This document shows, in pieces, positions 1 to 64,000 of a stretch of DNA of 64,000 bases. A program made the position numbers and the translations under genes. How positions within the stretch are numbered: position 1 is the stretch's first letter; the number at the start of each line of letters is the position of its first letter. Origin of the DNA: Marchantia polymorpha subsp. ruderalis (Eukaryota > Streptophyta > Marchantiopsida > Marchantiales > Marchantiaceae); NCBI GenBank assembly GCA_037833965.1, contig AP031357.1:5042001-5106000 (forward strand), in the 5' to 3' direction. The notes beneath the pieces are model-generated. The model saw only the letters and a list, made by a program, of their open reading frames with translations, had not been told where the DNA came from and made no database searches.

Positions 1-1575
1 CACTGATTTTGCGTCTGTATAACCTCGGGAGGAAGAAAGAGCACTGAATAACCTGTGAAGTCGACCCTCCACTTTCAAAAGTCCACCTTTGTCCCGCCTT
101 TGCCTTGAAATTGCATGACGAACTCACTCACAACAGCAGCACCTCCTGCCAGCTGCTTCCGTAGACAGGCTCGTTGACAGACCTGGGCCCCTGAGTTGAG
201 TTGCAGGCCACTAATGGGTGATGGTGACGAGTTCCCTGTCGTTCTAAACCGAGCTGGCAAAAGGGAGAATGCAGCCTTGAAGCTTGAGTGGTGCGATGGG
301 CAGAAAATAGGCAGATCTGAGCTTCCCAGAAACCATCAAAATAGCGTCCCCACGGCCATTCCTGTAACATTCCTGAAAACTGCCCGTGCGGGTTGTGGCC
401 CCTGCCTTGGCAACTCGCTCTCATTCTTACTCTCTCTTGAACACAATTTCATGGTTCACTCCATGAGAGCAGCCATCTTCTGCTTCTTCTGCTTCTTCTG
501 CTCTTCTCCTCCACAAAAACAACAACAACGATGAAATATACCACCCTATCGTCTCGTCTGGTGCTTCTGGACCTTCTTCCACTTCCTCGTTCCAATTTCC
601 CTCAGGCCTCTTCCAGCCAAACATTAAATCGTTCACCAGGACTTCGAAGGTGTCTTATCAAGAGCACCATAGAACAGCCCATCTCCGCAACTCCGACGCC
701 AACTCCTGCTAGGGTCTGGAGCAGACCCATGTGGCGGTCCACCGGTGTGGCATCCAACGTCCGTGCTGCACAGCTATGCCTGCCTGCCTGCACCCTCCTG
801 CACACTTAACCTATAGCTGCCCCCTCTCTTCGTCGAATATAATGTCCGGAGTGTCTTCTTACGCTAACACGTTCCTCATCTCTAGTGCAATCCCCCTTCC
901 GTTGGTTCCGGGTGGACTAGCCCAGGAAATTCGGCTGTGTCTGTCAGCCTGCAATCTTGGGCACTCAATCTCGTCCTTTCGCCTGCTCGTGGTGCCAACA
1001 ACAACGATTTCCTTGCCTTCACATGATCAGGCAAAATCTACACAACTATGCTAACCTCTTCTTCTTCTGCCCCTCCTCCTCCTCCTCAATCTTCCGTTCT
1101 TCTTCCTCGTTCCAAAATATGAGAGAGCAATCATTCATGCGCCCGTCGCGAGGGAAAATATGACTAGTTCACGGTTGAGTTTCGCCACCAGTGAATATGG
1201 CTTGTCTTTCTGCCAAAGCACCGCTACATTCTAAACAACCCTCCAATTTGGAGATGCAATTCCGGAAGAACTTCCGGAAACCAGGAGACAGGATGAAGAT
1301 AATAAGGCAACAATAGGCATGCCCGAAGACAGGCCTTCCCAGGCCGGCCAAAAGGTACGGTGCGGGTGATTAAATGTAGAGAGCGGAATAAATTAGAAAC
1401 GAAAGCATGCTTTGGAGAGCGTGTATTTCAGTGCCCGAGCAAACACCCCCAAAGAAGGACCCGGCAACAATTGATTGCTTCACGAAATTTGGCACGAGAT
1501 TCAGAGCGGTGTGCTTCAACTGGAGCGAAAAATTAGACTCGGCAGGCAACAAGTACGTTGCTCGAACCTCAAATG
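1..1575. other. Intergenic stretch, no gene recognised
   Basis: Open frames here are short, overlap on both strands and resemble no family I know. The plus strand becomes pyrimidine-rich after about 1050. A 9-bp inverted repeat (TTCCGGAAG, 2-nt loop) lies at 1261-1280. It probably serves as upstream sequence for the TATA box at 1576. Confidence 0.4.
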
Positions 1576-1585
1576 TATATAAATA
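1576..1585 (+). promoter_or_regulatory. Probable TATA box
   Basis: The sequence TATATAAATA followed by GGGCC is a near-ideal plant TATA box in a region of otherwise moderate GC. About 30 bases downstream begins a leader-like tract that grows pyrimidine-rich on the plus strand. It therefore most likely drives a plus-strand transcript starting near 1605-1615. No experimental start is visible from sequence. Confidence 0.5.
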
Positions 1586-1711
1586 GGGCCGTTTAATTGA
1601 TGAAGGCAAAGGTGACGAGCCTCCGCAGCCATTTCTTCTTCTCCTCTCGTCAGAGCAGCACCACCAGCCCCAGTCCACTCCAATCACACATCTAGCCAAG
1701 CCCCCACACAG

Positions 1712-1733
1712 CCTTCCTTCCTTCCTTCCTTCC
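1712..1733. repeat. (CTTC)n microsatellite
   Basis: About five tandem CTTC units lie in the pyrimidine-rich leader-like tract. Confidence 0.8.
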
Positions 1734-2760
1734 TCAATCAAGAAGCAATTCCAGTCATGCTTCTCATCAATCGAGCAAACGTGACACAAACAGAAGGGAA
1801 GACGAGAGCGAATCGAAGAAGAAAAGTTAATTAGAGTACAGGAGAGACGAGACACAGATACAGGACTTGGAATTGAGTGTGGGCGTGTAAAAGACGAGGG
1901 AGATGGTGAGGAAACAGCTCTGTGACGTAATTACGCAAGCTTTCTGCACTCAAGCCCCGACCCAAGAGAGACTCACGCCCGGACATACACACAGACAGAG
2001 GGAAAAAGAGACAGAACAGAACAGAACACGCTGCCGTGTGCTCCTACACTACAGGACCACCATCCCCACCACCACCACCCTCCTCATCTCTCCTCCCTCC
2101 TCCTCTTCTCTCTGCCGGTATCCCTCCTGTGCCATACCATCACCCCCTCCCCTCCCCTCCCTCCCTCCCTCGCTGCTGGCCCCGCAGTATTCGCTCCTGC
2201 AAACCACTGCTTCACGACACCCAACTCACAACAGCAATCCACACTTCAACCCCCATCCCCCTCCTCTCCCTCCCTTCCCTGCACTTCACCACCGCCACTA
2301 TCCCCACAAGCTACCTTCCCTCCATCCGTCCCTCTCTCTCCCTCTGCACCCTTCTTCCAATCTTATACGCCATGGACAGAAGGAACGACCGAACTATCTA
2401 CCTCTCTCTCGCTCGCTCGCTCGCTCGCCCATCCGTCAACACAGAAGCGAGCACCTCTTGCTCTTCCTGCAGCCGACGACGTAGCTCGCAACAAGCAACT
2501 GCACCGCCGCCGCCTTCTTTAGCATGTCAACAACGGACCTCGTCGTGCGGGCCTCTTCTCCCCGACGCCTGGGGTTTATTTCCTCTCCTCTCCATCTGCT
2601 ACCGCCATTCCGCTGCGCCAAGAAAGTCCGCCACCTTCTCCTCCCGTGAACTTGGCCTGGCCCCGCTCGGCTCTCCTCGGCTGGGCATGGGCCCGGCTCC
2701 ACGGCACGGCAGCCTCGCTCCTCCTTATCTATCTGCCCATCATCAGCCGGTGAAACTCCA

Positions 2761-3034
2761 TCGCTGTTGTGAGATTTTGCAATTTTCTCACAATTTTTTC
2801 TTACTGCTTGCACTCCATTTTCTACTTCTTCTTCTTCGCTGCTGTTGGGAGATTTTGGAATTTTTTCTTACTGTTTGCTCTCCATTTTCTTCTTCTACTA
2901 TGCTTCGCTGCTGTTTTGAGATTTTGGAATTTTTACTCACTGCTTCCTCTTCACTTTCTTCTTCTTCTTCGGTGATGTTGTGAGATTTTGGAGAATTTAC
3001 TTACTGATTCCCCTTCATTTTCATTTTCTTCCTC
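2761..3034 (+). repeat. Four-copy imperfect minisatellite (64-75 bp unit)
   Basis: Four consecutive units start at 2761, 2836, 2905 and 2969, of about 75, 69, 64 and 66 bp. Each opens with TCGCTGYTGTT-like sequence (the last TCGGTGATGTT), continues with GAGATTTTGGAATTTT-like sequence and TTACTG, and ends in a CTTCTTCTTCTT tract. Copies differ by substitutions and small indels in the CTT run. The array lies in the leader-like tract just upstream of the splice donor at 3151. It gives a spurious repetitive reading frame on the plus strand. Confidence 0.85.
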
Positions 3035-3150
3035 CACCTCCCCCTCATCCTCCTCGTCATCACACCTCACGCAGCAATTCTTCTTCCCTCCCTCCCTTTG
3101 GGCAACCACTGTTATTTCCAGGCCGGGAGCAGCCAGCGGTTGTGTCCAAG

Positions 3151-4254
3151 GTGAGTGGAAAAGGTCATCCGAGCCCTTTTGCCTTCATCCGAGCCGTCGT
3201 GTCGAACTTTTCTAGTCGCACTCATCCCGTTGTCCTTTCATCTCCTCCCTCTCCTTCTCTCCAGCACCCAACAAACGTGGGCATACAGCTTCTCGCTTGC
3301 CTCACTTTGTTTTTCTTTTTCTTTCCTCGCCTTATCTTACCATCCTTCAATCCCAAGATTCCATCTCGTTGCTTCTTCTGCCTGCATGCCTGCGTGCGTA
3401 TCCATCCTCCATGGCCACGCTTGTCGTCTTCCACCCTTCCCCGGACATCGAATTTTCTCATTCGCTTGCCACTTTACTAATTCAATCTCTGGGAAATTGA
3501 ATCCTTCGCCCATGCATGTAACTTCATCACATCGTCATCACATAACACACGCATGTAACTTCAACATTCCAGGCCGAGACATTTAATCATTTTCTACCGT
3601 CAGGGAGCATCCGCTACGGTAGGATCGTATCAGGCGATGTGATGATTTTCGGCATATTGTGCTGCTCCCTTCCATTTAGTTGCCTTTGCCTCCGGCTTCC
3701 ACAATCGATGGCCAAAGTCGTCATTCAATTCAAATCTTGATTCGAAAGCTATTCGGCATATTTAGGGTTTGATCATCTGCCCTTTTTGTGCGATGAACGT
3801 CTCACTTCTACAACCTCGACGACACCCTATCACATGGTTCGAGGTTGGCATGCTCGATTTCCCTCATTCGCCCGCTCGCCCTCGACGTCGTTGTAGTGGA
3901 TTCATCACCTTTTTCAGCTTTATTGGACGCATTTGTTTGATTCGGGGCTGCTACGATTCTCTAGCGCGGCCCTCCTCCTCCTCCTCCTCCATCCGTCATT
4001 GGAGATGGATCATGCGCTTTTATTCTATAATGGGACGCGTCGCACTCTTTTCTGGTCTTATCCCAAACAGAGCAAGAAATCATCGTTGACCGACCACTTG
4101 CGGTGGCATTCTTCTCTGATTTGCTGAAGAAGTTGTTGTTGTTAAGATGGACACCATCGAGGAATGCAACAGTCCAGAAGAGAGAGGAGAGGAGAGGAGA
4201 GGAGGTAAAGCTTACTTGTCGTACCAACTCCAAAATATCGCACCATACATCGTC
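3151..4254. other. Intron-like or intergenic sequence
   Basis: The sequence follows the donor at 3151. It is C/T-biased to about 3480 and then of mixed composition. A (GGAGA)n microsatellite lies at 4181-4204. I saw no coding exon or RNA gene. Confidence 0.35.
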
Positions 4255-4417
4255 TTCTTTCTTTCCTCCCCTCCCATTTTATTAAGTTTTAGTTCTTGAT
4301 GTTTTGAATCCCTGCACTTATCTTCTTTCATACATAGTGTTCTTTCTTAACTCCCCTTCCATTTAAATAAGTTTTATTTTTGGAAGTTTTGAATCCCTGC
4401 AGTTATCTTCTTTCGTA
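4255..4417. repeat. Diverged direct duplication of about 78 bp
   Basis: Copy 1 (about 4255-4332) and copy 2 (about 4340-4417) share TTCTTTCTT at the left, CCCATTTTA / TTCCATTTAAA, TAAGTTTTA, GTTTTGAATCCCTGCA and TTATCTTCTTTC at the right, in the same order and orientation. A few substitutions and 1-3-nt indels separate them. Confidence 0.8.
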
Positions 4418-7400
4418 TTCGAGTATTTGATGGTCAGTGACATCTGACTCTCTCTCTCTCGTTGGGCTTGTTTGAGGTTTGTGAGTTTTGTCCGACGCAC
4501 TTTTCTGGAGTAATATGGAGAGAGTCATTCTTCGAGTAGCTGCCGATTTATGCAGTTTTTGCCACCCTTGGAGTTCGAATTAGTCGTTAACTTTATGCTG
4601 ACAAACAATACACCAAAATCTAGAGGTTCTTAGATTTCTTTTGATCTTGCTTCTTGCCCGCTTGGCAAACAAAGATCTTTGGGAAGAAATCAACCGAAGA
4701 CATAAATGTACAAAAGCTTCATACCTTCAACCGTTGGAATCACATTTATCAAGCACTAATGATGCTCCTTCGAACAATGACCAAGCTTGATGTGAAAGTA
4801 TATTCTATATCTTTTTTATGTTGGAAAATTCAGAGGAGAAATATTTAGGTACACTTCTGTCTACAGAATAGTCACATACCTTCAGTTGAAACCAACATGC
4901 CATCTTATACATCTGTCCATGTCATTATTACATATGAACTTTGCCATATTCAAAAACCTAAAATTTTCACATCGAGAATGTTGATTTGTCATATACTGAC
5001 TGATTACATACACTTGTGAAGCATGGTTTGTATGGAACAGTAGATTCTGCAAATTACTTCTTACAGTAAGATCATTTTGGAGAAAAAAACAACTAAGTCT
5101 TAATCTATCCGTTTCTCCTTTCCAAAACGAATTGTTCAAACCAATACAACAACTAGTTTTTCCTGCCGGCCCTAACTCTTTTCCTTCCTTCGTGAAAATA
5201 ATTGTGAAGGGGACTATTCCAATATTTCACCTGTTGATTATATCCGGATATCGATATATGAGGCACATAATTTATCCCTTCAATGACAAGTTTGAGTAGA
5301 TGTTATCGATGAAGATTCAAAAATGTCTTTTCACATCTAATTTTTTACTGAATGGATTCACATGCAAATGAAATCAGAATGTATGTGCACTGTAATTCCT
5401 CACAAACTAGTTCATCTGTTAGCCAATCTGACGGTCATGGCTCTATTTAAATTTCACAATGTATTTATATGATATAAATTGTAACTGAGATATCTACTAG
5501 ATATCTCAGTTACGGTTGGAAGTAGCTTAATTTCGGAGCAGGGAGTATCCGAAATTCCTTCCTCAAATTTTCAAGTTAACTTCTAAGTTATTTCTGCTGT
5601 CCTTCCTCGGTCTCTTGTTTTCTGTGTCAAGGAGTTCCGTTTATTATAAGCAATTGCTGTCCTTTCTTTCGAATTTTTTTATCTGTCTTTTCCCGATTTG
5701 AAACTCTAAGTTATATACTGTTGTCTTGGAGAACGACTTAATCTTGTCGTAGGTTTCCCATAAGGACATAAAACTTTCCATCCTCAAATTGAAAGATCGG
5801 TAAAATGCATCATCGTAAGAGAATGGTTGTGGTCAAAGACCTTACAAAGCGAATCACGCCGTACTCGGACAGACCAGCAGCTTTATTAGGAAAAGTTTAG
5901 GGTGTGGACCCTGAGCGCTTTCAGCAAACGAGTCGAGCGAAATTCCAAGAGGACGGATACGATCATAATCATCCAGCTCCCTCACCAACATCAGCTTGTA
6001 TACATTGTTAATCAGAATATGTCTTGAGATGATTCCAAGTTTATCAAATGCATTAAGAATAGAAATTTATTTGAGATGATTTTTTCTTCATAGTTATGTA
6101 CACTATTTCGAAATCGCTACCTGTATCTACAACATTGAATTTATATCATCCTAATTATCAAGAATACTTTATATTTTATTTGTACTATGGCACATCATTA
6201 AAAAATGAACGCAACAATTTCTTCTTTTGAATTCAAATAGCATGATCATAAAGAAATTTGTACATACCTATTGATTTATTGTATGATTCCACCATATATT
6301 TTGTGAATAATCGTATGTTTATTTATTATAAAGTGATTGAAGCTAGCATATAAGATGAACTATGTAGTAAACTTGTAAAGATGTAATACATAGTAATGTT
6401 TACCATAAAGCTAAACATACACTTACTTTACTTATGAAGATTATAATTAAAAAATTGGACTATATATATATAAATAATTGAGCTAACTACATGAAATTTC
6501 CTTTTTGAATATGTGCAATAGGACTAATTTCAAAACAAAATTATATTTTCTAGGCTGAAACTCGATTTACTCATGCTTGATCAACATGTATAATGGGTTA
6601 AAGAAGGAGTAAATAGTCAGTAAATATTAGTAATGTGAGAAGTGGAGTGGAGCATGCCATCCTCCGTTCATACTCTCATGTATCACAGTGGCCATAGACC
6701 GATAGATGGGTATGCGTAAGAGGAGCTGAAAATAAGTTCCATCATAAATGGAATGCAATTCTTATTTTGAATACTATGACTCTTCAAGAACTGCAAACTG
6801 CTCAAAAAAGACGAAATGAAGATGTCATCATTGTTAAATATTGCAACATTTGTCGCCAAACTGTTCTCTTGGGCCGGAACGAGAAACTTTGCTTCATGCT
6901 TGGGCTTTCTAGGACTTTCTAGATTCCCTAAAAAGAAATTGGACTGTAATGCTTTGGAGGGGTCTCTCATTGGATCTTCCAAGCAGCACATGAATATTAA
7001 ATAGGTCAACAGTTCTTCCCTCCTCCGGCTTGTCTCTTGAACCTTTGTTTCACGCTGTCTGGGTACCATTGATTACGTCTGCCCATTTCTCCTCTTCGGC
7101 TGTTGATTCGTATTTTTTTTGGAGTAATTCATCTTTCTTTCTATTTTTGGGTACTGCTTTCGTGTTTTTTCCCCCCTTTGTCGCTCTTGAGAGATACAAA
7201 ATCTACCAAGTACATTGTTGCTGAGGCCCTCAGATCCGCTCTACATCCATTAATTGAAAAGTCGAATGTGTGGTCTAATTCCGTTCCAATATGATGGTGG
7301 CTGCCATTTTTTGATCGCGCGTATCTACAACCAAGAACTTATTTTTTAGAATAATTCATTCGAGTAAAATAGAGTAGATAAGAATAATCGCTCGGAATAA

Positions 7401-9700
7401 GAATGATCGACCGAATAATTGACAGGAGCGAAGAGACGATCCATTTCACCCACATTCCAGTTGAAAAGATGCAGATGACTGGAAGGGGTATAATATCTCT
7501 AAGGTTCCGATTCCCACCTCTTTGTATTAATTCGTGGTGAGAAAGATGATGCTATGATCAGTCCATAAAGAAAAGATACAATCTCACACATTAAGGTTGT
7601 TTTTGACAAGCATCGAGAACTAGATTTGGATTACAAAGAGAAAATTACATTAGCCTCCCGCTTAAGTACGCAACAGTTTGTGTGTATTTAACTGGTAGTT
7701 GCGTACTTAAAATTGCACTCTCCGAAACGGCTTGAGTTTGCTTCAATGCCAAAGAAGACCAAACCGAAATAATCTCAATGAGTCTCAACGCTAGCCAAAG
7801 CGACTGCTCCAAGTAAGAGGTTCGTGAAAGCGCCATCAGAAAGATTTGGGAGAACCGGAGGCGATTTAGGAAATATGTGCCCTGTTGACGGAATAATCTA
7901 ATGAGAAGCCCTGAAAAAGCGATACAGATCGTTTGAATCATTAGATTAATTTCAGAGTGAGATACGCAGGTTATTACTCAAACCAAACGCACAATTTTCA
8001 CTAGATTTTGATTCATGGCATGTTCAATTGATAAATTTTGAAGGAAATATTTGCGTATTTAAACAGGAGGCAATTCTAAGTGATGCAAGATAACGAAAAG
8101 ACAGGAAGACTAGAGTTGTCGGTAGAGTACTTTTAGCTTATAGAGTATTAGAGTAAGTATAAAGTATTGTAAGTAGAGTATATGTAAATAAAATCGTAAG
8201 TCTTGTGGCCCACACATAACTAAAAGTCTTTTTGATTTTACACTAATTTGATTTTGACAGAGGGCACGGGTTTTGATAATATCGCAAGAAGTGCGAAGAG
8301 GCTAACTACAGTAGCAAAGAGCTTCTACGTGATATGCACTAACAAGAGCCAAACTGCGCAATCTAAAATAGAATTGGTGACCTGGTGCCATTGGAGTTTA
8401 ATCGTGATGAGACATAGTAGTATCCAAAAGAAAAAAATTCTGCGCTTTGTCCATTCTGAACCCCTCTATTTGCTAAGTTAAAATACTTGGACTCTATCAG
8501 ATTATTGTAGGCTGTCATTATAAAACCCTATTAATCAACAACTTTCACCAGACCTCATGTAATCCACATTGATCCAAGACCCACAGTAATAGATTTACAT
8601 CATTGACGGTTATCTGCGTAGGATGATATTGCCTACTACCACTATTTGAGTAACCTTACGTCATGATAGTTCAGATTATCGCATGGTTTTCCATCATGTC
8701 GTAATCAGTCATGGCTAAAGTCAAAATCACTGATTTTACGTACTGGGAGGTTCAACAGATTAGTAGAATGTGTACCGGTGGTTGGATCAGCCTAAATTAA
8801 GCCAAGATCATGCAATTGATTCAAACCATGTCAGTTTTCAGGCAATAAATAATCACGAAAAAGCAAGCGACCTCTTATAAGTTTACACATCGGAGGGAAC
8901 TTTATGGACTTGTGTTGTACCAAAGTTTCCTGTTTATGAAAGATGTCGGCGTTGGATCCGTTAAGGCTCTGAAGTGCCAAACAAGACATAATATTATCAT
9001 TCGCAACACTATTACTTTTTGTTTTCATGCATGAAGTGAGCAAAGGGTCGTAAAAGTTGAGCGTTAGAGGCAGTGTTTGAAGAGAATGCAGTCTCTTCAA
9101 GCATAAGAGGTACACTCACACTCGTGATATTTCTCTTCGATACAGTTGTAAAGAGCGTGGACGTGTACTTCTGTCCAAGTTCACTACATGAAGAGTTTGG
9201 TGTGGGCCAAACATATTTTCATGAGATGGAAACTCACCACCCTACAAAATATTACACTCTTCATGATTCCCAGACGCTAGAATTTAGAAGTAAAGATCCC
9301 TGTACGATGCGATAGGCTGTTTCACTCCTCTCTGCTATCTGAACTCTCGCCTTACTCTGGTTATGTTCATGAGAGTTAAAAACACATAATAATCCTGTAA
9401 AATATTTTTAATTATGAAATGCAATGCACATTCTTTCGATTCGAACCAGCTTGTTCATCCTCATGGATTCTGAATTCAGTTGTACATGTGAAACGTGCTT
9501 GTCATGATACGAGAAAATTTCCTTTTTTCGGGGATACTAATGATTATGTTAAAGTTGTATCACTACAGTATGCGGAGTAATATTTCTTCACCACCTTGAA
9601 GGATCTCTTTATTGATCATTCTTTGTGCAATAACTAACTCTTCATTTTTCCCGGATGCTAGAATGCAGAAGTAACTGGTCATACATGATTCTCCTGGTTT
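4418..9700. other. AT-rich gene desert
   Basis: More than 5 kb of AT-rich sequence in which all open frames are short and none shows a known motif or splice pattern. A perfect 15-bp inverted repeat lies at 5481-5513. The composition and lack of coding suggest old decayed repeats, but I could not assign any element family and found no terminal repeats. Confidence 0.5.
5481..5513. repeat. Perfect inverted repeat, 15-bp arms, 3-nt loop
   Basis: GTAACTGAGATATCT (5481-5495) is followed by ACT and by its exact reverse complement (5499-5513). It lies in AT-rich sequence with no gene nearby. Confidence 0.9.
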
Positions 9701-10460
9701 TGTTTTCGCTCGCGCTGGGAAGTGCAGTTTTACTCCTTCCCAAAGAAAAACGATGAAGGTCTCACGAATTCGCTGCAGCCTTAATCACCCAAGCCAAACA
9801 AACGGACGACGAAGCTGCAGCTACGAATATCACTCTAGAGAGTGAGAAACGGAAATGAAAGCATCCCCACACACAAAACAATCGGTATCGTCGTTTCTGT
9901 AGCCGTGCATCTCCTCTGCATGTAGGCGACATTTCGAGTGAGGAGCATTGGGCAGAAGAAAGCCATGCCATGCACGAGTGACGTCATGGTGACGACGAGA
10001 AGTCGAAGTGACCTGTGACAGGAGGGAGCGGACACGCAACCGGTCGACCAACCGACCGACCACCGAGTACGACGATGGAGGGGATGAACGAAACTCAGAG
10101 AGCTCGTGCTCGCGTGCTCCCGTGCATGAGGCCTTGGAGCATGAACCAATCGCTTGCTTCCGTCCGTCAGGCTCTCGATCTGAAATTAGCTCTTTTCTGC
10201 TGCTCGTCGTTTGTCATGAAATTGGCTCTTCTGCCCCGAAAGTGATTCCGGCTCGTTACGTACCGTACAGCCTTCCAGCCTTCCACCAACGTGCCATTTT
10301 CTCGATCCAGCGAATCTTGTTTCAAAACGTTGCCTCTCGTCTGCCAACGTTCTCTCTCAAAGGCCGCCGTTATACCGACTCGATGTTTCTACTGTTCGTT
10401 GTAACTAACGGTGGTAGCGGAAGAAGACACTTTGAGATGAGATGAGATGAGATGAGGTAT
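9701..10460. other. GC-moderate islet, no gene recognised
   Basis: A rise in GC between two AT-rich regions. Open frames on both strands overlap one another (for example 10008-10445 plus and 9835-10149 minus) and have no recognisable domain. A (GAGAT)n microsatellite closes the islet at 10434-10456. Confidence 0.35.
10434..10456. repeat. (GAGAT)n microsatellite
   Basis: About 4.6 perfect tandem pentanucleotide units. Confidence 0.9.
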
Positions 10461-11800
10461 TCATTCGCAGGAGTGGAATTCAAGTTAAGAAATGCCCCAC
10501 AGTTTTTGTTTTAGTGATCTTTGTGCGAATTCCTATATTTCTTTCCGCAATTCTCGGTTCGGAATTTCGATCATATGCCATCTATGCGTGTGATTGATAC
10601 TGATTTGCACCTTTCCATAGCACCAACGTAATCTCATTATCACATGCAATATTTTTTTCATTCCGGAATGACCATTACTTTGTCTCTAAAAAGGTTAAAT
10701 ATATTGTATGTGATGCTCTCAGACAATTAAATTGTCATATTCGTTTCAGCCACATAGTATAACTTAGCACATGATAGTTCTGCAGTTATTGAAGGGCTTT
10801 CATGCTGTAAGTATAAGAAGTTTAGTTTAATTTAATCACATTAATAATAGGTTTAACTGCAACTTTTGAAAGTGCAGAATGTAAAGCTTGGGCTTTAACC
10901 ATAGATTACAACTACTTGGAACCCACCTTTATTCTAGAGGTGACAGTCACAACGTTTACAAGGAAAGTCCAAGTATGAGTGTTGTTAGTAAGCTGTCGGC
11001 ATGAATAGCTCTGAATGATCCTTTGTGCATTCAATGTTAGGTGCATTGCACTTATTCAGATGCCACACAATGAAAAACCTCCATGGATGCAATAAGGGAG
11101 TACAATTCCAACATGTTACACTGGTGAAGTCGATTTCGATTATTCACACATGGTCAATTTCTTCCGCATGTTGAACATTATCTGGATTTCCACATTTTAC
11201 GTTGAGACTGGGTTAAGGGTTCCACCTCTTGAGCTTATAGTGACATAACCTCATGCATTGAGATCAAAATTGACATATTCGGTTGTGTCTATAAAAAACC
11301 AAGGTCCTTTAGTGAACAAATGAACCTCCCCTGGTAGCAAACGTACATCGGAGGAAAGTAAAAATTGAGGTTTTGCAGATTCATAAACAGCTGAAATTTG
11401 CAAATCGGTCGTGAACACGTTTCATGATGTGACTGTGAAGAGAACATACTTGAGCTCTAAAGAACAGAAGCGTATGCCAGGTCAAGCGACTTCATGGTAG
11501 CAACAGCCGAAAATATGGATTTGATCAGTTGTCAGCTAGATTAACGACGAGAAAGAGTCCTTGTAAGAATACATGAACGATGATCCAAATTGTTAAGAAA
11601 CACAAAAACCGTTTTCCTATCCTAGATTGATAAATCTGGAATATTAATTCCCACAATAAAAAATGAAAAGGTAGAAAGAGGAGGTGATAAACGGGGGAAA
11701 ACTGCTTGGAAGCAACGAGAGAAAAGTACCAAGGGAAGGCCCAAATAAATTATAAACAGAAGTACATTAATTTGCACGTTCCTCTTGGTCACGACGACGA
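10461..11800. other. AT-rich intergenic sequence
   Basis: I saw no coding frame, RNA gene or terminal repeat in this stretch. Confidence 0.45.
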
Positions 11801-14800
11801 AGAAAGCCTTGCCTGCTCAAATTGCAATACGGGAAATTAGTGTCGAGTAACAATATTTTTTTAAAATATAATGAAAATACATTGACCGGAATCCAGCAAT
11901 TACTCGGCTACTTCTGTTTGGATTCGAGGTTTCCACACGGTGACGTGTCGATGACGTGAATGGCGATGCTCTTGGTACATTCGGTGTTTCGCGTCGAGCA
12001 CATGAAGGGTCGAGATCGTATGGCGCTACTCGTGTCTCGATTTCCTTGCACCTCGAGAATCTGGAACGAGTGAAGTGCGAAATCATGACAACATAATGTC
12101 GACCGAGGATAACTTGCGCGTAGTTTACACTTCTGCAATTCTGTTCCGGGATAGCAGAGCAGAGCATAGCGCATCGATAGATGCGCATAATGACGAGAGG
12201 ATCTCCATGCGAGGACTTCGTTTCGAGGAAGATGATGGGCCATGTCTTCATCAGTAAGTGGACGGACGGTCATGTAAGCGATTGCAGCAGCTGCAGCGAG
12301 CGAGCGATTGAGCGAGAGGGAGGTTCATGACGCCTCTCAAAGTGGCGCTGGCGCTGGTGGTGTCGACGTAATGGATGCGCCACCGGTGCCCAGAGCCGAG
12401 GAATTATGCCAAACCGAGATCCGCATCCCTGTGCATTCGTACACGGCGGGCGGCATCATTCGGATGCGTCGAGAGTTACCACGACATTGGGCAATAGTGG
12501 GAGTGGGCACAGCGTCGCCAAGAAGTAACTCTTCGTTCGTTGTTCTGTCTCACGGTCTGTCTGTCTGACTGGTCTCTTGTCCTCGTCCCTGCACTTGTAC
12601 ACGAGCTGATCAAATAATTGCTCCTCGTGTCAACCGACAGCAGTGGAGATCGAGTCTTTCATGTGGGTAAAATATTTTCTGGAAGAATGCTTGACTGCAA
12701 TGTTAAGATCTGAAGTTACATAGGAGATACGATGCACTTCGGATTGAAATTCCAGTGAACTGTAATTGAACCTCTGCTTGCATTTTGGCTTGTTACCTCT
12801 GGAGGGAATCGAGTATCCAGGATTAGTTGATCCATCCGTCACTAGTCGAGGAATGCGAAAAGCGTGATTAAAAGCAGCTTTGGTGACCTTGAATTATTTC
12901 CCTTTCATGTCGGACGTTGCAGATGACGATCAGACCCCTTTCGTGCACGTTTCACTGGGGTGGTCAGGCTCACTGGCCCCAGATTGTGCTGTGTGATTTT
13001 GTATGTTTAGGGTGCGGCAGATTCATCGGCTTGCGGTTGTTTACTTCAGAGATGTTTCCAATTTTGGACTGTAAGTTCGAACTTGACTTTGAGCGAAAGT
13101 GGTGTCCGTGTTTGGACACAGTCCCACCGGTCGCTGATTGTGGCCTACGGGAAAGGAGTTCGGTGGAACGCGATACGCAACTTGTGTGAACTGTCAGAAA
13201 TCCTGGACTCGCCCGTGGGCGAGGTTCCTACGTGCAGAAGGAGTGGCCATGGTGGCTCGAAGGTGGTGGGTGTTAGATCCGAGCTTCCAAGCTCCGCGTA
13301 AGGAACCAATCTGTCACTTTGTTGTCCACCTCTTTCCGTGAGCGACTGACAGTCGGCCAGGCTGTGATCAACACACCCCCGACGACATAGTGTAAATACC
13401 AAGCAGTAGTGAATTCTCCAAAGCAATATGGACCCAAAACCTTCACTATGAGGGGACCCGACACCTCCACAATGAGTGTAACATGATGTGTTCCATCTGT
13501 TCGGTAAAAACATTAGATTATGAACGAAGCTGCATGGAAATGTGACAGCCACACTTCAATCATTGCACTGCTCGTGATGGTGGTAGGAGGAGGAGGAAGT
13601 GAAGTAGGAGTGGTCCATTCTCCTGCCAAAGCCTGACAGTCATGCCCCATCTGGCAGAAATGACGTTGGACTTGAGAAGGAGCGAGCATCAACAGCACAC
13701 ACGATGTACATGGCAGTGAGGTTTTCAACCCAATCGATACTAGCTCATCAGTGCCTCAAGAAAAAAGAGAGCCCGTACCTCCAGAACAGCACCTGTCATG
13801 GCCCCCACCATTCAAGACTCACAATTGTGAGTGAGACGGAAGGAAAAGTAGCAATGAACGATCAGCTTGCCCAAATGACCGAGAAGACAATGTATCAGAA
13901 CGACAGCTTGGTTGCGAAGAAACACCCACATAGCCGTGCAAGGATTCATACTGCTGTCGACAGCACAAGTCAGAGCTGCTTTGGATACCTCCAGGGTCAT
14001 ACAGAGGGAGATACAGATAGAGGGAGAACGCATCCTCCTGTGCCCCAGATGCATGTCGACATTGTGACGAGTTACTGCATTGCACGCAACATTGGAACGA
14101 AGTGGACAAGTACGATCTCGAGCTTCACAGCATAGAAGCAAGCCAGTCTTAGGTTTCAAGCCTGTACACATTCTCCTTCCACTATGACATGTGGTGGATG
14201 ATGCAGATTGCATTACTCATTGCAGATCTCAAAATTACTTGAATGGTCCACGTCTCTCAAAAACTGCTCGACAACCTATACTTCTTATACCCTAATTCCT
14301 GGAGCCTGCTAAACCTAACCTACGGGGAGAATGGACCACCAAATAACAATTACAAATATAAGCTTCGATGCTAAGGCCTTCAGCAGAGCTACCCTGACGT
14401 GAAACGTTGTGGTTTAACACCCCAAAATTCTAAGGGGCTCTAAAAGCTTCTCTTTGTCCCTATTTCATCTGACAAAAAAATAGAGAATTAATGGGACGGA
14501 CCCTGTCCCTTGCTATTGTACTCGGCTATCTCCATATAGTGGCAAAGATCTCGAAGATACGGTGGACAATGTATGGTACTGAAGACGTGACTGGGAGGAT
14601 GTTCATTTCTTTAACAGGTTACTTCCAAGTTTTAAAAGGGTGCAGTGAGTCCCAAGGAGGATAAAACCCCTACGTAAAGCTTAGCTGACTAACTGTTGAA
14701 GCGCTGCATCAGTGAGAAGTGCAAGATAGCCATGATGACCTCCTAGGTTAGATGAGGGGGGAGGATCGCATAAAATTGATAGACTGCTGGCTGATTGGCA

Positions 14801-14812
14801 TACTGCCGTCCT
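11801..14812. other. Downstream flank of the MO25 gene, doubtful ORFs only
   Basis: The 3' UTR of the minus-strand MO25 gene must begin at 14812 and run leftwards, but I saw no clear AATAAA-type signal to place its end. Farther left are overlapping frames on both strands (13704-14135 plus, 13812-14213 minus, 13145-13552 minus). They exclude one another, and none shows a known motif. Confidence 0.35.
12371..12568 (+). CDS. Possible small ORF, 65 aa, unknown
   Basis: It opens at an ATG and has a fairly balanced amino-acid composition (begins MDAPPVPRAEELCQTE, ends SFVVLSHGLSV). The frame stays open upstream of the ATG to at least 12308, so the start is uncertain. I know no matching family, and no splice partner is evident. 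The GC-rich context makes chance openness plausible. Confidence 0.12.
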   Translation: MDAPPVPRAEELCQTEIRIPVHSYTAGGIIRMRRELPRHWAIVGVGTASPRSNSSFVVLSHGLSV

Positions 14813-17800
14813 TCAATGCCCGAGTGGTTGGAGAGACTCGATCTCTTTGATAAGCAACTCCTTCTCCTCTTCGAACTGCTCGTCTTCTGTTTGGGTGACA
14901 ACCAAAGCAGCCAATCAATATTGGGTTTTCAAAGAAAAACAAGTTTCACGTGAGAAGGGGATTCAGTTCAATACATTCTCCTTTCTCTAGCAACGAAGGG
15001 TTACCTCAACCAAGACTATCAGTTAAATCACAACTGATTCTACTCCTCCGCATCATCTCATTCGCTCCAGTGGCAAAAACTCGCAATCCTCTACCTAACC
15101 ACGGAAAGAAAAACTCTCGAATTTAAAAAAACCGAACCATAAAAGATTAAATGGAAAGAACGAGCTCAAAACACAGAGCTTACCTTTGTCCAGATGAAAG
15201 TTATCGATAAACCTCAGCAACTTGTCTCGGTTTTTGTACAATATATTTACAATGGCCGGAGTTTTGTTCGGATTAGCGACGAAGACCTGCGGCTCGCACA
15301 GTTCAGTCAAGCATTCGAGATACACCCCACCAACCGGACGAATAAAACACACAACTGTTCTGGCTTCAATAAACCAAGACGATGATTTGGGTCTAGAGTT
15401 GACTTATAAACTTCGGCATCAAAAGCAATACTTCATTCCAGATGAGGACCTTGAAAACATGGAAGGCTGATGACTGGATGTTCTTGCTTGGGTCCTGCAA
15501 TAGGTAAGAGCATTTTTTATCAGCGGACAGAGGATGCTACAGGTTCGTGTTTTTTCCTGTTAATGTGTTGTGAATTATTGAAAGGTCTAGACATTAGCTG
15601 CAATGCATCCAACGCGACATTAATCAAAGACTGCGTGATCGAAAATGTGCTGTTTCAAAATGTGCTAAAAACTTGTTTCGAACCAAAAATATAGAGCTTG
15701 AAGAGTGCTTATTACTAATGTAATAAGCATTACCCTAAACCCTAAACCCTAAACCCTAACTTGGATAAGAGAATACAAAAGGGCAAGGCGAGAATGGATA
15801 TACAGTTCCAGGCTACAATGCACACGATCAAGTAGCAGTCCAGATTTGTTCGTAGGACTCTACTGCATAGACAACAATAGTCGGGACTCCACCTATACAG
15901 GTACTTGTCAACTGCACGGCATTGCCTTTTCATTTCTTTGGTATAGACTGCTGAAGGGACAGAAGCGGGTGACATACCTTGATGAGTGTCATCATGATAC
16001 GCAGATTATGCACTTCTGAGATGTACTGCATCATAATTGGGGCGTTTGCACGCTCGAGGAGAAACTCACCGAGGAGCTACATACAACCGAAAAAAGCGAG
16101 TACTATTAAGTAGAAACTCTTCTCGGCGTAAAAGCTTCATCATACACAATCAACGTTCTCTCTTGACGGAAACAAAGATTATGATCGCAAGCAGGTGCAA
16201 GCCTCACAAAGCAAAGGAGGACTCTCGGGGCACTGCCACTTACTTTCAGAGACTGTCTTCGAGTCACGTAATTGTTCGAACCAAGCAGTCTGTCGTATAA
16301 CCTGAAAAACTGTACGGAGCAAAAACTCATTCGAAACATCCAATCACGACACACATGTTACAATAAGAGCAGCACACTTTATTCTCTTTATAACCATATC
16401 ACCTGGAAGAAGTTAAAAATTAACAGCTGGGCAAATCATTTGGACACTAGCAGGAAAAAATTGTGTTGTTATAGTTACTTTGCGTAGAGAAAAAAGACTG
16501 CCCTCACCTGGACGTAGTGAGTGGTGAGGTATTCACAGACGATCGCCTCATGTCTGGTCAACAACTCCTGCACACAGAATTCTCGATGAAGTGAGATTCA
16601 TTTCATAACAAGACCATTAAAACAAACAAGTCACGAGTTTGCATCTACTCCTCACATAAAGGCTCGAAGTCAAAACTTGCAGAACAGCGTGTGCTCAGAT
16701 TCGTTAGCGGTACAAGACAAATTTCGATCAAGATGTGTGGAAAGGTACTAGCCAGATTACTGGAGAGGGACAGATGGAATTGTACCTTGAAGGTGGAGAA
16801 GGCATCAGATGCGATATCGAAGTTTGGAAGCTCCACGTATTTAAAGAAAAGCTCGAAGCTGGCTGACTCAAGCATGTACCTGCTTGCAAGAAATAAATTA
16901 ACCAACCATCCCCAACTTCATCACGCAAATCAAAGGAACGTGAAGGCAGAATTCCATCGCTACATCATGAACTCAAGTCTTTGCCTGCAGTTTTGAATAT
17001 AAACGAAAGGGAAGTGATCATCTTGCACACGTCTCTAACACAATTGAATCAAATCAGATATAATCAAATCCTGATATTTTGTAGTCGTGTTTAGAGAATG
17101 AACAAAAGCGACTTTCACCTGTGAGGAGTATCTGCATATGAAGGCTTACTTGGCTAGGCTCGGATATCTGGCACATTCTCGTAGCATGTTTCCACAATTG
17201 AGTGCAATCTCTTTCGTTTCATAGCTGTCACATCAAGTTAAGTGCAATATAAAGCCTCGTCCCTTAATGGCAACTGTGACGGAAGACAACTTCGTACCCG
17301 TCAATACGAAAGAAGAAACTTGGTGCGACCCCTTGATATTCAACACATATCAGCGGCATATCTCATAATCAGCGAGAGAACTAAACTACAAGCAAGTACA
17401 AGGGCATCAGGTATTGCACTTGTAGTAAGTCGAAATAACATGCCCGTCAACTGGAGAGAACGTACCTACCATGAGACAAGGAAGTCGAGCAGCTCAGTAT
17501 GCTTCTCTATGAACTCCAAACCACTTTGTCTACCTCCCACGTTCTGTCTCAGCAGCGTGCACCATATATTAACGGAATCTTTTCTCGCCTGCAAAACCCA
17601 GAAACCAAGGTTTCAGTGCTTGGCGCTTGTAAAATAATGACAAAGACCACTGTGAGGATGGATTCGATGTAGACACGATGAGTTCCTCCTGAAGTGCGTA
17701 AATCTCGTTCTGTCACCAGACCTAAAGACCGAGGCCTTCAAGTATCGGTCAGGTCAATGAAACATTTCAGCATGGGTCCAGACATAGGAGTGTAAGCTGC

Positions 17801-19261
17801 AGTGGTAACATGTGACTGTGGAAACCAACTAGCACTCTCCGACGTTTCTCTGCTCCTTGTAAGATCCGAAGCCATACACTCAAACACATGCACTACGATG
17901 CCATGCGCGTACAGCCTAAAAAATAATAATCTCTCTCAGGTCACACCACGGCAGTGTGGAAGAAAAAGGAATGCATTGAGCTACAGGCAAGAGAAAGAAC
18001 ACGAGAAAGGACGAAAGAAAACGTACATCCCAGCCCAGGGAAGGCAGCTTTTGAACTAGGAGCTCCAGAAAGTCATCCTTGCAAGCCTCGACGGTCAACA
18101 GAGAAACCTGCTCGGGATTCGGCTCGGCATCACCCTCGCCCAAGAGCATATGCTTCATAGCCACAAGATTTTTATCTACCTCCTCCAGGGCCTGCAACTC
18201 CAACCCACCAGGTCATCTACCGGGACCATTCAAGCATTGAGGACACAATCAAGTTAACCAGAACATAGAGCCTGAAAGTCGATCCAATTAAGACTTAGAA
18301 AGACGACGGGTAATCCTCCGACAAACAAAGAACGACAAAAATCACAGTCTCTCGAGGTCCAAGTCGAAGTCGCCGGACAACATATTTGTGAGTTTCTATC
18401 CTTATTGTTGCCTACGGCTGTGTATTATGCGACCGTGCATGGTTCTCAAACGCAGAACAAGCTCTCGTCCCAATGCTTCTCCTTGTTAAAGTGGATCCCA
18501 GGTTTGCCGTGTATTCATTCTACACCTATAATATAGAGGGGATCTCTTCTCAGGCACCAAAAGGCCGCGGAATGGTGGAGAACACTGCTCTGAATTCTAG
18601 TCCATCACGACCTCCTTTCGGCTACTCGTATGATCACTGCGTTTGAACCAGGCTCGTTCACCACAGCACCAATCTCACGGCCGGTGCAGCAACAGCAGCC
18701 GGCGTGAGCTCATCTCGTCACCTCTCAGCGTAATCAGTTCGCAGGTTTGAACATCCCTCCACGTCTCAACGAGAATCAAGTACAGACGGCCGAGTCCACC
18801 GGGCTTGCAAATTTCTATCGCGTGTCTGTTTCTCTGCGTCTGCATGGACGGCCAATTACGCGAGGTGCGAGGCCGTCACATTGCCTCGAGAAGGCGAATC
18901 TCCGATTTCTCCGGGCACCCCAAAATGCAGGGCATTCATCCACCCCGGAGCGCCCGTCATCGTCACAATCTACGGATTGAAACACGGTCGATCAGGTGAA
19001 ATCATGTTCCACTGGTAGCGGTAGGATTGTAGTATCAATTTCCCTTCATTCGTGGTCGGGCGGGTCCGTAGAATTTGCAATTTGAAGTACGGATGGAGCA
19101 GAGACCAGCAAGGACCGAGAGCGACCGGAACCACTCACCTTCTCGAGGAGTCGGACTTCAGCCACGGTTTTAGTATCAAGCGCCAAGAGTGCCTCCCTGG
19201 TCACCTTGACCAGCTCCGATGGCGACTTTAGCTTGAATTGCTTGAAGAAATTGAACGACAT
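14813..19261 (-). CDS. MO25: MO25 / CAB39-like scaffold protein, complete, 11 coding exons
   Basis: The 340-aa product is a helical-repeat scaffold of the MO25 (CAB39) family, which binds and activates STE20/GCK-type kinases: LKB1-STRAD in animals, SIK1/Hippo-like kinases in plants. Coding exons in transcript order are 19261-19139, 18191-18027, 17588-17470, 17224-17150, 16879-16786, 16567-16508, 16309-16244, 16076-15978, 15494-15450, 15286-15184 and 14886-14813. They total 1023 nt and reading phase is kept at every junction. Family signatures are visible: MSFNFFKQFKLKSPSELV (1-18), ALLALDTKT (24-32), PSLGWDARKD across exons 2-3, LNCGNMLREC (145-154), YMLESASFELFFKYVELP (162-179), YVTRRQSLK (226-234), VFVANPNK (283-290) and the end DEQFEEEKELLIKEIESL (318-335). 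Length matches plant MO25 (about 340). The start is the family's MSF methionine. Introns are 163-947 bp with GT-AG ends. The donor after exon 9 (GTCCTC) is unusually weak, and intron 8 carries a telomere-type repeat. Confidence 0.95.
15707..15728. repeat. Perfect inverted repeat, 9-bp arms, 4-nt loop
   Basis: GCTTATTAC, TAAT, GTAATAAGC. It lies in MO25 intron 8, four bases from the telomere-type repeat. Confidence 0.85.
15733..15759. repeat. Interstitial telomere-type repeat (CCCTAAA), 3.9 units
   Basis: Three perfect CCCTAAA units and a partial fourth lie in intron 8 of the MO25 gene (15495-15977). This is the Arabidopsis-type telomere repeat shared by most land plants and green algae. Read on the gene's sense strand it is TTTAGGG. 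Such short runs occur where telomerase or repair has patched a break, and also act as telo-box elements near promoters. An intron position several kb from the start favours the first. Confidence 0.9.
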
Positions 19262-19569
19262 GGCAGCCAGCTTGCTTTCTTGAAGCACTGTGACGAGAAC
19301 GAGAAAGACCACTAGAGTAGTGCTCGCCTCCTTCCAGAACCTCGGACCAAAACCCAGACCCAAAGAGCGAGAGGATCCCGATATGACGAATGCGCGGATC
19401 AGCCCTCCGTCCGATACGCGAATGCGTTCGATTCTTGCTTTGCATAGAAAAGCAAAAATCCGCGCTGGCTGCTGTGAATGGAGAGAGAGAGAAAGAAAGA
19501 AAAAGCCTCGCCCAGAGGAGAAGACGACGAGCACACAGGCAGCCAAGAACGAAGCACGAGTCTACTTAC

Positions 19570-19800
19570 TCCAGATACGAAATGAAAAGCAAAGAGAAGA
19601 GAAGAACGAGAAGAGAAGCCGAGGAAAGAAGCCAAACCAAACGAGACGAGCGGTGAAATAAGAACTCGACTCTGTGACTCGCTCCAGAGTTCCAAGAAAA
19701 GAAAAGGACGAAAGAAGACGAAGACGAAGAGGAAGAAGAGGAGTAGTAAGGAGAAGCCAATCAGTCAATCAAATCAAATCCAATCAAGCCAATCTGTGTT
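19570..19800 (-). other. Probable untranslated first exon of the MO25 gene
   Basis: On the minus strand this tract is rich in CTTCTT and TTTTCTTTTC, as plant leaders are, and it ends at a strong donor (CTGGA|GTAAGT, donor bases 19569-19564). A good acceptor (CGTCACAG) lies about 22 bases upstream of the MO25 ATG, so a leader intron of roughly 280 bp is likely. The 5' limit near 19800 is only a composition change. Confidence 0.45.
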
Positions 19801-20515
19801 GCACACAGCGGAACGAGGCAATCAGCAGCAGCACCACCTTTTCTTCAAGCATCATCTCCCCCCAACTTTCTCTCGTCCACTGCCCCCTCCTCCCCCGCCT
19901 TCCTTCCTCCTCTCATCAGGCCTCCCCCCCACCCCCCAAACTTCAGCTCTCCCAACACAGTTGGTTCTCTTGTCCTTCAGCAGCAGCAGCAGCAGCTTGC
20001 TCACAGTTCTTGGGACCAATTCTCTTCCCTCCCTCTCCTCCTCCTCAGAAGCAAGCCTGCCTGCCTGCCTTCCTTCCTTGAAAGTCCTTCGTTCCTGCTC
20101 TTGCGGGACTGGGCCTCAAGACTGCTTTAAATCCATGAGCACAAGGCGGACAGCAATAGGAAACGACACGTCAGATCTCAGGAGGAGGAGGCAGGGGAGG
20201 GGAGGGAAGGGAAGCCCAGGCCAGGGCAGGCGAGGGGGCCTGAGGGAAGAAGCCTAGGACTAGAGGAGCAGCAGCAGCAGCAGCTGCTATTGCTTCTATT
20301 TGCTATTTGCTTCTCTCGGCTCGGCTAGTCTCTGGATGCTCGATGGAATAATGAACCGGGTCATTATATATGACGCACCAGAATCACACACACACCCTCG
20401 CGTAGATGCCTACTATTCGTCGCTCGTTCTTCCTGGCTCCATCGCTCTCTTGGTCTACTAGCACTACTCTTATTACTTCTACCGCTACTACTCTCCTGGT
20501 GGCTGCTCCAGACGA

Positions 20516-20543
20516 TCCTGTCCTGTCCTGTCCTGTCCTGTCC
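20516..20543. repeat. (TCCTG)n microsatellite
   Basis: Five and a half tandem pentanucleotide units, followed closely by GGGCT and GGCT runs. Confidence 0.9.
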
Positions 20544-20887
20544 AGTACCTCCTCGTCCTCGTCCTGCTGCTGCTGCGGGCTGGGCTGGGCTGGGCTGGCT
20601 GGCTGGCTTGTGTGAGATGGTGATTTATTCGAGTAGAATCTTCCTGCAGCTGCAGTGAGATCTTTGCTTTTCTGCTTTCTTTCTTTCGTTCATTCGTTCC
20701 TTCGTTCTCCCCAGTTTGGAACTCTGAGGGAATTTCCAAGAATGTAGGAACGCCCCAAGTGTTATCTCGCCATGCCAAATTGCCATTTCAATAATTGAAC
20801 ACTCGTTGTTGTGACAATCTGATGGATAGTGTCTTTTCATCTTGAGAACTGGAGCATGAGTTCTAGACGTGGTCGTAGGATGGGACT

Positions 20888-20918
20888 GACGGACGGACGG
20901 ACGGACACGGACGGACGG
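20888..20918. repeat. (GGAC)n microsatellite, interrupted
   Basis: Tandem GGAC units with one ACAC interruption. Confidence 0.8.
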
Positions 20919-21826
20919 AAGAGTGTTCTCTCATTGGGCATGAGAGAAAAAGTGGAAAGTCCTTCCTACGTCCACATCGGAAGGGGCATCGAGGACATAA
21001 ACGTCTCTTCCTCCAAGTTGCTGCTTCAATGCATCGCTTGCTTGCTTACTGGGAACGAGGCGACCTTTTCTCGTCAAATGAGATTGCTTCTTCTTCTCTT
21101 CCATCTCGACGAGGAGGTGAACGGTATCTGGGTCTCCGTGCGATTGTTATCTCCTTGAACGTGAACAAAAACAAAACACTGAACTTTGTGCTTCTATCTG
21201 TTCCTCCTCATCTCCAAGAGTACAGTCAGTCGTTCATCATGTAGAAGCTCATACGAGAGTGGCATTAAATTAGACTTGCTCCTAATTTACTAAAATTTGT
21301 AATATGGACAAGGTTTAGTCCATACCATTGCGCAGAACTAGCGTTTCGAGGAGATCCACGGTGGATTTGGATGCACATTTGGCCTTATAATTGCTCGAAG
21401 TGGTCTCCTACTATTTTTGCAATCACAGCCCACCCTCCCTTCCTTCCGTGTAGCAGAAGGAACTTGTGCCTAGTGCACAATGAGGTTTTCAATGGCACAT
21501 CTCAATCATGCAAACCCGCTTTTGGGGCCTAGCCCCTCATCCTCTCTCTGCCCCTTGAGTCTCATTCATTCATCCCTGTACCACTTGATGGATGATGGGC
21601 TCTTGCCATCCTTTCGGTTCTATATATTACTCGTTTAGTACTCCTCGAATTGAATTGAAACCCCTTTCGGCCACAACCTCTTGGCACATACGGACGCATT
21701 GACTCGCTCTAGTTTATCCTTTCCCTACCACGTCACCTGCCCATGTACATCAGGTGCATCCGAGGCTCTGGTCTGGTCTCTGTGCACATGGAAGTGCACA
21801 CTGCAATTGCCTTCCGCATGGAGACA

Positions 21827-21830
<4 letters not shown>

Positions 21831-21857
<27 letters not shown>
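21831..21857. repeat. (CT)n microsatellite
   Basis: Thirteen uninterrupted CT units. Confidence 0.95.
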
Positions 21858-21860
<3 letters not shown>

Positions 21861-22600
21861 GAGTTAGATCCGGACTATGAACAGCTGCAGCTCTGCCTTT
21901 ATTCTGCAGAAAATCTGTCGCTCTGTGAATTCTGTGCGAGGACGAAGGCATGTACAGACTACTGTTTGGCATACGGCGGAGAGCCCGACCAGCAGGAGAG
22001 GAGAGGAGAGGAGAGGCACCAACTGTTGCTTGATGCTCTTGCTATAACACATCGAGTCCTGGGGACGTGTGCCCACTTATTGAGGCGCATTCACCACTGG
22101 GTAAGGGAAGGTGGCGAGAGGGGCGAGGGGTTAATGACCGTTCCCCCCAGGGGTTTCGTTTCGTTATACTATTTGCGATATCTTGCGATAGATTCTCATT
22201 CGAAACGGATACGGGTCATCTTAAATCCTCTGTGCTAAAAAGATTCTTTCATGTTAACGGCGGGAATCGGATCTCGGGCTCTGGTCGACATCTGCCGATC
22301 GTCGGATCCGATGGGGATTAGATTTAATATGTTGCAGGCACGAATGAGGAGATATCCTTCAACAAAAGAAAATCCTGGAAGTCCTGAAATAGACAACACT
22401 GCTGCTTCTGCTGCTGCTGCTGCGTGAGCGTTTTCAGTCAGGTCGATGACTTGTATCCCCGTCCATATCTGGCTGGCTGGCTGGCTCTCTCTGACAGCCC
22501 GGGGATGTAAATCTCATTCAACCGTCTCTGGTGAAGAAAGATGTGGCCATTTTCCCGGACTACGCTGGATGGCATGCTTCGGTAATATACTCGAAACCAG

Positions 22601-23230
22601 ATGATTTCTGAACAAGATGCTGTGTTTCGATTGTATGAAAGTTATGGCCAAAAAATTCATTTGATCGTGTCACATGGCACAACTGAGACCATGTCCAGAG
22701 CCTTATCATTTGATTTGGTTATTTTATTCACAACTTTATGCTTTATAAATATATTAGTTTATAAATATCATGATTTCTTATGACTTGTTGACCATGATAC
22801 AGCCAAAGTATAGGCAACCAACATACTGTTAATAATGTATTGTTCATACATACCCAAATTGGTATGGATGTATTATATGTTTATTGTAAACTTGGTGGCT
22901 ACCAATCTTACACCTGATATTGTTTAATCAAAGATAATTTCTATCTTTATGGAATAGCAATACGAGAATTTCCCAATCTAAGGTTCTGTAACGATATTAA
23001 AATTTCCTAGATATAGAAGTGTATTAATTGAGAGATATTACTTTTATGAAGAATAGTAAAATGGTATCTGAATCACTATTGTTATTTTGTATACATAGCC
23101 TATATAGACTATAATCATTTGATAATTATTCCTATAATATTTCGATTAAAACATTGTGATATACACAGTGATACTATTGGGTAATAGAGATTTTCTGGTT
23201 TGGTTTCTGATCGGGGACTTTTATCTAACC
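22601..23230. other. AT-rich islet, no gene
   Basis: A sharply AT-rich block between GC-moderate neighbours, with only short frames. It looks like an old inserted repeat, but I see no terminal repeats or target-site duplication. Confidence 0.35.
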
Positions 23231-26200
23231 TTCATTTTCTACTTACTCGGCGACACCTCTTAAAAGCAGTATACAGTACAGTCTCCTTTAAGATTTTCTT
23301 GTATCTTGGAATCTCTTCATTATGTCGTAGCTGACTGCAAGGCACAGCGAAGTAGGAATTGTTCCATGGCCTTCGATTTCGTAGTGGAACGAATTCATGG
23401 CAGTGCTGGAAGGTCGACTTCTCACAGCAGGAAGAAGAAGGACGAGGCGAAATGTGACTCGAGTTTCTGATTTTAGGAACATGGAATGTGACTCTTGAAG
23501 GGGCGTTGCAGACCCAAGACGGCAGAAGGATGTGGGGACGAAAGAGGATGCGTACGAAGGACATGAATGGTGGATGAAAGTCCCCGTAACTCGGACAACA
23601 GGATCGCTTGTGAGCAGAGGGAGGCAGAGCAGAGGCAGAGGTCAGAGAGATGCTGACCGAGAGACATGGACAGAGAAGAGCCAGAGAATGCTTCAGGACG
23701 GGCGCCCGCAATGCCCAGAGAGGAGCAGGAGCAGGAGGGGCCCACAGACGAGGGCGAGGGCCTTCTCCAAGGCACTCGATTTGGGCTTGCTCAAGCCGTT
23801 TTCTGGAGATTTGTAGATATGGGAAAATGAGCAGAGCAGGGCAGAGATGTTCATTTTTCGTGTCAGGACTGAAGACTGGGGAGTTGCTTTTGCTGCAGGG
23901 GATGTCTTGGAGTCACTGCTACACCCAAAAGCTGCCAGTGCCACATCGGTCCTTCACCTCTGCGTCCATTTGTAGGTCACGTTTCAGATACCCAACTTGC
24001 GACTCACGTTTCCAGCACGAGATTGGCATTTTATCTCACAATTATGTCCATCATTCCATTCCTCGTGAAATGTCCATCGAGCATCCTCCTTAACCTTTGT
24101 CCTGGATGCTCTCACCATAGCATCCCAGATCAGGCTTGTCACTGTGAAGGCGTGTGTCATCACTTTTTCTTGATCCTTTGGCGGCCTTCGCAGTGGACTT
24201 GGTTCATCTCTCTCCCATACATGATTTGGCCGAGACTTGAGGTCATTCTCATCTACGAAAACAGCAAGCGTTAATGAAGAATTCAAGAGCTGCTGTAGAT
24301 GTCTACCAGTACAGGTGCGTGCGTGGAACCAAGTTTGGGTACTAGCTTCGTACCGATGGAAATTCCTCATCCTCATACATCATATATCACAACCATTCCT
24401 CCGTTGATACTTCAAGAGCTGCGTTGGTAGAGTGAACAAGTGTGAAGCTCGGGAGCTCAGCTACGTCCTTAATTGTGTTTCGACATTTCATTTGCTTGTT
24501 TCAATTCACACCTCTTAAATACCTGGCATCGTCAGTCTACACGTACAGTTTGGAGCTCGAACATTGACTTGTACAATTTGTGGAGGGGCCCTAGACCAGA
24601 ATGCAATGAACATTTGGGGTGGAACACATCGACGGCATAATCTGCATCTCATTGGAAAATGAATAAAAGAATGGAATTATGGTACGAGTGATATTCAGAT
24701 AATGTTGATCGCATCAAAGGCCCCTCCCCATCCTCGGAACCCAGCCAGGCAAGGCAGCCAGGTTGACTGCGAGAATTGGCACGCGCGTGTTAGCGAGGCC
24801 AAAGCGTACGATGGAGAGCTAGACGACTGTATGGCATATGACCTCCCGTGGGTCTCGATGCTTGATGTTGTATATGAAATGGCTGAAAGTTGAAACTCCT
24901 CGTGCTCGACAGTACGTGGATGGTAGACAACTCGTGTGCATGGGATCTCCCCGCCCAAGAGTCTCCCTCCCAACACCAACATGTGTTCGATGGGCAGGAC
25001 GAGATCCATGACTCCGGATTCTGAACCTAAACCCAGACATCACCACCACTTGAGAAGTCGAGTCACTGTCGGGTACAAACCCAACTTGCCCCAGCAAAAC
25101 TGGAGTCACTTGCGCGCGCCGGTCGGCGATTACATGAATAGCTCGTGTGCAAGTCACGAGAGTGCGAAGCGAGCTAAATCGAGCTACATTCTACTGAAGT
25201 GGTGGACGAATAACCCCCCCAAACTCTTCCTCCGTCCTCGTGGAAGTCGTTGGATTGGGAGGTGAGGCGGCCGACTTCCCGGAGCTGGACATGAACACTC
25301 ATCCATTCATTCATTCATGGGCGAATTGTCATTGTGGGCGAATGAGAGGAAGGCCTCCATCCTCGAGCTTCACATTCCAACTTGAGGTTCTCATGGCTTA
25401 GAGTAGGTGGGCCACGTGTACCGGAATAGCCAAATACAAATGCAGTCCAGGATCCAGATTCGTGCAGTGCAGAGCAGTGCAGTACAGCAGAGCTTCCTCT
25501 AATCTTACAGCAGATCGTATGGGCTGGTGGACGAGGTTTGCTACCTTCAGGATGTTGTTCCAAGAGAGAGGAAGGGAGGGAGGGAGGGGGGAGGATGAGA
25601 AACAAATCAGTCAGCAGAGCGAGGAGTACTGGGGAAATTATACAGCGAAAAAATCCGCAGCCACCGAAAGAATGGAGCTGGATGCAATTTGGCAGTTGAT
25701 GCCGATCGGAATAACATGCAAGGGATTCACCGACGACCCCAACGAAGCGCAAGCGAATGGGGAGGCAGGAACGCCCGAAAACATGGAGACATGCGATCAG
25801 CAGCACGAGAAGAGCCCTTGATTTGTCCACCGAAGTGAATAACAAATATTCCGGGGCTCGCAAAGGGCCTTATCTTGACCACAAGGGCATTCCAGGCCCC
25901 CTTTCGCCTAGAGCCGGCTTGACATTCGATGTTCGGGGAGTGCGACTTGCTCCCGGTGAGGTCGAGGGTGACAACTCGCGCATACTCGTGCTAAATTATT
26001 GGGTAGAATCTAGGACCAGAGAAAGCAGCCGCATAAATGAATGTATTGCTCATCATTAGAAGTGGGTCCCCTCGCTTTCCATATTTTGCTTTGTTTATGC
26101 TGTCCGAGTGAGTGAGTGAGTGTGAGGAGGGAGGGACGGAGTCCCTTCCCCTCCGTCAGATTCGAAGCCTCCAACGAGAGGGAGCGCACACACTCACGCA

Positions 26201-27268
26201 CTTGCACTTCATCGTACAATCTTTGCCATGGCTCTTTTTCTGTCTGACAGTCCGTTGCCCATGATCACTGATGAAGCTCAAAAGTAGGCGCATGACCGGA
26301 GACCCGACGGGATTCCAGTCATCCTGCGAATGATGAAGCAGGATCCGCACCCACGGAATCCAAGTACCTCTCTTGTGGTCTCGTCGCCACATCCTTTCCA
26401 CTTATCCTCTTATTACGCTACCTGTTATGGGCTAACCCAACATGATGCTCTCTCGTACCCACCTCAATCAATTCACGCTCGATCGAATGAATGCAAGGCC
26501 GCTCCTCATGTCGTCTCGTCTCAATCTCGTCCCGTCTCGTCGTTGGAGCTCGACCTTCACAGCCTCATTCATTCCTCATTCATTCATGCATGCATTCATT
26601 CATTCGATCATACCAAGTGGCACCAGATATCAATACCTCAGACGTCTTGCCACCACCGAACGGGCTCTCGTTAATAATGGCTTGCGGAGCTTTCACATGC
26701 TTACCACTTCAGATTCGGTGTCGCTCACCAGAAGTACCGTCGATACGAGGAGCGGGAAGGATAAACTTCACTGAGGTCATAAGTTCTCGGCTTCAATTTA
26801 TCAGGTGCCTGTTCATTCATGTGCTTCTGGAGAGTTGGGGCTTTGGTCTACAAGATGAAGCCACCATCACGTCAAGAAGCGTTATGGAGGGAGTTCTCGT
26901 CTTAGGAGATGGGAAGGAGATCGTGTGGGGATGTTGCACTTAAAGGAAAATGTACATTGTGCCCCTCTCATATTGTTCCCGAGGAGTTAGTTGTTCCACT
27001 TGAGCCATAGGCGAGTCATGATTTTTTCCATCAGTTCATGGAGTGAGCTTGAGTGACATCCATGGAAGCAGAAGATGGAGCTCGAGGGAAGCGTCTTCTT
27101 CTGGGTGAACATTTGCGTCCTGAGCCATTGATTACTATTCCCTCTGCCTCCATTCCCGGCTATGAGCATCGTGCACAAAATACTAATGAATGCAATTAAA
27201 TACTTCCTGGTTCGACTTCCGTAACGATAAACAGAGGGACATCGAGATGCCGAGAGAGTGGAAACGTT
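23231..27268. other. Intergenic, no gene recognised
   Basis: Open frames are many but overlap on both strands and match nothing I know. The most protein-like is on the plus strand at 25462-25821 (119 codons), whose second half has balanced composition, but a GC-rich frame on the other strand spans the same bases. (CATT)n and (GAGT)n microsatellites occur near 25300, 26105 and 26565-26605. Confidence 0.3.
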
Positions 27269-27667
27269 TTACTCGAGTTTCAGTACCTTCTGGGTGCCAG
27301 TCAGTACAATCCATTTGTTGTCCTTTGATGCTTGCGAATATGCGCCGAGATAGAATTTCTTAATGGTTCGTCCTCCACCCCATCCCCGAGGAAAGATCAC
27401 ACCGTCCACTGGCATAAATGCATAACAAAACTTGTCAAACAATCGACATGTAGCTATGTCCACCACGTTGTAAAATTCATGCCCGCCCTCTTGTCTCCCA
27501 TCCCCTGCGATTGACTCAAGAATTATGGACCTCATGAGACTGAAGAGAATGTTTCTTCCATAGTCCGGTCCATCATCTTCTCCACGAGCAGAGCGGCAAT
27601 TCTTGATGAGTTGGATCGCAGCTCGATCGAAAAACAATGATATGCTCTGATCTATTATCACCTCGGA
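27269..27667 (-). CDS. Possible terminal coding exon, 132 aa, unknown family
   Basis: An open stretch of 133 codons ends at TAA (27271-27269). On its 5' side it abuts a pyrimidine tract and a consensus acceptor (CTCTGTCCAG), and an in-frame TAG lies just upstream of that acceptor, so the piece is better explained as an exon than as an intronless gene. Composition is like a folded protein: IIDQSISLFFDRAAIQLIKN near the start, VVDIATCRLFDKFCYAFMPV in the middle, KNWIVLTG-like residues near the end. I recognise no domain. Upstream exons are not certain; an ATG-opened frame of 130 aa on the same strand (28109-28501) may belong to the same gene. It could also be a decayed gene or chance openness. 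Confidence 0.3.
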   Translation of the reverse strand, partial: SEVIIDQSISLFFDRAAIQLIKNCRSARGEDDGPDYGRNILFSLMRSIILESIAGDGRQEGGHEFYNVVDIATCRLFDKFCYAFMPVDGVIFPRGWGGGRTIKKFYLGAYSQASKDNKWIVLTGTQKVLKLE

Positions 27668-29281
27668 CTGGACAGAGGGCTAGGAAGGAAGGAAGTAGTT
27701 GAAACTGCACTGGGCAGAAAAGAGAGAATATCCGAGATTTTGAGGTCTCGTGATCCATTTGGAAACTGGCGAGATGCTTACAAGAACTTCTTTTGAGTCT
27801 TTTGAGGAGAGGCGGAAAGACGACTTTTTGGACGGGAGAGGGGCGAAAGAATCTTCGCAGTGGAGGACGAGGAGGAGGAGGACTCATGGATCATGATCAA
27901 AAGAGACTCTGGCTCGCTCACTCATTCCCAAGCTCTCATACTCGGAATATTGCCAACGTCTGACTCGACGTCTGCTTCAAAAGAACGCGAGCCTCCGACT
28001 TTGACCCACTGACACAATCCCCTCGAGGTGAACGCTAGGAGCCAGTCGGCTGTATTAGCGTGGCCATGAGATGGGCATGTTTAATTTAATCGGGAAAGTG
28101 GAAGCCATTCAAAGTTTAGTAGATACTTCGAGGAGGTTCGTTCGGCCAGGACGCACGCACTCTTCCCAATGAAGCTTTGACATTGATCCGTCACCTGGTT
28201 TGGGATTAAGCTTTCGAAAATCTAAGGAGGAGGAGGAGGAAGTTTGCTGGAGAACGAGGAGCCGGAGGGAGAAGTAAGTAGAAACGAGAAACGCATTTCG
28301 AGTCGGAAATTGTATCGAGAGAAGTGTCTGCTTGAGTCGAGAATTGCTCGCGTTAATGGTTCCGAGGGCCAAATCCTTCTGCTGCTGCTTCTGTCGACGA
28401 TCGGAAGCGAATTTCACTAAATACTTGTCAAAATATAGGCGACTACCACCTCCGACCCTGAAATCATAACACTCCGCGGGTGGATCGAAGTGTCGCGCCA
28501 TAGATCCGCGAGAGTAGGGAAACCATCAGTCGAACTGCACACACTTGGATCCGTCATAGCTGATCCCAAGATGTCACAGACCTTTGTCCGTGGTTTGAAG
28601 ACACACTTTCCGAACGCTTGCACTTTCACGGACATTCATGAGCCTGGAAACTCGAGAGCAACTCATGTCATCCACTCACCCGATGACGAAGTTGCTCCAC
28701 AGCCCAGGCCACGCAAACAATCTCAGATTCTGTCCGGACCGAGTGTCTCCCGGCGGGCAATGTTCGGTCTGAACCCGGATTTCCGCCTAAACATGTGCAG
28801 CTAGAGAGAGAAAGAGGAGCATGGTGATGATGAATGAGGAAGGTCTAGACGTCCACAAGTCAACCAGGCGAGGAAAAACAAAAAGAGCAACTGCAGAAGA
28901 CGGAAAGGAGGAGGAGGATGACAAGAGCACGAGATGTAGCTGTAAGTAGGGAGGGAGGGAGGGAGGATAGCTTGCTGTAGATCCAGTTGGGACTGGAGAG
29001 GAGGGGAGGGGAGAGGAGAGTATCGAGCTCTGGTCTAGAAAGATGAGATGATCCGAAATTTGGAAGTTCCTGGAGGAGGATGAGGAGAGAAGACCCGGGT
29101 CCGCATTGCGGATATCGATTGGGTGGATCGAATGCTCATCTTTCCGAAAAAATTCTCCGATTGGTCCGTTTGACTCGATTCTTCTCTGCCCATGGGACAA
29201 AATCTTACGCGCTCATGATACTGGTAGCTCTCGGACGAAGGCTCCCAAGACTGTAAAGGGTTTCCCCCTTAATGATGGCAC

Positions 29282-29317
29282 GAGGCCCTGCTGCAGCTGC
29301 AGCTGCAGCAGGGCCTC
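29282..29317. repeat. 36-bp perfect palindrome
   Basis: GAGGCCCTGCTGCAGCTG (29282-29299) is followed at once by its exact reverse complement (29300-29317), with no loop. Confidence 0.95.
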
Positions 29318-29829
29318 TTGGGCCACTCTTGAGCATTGGCAACAGCTCTACTCCCGCGGTTGTCCGAGAGATCTCCCATGTACTCGCGTGAGCCTAGAAC
29401 CAGAATCACCAGATTCGTCGTACATGAGCATGGTGATCCATCCTGGTCTTCCATGGATTCCGCTTGAAGACTGCGTCTCTCTCTCTTTCTCTCTCTCTGA
29501 ATGGAGGTCTTCTCATCGGGAAGTGAGTTTGGACCGAGGAGGACAAACTGAATCTTTAAGACATCGATTAGTTGGCCTCAATTTTTGTCATCTACGTTGG
29601 CTTTTTTGATGGTGGTGCTTTTTGATCTTTTTCGCCTCCTTGGGGCTTGAGGTTTTGGCAGCGCTCTGGAAAGAACACGTTTTCTCCTTGCCCGATGGTG
29701 CTGACGAATACGTCGTCTCTCCTGTCCACAGTGCAAGCCAAATGCTTCCCAGTCGCCAAGGAAGGATGGGGTGGGAGGAGAGACGAGCAGATCTGGCCCC
29801 CATTTCCTCCAAATCTAGGCTCATTATAG

Positions 29830-29867
29830 CAACTGCAAGTCTGTTGTAAACAACAGACTTGCAGTTG
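29830..29867. repeat. Perfect inverted repeat, 18-bp arms, 2-nt loop
   Basis: CAACTGCAAGTCTGTTGT (29830-29847), AA, and the exact reverse complement (29850-29867). Confidence 0.95.
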
Positions 29868-31323
29868 TTTACCAGAAAGCCTTGCACTGCTGATTAGTCA
29901 ATTGACCACTGCCTTTTCTTTCTTGCTCGCTTGCTTGCTCGCTTTCTTTCTGTCCGTCTGTCTTCGCCCATTAGCACTCTGTTGGCTACATCTAACTCCA
30001 ACGAAGTCTAGCTGCTGCCCTTTTTGGTTGCTGCGAGATAATGGGACTCTTCGAGCTTCTGGCTGGCACACAGTTTCAGCTTCACTGGCATGGCAGGCAG
30101 GCAGGCACGCAGTCACGCATGGCAAACCTACCAATGCTCGGTTATGAATTAGTGTACGAGTTTCAGCCGGGCAGCACTCACATCGCCAGACTCGATGTGT
30201 CCAACTTTCTTGGGGCTCGATGTCGTTGACTTCACTGACCTTCCCTCCGTCTCGTTCGTCAAGTTGATGTGACCAGTTTCCGCAGCCTTTTCAAAATCCA
30301 GATTCTGCAGCTTTGGTTGCTGGTTGGTTGCCACACCCTCGTCTTCTCTTCTCTTCTCTTCGACTTCACACCCACATCCACTTGATCCGCAGAAGGCGTT
30401 GACTGATTCTCAACTGAGAAGCTTGTGCTCACTCTTCGTAATTCCTTGGAAACAACACACACGCTCGGGTAATAAGCCAAGTGCCCCTCCTGCCTGTGAC
30501 TCGTACTCGGGGGCACTTTCCTCACTCCGTGTCTCCACAACAGACCCTAATGATCCAATCAATCGATCATTCTCTTGTCCATGGTTCTTTCGCGTAATCT
30601 GCTCTGTGAGCAATGGTAAATCTGGACGTAGTGCCTGATTTAAGGAGTAAAGTCAATCTCCGTTCGGACAGAACCTAAGCGGACCTGGCCTTTACAGGAA
30701 GTAAAAGCTTCCGCAATTGTGACGAGGAAGAGTAACGATGAAACCTCGGAGGTCTTATCATCTTCAGTCTGCAGTCGACTGAAGATGATTGTAAGACAGG
30801 AAGCTTATTGTGGCTCTGAGTGTCCATCCGGGGGCGACAGAGGAGAAGACAGGGCAAGGGGAAACGAGAGGATTCGACATCGTCCGGAGGCAGTCTCCTC
30901 GCAGCGTTGGCAAACGTGGACCTGGCAGCTTCTTCCGCCTCTGATCGAAACGAGGTACTACCTCGTCCATCAACAGGTGTCATGTCGGCACATTTTAAAA
31001 CTTAATTCTCAGACTTCTCAGATAGCCCTGGAATTCTTGCGTCCATTGGTCCCCAAGAAGCGCTTGCTGCCTTTACCTCCACTCTCACTCCTTATCACGA
31101 ACCGCAAATCACCATTCCTCATTTATCGATCATCTGCGACGATTGGACATATCAATCAATATTGGACATTTCGATATGGCATCGACGATCGATCCTCATT
31201 TTTCGATCATCTGCATTCCTCACAATCGATCATTTTTCGCATTTTTGGGAAGGAAGCCCCGTAGAGCATCTGTGTGGCCAGCAGACGGCTCGAGATCCTT
31301 TGTTTCCAAATAGCAAAACTAAA

Positions 31324-31349
31324 CTTCACTGTCCAGAAGGACAGTGAAG
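31324..31349. repeat. Perfect inverted repeat, 11-bp arms, 4-nt loop
   Basis: CTTCACTGTCC (31324-31334), AGAA, GGACAGTGAAG (31339-31349). Confidence 0.9.
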
Positions 31350-32202
31350 CTGTTTGGAGCATCGTTTCATGCGTGAGCAGAAAGTGGTTGGGTGGGAAGA
31401 GAAGAGCAGTCGGTTACTCGAGCGAGGTCCGGGGCCTCGATCGTAGACATGTTGTTTGGATGCAAATCATAACCCTAAGGAGCAAGGTAGGAAGACTTCA
31501 GATTAACAGAGTTCCAATAACATGCATCCATGAGGATTAACATCCACCCATTTTTGTGGCATCCATGAGGTTGCGATAAATCGACAAGTCAATTCCTGAA
31601 TAATTCCACCAGGTGACCAATTCCGAGCAGGATCAGCTGAAGTTGTAAGAGCAAATCACTCGCTGGCAGACAGAGCGCCGGACGAGTTTCGATTGCTCGG
31701 TTCTTCTTCGGGAGAATCAGGGCATTTGACACGAGAGAGGTCGTTTCATTCCATGGTCACGGCGGAGGAATGGCGGGCACCTTCAGTTGTCTTACATCTG
31801 TCCGAGTACCATAAACTCTACGCGCTCGATCGACCGAATTCCCCGACATCAACACCTCGTCCACTTCATCTCCCTGCCATATCTTGCTGCACATGTAGCT
31901 ATGGGGAGAGGGAGCCGACGAGAGCAGGGGCCTGAAGAGTCCTGGCCACCGTCCACATCCGTGCTTTATTGAATACATCTTTTGTTCTCAACATTATAAG
32001 TACATGGAAATTTGAACACTGATTTCAACGAGTGCTTAGGTTGTTGTACTATTTATTTCAAAATTCATGTTCACATTATGTCATATAAAACCTTCTAATG
32101 CTACACAGTTGATGGACATCAAAATTTTTCCACCTATAACTCACAACCTTGTAGGATGGGTTAGAAGAGGCAACAAAAGATGCTGCTCTATTTGAGTACT
32201 GT

Positions 32203-32210
32203 GTTGTAAA
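32203..32210. repeat. Left target-site duplication of the hAT-like element
   Basis: GTTGTAAA, identical to 32641-32648. Confidence 0.85.
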
Positions 32211-32640
32211 CAGGGAGGCACAACAAATTTTTTCGAGGCATGCCCATGCCCACTTTCAAGGTCAAAAGGCAGGCCCCATGCCCCAGGCATGCCCATAATA
32301 CAATACGTATATTTAATGTATCAAAAAATATACTTCTATGAAATAAATCACTCTTAGAAGGAGAAACAATCAACAAGCCGGAGGACCTGTCTACATCCCA
32401 TGTACCGACACAAAACAGCATTGCATATACTTGGCAAATCCTTCAATTCCAAGAACATTCTTAGAACCATGCAGTTCCAACAACAAGCATAATTTCCCAT
32501 TTATTTTCTGACTTATCCCACCGTCTATAACTCTGGAATATACGTATAAATTTTTCCGTACATGCGTGCATGCCCCGTATGGCATGCCCCCGTGCCCTCG
32601 CCCGCGGTCATGCCTTTTTTGAGTTGTGCCTCCAACACTA
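32211..32640. mobile_element. Non-autonomous hAT-like DNA transposon (MITE), 430 bp
   Basis: The element is flanked by a perfect 8-bp direct repeat, GTTGTAAA, at 32203-32210 and 32641-32648, the target-site duplication length of the hAT superfamily. The left end reads CAGGGAGGCACAAC. The right end, read inwards, is TAGTGTTGGAGGCACAAC. Both fit the hAT terminal pattern YARNG and share GGAGGCACAAC; they differ by a 4-nt indel near the tip. Both subterminal regions are GC-rich with many GGCATG / GCATGCCC motifs, as expected for transposase-binding subterminal repeats. The centre is AT-rich and has no transposase frame. The intact duplication implies a fairly recent insertion. Confidence 0.85.
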
Positions 32641-32648
32641 GTTGTAAA
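32641..32648. repeat. Right target-site duplication of the hAT-like element
   Basis: GTTGTAAA, identical to 32203-32210. Confidence 0.85.
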
Positions 32649-34391
32649 GCATATTTCTTAAGGCGATAAAATTGATATGGTCTTTCTAGTTTTTCGTTAT
32701 GCGTCTGCCACTCTTCCCCGCATCATAAACAAGCAGATCATCCACTGAGTTCGGTACAGAAGAAATCACAGGCCACCCGATTTTTCCGGCGATTGCCTTT
32801 GAACGGGGTAGATCGGACCAGGTCGACTGCAGGCCACATTTAGGCAAAGGATAGACTCGACGATCAGAGTGGCAGTATTTACATCATGATAACGGCAGTT
32901 TGAAAGCTTTGTGTGTCAATCTGAAGGTACTTGACAGGGTTCGGAAAGTAGGATTCTTCCACCGTCATTTCTGCAACTTTCACTGCTTTACAGGAGGAAC
33001 GGGGGTGCCCTCAGCCAGCGATCTTAACGAATACTGACTCATCTTCTGATCAGAAGCTCGTTGATGGAGTGAGTCACTTAAGGGCTGCGATTTGTGGTGG
33101 AAAGTGCAGTGACGCATGGCATTCGTCAAGAAGCGGATTTTCTACCGTGTTTCTCCAATCTCTCGGTGCCAGTCACAGTGCCAATCTTCGCCTTAACTGA
33201 GGTTTTGGGTGCAGGAATTACAAACTTCAGGCGAACAGAGTAGAGGGAAAAGATTCTTGCTGGATAAATCGCTGAGAGGGGCGTGCTTTGCTCTTTCAAA
33301 AATGGAGCAGGTAGATTTATCATCTGGATTTGACGGGCTTCCAAATCTAACGAGAATTGTGAAGTGTGAAACTTACGAGTTTTTGTAGAGTGCAAAGGAG
33401 ATTGTTACGAAGGAGATGATTTTCCACGCCACCCTGGTGGGCGGATTACGCACGAAAGCAAAAGGATAAAGTGGGAAAAGTTGGTCAAGGCATCTTGGGT
33501 CACTAGGCGGTCACGATGTTCAGAATCCAAACCCCAGTCATTTTATTGCTTCGTGTGTGAACAGAATCGGTTGGTGATCAGAGGATTCAGGTTACTCACA
33601 TTCACTGAAGAAAGCAATTTCTGTAAACAGTACTGCAGGTTCCAACGCAAGGTGACAAGATGTGCAAGAAGCACTGTCAGGACCCGAGGGAGGAAAGTGA
33701 ATCTTCATCCCAATGTTGGCCAGCAAATCTGAAGGCCGCGAAACCCTCGGTAGAGCTTCTCCTCATCGACTCAAATGACAAAAAATTGAGTTGCTGACGT
33801 ACCACAACTGTGACAAAAGCACACAATGCGATATACAAGATTGTGCATTCTACGAAATTTTGTACAACAATCTCATCTGCTGCTAAAAGCAGTGAATACT
33901 TTTGCACGCTGACAGAATTAAGAAAACCACCAGCTGACCGCTAGAACTTCAGCCGGACAACCAAGTGGTGGGAAAAACCTGGAGCTACAAAGAATCATGA
34001 ACTGCATAATCGGAAAACAAGAATAGTAGGTTACAAAAGAGAACCTAGGGGAAGGGGAACTTCTAAATTCCTACAACCGCGTTGATGAGAACTGACGAGG
34101 GTCAGGACGACTGGGCGCATGGACAAGATGAAGTTGTCCATGAGCTGGTGTTGTCAGACGATCAGTTCAAATCGACTCGCTTGCCACAGCTATTTTCGAA
34201 AAGGTTCTCTTGAGGTCCGGATCCCCCACAATGGACGACTTCGAGGCGCTTTGTTCGACTGAAGAAAAGATCTGATGCAGTAAAGCGCAGTAGAGGGTGC
34301 TTGTTTCCAGGGGTTCGTGAAGATTGAACATCGCTGTGAACTGAAAGAAGTTGTTGACTGAAGTGAACTAAGGGATTGAAAAGGTCCTATC
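32649..34391. other. Downstream flank of the XB3-like gene
   Basis: The 3' UTR of the XB3-like gene starts at 34391 and runs leftwards. I could not place its end. Remaining frames (33481-33732 plus, 33677-33907 minus) are short and unrecognised. Confidence 0.35.
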
Positions 34392-37300
34392 CTACAACCT
34401 GGTGAGCCAGTCGATGTCGACGATTCTACCTGATCGTCCACCTGATCCGCATCTGCCGCTGATTATTCTGCTACTGAAAAGAGGTCCGCTGAAGGAACCC
34501 TTGCCGCCAGATCCTCCTCTCGAATTGTGTCTCGATCCGCCTGATCTTCTCGACCTCCTGGATCTGGATTTCTCCTTGCTCTCTTGAAGTTTCGTCTTCG
34601 GACGGGCAATGATGAGATGACCGATGTTGCGACGGCAGAACGGACAAGAAGGAGGTGGAGAGTAAGGGATTGCTGGATTGGGCTTACTGTGACAACAGAG
34701 CGAGAGTGTGCAAGTTGCGCACATCTGGTGACCACACTCTTTCACCTCGATAGTACAAAACTGTTCAAAGCAGATGCAACAAACTTCTTGGACTCCCAGA
34801 CCTCCAGTCTGCACACCCCACACGACATCCAGCACACTCTTTGTCAGAACTTCCCAATTTCCACCTGAACCCTCGGACCATCAATCAGACAGATAAAAAA
34901 CTGAGCAAACATAAACTCTTCGCAACACTGAAGCTCGACTTTCAGTCAGCAGATGACGAAAAGAGCCATCAGCTGTAGTTCCAGATCCACCCAGATATGG
35001 CATCAAGCCAAGTAGAAACTCCAGAAAACGTGGCAGCGAATTGTTTTCCAAAAAGCTCGAGAAGAGTGCAACGATCATCCTCACAGCACAAGACTTATCC
35101 ACGAAGCAGTAGACCAGTCCGTCCAGAACCCACGCGTGTAAACATCTCCACTTTGAGTTGTTTGACTGCTGGTGAGTAACTGTCAGATGACAGGACAGGA
35201 TGCACATATTGTACAGCACCTGGATTCGGATCTGTAGATCATGCCTCGACATGACATGAACCGAGACAGAGGGAGTGGGCAAAGTGAGGAGGAGCTGACT
35301 GAGACTAGCAACGGGAAGCCACCATGGTATCTCACCTCAATAGGAACATCGGCTGTGGTGTCCTTGGCGGCTTCTTCAGTCTTGTCTTCCTCTTGATTCC
35401 GAGCAGGAGGAACGAAAGGAGCAGGTACTTCGTCTGCCTCGGGAGCTGACAGGACGGCCGCCAAAGTCCTTCGCTTCGTGTGCCCTTTGGATTTGGTGGA
35501 CTGAGCACGACTGGACCGTGAAGACATCTCGCGATCGCGCTCGTCGTTAGCCTGAGCCAACGCAGCCTCCAACAAAGTTTTGGCTTCGGGCTCGAGCTCG
35601 CTCATGAACTTCCAGGGTGATGGCCAAACCAGTGGCTCGGCTCCATGCGGATTCAATATTGCAGCGCATGCGGTGTTGTTGTACTTCATGGCTATGCCGT
35701 ATGGAGTGTACCTGCGCACCGACGCATGTTCAGCACCGAGCTCTCTCTTCTGCTTCAGAGCAGCTGAGGGAAGACGAAATCGCAACGAGGCAGAAGCATA
35801 AACTGGTGGACTACACCGAAGCGTACACAGAGCACGAGCTGCAAATTTGATTGACTCGCTTACCCTGTGAGATCCCGCTGCGTGCGATCTGCTCCCCACG
35901 CCAAAAGCTCCCGCACGCACTCCAACGATCCTCCACGAGCAGCGCAGTGTATCGGCGTGCTTCCATGTCCAGGCCTGCTCCAGACAGATGGGGGTGCGCA
36001 TGGTATTGCGGCCCTGTTCCATTCAGAACACATGATTTGGCACAAGCATTTCTCTCCCTCTAAATCGACCGATTGGACTGACAACATTTGACAGACTCGC
36101 ATTTTGGCCTCTTCCTCCCCTTCGTCCTCCTCTGGACTGTCGACTTCTATCGTGCACTTCAATCACAGAGTGTGCAAACTTCTCTCTCTGGCCCATTCCC
36201 ATCTGCAAAACCAAGTGACCCTTTGCACCTTGAACGCATTCTATCGACGACTCGAAGTTTGCTGCGGAGCTCGATTCGCTACGCTTGCTCGAGGCCTCAT
36301 CGATCTCCTTCGAAGGAAGGATGGGAAGGCAAACCAATGGAAGGCTCGCAAGTCCTACGAGTCCTGTCCTCGAGGACAATCATCGCCGCTCGACTTGTGC
36401 AGACGAGACTCCATGATTGATCCGGATCGAAGTCTATGACTAGAAAATTGTCGCAATCAGTGACCGGAGTGGCTTCGCGCGCATTGAGAGAAGGGACAGT
36501 GATAGAGAGAGAAAGGGGGACTCACCCATTGCCGGTGGTGGTGGTGGTGGCGGACACGAGAGCTCCGCTGTCGAGCAGAAGGCGCAGGACGCCGGCATGG
36601 CCTTGCCGCGACGCCATGTGCAGAGGGGTGATGCCATAGCCGTCGCGCACATTAACGAACCTCACGAAGCCCCACGAATTCGCCACGGGGCCCTGCGCCG
36701 CAGCGGCCAGAATTCGCCGAACGCACTCGGTGTGACCTCCTCGCGAAGCGTAGTGCAAGCATGTCCTGGCTCGAGTGTAATCGAACGCCAAAACCTGCTC
36801 GACCCAACCAATCGACCATGGAACGAGTCAGTGACATCCATAGCCATTGCACAATCATCATCATCATCAGACATCGAGCACGCCATTCATTGCACCAGCT
36901 AACTGACTTACTCCCATGGGCCTACCACCAAATCGCAATAGTGGGAACGAAGGATTTGGGGGAGCGAGAGATAGAGACGAGAATCGAGTTGAGATTGAGA
37001 CTTACGTTAGCTCCCGCTTCCAGCAGGGGTTCAATGCAAGACCAGCGTCCAGATTTGCATGCCAGCATCAACGGAGTCTGCACAATCAGAATCCTGCCAT
37101 TAACGCCAAGCCATGTCCGCGAAGAAAGAACTGCAGTGCACCAGTCCGCTTAAGACTGGCAACGCTGAGAATGAAGAATGAAGATGGACGACAAGCGCAC
37201 ACATGCCTGCCCGCTCGCCAAGGTAGCGGGCGGGGAGGCGGGAAGAAAGGCAGGCAGGCAGGCAGGCATTGCGCAGCAGGGGAGCTGCTGGGGCTCAATG

Positions 37301-38537
37301 TCACGCACCTGTCCAGAGCTGTTCAAAATGTTCACCTGCGCGCCTCGCTCCAAGAGCACCTGGAGAATCTGCGATCATGACGACAGACAGACAGACGAGT
37401 CACGATTGCACTTCAGTACGAGCGATTGATTCAACCGAACCACTCAATCCCAATCACGCCACAGTCTTGCGCCCGTATTTCTCATCGCATTGCCCGGTGC
37501 TGCCATCGCCATCGCAATCGCCATCGCCGTCCTGCAGGCGTGGTCCGGACGCTAAGGCCTCCCCGCTCACACCCTCGAATGTCCTAATATTTTAAGCCAT
37601 GCAGAATGTCTCGGTCCACGCCTCCAGGTCCTGATTGCTCTTGACGGCAGCTAAAGTCTACGGGATTCGCGTTGGACTTTGTGTACCGCTTACTGTATCG
37701 AGGTGCGCGTAAGGCAAATTGCCGGATGCGCAAGGTACATGTCCGGAGGCGCACTGAATGATTGCGCCACCCCCCAGGGCTTGCACGTCTCCGTGGCACG
37801 AGTGGACAGTCCCGAGGGCAGATCTCGACTTCGACATCGAGCTGAACTACCGAACGACTGACCGACTGACCGACTAACTGACTCACTGACTCACTGTACT
37901 GAGATTGGCGCACAGCCAAAAGTAACTGGATTTCGGATAGCAGATGGCCCCGGACGTGCAAATCGAGCGGCATGAAGCTCGACGATTCGGAGGCCGAATG
38001 TCTCGACGTCCCACTCGTTCGGTGAACAGGAGCACACCGTTCACGACACTGAATCTGAACTGACGTAATCCAGAGACATTCGGGCTCAGTCAGTCCAGCT
38101 CTCGAGTCGCCAAGAATGTCGTGCGTCCGTCCGTCAGTTCGCGCATGCGATCGATGCATCATGTCATCCATCTGAGCAAGCAGCTCTCGAACGAATCGTG
38201 TCGGGGGCCACTGCTCCGAAGAATTCGCAGCTGATGGATGCATGCGTGCGTGCTCTCTCTCTCTCTCTCTCTCTCTCTCAGCTGGCTCGAAGCATTGGTA
38301 GCAGCAACCCGAAGCAGAAGCAAGTGAGTCGAACGACGAGAGAAAGCGTACCTGGAGCTGTCCTTGTTGAGCAGCGACATGAAGAGGCGCCAGACGCTCG
38401 TAGAAGAACCCGGCGTTCAGGAGTTTCGGTTCGTCCCGCAACATCTGCAGCACGTACTCCACATCGCCTTCCCGGATTGCCGAAAACAACTGCTGCCCCG
38501 CAGTATTCCCGCAGCTCACCCTCAGCGCCTGCCCCAT
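34392..38537 (-). CDS. XB3/XBAT31-like ankyrin-repeat RING E3 ubiquitin ligase, complete, 7 coding exons
   Basis: The 496-aa product matches the plant XB3 (XA21-binding protein 3) / XBAT31 type of RING E3 ubiquitin ligase. Coding exons in transcript order are 38537-38352, 37368-37309, 37077-37006, 36794-36526, 35974-35864, 35711-35336 and 34808-34392; they total 1491 nt with consistent phase and GT-AG introns (152-983 bp). Ankyrin repeats cover about residues 48-230 (LAPLHVAAQQGQ, TPLMLACKSGR, TCLHYASRGGH, GITPLHMASRQGH, STPIHCAARGG). The family block YTPYGIAMKY...AEPLVWPSPWKF follows at 234-265. The RING-HC domain is at 368-416, with C368, C371, C383, H385, C388, C391, C413 and C416. The tail is basic and Ser/Gly-rich and ends near GRIVDID. 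The chosen ATG gives the family's MGQ start, although the frame stays open for 101 codons upstream. Rice XB3 is about 450 aa; the excess is mainly in the linker and tail. Substrates in this plant are unknown. Confidence 0.95.
38252..38279. repeat. (CT)n microsatellite
   Basis: About 14 CT units in intron 1 of the XB3-like gene, which read as GA on its sense strand. Confidence 0.9.
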
Positions 38538-39480
38538 CGATCCTTCCCCACCTCTTCGCCTCCTTGCGCCGCCCCCCTCGATCGCCCTTCGCCTTCGCCT
38601 CCGAGTCCCAAAATTTCTCCCCCTCGCGGGCAGACGGCAACGGTCCCCCCGTGTCGAATAGAGACCGTTATCGGCTTCGATACTGGTGTCCCCGAGGCCC
38701 TCTCCGGTAGCGGGCAGCTTTCTAGCCTCGGACCGTTGGATCTGAGCGGACGAAGGAGCTCGGGGGATATGGCAGCCCCTAGGCAGATGCTTCGGTCTAG
38801 ACACTAGAGAAGGGCGATGATGAATGTGCTCTCGAGTCAAAATTTGCTGCAGATGATCGATGATGACGATGTCGCTCGGGGCGGAAAAGGTGCAGCAGCA
38901 ATAGGTGTGTCCCGTAGGCGAAATCTACGTCCTCCTATCTAGCTAGAGGCGGTGGACTAGCACCTTCGAAAATTGAAATCTGAAAGGCGCAAGTCGATGA
39001 TGATGATAATGAGATTGATGAATTCTGTGCAGTCTTTCTTCGGTGGGGCACAAGCCGACAGGTGTCGGCGGGCTCCGCAATTGGCTAAAATTTCCGAGCG
39101 ACGGAGTTGAGAATGGGAAAGTCGATCGCCTCACAATGTGCTCCTTCCTGGTGCCAGGCTTCTGTGGCCAACATCCAAATGAGCTGCAATTCCTCGCGGT
39201 CTCGACGTTGGTTTCAGGCTGCCTCCGACTTTCCGAAGGCGCACGAAGAGCCGAACCGATAGATCGATCGGTTCGAGTCGCGAAGCTCTCCTCCAGCTCG
39301 CTCAGAGTCTCAAAATTTTCCCCGCTCCCGACCAGAACTCCGCAGCAGTCCCGGAAAATAGAACTCGCTCGATTTCGATTGGCGTTCGAGTAGACACCCT
39401 TCTGCACCGCTGCGACAGACGCTCCTCGTCAAAACTCACAAATCTGGTACCGCAGCTCCCTCCATTGCAGCGCAAGGTGT
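38538..39480 (-). promoter_or_regulatory. Leader and promoter-proximal region of the XB3-like gene
   Basis: The 5' UTR must lie just upstream of the ATG at 38537. The sequence is GC-rich, and I see no good TATA box or clear leader intron, so start site and promoter limits cannot be fixed. The frame in phase with the start codon stays open to 38840, but the upstream residues are Arg/Gly-rich and unlike the family. Confidence 0.35.
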
Positions 39481-41900
39481 TTCAGACGGACGAATTCGTG
39501 TGACGACGCGGGTGAGGTGGAAGACGTGGAAGGGTCACGAGAGATGGGAGCGGGCAGCAAAGCAAGTTCAGGCACTCGACGAGGCTACGAGTGGCCCATT
39601 ACGTCGACGGGCGCGATGTTCAGGCACCTGTGAGTGGTCCGAGGATTTTCGAGGGAAGCTTGATGGTCCTGCTGCTGCAGCAGAAGGCGGATCATCCAAA
39701 TGGGTCGGTCAGACGTGAGGCGAGGCCGAGAGTCGAGGGCTGCCTTTCGTGTCTGTGTCGTCAGGGCACGGCGGCAGTTGCAATCAGGCCTCTACGGTAC
39801 AAATATTTGCTTCACGTCATCGAGCGAGGCCCCTCAACCACCACCACCATCGCAGTGCAAGTGCAATGAAGTGAAGTTCAGCGAAGCGAGTCGCCAAGGC
39901 TGTGATACTTCACTATACTACACTACGCTACACTGCGCGCGCTGCAGCAGCAGCGGCAGCCTTGGCGTTCTCGACCTCTCTTGGGAGATTCGGACGGCGT
40001 AAATTGTTTCACTGTCCTATGAAAGAGTGGCCCAGTCTCAGGCAATCAATCCGACGAGCGGGAGATCACACCCTCCCTGACTGATCAATAAATTACACCA
40101 CGATGATTGTCCCTCGAGATAGCGACGGAGATGAATATGTATCAGATGGGCAGGCAGGAGAGGAGAGAGAGGGTTGAAGAAGCGAGATAATGGGGGAAGA
40201 GAAGAAAGGCTGTGTTTTTTATTGATTGACGACTGAGATTCAAACGGGGAGGCTGGCTTGCCGCAGCAACCACATGTACGCTCAGGTGGGCGCTGGGCCG
40301 AGCAGCAATACAAGCAATCTGGCATTCAGTCAAGCAATCAATCAGTCAATATATCAATCAAGCTGTCAATCCGTGGCGGATTGGAATTTAATGTGATACT
40401 CGACGACTTTTAGCTGACAACGAGGGACGGCGTCGTGGGTGGCCTTCGTCGTTCGCAGGGAGGGAGATGGCGGGGGAGCAGATGGATGGGTGTCGATCGT
40501 CGGCCCCAGATGAGACGACGTCGGAGCTCCAGCCTTCCGGTGAATCATTCCGTATGCGGCTTTTAGCTTCTCAGGGAGCTCCGAGCGCCCTGCTACGTGG
40601 CGCCACCGCATTGACGGCCCTCCAGGGCCCCACGTTCGGGAGCTCCAGCCCTACCCGACTCGGCCCACTCGGAGTCCGCCACGCCACCGCACTAATGACT
40701 GGTCAAAAAGCCACGTGGTCTCTCACGTCGGGAATCGCCTCTGCCTCTCCGAGCGCGTCAACTCCTGACGTCGGTCGCCGCAACGGAAACCTTGCTCCCG
40801 TCGCTTTCGTTCCCGCTTTCCCGTCGCTCACCTTTCCGGCTCCCGCCTCTGCTCTGCTCTCCTCTGCTCTCCTCTGCTCCCCCTGGAAGAACACGCCCCT
40901 CGATAGGAAGACGACGACGTCGAACGCCCGCCGCGATCACCCGTTCCTCCGGTCGACGGAGCCACTGGCCACCGTGAAATATCCGCCGCTGGCAGCACTG
41001 ACACAACGAGAAACGGTAACCGGCAGCTTTCGCGTCCCTCGTCCCTCGTCCCTTGGCAGGAGGACGACTCCTGCCGCTACGCCAGCCGCAGGGTGGCTCT
41101 GTGGTCACTCTTCGCCGGGACATGACCGGCGGGCGACTGAGCTCGCTCGAAAATCCGCCGGTCCGCCGACACATTAATCACGCGCCTTGCCAGCGGGCAT
41201 GCGAGGCGACAAGCACGGCTCGAGACATCGAATCTTCAATCCACTCGGCCGATCCCTCCGTCGCTCGTCTCCCGTCGTCGTCGTCGTCGATCCGGCCGCA
41301 TTCCCATCCCCCGATCCCATCCCGATCGCCAATTCCATTTTGCGCGGCTATCTGCATTTATTGGCCATTTTCGCGATCATATTATGATCCCTGACTCCTA
41401 ACCCTGCCTCCTAATCATCGCCTCGATCCCGCACCAGATTCTTCTCGAGTGACCGCTTTCGGATATCATCCGATTCTCCCCCTCCCCGTGGATGTTCAGT
41501 GCCCTCGTGGATCCGATCCCCCCCACCCCCCACCTCCCTGACTGCGTAACGTTACCCCTCCGGCTGTTTGAAATTCTCATGCTCGGCAGGAAGAGACGGG
41601 AAACGTGAGGCTCGGAACCGGAGCCCTCTTTAAGGTGATGTTGTACGGAGCATGAATTTGCTTCAATTGCCGCCATTCCCATGTTTTCCATAGACACTAC
41701 AGGCCCCTACCAACCAGCAATTTAGAGCCTCGCTCGGTCCCTGTAGGCCTGCCTGCATATGCCAAGAATGACACAATTCCAATGATTCCCGGGACATGGG
41801 CGATTTTGAACGAGTTTTGAAGTAACTGGCTGTGGCAGATTTAGTCGTCGCAGCGTCTCGTTTATCAATATCTGGCCGAGATATAGGCTTGGATAATATC
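39481..41900. other. GC-rich intergenic region, no gene recognised
   Basis: GC- and CpG-rich sequence. The longest frame (40467-41177 plus, 236 codons) is Ala/Ser/Pro/Arg-rich, is mirrored by open frames on the opposite strand and has no motif. Stop codons are rare by composition here, so openness carries little weight. Promoter sequence for an unrecognised transcript is possible. Confidence 0.35.
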
Positions 41901-43690
41901 TCTTTTTTGCCATTCGGGACTCACGTATTGCACAGCGAGCCTATTTAATATAATCTAGCCTGACCCTTGACCTCTGGGCTTGTCTGTGCAAGTTTTTATA
42001 CAGCTATGGAAATGTATTATTTAGACCGGGCTTACACGCCCTGGTCTATTTTTTAGACGCGTTCGACATCCTCGTAAGAAACGCCTACGAGCACCGAAAG
42101 ATTTGTGGCTGAGGAGGATCCTGATAACAATGAACTGGTCGATTTCACAAAATATCTCTACAACGTAAAATATATGACAGTTGTTCTCTGTGGTGCTTCT
42201 GTGACTTTCTGGTAAATCAAAATGTGAATTTATGCATTATCATTCCATACTAATCCTACGTATTACTCTACATATAAACTTTGATGAAATATCCTGAGGT
42301 CACAAGGTTTGACAACTAGGGTATTTTGTCTTTTCATCCTACGAAAGTCACGTCCAAATGTTTGTGTACATCCAGCAGTTATGGTAGTCAAGATGACGAT
42401 GATTTTCACATGCTTTTGTCAACAGGAAACCACTGCCGGAGAAATTTGTATATGTAGCGCGCTTTTCCTACTAGACCATAGCTGAGTGCAGGAAGGGATG
42501 CTATGGATATTAACTGTGTGATAAGTAGCTCATATGAGCATATGAGCATATGACAACGATAACCTTTGCCGTCAACTTGTAGAGGTCATCATATCGCGTA
42601 TTGACTTCGTTACATTCTCTCTATAACTTTCGCCCTCTTTCCATCATCAGCACTATGCAGTATAGCTTCGATTGCACGAAACAAATGCACGCTCGATTAA
42701 TATCTTAATTTGATTACTTCTCGTACGACTATCCAGTCAGAACCGCTGGATAATATATAAGTAAAATGATCATGTTTGTCTAAACATATTCGCTATGAAA
42801 AATTTGAACTTCGATCGCAAAAGGAAGGGAGATTGGATCTCAAAATGCATAAAAATTTGTGCTTTATAATTAGTAGATTGTGTCAAATATGATTATCACT
42901 TAATATATTACTTCTCAAGCCTCAGTCACTGAGAAATTAAGAGGCAGTGGATTGAATGTCCAGATGAATTGTTGTATGCGATGCATATCTGCCGAAAAAG
43001 GCAGGCGTCTATTTTTGTAAAGGCTGCTCCTGCGTCTTTGACCGAGCCCCCCAAAGTCCTCTCCTCTGATGCAGATATGTCTTGCCTTCAAGTTGTGAGC
43101 TACATTCCAGGTTTTGGGTATGTGACGGTCATGGAATATCTGTTGGTTTAGCCCCGCTGCACACCTACAAGCACGTCTTAGAATGTTACCACAAGCCTGA
43201 CATTGTTATGTTTCTTCACAAAGCTAGCAATATCGAGGTGAAACAAGTTGCTTCAAATACGACGTTTGATGATTAAAAGTGAGGTGAACTGAAAATTTTC
43301 ATTCGTACTGTGCTCGTACATGTCAAACATTTTCTCCTCAAATTATAATTTTTTATGTTTTGAGCTGCGCTTTACTATATACGAAACATATAAGTTTTTA
43401 CATTTTTACACACGATTACTGATAATATATAACTTTGAGATTTAGGCGCACATCTGTACTTAAACACATCAAAGAGGAGAAGCATAAATTCCCAATATTT
43501 TGATGTCGCATGAAACAGATGAGGACAAACATGAATATTATTGAATAAGATAAAACTTGCTCTCAGCTTGGAGACAAATCGTAAGAGAGAGTCCCAAAAA
43601 TAATCAGTCAAGGTTTCGTCAACTCGGTTTTCGATGTTAATCATGGAAGAATGCCATTGACCACGATTGCCTGCTTTGTTGCTTGTGATA
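41901..43690. other. AT-rich intergenic sequence
   Basis: Composition changes sharply near 41900. Only short frames are present. A near-palindromic TAGACCGGGC...GCCCTGGTCTA lies around 42022-42050. Confidence 0.4.
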
Positions 43691-44460
43691 TGAGGAGCAC
43701 GGAATTAAAACCGAGTGGCAAAAGCATCCAAAGACTGAACATCAACCGTAACCGGCAAAGACTTCACGGTGTTTGGGGCCGACCCAAACATAGCCGGTGA
43801 ATCGAACCCGCTGAGGTGGAGCCACGAAACAAGCACGAAAGCCGGCGACTGTGACCTCACCGGCGGAGAAAGAGACGGGATTCCGGGGAATCGTTCCCGT
43901 GAATCTAAAACACAAGAGCGGCCACGGCGGTACTGCCAGGAGACGGATGATGATGAGGGCCAAATATGGAGGCACCCGATAATCCGCAGTCCCCGACAGA
44001 GGTCGGTCGCGACCTTGGTCCCGCCCGAGAGTCCAACTACGTTAGTTAGTGGAGATGGGAGCACGCTGTCTGGGCGGCCCCCACTTATAGTCGTAGATAT
44101 CAGCGTAGCCAACGACTGTAGAGATGTATGATGTACGCGGTCGTCGCGCGGAAAGCGAGCAGGAGGCCATGTCCCCGCCGCCGACGACGACGACGACGAC
44201 CGCGAACGACCGCGGGCAGCGCCGGCCGGTCGGCAGCAGGCTGTCGCTCGGTCCTCCGTCGAAAACCGTGCTTCTACGGGACCTCAATTTCTCCCTTCCT
44301 CGCTCGCTCTCTCGAATGTCAAGACGGATCGTCCTCTCTTCTGCTACTGCTGCTGCTGCTCGTCATGCTAATCCGCTAGTGTGCGCATCTCTCGCTCATC
44401 CTAGAAAAGCTTCGGTGGATTTTCGTCCTTGCAAGTCTTGCATGTGAGGGAATTGTTCTC
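43691..44460. other. GC-rich islet with open frames on both strands
   Basis: A block of high GC and CpG content within AT-rich surroundings. It contains a 135-codon minus-strand frame (43705-44112) and a 120-codon plus-strand frame (43769-44131) that overlap almost fully. I recognise neither. It may be a fragment of a GC-rich mobile element or of a decayed gene. Confidence 0.3.
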
Positions 44461-47400
44461 GGGATGTTAGCGCAACGAACGTCCTGGAGAATGTCCCCCC
44501 ATTAGAGTAGGAACTCAAGCGCGAGGACAAATCCTGTTCAAAGGACTTTGTCTCACAATCATACTCTGTGTGAGGATGTTGTGTGTGTCTGTGTTTCAGA
44601 GAGAGAGAGAGGGAGAGAGAGATAACCGAGAGGGTCGACACGTCTCAACTGTGGAAAAGCGTGCGAATAATTGCAATAAGCTTGAGAATCTAATCCCCCA
44701 GTTTGCTTCGGACGTCATGGCTTTTGGTGCTGATGTTTGAGAGAGCGATCACTGTTCGGATTTGCAACCTCGTAGAATTTCGATTGTTTGATCTCATCAA
44801 GATTTTGAGATTCATCTCACGAGGAGATAGTCGGCGTACTATTTTAAGCCGAATGAGACCTGGGCAATGCTTTTCACCCACAATACTTTTGCTCATAATT
44901 GTTCATAGATTTGGAAATCGAGTTGTGAACTTAAAACGCAAAGGGACTTAGCAATTTTTTGTTGTCAGCGTAATTTCCTCTCTCTCTCGCTTGAGTCGCT
45001 TGTACTCACTCCCGTATATGAGACAAAATACGGAAACGTCTGAGAATGTACTCGAGCCCCTGAAGTAGATTGCGCCTCTAGGTCGACCTTGAAGAACATG
45101 TGAGACGCAAGGCCATTACCTTTTTATTATTGCTGATGCAAGCTTTAAAAGGTAGAGATCCGGAACATGTCCAGCACAAAAGTATAAACTTTGTGCCTTC
45201 AATTTATTTGTCTGAATATTACAGCTTCCAAGACGGATGCAAACTAAGAGTGGACGCTTTGAATACACACACACAAGCACTACAGGGCCTAATTACTAGA
45301 AAACCGAGTAAGATAACAAAAGGGATGAGACGACACCATCAGGTCATCGATAATTGGATGAAACCATTGGGATATAGAGAGGGGCTAAATAGAGTAGCAG
45401 ATTTCACATAGTTCTCTATCTTACATATACAGAGTATTTTGATCTACATAAGCATCCAAATGATATCTCATAGTGATTGCTCTGCTTTCAATCTTCTCAA
45501 CAAATAATCTCTTTGCAATTTCCCTTCATTGGTTAAACCCATACCACTTTCATCTTCTTGGATATATGTTATATCATGACTCCAAACTTAGTTACATGGA
45601 TGATATGGAATTATCTCTACAACATTAACCGTGTCCATTCAAGGTTTATGGAATGTTGTATACTGTTTCAAATTTAATGGATTGCAATATATATCAACAC
45701 TTTTTTCATGACGAGCTCATCTACAAGTATATCATATTGTATTGCCAAGTGATCAAGAAGTCATATCAACATCTCAAAATGTAAGGTAATCGCATTATCA
45801 CAAATGAAATATGAAAATGGATGAATTAAGACGTGTTTGATTTTTTTAACGATATTTGTGCATTGTCAAGCCAATATCACATCTTATACAAGGAATACTC
45901 AGAATCACTAAAATAATTTCAAAAGATTGCTAATAGTTTTCCATTATTAATACACAACATATCTATGCCAACTTGTGAGCAAATATTGATTTGTCTCAAA
46001 AAAGTCAAACTTTTCCTTGTAAGAAAAGTATATGAAATATATTTGTTTTAAATAAATGTTGCTCACATTCATACAAAGAATTTTTTTATCTTTACTCACA
46101 AAATGTGAAGATAAAAAAGTTTAACATTTTTGCATATAAAAAATTCAATCTATATACGTCGGTATGTTCATCAACTAAACTTGTATGACTTCGGATTATT
46201 TCAGCATAAAAAATTTTGCAAATAATACTTTCATTCACTAATTTATAAAGAAAGTCAATTTGCAGTACTCCCATGATACTTAGATCAACATATAGTATAA
46301 CATGACATATTCCACAATTATGAACAACTTAATTTCATTATGTAAAACGAATGTGGATCTTAACATTTCCAAGTATTGGAAAAATGTATCTCACATACTA
46401 TGTACTGTGATCAGATATATCGAGAATTGAAATCTATAATCCCGTTGAAAAAATCAAGCCGTTGCTAGCACAGTGGAATTTAATAAAGTGAATAACTATC
46501 TCATGCATGTTATCCTACTTGTAAAGTCATTATACTCAAATGTCCCCAAGTTACATAAGTTAATGCGATTCAAAGTAAATGAAATAAGTTATTCACTAAG
46601 TCTCATACTAAATTCTTGCTTCCTTGCTTGCTTGCCTAAAAAACCCCATGCTTGAAAAAAATGAATAATGAAATATTGCCATATGTGAGATTTGATAAAC
46701 TTTTCTGAAGAAAATTAAGTCCGAGATTTTTGTTCTTTAGCTTCTAATGTGAGTAGCAATAGAACCAAAACATGAGAATGTCTAATCACTCTTAAGTTTT
46801 GACCAAGCTCAAACGGAAATAGCAAAAAGTAACATGACTTTGTTGATCTTCTTTTGCATTCCAAGTATCAACTTTACATATGAAGGTTACCTCCTGAATC
46901 TTGCGATGCATGTTTTAGGAAGTATTTTTTTACTGTAGCGAGGCATGTTTCTTGTTCAGCAAGTGAATTTCCCAACCGTCACATGCCTACGATACAAGGA
47001 AAAACGCTCTACCTTCAATAAATTACCCATAACCCTTTACAAAACATAATATCACGTAAGATATTTTTTGGATAGAGTGAGAATAATTATACGATATTTT
47101 AGATAATATCCCGAAAATAATTTACTTCACATGCCATTGTTGATCAAATAGTCAATATTCAGCTTCAATGCAATTTTCCTTCAGTTTTTCAGTTAACATG
47201 GAAGTGTGCACTTTGTGCACATTCTACCATAAAGTTGTGTACGGGCCCGTTCAAGTCAGACGAAAATTACTGATGAAAAACTGGTTTTATGAAAGTTATT
47301 TGGTTTATCTTAACCCCACTAAAAATACAGACATAATCAATAGTAGTTTCATATGTGGTGTGTATGTTCGGGATATTAAGTGCCATCCTCATGCACAACT

Positions 47401-47982
47401 TATAACTATGGTAGTGGAGTGAAAGCTGTATGACTTTTGAGCACCAATTTCACCTGGCGTTTTGAGAACATATTTTTATCTTCCCTTGGCAGAGTCCTCG
47501 TCACTCTACTGAGTCTTCTCTCTCATTATGTGTTCGTATCCTCTAGTCGCAAACTGGACTACTTTAGGTACTCTTATGCTGAGAGTTGTAGGCGATAATT
47601 GCTCTGTTCCACTTGAACCACTCTTTGAACTCCGACACTTAACCTATGATAGTTTAGTGTATATAAATATATTGAAGGACTATGATAACGATTGAAGGGA
47701 TGATGTTACAATACTACCAAAAAATTAACATGAATATTTCATAAGCATACATACATGAAATCACGCTTAGAACTAGATTAAAATGCAATCATCCTGGAAA
47801 AAACATAGTAAGATTCATAGTTTAAAGAAAAAATGGTATTGACATAAAATATTATCGAAATATTCATAGTGATCTTTTTGATATTTGTAACATAAGTTAA
47901 TATCGTGTGTAGATCATATGTCTCATGCAAAAGTTTGGCAATCAACCACAGTGAGACGCTGATGTCATGCACTGCTCAGTAC
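44461..47982. other. AT-rich gene desert
   Basis: Increasingly AT-rich to the right, with only short frames. I found no splice pattern, known protein or terminal repeats. It is probably old repeat sequence. Confidence 0.45.
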
Positions 47983-48006
47983 CGCTAGCAGGAGGGGTCG
48001 AACCTC

Positions 48007-48039
<33 letters not shown>

Positions 48040-48056
48040 AACTGAGCTATGCCAGC
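47983..48056 (-). tRNA. tRNA-Asn (anticodon GTT)
   Basis: The 74-nt gene starts GCTGGCATAGCTCAGTTGG on the minus strand and ends with TGCTAGC plus discriminator G. All seven acceptor pairs form (one G-U). The anticodon stem TGTGG/CCACA carries loop CTGTTAA; the anticodon GTT is at 48022-48020. A box (TAGCTCAGTTGG) and B box (GGTTCGACC) are intact, and there is no intron. Upstream on the minus strand are a CAA motif within 10 nt of the 5' end and a TATATA-like element about 20 nt farther, the usual plant tRNA arrangement. The first TTTT terminator is about 50 nt downstream (47932-47929). Compared with the usual plant tRNA-Asn, pair 6-67 is C-G instead of A-T, a compensated change. Confidence 0.97.
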
Positions 48057-48515
48057 CCATGTTGCTAAGCTATATAAGTTTTTATTACATTCCAATATAA
48101 ATATACATAGTTGTATTAAATTTGAAAATTAAGTACTTAATCATTTTTCATATGCATACATTCAGACATTTTGCAACACTAACCCTAAATTGAATAAGGA
48201 GATACTCAACTCCATAAGAAATGTTACAAGTAGTATCAACAGTTATCATGTCTATATAATAAAGTGATTATCTTGAATTATATATAAATTAATTGGAACT
48301 TTAATCAGTTGCAAAACAAGCAACGGTCCACCATTCACATAATCAAGAACACTATATCCAAAAGAGCATTTGGATTGCCACACCGTGGATAGGTACGACT
48401 CATGTGAAATTTTTTTAACTTCCAGTCTTGTGATACAGATATGTTTCAATTCAAAACATAACCTAACATAAGAACGATTACATACATCGCATGTTTACAG
48501 TTTTTTTTTTAAGCA
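48057..48515. other. AT-rich spacer
   Basis: I saw no gene in this stretch. Confidence 0.4.
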
Positions 48516-50300
48516 ATTTAGAATGCGCACAAGTCTCCGTGATCCTCGGAACTGTAGCTAAAGGATAGCGCATCGAGCATGAGGAAAATGACGGAATGAA
48601 GTTGTAATACAAGAATCAGAATAACTACCACAGAGCCATAGAATGGAGAAAGGAGCTGTAGAGATGTCATTAAGGTGGGCCACGATGACAAGCTATTCCT
48701 AATAATGTGGTCATAATGGATCTTTTGGGAAAATGATTGACTCTCACGTTCTGTACGAACGTCATTGCGCATCTGAATTGCTGTGTACATACACGAGTAA
48801 GCCCGAAAGGTATTCCCCACTATCCCAAAAAGTTTCCATTGACATAACATTCCATGTTCTGATCGAAAGCAACTTGCTCGTCCATTGACCATCGAGAATA
48901 TTGGGAAATCTAGAATGAGGATGAAAAGCCAGTTAGTGCACATCTGATAAATAAGAGAAGAATCTTAATCGTCCACTTGAACCCTTTCCTGGGTTTGCTT
49001 TCTTGCTTGTTCAACGGGAAAGTGGAGACTACTTTCAACCTTTCATGGGATGCAACGAATTCACTCATTGGATAGAATTTGGAGGCTTGCTTGAGCTGTC
49101 GAGTAAGTCGTTCATGATTCAGTGCTGGCGAGTCTTCCGGAAGACTTCTCTCGGAGGTGGGAGCGTGTGAAAGCCTAGGGGAGGTCTCGATGTGGAAAGA
49201 GATGCAACGCAAGACTGTCAATGTATGGACGTAGAAAGTGAGTTGGTATGGTGTGGGTGACTGCCTGCTGCAGAGTGGACGGAGCGATGGTGCGCTCTTT
49301 TCATGTACTGTAGTCACTTGGTCTCAGTTACATCTGAATGTAAGGTTCCAGAGTCTCTAGCCTAAAAAATCAATGGGCGAACAAGATTTGCTCACTTTGC
49401 AGGAGTCTGCAACTTCCACTTCTCTCCCTGACAGCTCTTTCCCTGCTTCATAATCGGAGTGGTAGCTGCAAGGAGAAACATTGCACCATGATATGCACAC
49501 ATCATTCCGAGACCAGATGTTTGCTTCGATTTCATATGATCTCGAGTGATGGCAACTTGCCAGTTGACGGCTACAACTTGTCGAGTTCCTCCAAAACTGC
49601 TGGTCGACTATTTCCGACCTCGTGATTTGTGAAAGTCCCCGCGGTCGTACTGGAGAAGTGTGGGACGCCGCGCATGGTATTTGTGAAAATTCGGAATCTA
49701 CTGCTGGCCTTGGGCCGGACGGACCTCCTCGGCTAAAGTTCAGTGGGGCATGCTTCAATGGGAAACGTTACTGCTACCGTAGCTGGGAAGACGGCGATGG
49801 TGTCTGGCATCTGAGTCCCAGCTTGAGAGGTTGACTGGAGACCAGACCAGTCCTCCTGGGGGTGTTGTTGTACATCTGCTCAGCTGTGGATCCAAGTGGA
49901 CCCCCAGCCTGAACCACACGGACCACATCATGGACGACTCGATGGGGTTCGTCCCATTCATTTTGCAATATCACTCGGTGTCTAATCACATCAGCACTGG
50001 AAGGAGCTCATCGGAGTACTGTAGTTTCACTCTCCTTCCTGCCGCAGAATGGCAAGCCCAGTGCGTCTGACACGATCTTCGAGGACATAATGTCTTTCCA
50101 AATCGACAGCAAACCGCTTTACTCAATCGCCCTTCCTTTCCGCAGTAGAGTCTGAGCTCACTCACTGCAAAGGTTGACTGCAGAGTCCAGTGTAGCGATG
50201 ACTGGACTGCAGTACGGGGCGGCATGACCTGCAGACATAAGGCACCGGTTGTCCTGATACATGTGATCCCTGCTCCATTCATGATCCGGTCGTCGAGCAT
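48516..50300. other. Coding-like fragments of unknown origin
   Basis: Several short frames have protein-like composition: minus strand 48910-49317 (end of frame basic, then hydrophobic) and 48518-48943 (141 codons, hydrophobic near the end), plus strand 49622-49834 and 49831-50070 (two overlapping frames, Trp- and Cys-containing). They do not form a consistent exon chain that I can defend. A decayed gene or mobile element is possible. A 16-bp perfect palindrome (AGTCTTCCGGAAGACT) is at 49131-49146. Confidence 0.25.
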
Positions 50301-50690
50301 GTTTCTCTAAACTTCGCAGCGAAGCCAGAAACGAATTTGCGCTGCTCGTGCTGAGTGAGGTCGTGCAATCTCTGGTGGGCTAGCTTGGCTTGCGTTACTG
50401 TGCGAACCTCGTCTCGTGTCCAGGTTGAATTTGCTCCAAGTCTGCCTCAGGAGCATGCAAACGAGTGCCAGAGATCCAGAAAGAACAAAACGCGTCTACT
50501 TTTCGTCCTTGGGTCGCACCATCTTCACAACTCTCTCAGTCGACGCTTTTGTTGGCATATGATGGACAGGAAAATAGGGCCCTCAGTTCTAGACCGGGAA
50601 CCTGTAAAGTGCCGTACACTGTATAGTCAACGAAGCTTAGCTCCACCTGAGAGGCGGAGACTGCTCAGACCTATTCCTCCGTCAGACTGA

Positions 50691-50743
50691 CTGCCCTGCC
50701 CTGCCCTGCTCTGCTCTGCCCTGAGCTGTGCTGTGCTGCCCTG
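50691..50743. repeat. CCCTG-type pentanucleotide repeat, degenerate
   Basis: Tandem CTGCC / CTGCT / CTGTG units form an imperfect array of about ten units. Confidence 0.8.
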
Positions 50744-53063
50744 ATGGAGTCAGATCGACACACCAGCCTGGATTGCTGCTCAAGAGCTGCGATGCGAACA
50801 TCTTAATATCTACAGTACGATGGCTGCGGAGGCTTATAAGTGGTCATTGATCTCAGTTTATTCCTCGTCTTTGGTTTTTAAGAGCAGTGTCACGACTTAT
50901 TCTCTCATCTGTTGCCAGTACAGTGATAGTAAAGTGATAGTAAAGTGGCGAGTTCGCAAAGCGAGGGAATTGAAGCGCCACTTCCACACTGTTCCTCGTG
51001 GGATGCACGCAGAATGTCAATATTTGTCAGTTATGCTGCCACTTGTGAATTGCAGTCGGTCATTGACAGCAACCAATCAGGCTCGATGTTTGCAGTACAT
51101 GCTCATGTTTACTGTACTAACCTTTAGCTTAGGCCGTCCTGGTATTCAACAACTTATCATACTCCCATAATATCTCCGCTCAATTTTGGCTCACAGAAGA
51201 TTCTGTTGGAATTATGAAGGTTAACTTGCATATTTGGAACCATTTTGAAAAGATGGCCGAAATCACATGAAGTGCTTATTTGCAACATCTAGCATAAAGC
51301 TTCTTTTTCATTTGAGATTCGTGGGCAGATTTTGAGCGTAGAAGTCACAACTGTTTTTTGGAGTGGGCGCTTTTTCCAAGAGCGAGATTGAAAGAGTTAA
51401 TGAAATACGAACGTACAAAATTCCATAGCACAAGAATTGTTTAGGGTTGTTGTCCAAAGATTCCAGCAACTTTCTATCCGATACTAACAACTTGCAAGTA
51501 TGATGGTGAAGATCGAAGAAGAAGTGCGAGCCAGCTCAAATAATGGCGTGAGCACAATAGTATCGTACGCGGTTCGCGCTAAGCTGTGAGTCACAAATCT
51601 CTCAGTGACGTTTGCCTAAGGCTCCCCCGATCCTCGCCTGCTTTAGACTCATCGGATTTCTCAAGAGCGCCATATCCCATGGTAACAGCATGATTCGATG
51701 CAGAAGCTGGCGGTCTCTGTCTCTCCTGTTTCGGTCAAACCTCTAACACTTGTCTTCTACAACAGCCCAAAGAATTAATCAAGAGTTTAGGCATTAATAA
51801 AATAAATTCCTGCTCTGTGAATGCGAGTGAATGCCTCCGTCCTCGATGCTTTCATCGGATCATGTGGCTCGGGGCATGCGGCTTAGAGACGGTTGACATT
51901 CTCCAGTCTCGAGAGAAATCAATATCCAGAGGCGGCAAATTTGTTGGTGAAGCTGCTCTTTCCCGCATGGCGCGTTGACATTCGTCAAATATTTCGGACA
52001 GCTATCTCTCTCTCTCCCTCCCTCCCCCTCTCTCTTGCGGCCCTTGCACCACTTGGACGCTAACCGAGTTAACAGCACTAACAGTCTTGATGTTCGAGAC
52101 ACTTGATGTCCAATTAGCTGGCCGGCATGATTCTACAGCTCGTAAGCAAACAGGTGCGGCTGATTAACGTGGACCCGGAGGAGAGGCAGGTTAACATGCC
52201 TACAGTTACTGGTACCCCGGCATGGATTTACGAGACATGCATGTTAGCATGATGATTAGACCTCTAATCCGGAGACAGCACACATGTCGAGCCTGAATCT
52301 ACGTTGACTACTATACAGCAGTCGCATCTTTTCATTCTCCTGTTTTGTCATCCCATCGCCTCATGGCCAACAACGATGCCGGTGGCAATGTGTGTCTCTG
52401 CTTTGCTTTGCGACCCATTGACTAGGACGGACCTAGCACATAATATGTGTCACTAGATGCCGGTCACGAGCGACTACTCTAGGATTCTGAGTGATATCCG
52501 GCGGCAAATAAAGAGAAGAATTATATTATTGTTGTTTATCGAGATAGATTCCGATGATGGTGGTGGTGGTATCTGCTTGAGCGAACGGCAATCTGAAACA
52601 CCGTAGGGTAGGATAGGATAGGATTTTACTCTCATCGAAAGGGGATTGTGGTTTTTGTTTCCTCGATCACAGCAGCAGCTCGTGATCGAGAACAACAGAG
52701 TTAACCACGCATTTGCTGCTGCTCTTGTCAACGTAATATGTTCTCCCAAGTTTGCGGCATGATGTGATAGACTTTTGGCAGATTTTGTATCCGAAGCTGC
52801 ATAATCATGAGCTTCCTCACATTTGGGAACTCGTAACAATAAGAGGGCGTTTCACCATAAGCAGTAACAATTCCATGAAGTATTCTGTCTATTGCAAAAT
52901 GAGTTAGCAGTTTTAATCAGGAGCAATAATCATTCCGTAACTTTTGAAACGTCCTGATGAACTCAGAGGCGATCTGTCGAGTGTAGAGGCGAGCACATAC
53001 TCTACTGCTGAGTATGATTACTTGCAGTGAGTGAGTGGTAGAGTCATTAGTGGAAACTCGAAA

Positions 53064-53086
53064 TCTAATCTAATCTAATCTAATCT
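53064..53086. repeat. (TAATC)n microsatellite
   Basis: About 4.6 tandem units of TCTAA/TAATC. Confidence 0.9.
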
Positions 53087-53340
53087 GCAGGCAGGGACAG
53101 GACCATGCAGAGTAGTTGTGGTCCGCTGACAATGAATGACAAAGACAAACGCACGTCGTGGGCTGTTTCACATTTTCTTACTCAACGATGGGTGTCCTAC
53201 ACCACGAAGGTCGCGAAGTCAATGAAAAAGGAGGCGGAAGGTTCATCTCTGCACCAACTTCGACCAGAGTTTTGTGTGCACCGAGTCACTCCACTCACTA
53301 ACTCGGTCATATGTCTATATGGGTAGTTTTCCATCATCTT

Positions 53341-54780
53341 TAGAGACTAGGGACCACTGGGATCTTACTGGGAATGATCCAATGGATGCCATGGATGGCC
53401 ACAGGTGACCTCTTCCAGAACCAGGATCCTAGGGCTTCGCCACATCAGTTGTGTCAAAGTTTCCTTTTCTGAAATTTGAGAAAAAATATAATAAAAAACA
53501 AGTAGCGAGAAGAATGAGAAGACCTAGTCAAGTATCATTTGGATGAAATCGAAAAGCTGGATTCGATCACGATGAAAAATCAATATTTTATTATATCCTA
53601 TATTAAAATAAGGTATGCTGATAAAAGTCATAACATCGTCACCCAGTATTTTAAGGTACGTTCGAGATTACCTTATCGATTTTGCACCTAAATATAACTC
53701 CCGTGTTACATGAACCCAAAACCATCTCTCACGACTGTCCCTATTATTTCGCGACTTTATAGTCCAACATGATTCCAAGGTTCTATGAACAAAGATATTC
53801 AACATGTTCCAACTATAGACCACACTAGAAATTACTAATGCTTAGATAGATACCCTCTCTATAAAATGTTTTGAAAACAATATCCAATACGGAAAATCTT
53901 TAAGCACCATGGGATCTTATGGACTTGTTGAAATTTAGGCCTATAATTCTGTATACTTCAAAAAGTACTGGAAATATATGTCATATAATTAGTCTTGTAT
54001 TACCTGACTGCAGTGTACATGAGTATTCACCCCTCCTAAACTGTTACACATGAAAAGGAGCACAAGAAAGATGAATCATTAATCTTTGCCATGCTCTGAG
54101 GGTCCAATTTTCCCTGGGAGAATGATTGTACCTTTTTTGTCCGCATTCTAGCCTCCAGGTCCTATACTAGCAACTCACGCACCGCAGTGACAAACATATC
54201 CAGATCAGCAGTTGAGGCCTGAGATGTTCTATCCGAGAGGTTTTGTCGCTGCGTCCGAGGTCTTCGTCATCATTGCTGTTCTTCCCTTTCTTTGCTCTTC
54301 TTGACGTGCTGAATATTCACCATTCTCTCGAACAAGCTGCTTGCTAGTAGAGAAATCAGAGCAGAAATCTGAGCTCACAAAGTGGATAAAGGAAGGAGGT
54401 CCCACTCATAGTCCCGTCCATAGATCATAACTCGAAGCTTCACAATGTTCCTTCCGCGTACTTGCTGCACAAGGTTAAGAAAAATAGTAGCATGATGCGA
54501 GGAAGACGGAACCATAAAATCCATGGATGAAAAATGTGGTTCATGTGGTAATGTCCTTCACCTTCTCTCGTTTTTACCTCTTCTTCGCTTTTTGCCGATG
54601 AGCGTTTTGCAAGGGAAGGCTTCGAGACCTTGACTTATGTAAGAGTTACTACTCTGCTGGAAAATAGAACAGGCATGCAGAGGCATATTTTCAACGTGAA
54701 AAACTTAGAGATGGCTTCCTGTGATCACGGAGGAGTACGACCATAACTACCCTATCACCCTTCAGTAGTTTCGATACCTG
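53341..54780. other. AT-rich to mixed intergenic sequence
   Basis: Only short frames. Some splice-like signals occur near 54600-54640 without a recognisable protein. Confidence 0.35.
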
Positions 54781-54787
54781 ATAGAAC

Positions 54788-54861
54788 TTACAGGAACTAA
54801 ACTTTAGTTCCTGTAATTCCAGGAATTATTCTTCCCTTTAGTTACTAAAGGGAAGAATAAT
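54788..54861. repeat. Three consecutive perfect inverted repeats
   Basis: First: TTACAGGAACTAA (54788-54800), ACT, reverse complement (54804-54816). Second: AATTCC, A, GGAATT (54815-54827). Third: ATTATTCTTCCCTTTAGT (54825-54842), T, reverse complement (54844-54861). All arms match exactly, and neighbouring palindromes share a few bases. Confidence 0.95.
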
Positions 54862-54875
54862 ATCTAACACATGCA

Positions 54876-55031
54876 ATGTCTTTGGCAGGGAAGTTGTATC
54901 AAATTCATAAGCTTTTAGGTGTTAAAGATATGTCTGGTGAGGATAGATCTCTTGAGGTCGGCGATGCACACAATCTCAGATTTCACGACATTTCTCAGGA
55001 ATTCCATCTGGTGAGTGATTCATTTAGCTGA
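54876..55031 (+). CDS. Possible small ORF or exon, 51 aa, unknown
   Basis: From ATG 54876 the frame encodes a charged, balanced peptide (MSLAGKLYQIHKLLGVKD..., then ...FHDISQEFHL). A good splice donor (CATCTG|GTGAGT) sits at 55011, and an acceptor-like CTTTGGCAG precedes GGAAG at 54888, so this may be an internal exon of about 122 nt rather than a small gene. No partner exon or family is recognised. Confidence 0.15.
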   Translation: MSLAGKLYQIHKLLGVKDMSGEDRSLEVGDAHNLRFHDISQEFHLVSDSFS

Positions 55032-56150
55032 GTGTGGTGTTGTAGGCGCTTCACATGATTACATCATGGACCTTTGGATAGGCACTTATACACGAGGCAT
55101 GTACATAGTAGTGCGTAAGATCGTATTGAGAACTCAAGCATCCACTTGCACTTCTGCCCAAATGAAATCCTCATTGTCGTTTGGCTCCGCAGTTTGTTGT
55201 CTCCGGGTGCTTCTTCTGACGTCATTAACTGGTGCCCAATATTTCATTCGGTAAAATTAAATTGATAGATGCGTCACATGATGTTTTGTGCTCTATCCCG
55301 TTGCGTTGCTGTACATAACAATGTGCACAAGCTTGTGTACTCAATCACATGAGATGTCAATATATGGCCGCCTTTGGAATTTTCTTCTTTCCACCTTTGA
55401 AGTTTGGATATCTTCAAGAAACTGGAAGTTATCCCATAACAAGGAAAATCTACATGAATATTATGTACACTTAATATTTCAAATGGTATATTCTATTTAG
55501 GGAGAGTTATCTCCAAAGCGAGACGATAAACTCGTTTCAATACCGTGGTTGTCAGTCATTGCACTGTGCAATCTACAACTTCCTCCCGATCTCCCTATTT
55601 TGCTGAACGGTGAATTGTTTGTGGGCGAGTACAGGACGCCGATACATCACCAGTCGAGGGACAAACGAGAAAGGTGGTGGATTCGCGAAGGAAATCACCC
55701 CACGTTGTTAAATACAGCACTTCCACACAATCTCCTCGCAGCCAGCTGAAAAGCGACGTCGAATGTCGGCCATCTTCGAGCAATCGGAACCTTTTCTTCA
55801 GGAGCAAAGTTGACGTGGAATTTTTCTCTGGAGTGAGCTTGTCGAAGTGGACATGTCGAGGGTGAGTTGTGTCGGTGCTCTTTGACAGGTGGCGTAAGTG
55901 CGTGCATTCATGGCCCCAAGGCCTCCCACTATGTTTCTGGACAGAGTTTCACCTCATCTTACCCCACCTTTCAGTTACCCGAGTTACTTACTTATCCTAC
56001 ACCGTCGCCGGTCATGCGTCATTGTAAAGCTATAACTTGGTAGGTTCGAGATCTAAGAGTCCATGCGCTTGAAGAACATAGACAAAGGAAGAACGAGTAC
56101 CAGAAGTAGAATTGAAGGCTTTCGAATAATCATAAGAGTATATCCACAAT
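55032..56150. other. Intergenic, short unrecognised frames
   Basis: Frames at 55549-55749 and 55674-55865 (plus) and 55595-55907 (minus) overlap. None has a recognisable domain. Confidence 0.3.
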
Positions 56151-56509
56151 AACGAGAGTTTCCCGTTCAACGACTACCGCCGCCACGGGTCCCGTGGATG
56201 AAGTAGATCGGGTAAACGAAGGGTCGGAGGAAGTAAGTTACTCTTTTTCCAGATGAAACGTTGACGGGCACGAGCGTCCACGACTGCGGCTGTTGGATGG
56301 CGGATGCAGTGGCGGTCGCGGTCGCGGTCGACGACTGAGTTGGCGTGGTCTGTACATCGTCCGCACGGAAGTTGGTTCACGTTAGCTGTCACTCCGCCTA
56401 CAACATCTCGCGTGTTTATGAGGAGAGTGGTCGTTGACACGGGTTAGAAAACCCGACCCACGCCAGGTCTTCACCTCCGTGCATACCGGTCAGTTGTACG
56501 ACCCGGTCG
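56151..56509. other. Small GC-rich islet
   Basis: A GC- and CpG-rich segment at the edge of AT-rich sequence, with an 88-codon minus-strand frame (56174-56440) rich in Arg and Asp and no known motif. Confidence 0.3.
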
Positions 56510-56950
56510 TATACCGGACGGTGATGCTCAACATGTTGTACAATGGTGAACACCAAGTTATCTAGCCAAAAGATGGAAATGACCCATTAATACTCCATAT
56601 ATGAGATCAGATTATATTTCACTATCATCACCAACAAAACAAATTTTACTCAATCCTAAGATATCATGACTATTTTCTTCATAGTTTTATTTCATTAAAA
56701 AACTATACATATAACAAGATAACTACAGCATACACCAGACAGTGATGCACAACATGTCATCAGTTTAAGAAACCAGTAAATGTAGAAAAAAGATGGATTA
56801 CCCAAAAGTACTGTATGGATGATACTCGGTTAAAATATGGTTAGATCCATGTATATTAAAGAAACATATCTTTTCGTAGTAAACATTAAGATATTTTAAC
56901 TATAATATTTACGATAGTATTCGAGTCAAACATTGGAGAAATGAGAAATA
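56510..56950. repeat. Diverged direct duplication, unit about 220 bp
   Basis: The sequences from about 56510 and about 56731 align in the same orientation: GACGGTGATGCTCAACATGT against GACAGTGATGCACAACATGT, then AAAAGATGGAAATGACCCA against AAAAGATGGATTACCCAAA. The similarity becomes hard to follow by eye farther right, so the end is approximate. Confidence 0.55.
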
Positions 56951-58250
56951 TAAACTTTGTGCATAATATGATACAGTGTACTTGGAAACTTTGGTTGTAG
57001 TTAAAGACGATTGCAAAACATTCTCAATTGTTTGGCCTAAATATAGAAGCTTGCAACCGGAATTTGGTATGTAGACTTAGAATGAAGTAGGCCTTCGTAG
57101 ATACCAAGGAAAAGTTCACTCTAACCCAAGTCAACTGGAAGCGAGTTATCTTTCTCATGTGCACCAACACACACCACATGAATCTTGTCGAACTACGGAC
57201 AAGTTGTGTGGATCTACGCCGTATCTATAAACTGCCATACTCCTATATTAATGAGGTTCATATGTTTTGACAAATATGCATATGGGTACATGAATGATTC
57301 ATGTACCCATATGTAGATTTTTCATTCGATTCATGATCAATCAAATGAAAAATCTACATGAGAGTGCGAAGTATTTCACCATGGTTGAGACAAGATACGG
57401 TAGTACCCACTCTTGCTAGACCCCAAACTAAAATATTATCTGGAATGACACTAAGAATGATATACAATATTAATAATCTTAATTTTTTTTCTTCATCTGT
57501 CGTACTTCCGAATTCAAATAGATTTAGTACGCCCTGTTTCACTTAATAAAAGCTTGTCAATGATGTAGTTTTGTGTGTGTATATATATATATAATTAGTC
57601 TAAACATATTTCTTCCATTTGCAAGATTTTCATCCCATGCATGGAGCTGACCGGTTTCAAATCTCAAATCTTTCATTAACTAGGTAGATGAAACGTGTTA
57701 TTCATTCAAAATTTACATTTTCCAAGAAAAGTGGAATTCCTTTACGATGAACTTTATAAGATTTTCACTCAAGATTAATAATATAAAAAAAATCTGGAGA
57801 CTCATAATTCTAATACCATTAATATCAAAAAAATAAATGATTGAATTTCTGTATAAGTATGGAAGTGGAGAAAAAATAATCAAATGTCTTTAATGACGGA
57901 AAATTCAGTAAAGATTAGCACAGCACGGACATTTTCCATAAAATCTTCAAAAAAAAAACGAGCTTACCAAGTTGTATTCACAAAAGCTAATGTATTTCCC
58001 ACAAATTTAGCCTTACGTCAAAACCGCTTCAAATGTGTAGCCAGAACTTAGAACCCCACCCTAAACTCATCCTATTCTAACGGTAATCTTGTTTGAAATA
58101 TGTTTGTTGAAAGGAGAAGTATGATCTAGCTTGATATATCACGAAGAATTGTACCTCATCGATTCTCGATATTATTGAAGAGATTTAAAGTTTCCACGAT
58201 AAAATAACTTTAGTTTCGTCAGTCAATTCACTCGAAGAAACATGAATTGC
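56951..58250. other. AT-rich gene desert
   Basis: Only short frames. It includes the back-to-back inverted repeats at 57279-57359. Confidence 0.45.
57279..57359. repeat. Two back-to-back perfect inverted repeats
   Basis: First: CATATGGGTACATGAA (57279-57294), TGA, reverse complement (57298-57313). Second: ATGTAGATTTTTCATT (57311-57326), a 17-nt loop with a 4-bp inner stem, reverse complement (57344-57359). The right arm of the first overlaps the left arm of the second by 3 bases. Confidence 0.95.
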
Positions 58251-59430
58251 TATGTCAACGTTCGCACTAGCAGTTCAAAGTCAACGAAAGCGACAGAAGC
58301 AAATGCTGCTTAACGATATGGGTCCCTGAAAGATCCAGAACTTGCAACCTCAAAATGGAGGCTTCCAGTCATCTGCTGCATGCATGCAGTGAGATCTGCC
58401 ATGGATGTGTTAGATCTGGGGCATAAAAGAAGCAGATCTTTCCTCGACATCGAGGCAAATACAAGATACAAGATTTGTTTGATGTTCTCTTACGTGAGGG
58501 CCCTTATTTACATATCTTTACACTGTATCATGCTTCGAGCATGCGGAACTTCTCAACATACTGAGACTTTGAATGACATATTCAGATTTGGTAGGTGCAT
58601 GAAAAGGAGTGTCATGAGTAATCTACACCATGATCATCGATATTTCAGGAGACGACCAAGATTTCCTCAATCGGTTCGTACCAAGGTGGCATATCGATTC
58701 TTGACGTGTATTTGTTTGCTCAACTGTCAACTACTTGGCAGCACGTACAAGTGAAACAATTGCACAGTGTATTAAAACCTTTTGCTCACATGTCCAGTAC
58801 ACTTGGAGTGAACTTTTCCCCCTTTCCAAGAGTAGCCAGTGCCCTTTGGTCATAACAAGCCTCTAAAGAAACAGAAGGCGAGTCATGTTCTCAATGTCGT
58901 GAAGTGAATGTCATCTATTTTGTCTACATCTCACTTCTTCCGATTCCAGATTTAAAATGTATATATGAAGAAATGTGACATAAGAGCACACCCTTAAAAT
59001 AGAACAGTTTTGTTTAATTTATATTCTTAATGTGGACAACCATGTACTGCACGTAGACAATATATAATTATGTGAAGGAAAAATTTCTCAAGAAGAACCC
59101 TCTCCAGTTCATGAACCCAATATTTCTCTTGCTCATAGATCTATCACTGCTTGAGTTTTATTCATAATTTATTCTGTTTTGAAACTCATGGATTGAATAA
59201 TTCAAAGTTCCACTTTTCGTTCACATGCTGAGACTTTTCGGACGATGGAGCCCATCAATATAATGTGATGACGGCACAGTGATAGGTGTTCTCTGGGCAG
59301 TCTAGCCATATGAAGTCAGCAAGCTTGTAGTACGCGAACTCCTCATTACTGCTGCACATTCTTGCATAAGAACGTGATCGAAAAGGTCCTGTTCTCTCCG
59401 CTTCTCTCGATCCAACCTTTCCACTCTTCC
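58251..59430. other. Intergenic, no gene recognised
   Basis: The longest frame (58380-58754 plus, 124 codons) has no recognisable motif. The rest is AT-rich. Confidence 0.35.
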
Positions 59431-59435
59431 ATGTA

Positions 59436-59693
59436 TCAGATATTGACCACTTCAGAATCAGGAGGATGGAAGTCCACGTACGAAAACTCACGTCGGATCA
59501 TGCCGCCGGCTGTCTCCCAATGTCGCGAGTAGTATGTCACTCGCAGAAACCTCTGCGAGTGACATGAATAAGGATGGAACACCTTTCCATCTCCAGCGAC
59601 AGTAGGTCCCATTCCGATTTGAAGTGCAAGAAAATGTGTCTTCTCTCCAGGCCTCAATGGAGTTGCGTACGACTGACTGGCTTCACCAACCAA
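59436..59693 (-). other. Coding-like frame, 85 codons, unknown family
   Basis: The minus-strand frame has a well-mixed composition (GEKTHFLALQIGMGPTVAGD in the first half, FSYVDFHPPDSEVVNI at its end), unlike the low-complexity frames nearby. A perfect 14-bp inverted repeat (59534-59565) lies inside it. Whether it is an exon, a relic or a chance frame cannot be told from sequence alone. Confidence 0.2.
59534..59565. repeat. Perfect inverted repeat, 14-bp arms, 4-nt loop
   Basis: ATGTCACTCGCAGA (59534-59547), AACC, TCTGCGAGTGACAT (59552-59565). Confidence 0.95.
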
Positions 59694-61707
59694 TCAATGA
59701 CTCACTCTTGTACGAGTTCACAGCGTTCAAGCAAAACAACAATCCCAACACACAGAGAGAGAAAGTCGTACGCTAAGACGAGAAATCACATGGCGGCCGA
59801 TGATAAGCACAGGACAGAAACAGTCCCGCCGGGGTGGTTCGCCATGGAAACCTCGCGCAACTCACGTTCCATCCCCGAGCGGTGCATGCATGCGCACGCT
59901 CACGCTCAACTTTGGCCCTCTGAAAGCCCCGGACGAAACACAGCATGCATTTTCACAGCTCTCAGTGTTTCGATCCACCAAGAAAAAAAAATCGACAGAC
60001 TCAGCTGCAGGGGGTGCAGAAATCTCCTCGCAAACACGATCAGCGAGCGCATCACACGTAATCGAGTACACGCTAACCGACAACAGGGCCGACGCTCTGA
60101 ACTTCACGAGGCCCGGAAGGAATCAGATCCAGAAGAAAGCCTCGGCTGAACGGAATGCGAAAAACCTCCCTGCAAACATGATCAGCGATCACTTGTAATC
60201 AAGCACTAACTACCCAACGACAGAGCCGTCGCTTGAAGCTTCTCGAGGCCTGAAAGAATCAGATCACGGACTTCACGATCATATCACTGGACCTTGCGAC
60301 CGAGTATGGTCAAGGTTGGTTGAGAAGCTCGAGTGGAGTGGAATGGAATGGAATGGAATGTGCTTTTTCAGCTCCGCACTGCACTGCTTTATGAAAGTGA
60401 ATCCGTAAATTATTTTAATATTATCTCGGCTAATTCTTCGACTGTAGAAGCGCAGATTTTCTTTCATTCATTTTGCCTCCTTTGCTTCGTGGAGCCTCGA
60501 GGATCTGCTCTTGCCTTGCCTTGCCTTGGGGTGCTGACCTGGCAGCAGTCGGTGACCGTTTCTCGCTCTCCTCGGATCGAGGTCGATCTGACTGCGCTTA
60601 CAGTTTCCTTCACTTTATGTTGTCACTGACACTACTTTAATCTGAAGGAAGACGCCGAGAGCCAGAAGGAAAAGGATGGCGTGAGTCGAGGAAGCGACGA
60701 GCGGCCTGACTTTAAATCGGGCGGGAGGAGGACGGACTTGACTTCAAGCGTACGGAAGTAAAGTCCCGCTCCCTTCCAGCGCGAACTTTGGCCGGTCTTT
60801 CGACATGCCATGACTGCCGGTGAATGGGATGGAGTGCACACGTGGACGGGATCGGAGGGCAATGACCTCTGGGGGATAGGTTGTCCGAAGGAGCGAATGG
60901 TTGGCCGCCACGTTATCCGAAAGAGTGACCTCGTGGAGAGTTGCGTTCCGCACACTCCGTGAGTCGAGGTGAGGGTGACTGGTATCGGGCGGTGATGGAG
61001 CATGATGACCGATAAAAGAGTCACGTTCTTCTCCGCATACGCAGCGCATTGTATCTCGTACTGGAATACCGTACCTGCGCAGTTCAGATGGTTCTGTATT
61101 GCCCTTCTGAGATTATTTACGACACAGATACAGAGCATTAATATTGATATTTAACACAATCACTCTTAAAACTGCGGAAAATTTCTTCCACTTAAAGTGC
61201 AAAGGGTGTCAGCATATATTGATGTTTTCCCCGTTTTATAAATTATAAAAAATAATAATCGGACTTTGCAGGAGTGAACACGTGTAGGATATTTGTATAT
61301 CGTATAAATACACGAACTCCATGCTCCAGGAAGATGTAGCATGTCATTATACTCTACAGCTAACAATAGACATCCCGATGAGTACGATTGAGTATTTCGA
61401 AAGAATAACTGGTCATATTCAAAAGAGGATATTCTAAAAAATAATAAATCGTTTTCAAAAAGGGGAGAGGCTGCCATTATTAAAGTACAAACGAAAGAAT
61501 ACATAGACGTCAACACACTCGATTTCGATTTTTCCATGGCCCAGTAGTGCAATACCGTATGACAGATGCGACGGACCGTCTTCATACCGTGCGTGGTGTA
61601 CGTGCTTTGCGAGGCATACTATACGCGTCAGGTCACCGGAGCCATGACGCCAGCAGGTAACGTCGACGGGTTATTCTGGGGCTGAGCTCGCCTTTTAGGG
61701 TTGGCAA
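59694..61707. other. Intergenic, no gene recognised
   Basis: GC-moderate from 59700 to 61080, then AT-rich to about 61500. The frames at 59574-60149 (plus) and 60632-61138 (minus) are open but without known features. A (GGAAT)n microsatellite lies at 60335-60360. The last 200 bases are probably promoter of the plus-strand gene to the right. Confidence 0.35.
60335..60360. repeat. (GGAAT)n microsatellite
   Basis: About five tandem units, the first with a GGAGT variant. Confidence 0.9.
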
Positions 61708-61746
61708 ATGGCGGTGGATTTTAACTCATTCTCGAGGAGCATGAAT
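61708..61746 (+). CDS. Possible first coding exon of the right-end gene
   Basis: The ATG at 61708 opens MAVDFNSFSRSMN and is followed by a consensus donor (ATGAAT|GTGAGT). It ends in phase 0, whereas the next supported exon needs one base from the exon before it. So at least one more exon must lie between them, or this exon belongs elsewhere. Confidence 0.3.
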
Positions 61747-62306
61747 GTGAGTCTGAAGGCGATGACTTCGCCTTCGAGATCCGAAGATTGTCGAATCGAA
61801 GCTGATGATTACCCCGCGACGCGGGCAATGAATGCTCTAATCTCAGCGGATTGTCTCGTTTGTCTTGCCCTGTTGTGTTCGTGGAATTTATGATGTTCCC
61901 TTCCTTCCGATTGTTTTTGTATAGATGTCGAGCTCCGCTCCACTTTGCGCTGCTTTCCTCGAGAAAGTGTGTCCCTCGTCCGCCTTCTTTCAACACTTCA
62001 TCTCTTGCTTGGCCCGTGGACGACTACTTCCATGACTTCCCTCCTCCTCATCCTCCACTCCACTCCACCCCTCTCGTCTCGTCTCCTCTGCCAGCATGCT
62101 TTCCGGGCATCGATTTGACCTGAGCAGGAAATCTTGGCGTGGCATACAGTCTCGAAATGTTTTGATGTCCATTGTATTTCGATAACTGTCGGTAAGCGTG
62201 GGTAAATTGCGATTCAAGCGAGGAGCTTTTTATTAATGTTCAGATTGACTTCTGCTCCTAATTCGGATGGTTTTGCTTTAATCTTTTGACGTTCATCATT
62301 GTCCAG

Positions 62307-64000
62307 CGTTAGAGCCTCCTTTCTCAGCACCACAATATGAGCTGAACTGCGACTCATCCAAGCTTGTCAACGACGAGGAGTGGACAGCATTTGCTACGAG
62401 AAAGTGCGTACGTTAAAGTGAAGCTCTTTTCCCCGAGGAGATGAGTTTCTGATGCTCTATTTCAGGTCAATGAGATTCGGTGAGATAGAGTCAAGTGTCA
62501 TCAAGATTCCTACCTCCACATTCCATCCTGAGGTACGATTACAAGCTTTCATCTGCAGGCTTTCTTTCTCATTCCTTGAGCGAATAATTTTCAGCTGAAA
62601 TTAATATATTTATGGGAAAAATTCTCAATAACAAAACAGGTCTAGTTGTGCCATGAAAAAAAACACTTATTCAAAAAGTTTAAATATATTGATAACATTG
62701 AAAAATTTTATTTTGACATTAGTCAAGTTATTTTGAGTATATGTTAAATGATTATGTTTGAAGGTGATTAAAGCTTTCATTGCAAGATGTTTAAATTATA
62801 AAGCGAGAAAAAAAGGGAATGTTTGGAAAGTCATATAGGAAGTGCTACATGCTAAAACAATTTTTTCACATACATTGATGGCAAGAGAATAAGCATCAAC
62901 AATTTTACGTTAGCTGAAAAATAATGATTCATTAATTTTGAACCAGGAAGAAGGAAGATCCTACTGCTTCAAAGTATGCAAAAAGCGAATTGTAATTGGC
63001 AGTTTTTGTATGCAGAATGTTAACAATAAAAAGTCAAAAGATACAACCTTTTCGGGTGAATACTTGTAATGTGACTTTGTATAGATTCTAAAATGGTTCA
63101 AACTATTATCATCCTAAACCACATGTGTTGAAAAGATTTGCCACGCATGTTTATTTTACTCGTCTTCAACTTTTCATATATCAGATTCCTCATCAAGTTG
63201 ATTTGACACATAAGTTAACAAGCGATTTCAATTTTTTCTTGCAAAAAATGATCAATGTATTTGTAACTCCACTTAACTTTTCTGCCTAGGATTTTTAATC
63301 TTATCAATATATCACTTCTCTAGAATTTGGTTCTTACGATAATAAACTTTGAGAAAAATTACCATTTGGATTTTGGAATGGCACTTCGAGATCTACATAC
63401 TCGCAATACAAAGTTACCCTCCTAGTTTGTGTGAATGATAATCTATATCTCTGCAAACTCAAAAAACTATTCTATTTTAATCTGTAATATTGTACACAAT
63501 ATTAAGCAGTACACAAAGAATTCCAATGAGGAAGTGAATTATATGCGCATGGTAATTAGGACTTATCTATGACGACAAAGGCATCGAGAAGAATAACCGG
63601 CAACAGAGATCACACATGATTATTACAACTTTCCAATCATCGTCATATTTGTAACAATCACAGCAGTCATTTCTCACTTCTGTCGATTCACGTTCAGTTA
63701 TCCTTGTCATCTCTACGTACCTACGTACCACGTGAGACAAAATTATTTTTGCAAATCCATTTTGATCGAAAGTTCTGCATGGAATTCAAATAAAGATAAA
63801 ACTTATCGTCCTCATATTGTACTTATCGACAAGCCTAAAAAATTTACAAATTTTTGCAAAGTCGATAAATGAATATCATATTAGTATATTCAATAATATA
63901 ATGTTCGTTTTTTTTCACATGAGAGCCAATTTTCAAGTGTGTGAAATACCATTCAGGCAAGCAAAGGCGACGCGGAGAGACGCCGCAGAGATGGCCGGAA
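62307..64000 (+). CDS. Partial plus-strand gene of unknown family, two or three exons, runs off the window
   Basis: Two exons join in phase. The first is 62307-62403 (acceptor GTCCAG; an alternative acceptor CTTTCTCAG would start it near 62328). The second is 62466-62532 (acceptor TTTCAG, donor GAG|GTACGA). Together they read YELNCDSSKLVNDEEWTAF, then ATRKSMRFGEIESSVIKIP, then TSTFHPE. A likely third exon starts at 63957 after ATTCAG, in matching phase (ASKGDAERRRDGR), and runs to the window end. It is GC-rich and directly follows a 1.4-kb AT-rich intron. I do not recognise the family. Support comes from phase-consistent splice sites, balanced composition and the composition switch at exon borders. 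Confidence 0.55.
62533..63956 (+). other. Long AT-rich intron of the right-end gene (inferred)
   Basis: Strongly AT-rich, with only short frames, between a good donor (62533) and a probable acceptor (63956). Its composition matches the AT-rich deserts elsewhere, so it may hold old inserted repeats. Confidence 0.4.

Follow-up and report, generated by a model that had tools for sequence, protein, structure and literature searches.

Why does a 64-kb stretch of plant DNA (the whole of the sequence analysed, hereafter the window) carry long, perfect inverted repeats with next to nothing between their arms? An earlier note had attributed them to template switching or snap-back synthesis, in a lineage where this process is unusually active. 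The sites that can be resolved best tell a different story. On the evidence of their sequence, two double palindromes, at 54788-54861 and 57279-57359, are very probably footprints left by the excision of DNA transposons of the hAT superfamily, to which maize Activator belongs, and the palindrome at 29830 may be of the same origin.

The window has a G+C content of 45.7% and holds no long gene array of bacterial type. It includes an interstitial telomere repeat of plant type, (ACCCTAA)4, at 15732-15759 and, on the minus strand at 34395-34880, the RING exon of plant XB3/XBAT31 ubiquitin ligases (PF24921, E 9e-22). On these features, it is most likely nuclear DNA of a land plant.

Palindrome counts and density

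All of the palindromes that had been listed are present, none more than one base from the position given for it: 1260-1279 (arm 9 bp, loop 2 nt), 5481-5513 (16, 1), 15706-15729 (10, 4), 29282-29317 (18, 0; composed in part of CTGCAG repeats), 29830-29867 (18, 2), 31324-31349 (11, 4), 49131-49146 (8, 0), 54788-54816 (14, 1), 54825-54861 (18, 1), 57279-57313 (17, 1) and 59534-59565 (14, 4). The arm range of 9-18 bp quoted for them is right except at 49131-49146, where the arm is only 8 bp. One palindrome, at 57311-57359, had been missed; it is slightly decayed, with two mismatches between its arms.

The surplus over chance is borne out at the scale of the window. With an arm of at least 12 bp and a loop of at most 5 nt, 7 perfect inverted repeats are found where 30 dinucleotide shuffles of the 64-kb window give an expectation of 0.03, and all 7 have arms of 14-18 bp. 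Lowering the arm to at least 9 bp gives 13 against 1.6 in the shuffled window, and raising it to at least 14 bp gives 7 against 0. The surplus is also obtained with local 1-kb shuffles and with a mismatch-tolerant score; by the latter, mildly imperfect palindromes too are slightly in excess in the window, so that a reading confined to perfect palindromes, be it an artefact or constant correction, is not needed. Loops of 0-2 nt are found in 6 of the 7 long palindromes, the exception being 59534 with 4 nt, and a loop of 1 nt is the commonest class at arms of at least 14 bp (4 of 7). Among palindromes with arms of 6-8 bp, the window has 81 with loops of 0-2 nt against 52 expected, an excess confined to loops of 0, 1 and 2 nt; with loops of 3-8 nt, there is none (89 against 91 expected).

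Comparison does not support the idea of an unusually active lineage. Counting arms of at least 10 bp with a spacer of at most 8 nt, the window has a density of 5.05 IR bp/kb; by the same definition, the mean for Plantae is 4.22 IR bp/kb in a survey of 118,019 genomes (PMC13155455), which also found in Streptophyta the largest inverted-repeat enrichment over shuffles among eukaryotes. The palindrome density in the window is ordinary for plants. The agreement is one of amount and not of kind, because the arms in the window range from 28 to 72% G+C, whereas eukaryotic inverted repeats are mostly AT-rich according to the same survey (PMC13155455).

That the arms do not resemble one another had also been claimed. 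This holds insofar as arms are unrelated between loci and form no repeat family in the window, although ACTAAA occurs at the axes of both 54788 and 54825, a likeness that proved decisive for interpreting them. Whole insertion of small palindromic mobile elements of one family would explain why the palindromes are alike in size (29-38 bp), but the lack of relatedness between the arms, and of target duplications flanking the palindromes on inspection, makes it a most improbable source.

Two double palindromes and their flanks

At both double palindromes, we took the left arm of the left palindrome and the right arm of the right palindrome as the original flanks and assumed each axis base to be complementary to a flank base that was lost. 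The inverted copy of a flank that follows or precedes the axis is called a P tract below.

In the first site, the left flank (54788-54801) ends in AACTAAA, which is seven of the eight base pairs of a putative target duplication, AACTAAAG. The left tip base is C at 54802, read as the complement of a lost G, and is followed by a 14-nt inverted copy of the left flank (54803-54816, a perfect arm). The joint holds an 8-nt filler, TTCCAGGA, at 54817-54824. The right P tract, an 18-nt inverted copy of the right flank and again a perfect arm, occupies 54825-54842; then come the right tip base, T at 54843, read as the complement of a lost A, the sequence ACTAAAG at 54844-54850 and the remainder of the right flank to 54861. 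Once the axis bases are complemented, the left flank ends in CAGGAACTAAAG and the right flank begins with AACTAAAGGGAAG, and the two overlap by exactly 8 bp, AACTAAAG. With random local flanks, an overlap of exactly 8 has a chance of 2.6e-5.

The second site has the same layout. Its left flank starts at 57279 and ends in CATGAAT (57289-57295), with CATGAATC as the probable target duplication; the left tip base is G at 57296, complement of a presumed lost C, and the left P tract is a 17-nt inverted copy of the left flank at 57297-57313. The right P tract (57311-57334) repeats 24 nt of the right flank in inverted orientation, with two mismatches, and retains CATGAATC. Its tip base, G at 57335, would again complement a lost C, and the right side continues with ATCAATC, apparently the target duplication with one later substitution, and then with the right flank to 57359. 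The trinucleotide ATG (57311-57313) is common to both P tracts and constitutes microhomology at the joint. Here the left flank ends in GGTACATGAATC and the right flank, taken from its better-preserved inverted copy, begins with CATGAATCGAATG; the overlap is exactly 8, CATGAATC. The exact match requires the inverted copy: the native right copy, CATCAATC, is one substitution off (a 7/8 match), while the left flank and both inverted copies are in agreement. The chance of an exactly-8 overlap is 2.7e-5 with random local flanks, and choosing the inverted copy costs a factor of about 2 in probability. For both overlaps together, the chance is about 7e-10.

No overlap of any other length of 2 bp or more occurs between the flanks of either site, and all four axes consist of a single base, consistent with the complement of the base that bordered an element. 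A scan of the whole window for two axes with an 8-bp overlap returned 5 sites against 0.4 in shuffles. The first site is the only match with two long arms; the remaining matches fall in the CTGCAG repeat at 29.3 kb or at 29830, where the site is one-sided. Matches with other duplication lengths (2-7 bp) are likewise more numerous than in shuffles, but some of them are simple repeats or the same palindromes read in overlapping registers, and among the matches listed at 6-7 bp there was no convincing new site.

These details are also what speaks against assembly or library fold-back artefacts. Most of the long palindromes lack mismatches, as would be expected of fresh artefacts, but an artefact would not produce an 8-bp duplication and complemented tips at the axes. 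The right half of the 57.3-kb site, with two mismatches between its arms, has aged in the manner of real sequence, and the slight excess of mildly imperfect palindromes points the same way. We regard an artefactual origin as extremely unlikely.

A proposed course of excision

The arrangement matches what is reported for hAT elements. The target-site duplication is 8 bp, as given for Hermes (PMC10368747), and hAT transposase is described as forming hairpins on the flanking DNA (PMC6900584). Kat1 cuts mostly 1 nt outside the terminal repeat (PMC4763223). A hairpin tip with one base complementary to the lost one would follow, because the hAT cut lies 1 nt into the flank. The prevalence of 1-nt loops at long arms, and the restriction of the short-arm excess to loops of 0-2 nt, speak for this reading too.

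We propose that an element was flanked at each site by two copies of the 8-bp target duplication and that the transposase would have nicked one base into each flank. The freed 3' end would then attack the opposite strand, closing the chromosome ends as hairpins with a single unpaired base at each tip, complementary to the base that was lost. A cut made by the host in the 5'-ending strand, at 14, 18, 17 and 24 nt from the tip, would have opened the hairpins and left long 3' tails able to pair with themselves (P nucleotides). The choice of strand follows from the tips: since all four are complements, the P tracts would lie on 3' tails, and hence the hairpins would have been cut on the 5'-ending strand. 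An MRE11-like nuclease is our guess for the opening; MRE11 complexes cut the 5' strand about 15-20 nt from a blocked end. Joining of the tails by short microhomology or filler would finally produce two adjacent palindromes. Joints of both sorts are seen: ATG at 57311-57313, the 8-nt filler at 54817-54824 and GTTG at 29863-29867. Ac-like elements prefer short hops, and the 2.5 kb between the 54.8- and 57.3-kb sites would suit such a preference.

Some observations do not favour hAT excision, among them the small number of firm sites (two), the 7/8 match of the native right copy at 57.3 kb and P tracts that equal or exceed the longest on record. The origin of the filler TTCCAGGA at 54817-54824 is unexplained, which counts against it; together with its edges, the filler forms one more small palindrome, the third at this site (axis 54821, arm 7, loop 1). 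Ordinary short hAT footprints show no excess over a transversion control in the window (19 against 17), and this too counts against hAT, as short footprints are expected to be the majority. No hAT element, nor any terminal inverted repeat pair with an 8-bp duplication, stands above the null level in the window, and no hAT domain was found among the ten open reading frames scanned for domains. Resident elements with terminal inverted repeats and duplications of 3, 5, 8, 9 or 10 bp were likewise counted at the null level.

Template switching and fold-back priming

Replication-fork template switching between strands, through inverted copying or imperfect-palindrome correction, is known to yield perfect inverted repeats and hairpins (PMC8604942, PMC8794818), and strand-to-strand switching allows loops of 0-2 nt. 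It accounts fairly for 5481, 29282 and 59534. What it does not predict are adjacent palindrome pairs, an exact 8-bp flank overlap and complemented one-base axes, all of which are seen twice. The best-resolved cases thus stand against it, because hAT excision predicts the exact 8-bp overlap with complemented 1-nt tips and switching does not; as the maker of all palindromes in the window, template switching is unlikely: it explains the double palindromes poorly and the others reasonably well.

A little less likely still is that, without any transposon, broken ends folded back to prime synthesis by polymerase theta or delta (snap-back priming) and were then closed by end joining. Inverted duplications of 5-34 bp arise at yeast breaks (PMC11724301), and stem-loops can be extended in vitro by polymerase theta (PMC11292364). 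For a single strand to fold, however, the loop must be about 3 nt or longer, and a 6-nt loop is favoured for inverted templated insertions in Drosophila (quoted in PMC11292364), whereas 6 of the 7 long palindromes have loops of 0-2 nt; among the long ones, only 59534 has the required loop, as do the shorter 15706, 31324 and 30757. Fold-back priming also supplies no reason for an 8-bp duplication. The earlier proposal of template switching or snap-back came near the mark in invoking break repair that copies a nearby strand, and fails in its specifics at the 54.8- and 57.3-kb sites, where the flanks overlap by exactly 8 bp.

The remaining palindromes

The palindrome at 29830 could be a one-sided footprint (29830-29870), with a left flank at 29830-29847, a two-base tip AA and an 18-nt P tract at 29850-29867. 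The two-base loop AA implies a flank ending in TGTTGTTT, which would be the target duplication, and a right copy, (A)GTTGTTT at 29863-29870, overlaps the end of the palindrome and is joined through GTTG. With random flanks, the match has P of about 0.05, a weak value because four of the seven matched bases are the shared microhomology. The site is compatible with hAT excision, weakly so, and the firm hAT sites are two only.

The palindromes at 5481, 29282 and 59534 are not assigned to the hAT footprint class and may have other causes: under the 8-bp rule, the best partner of each matches at only five of seven bases. The one-base loop at 5481-5513 suits a hairpin tip, but the palindrome is without an 8-bp partner, and when 5463-5479 and 5481-5513 were tried as a third double footprint, the flanks did not overlap. 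No short palindrome in the window (arms of 6-8 bp) has a convincing 8-bp partner.

Those with loops of 4-7 nt (15706, 31324, 59534 and 30757) are a better fit to fold-back priming in break repair. For 59534, which has no 8-bp partner, fold-back priming or template switching is the more likely origin, and either may have made 29282, 31324 and 5481 as well. Probably, at least two processes lie behind the palindromes of the window.

Wider implications

The scars of cut-and-paste transposons usually become unrecognisable after the element is lost. Where a long palindrome has two axes and its flanks overlap by 8 bp, in contrast, the scar can be recognised without knowing the element, so that past hAT jumps and host hairpin opening could be counted in any plant assembly. 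We tentatively suggest that, across land-plant genomes, much of the excess of short perfect inverted repeats with almost no loop might be a fossil record of hAT excision, with arm lengths that would reflect the position at which a host nuclease opens the hairpin (in the 5'-ending strand and 14-24 nt from the tip at the sites described here). This extension from two sites to the plant palindrome surplus is offered as a proposal only. If true, it would give a concrete cause for part of a surplus usually ascribed to replication errors or to function.

Relation to other systems

Short-range template-switch mutations and quasi-palindrome correction (PMC8604942, PMC7954356, PMC8794818) resemble the sites described here in their short perfect inverted repeats with small spacers; they differ in lacking the 8-bp flank overlap and the complemented tip rule, and their palindromes need not come in pairs. 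At yeast double-strand breaks, fold-back insertions (PMC11724301) are alike in their inverted copies, mostly of 5-34 bp, closed by end joining. Priming there starts at inverted microhomologies (41-nt spacer in the case reported), whereas our sites would have a one-base hairpin tip.

V(D)J coding joints made by RAG share the off-centre opening and joining of hairpin-ended flanks, which gives palindromic tracts. Unlike the presumed cut at our sites, the RAG cut is flush with the signal and no tip base is lost, and RAG P tracts are short. Target duplications of RAG and Transib are 5 bp, not 8.

The closest likeness is to the footprints of Ac/Ds in yeast, Candida and Arabidopsis (PMC5873905, quoting Lazarow 2012 and Huefner 2011; PMC1978519). 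Such footprints contain inserted P nucleotides that form a palindrome, its centre being the complement of the base that adjoined the transposon end; they lie on one or both sides of the joint, with an adjoining 8-bp target duplication and microhomology at the joint. P-nucleotide arms reach 20 nt in yeast, and in Arabidopsis 20-30% of footprints have arms of at least 3 nt (PMC5873905). Our sites differ in that P tracts of 14-24 nt are found on both sides at both firm sites, against reported maxima of 3 nt (Candida) and 20 nt (yeast), and in that they are natural and were recognised from sequence without the element. The tract lengths lie at or past the upper end of those reported. Both double palindromes are, as putative hAT footprints, fresh examples of an already known kind, with long P-nucleotide arms of 14-24 nt.

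Palindromes and local duplications

At 15706-15759, a palindrome with an arm of 10 bp and a loop of 4 nt is followed, 2 bases on, by a run of four exact ACCCTAA repeats, the unit of plant telomeres, and this adjacency suggests a repaired break at which telomeric sequence was captured.

The two palindromes of footprint A (54788-54816 and 54825-54861), the double palindrome read as a hAT excision scar, are separated by the filler TTCCAGGA at 54817-54824, which in turn forms the centre of another loop-1 palindrome, the third at this site: TAATTCC A GGAATTA. One base ahead of the loop-1 palindrome at 5481-5513 lies a small AT-rich palindrome (5463-5479, arm 8, loop 1); the 8-bp flank overlap that serves as the criterion for a hAT excision footprint is absent from this pair. 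At 42528-42553 the unit CATATGAG, a palindrome in its own right, is repeated in tandem and thereby yields a short palindrome; this origin by repetition is unlike that of the other palindromes.

Two local tandem duplications, one of about 67 bp in 3.6 copies (2758-3029, 80%) and the other of 85 bp in 2 copies (4244-4413, 86%), both lie within pyrimidine-rich DNA.

An XB3/XBAT31-type gene

The interval 34395-38924 holds, on the minus strand, a RING exon of XB3/XBAT31 type at 34395-34880, with a match to PF24921 (E 9e-22). A short way 3' of this exon, an imperfect hairpin of 110 nt (34074-34183), self-complementary at 74 of 115 aligned positions with 4 gaps, is possibly a UTR or small-RNA hairpin. 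Upstream of the exon and on the same strand is an ORF at 37587-38924, which has no Pfam match and, judged by eye, resembles an N-terminal ankyrin exon belonging to the same gene as the RING exon.
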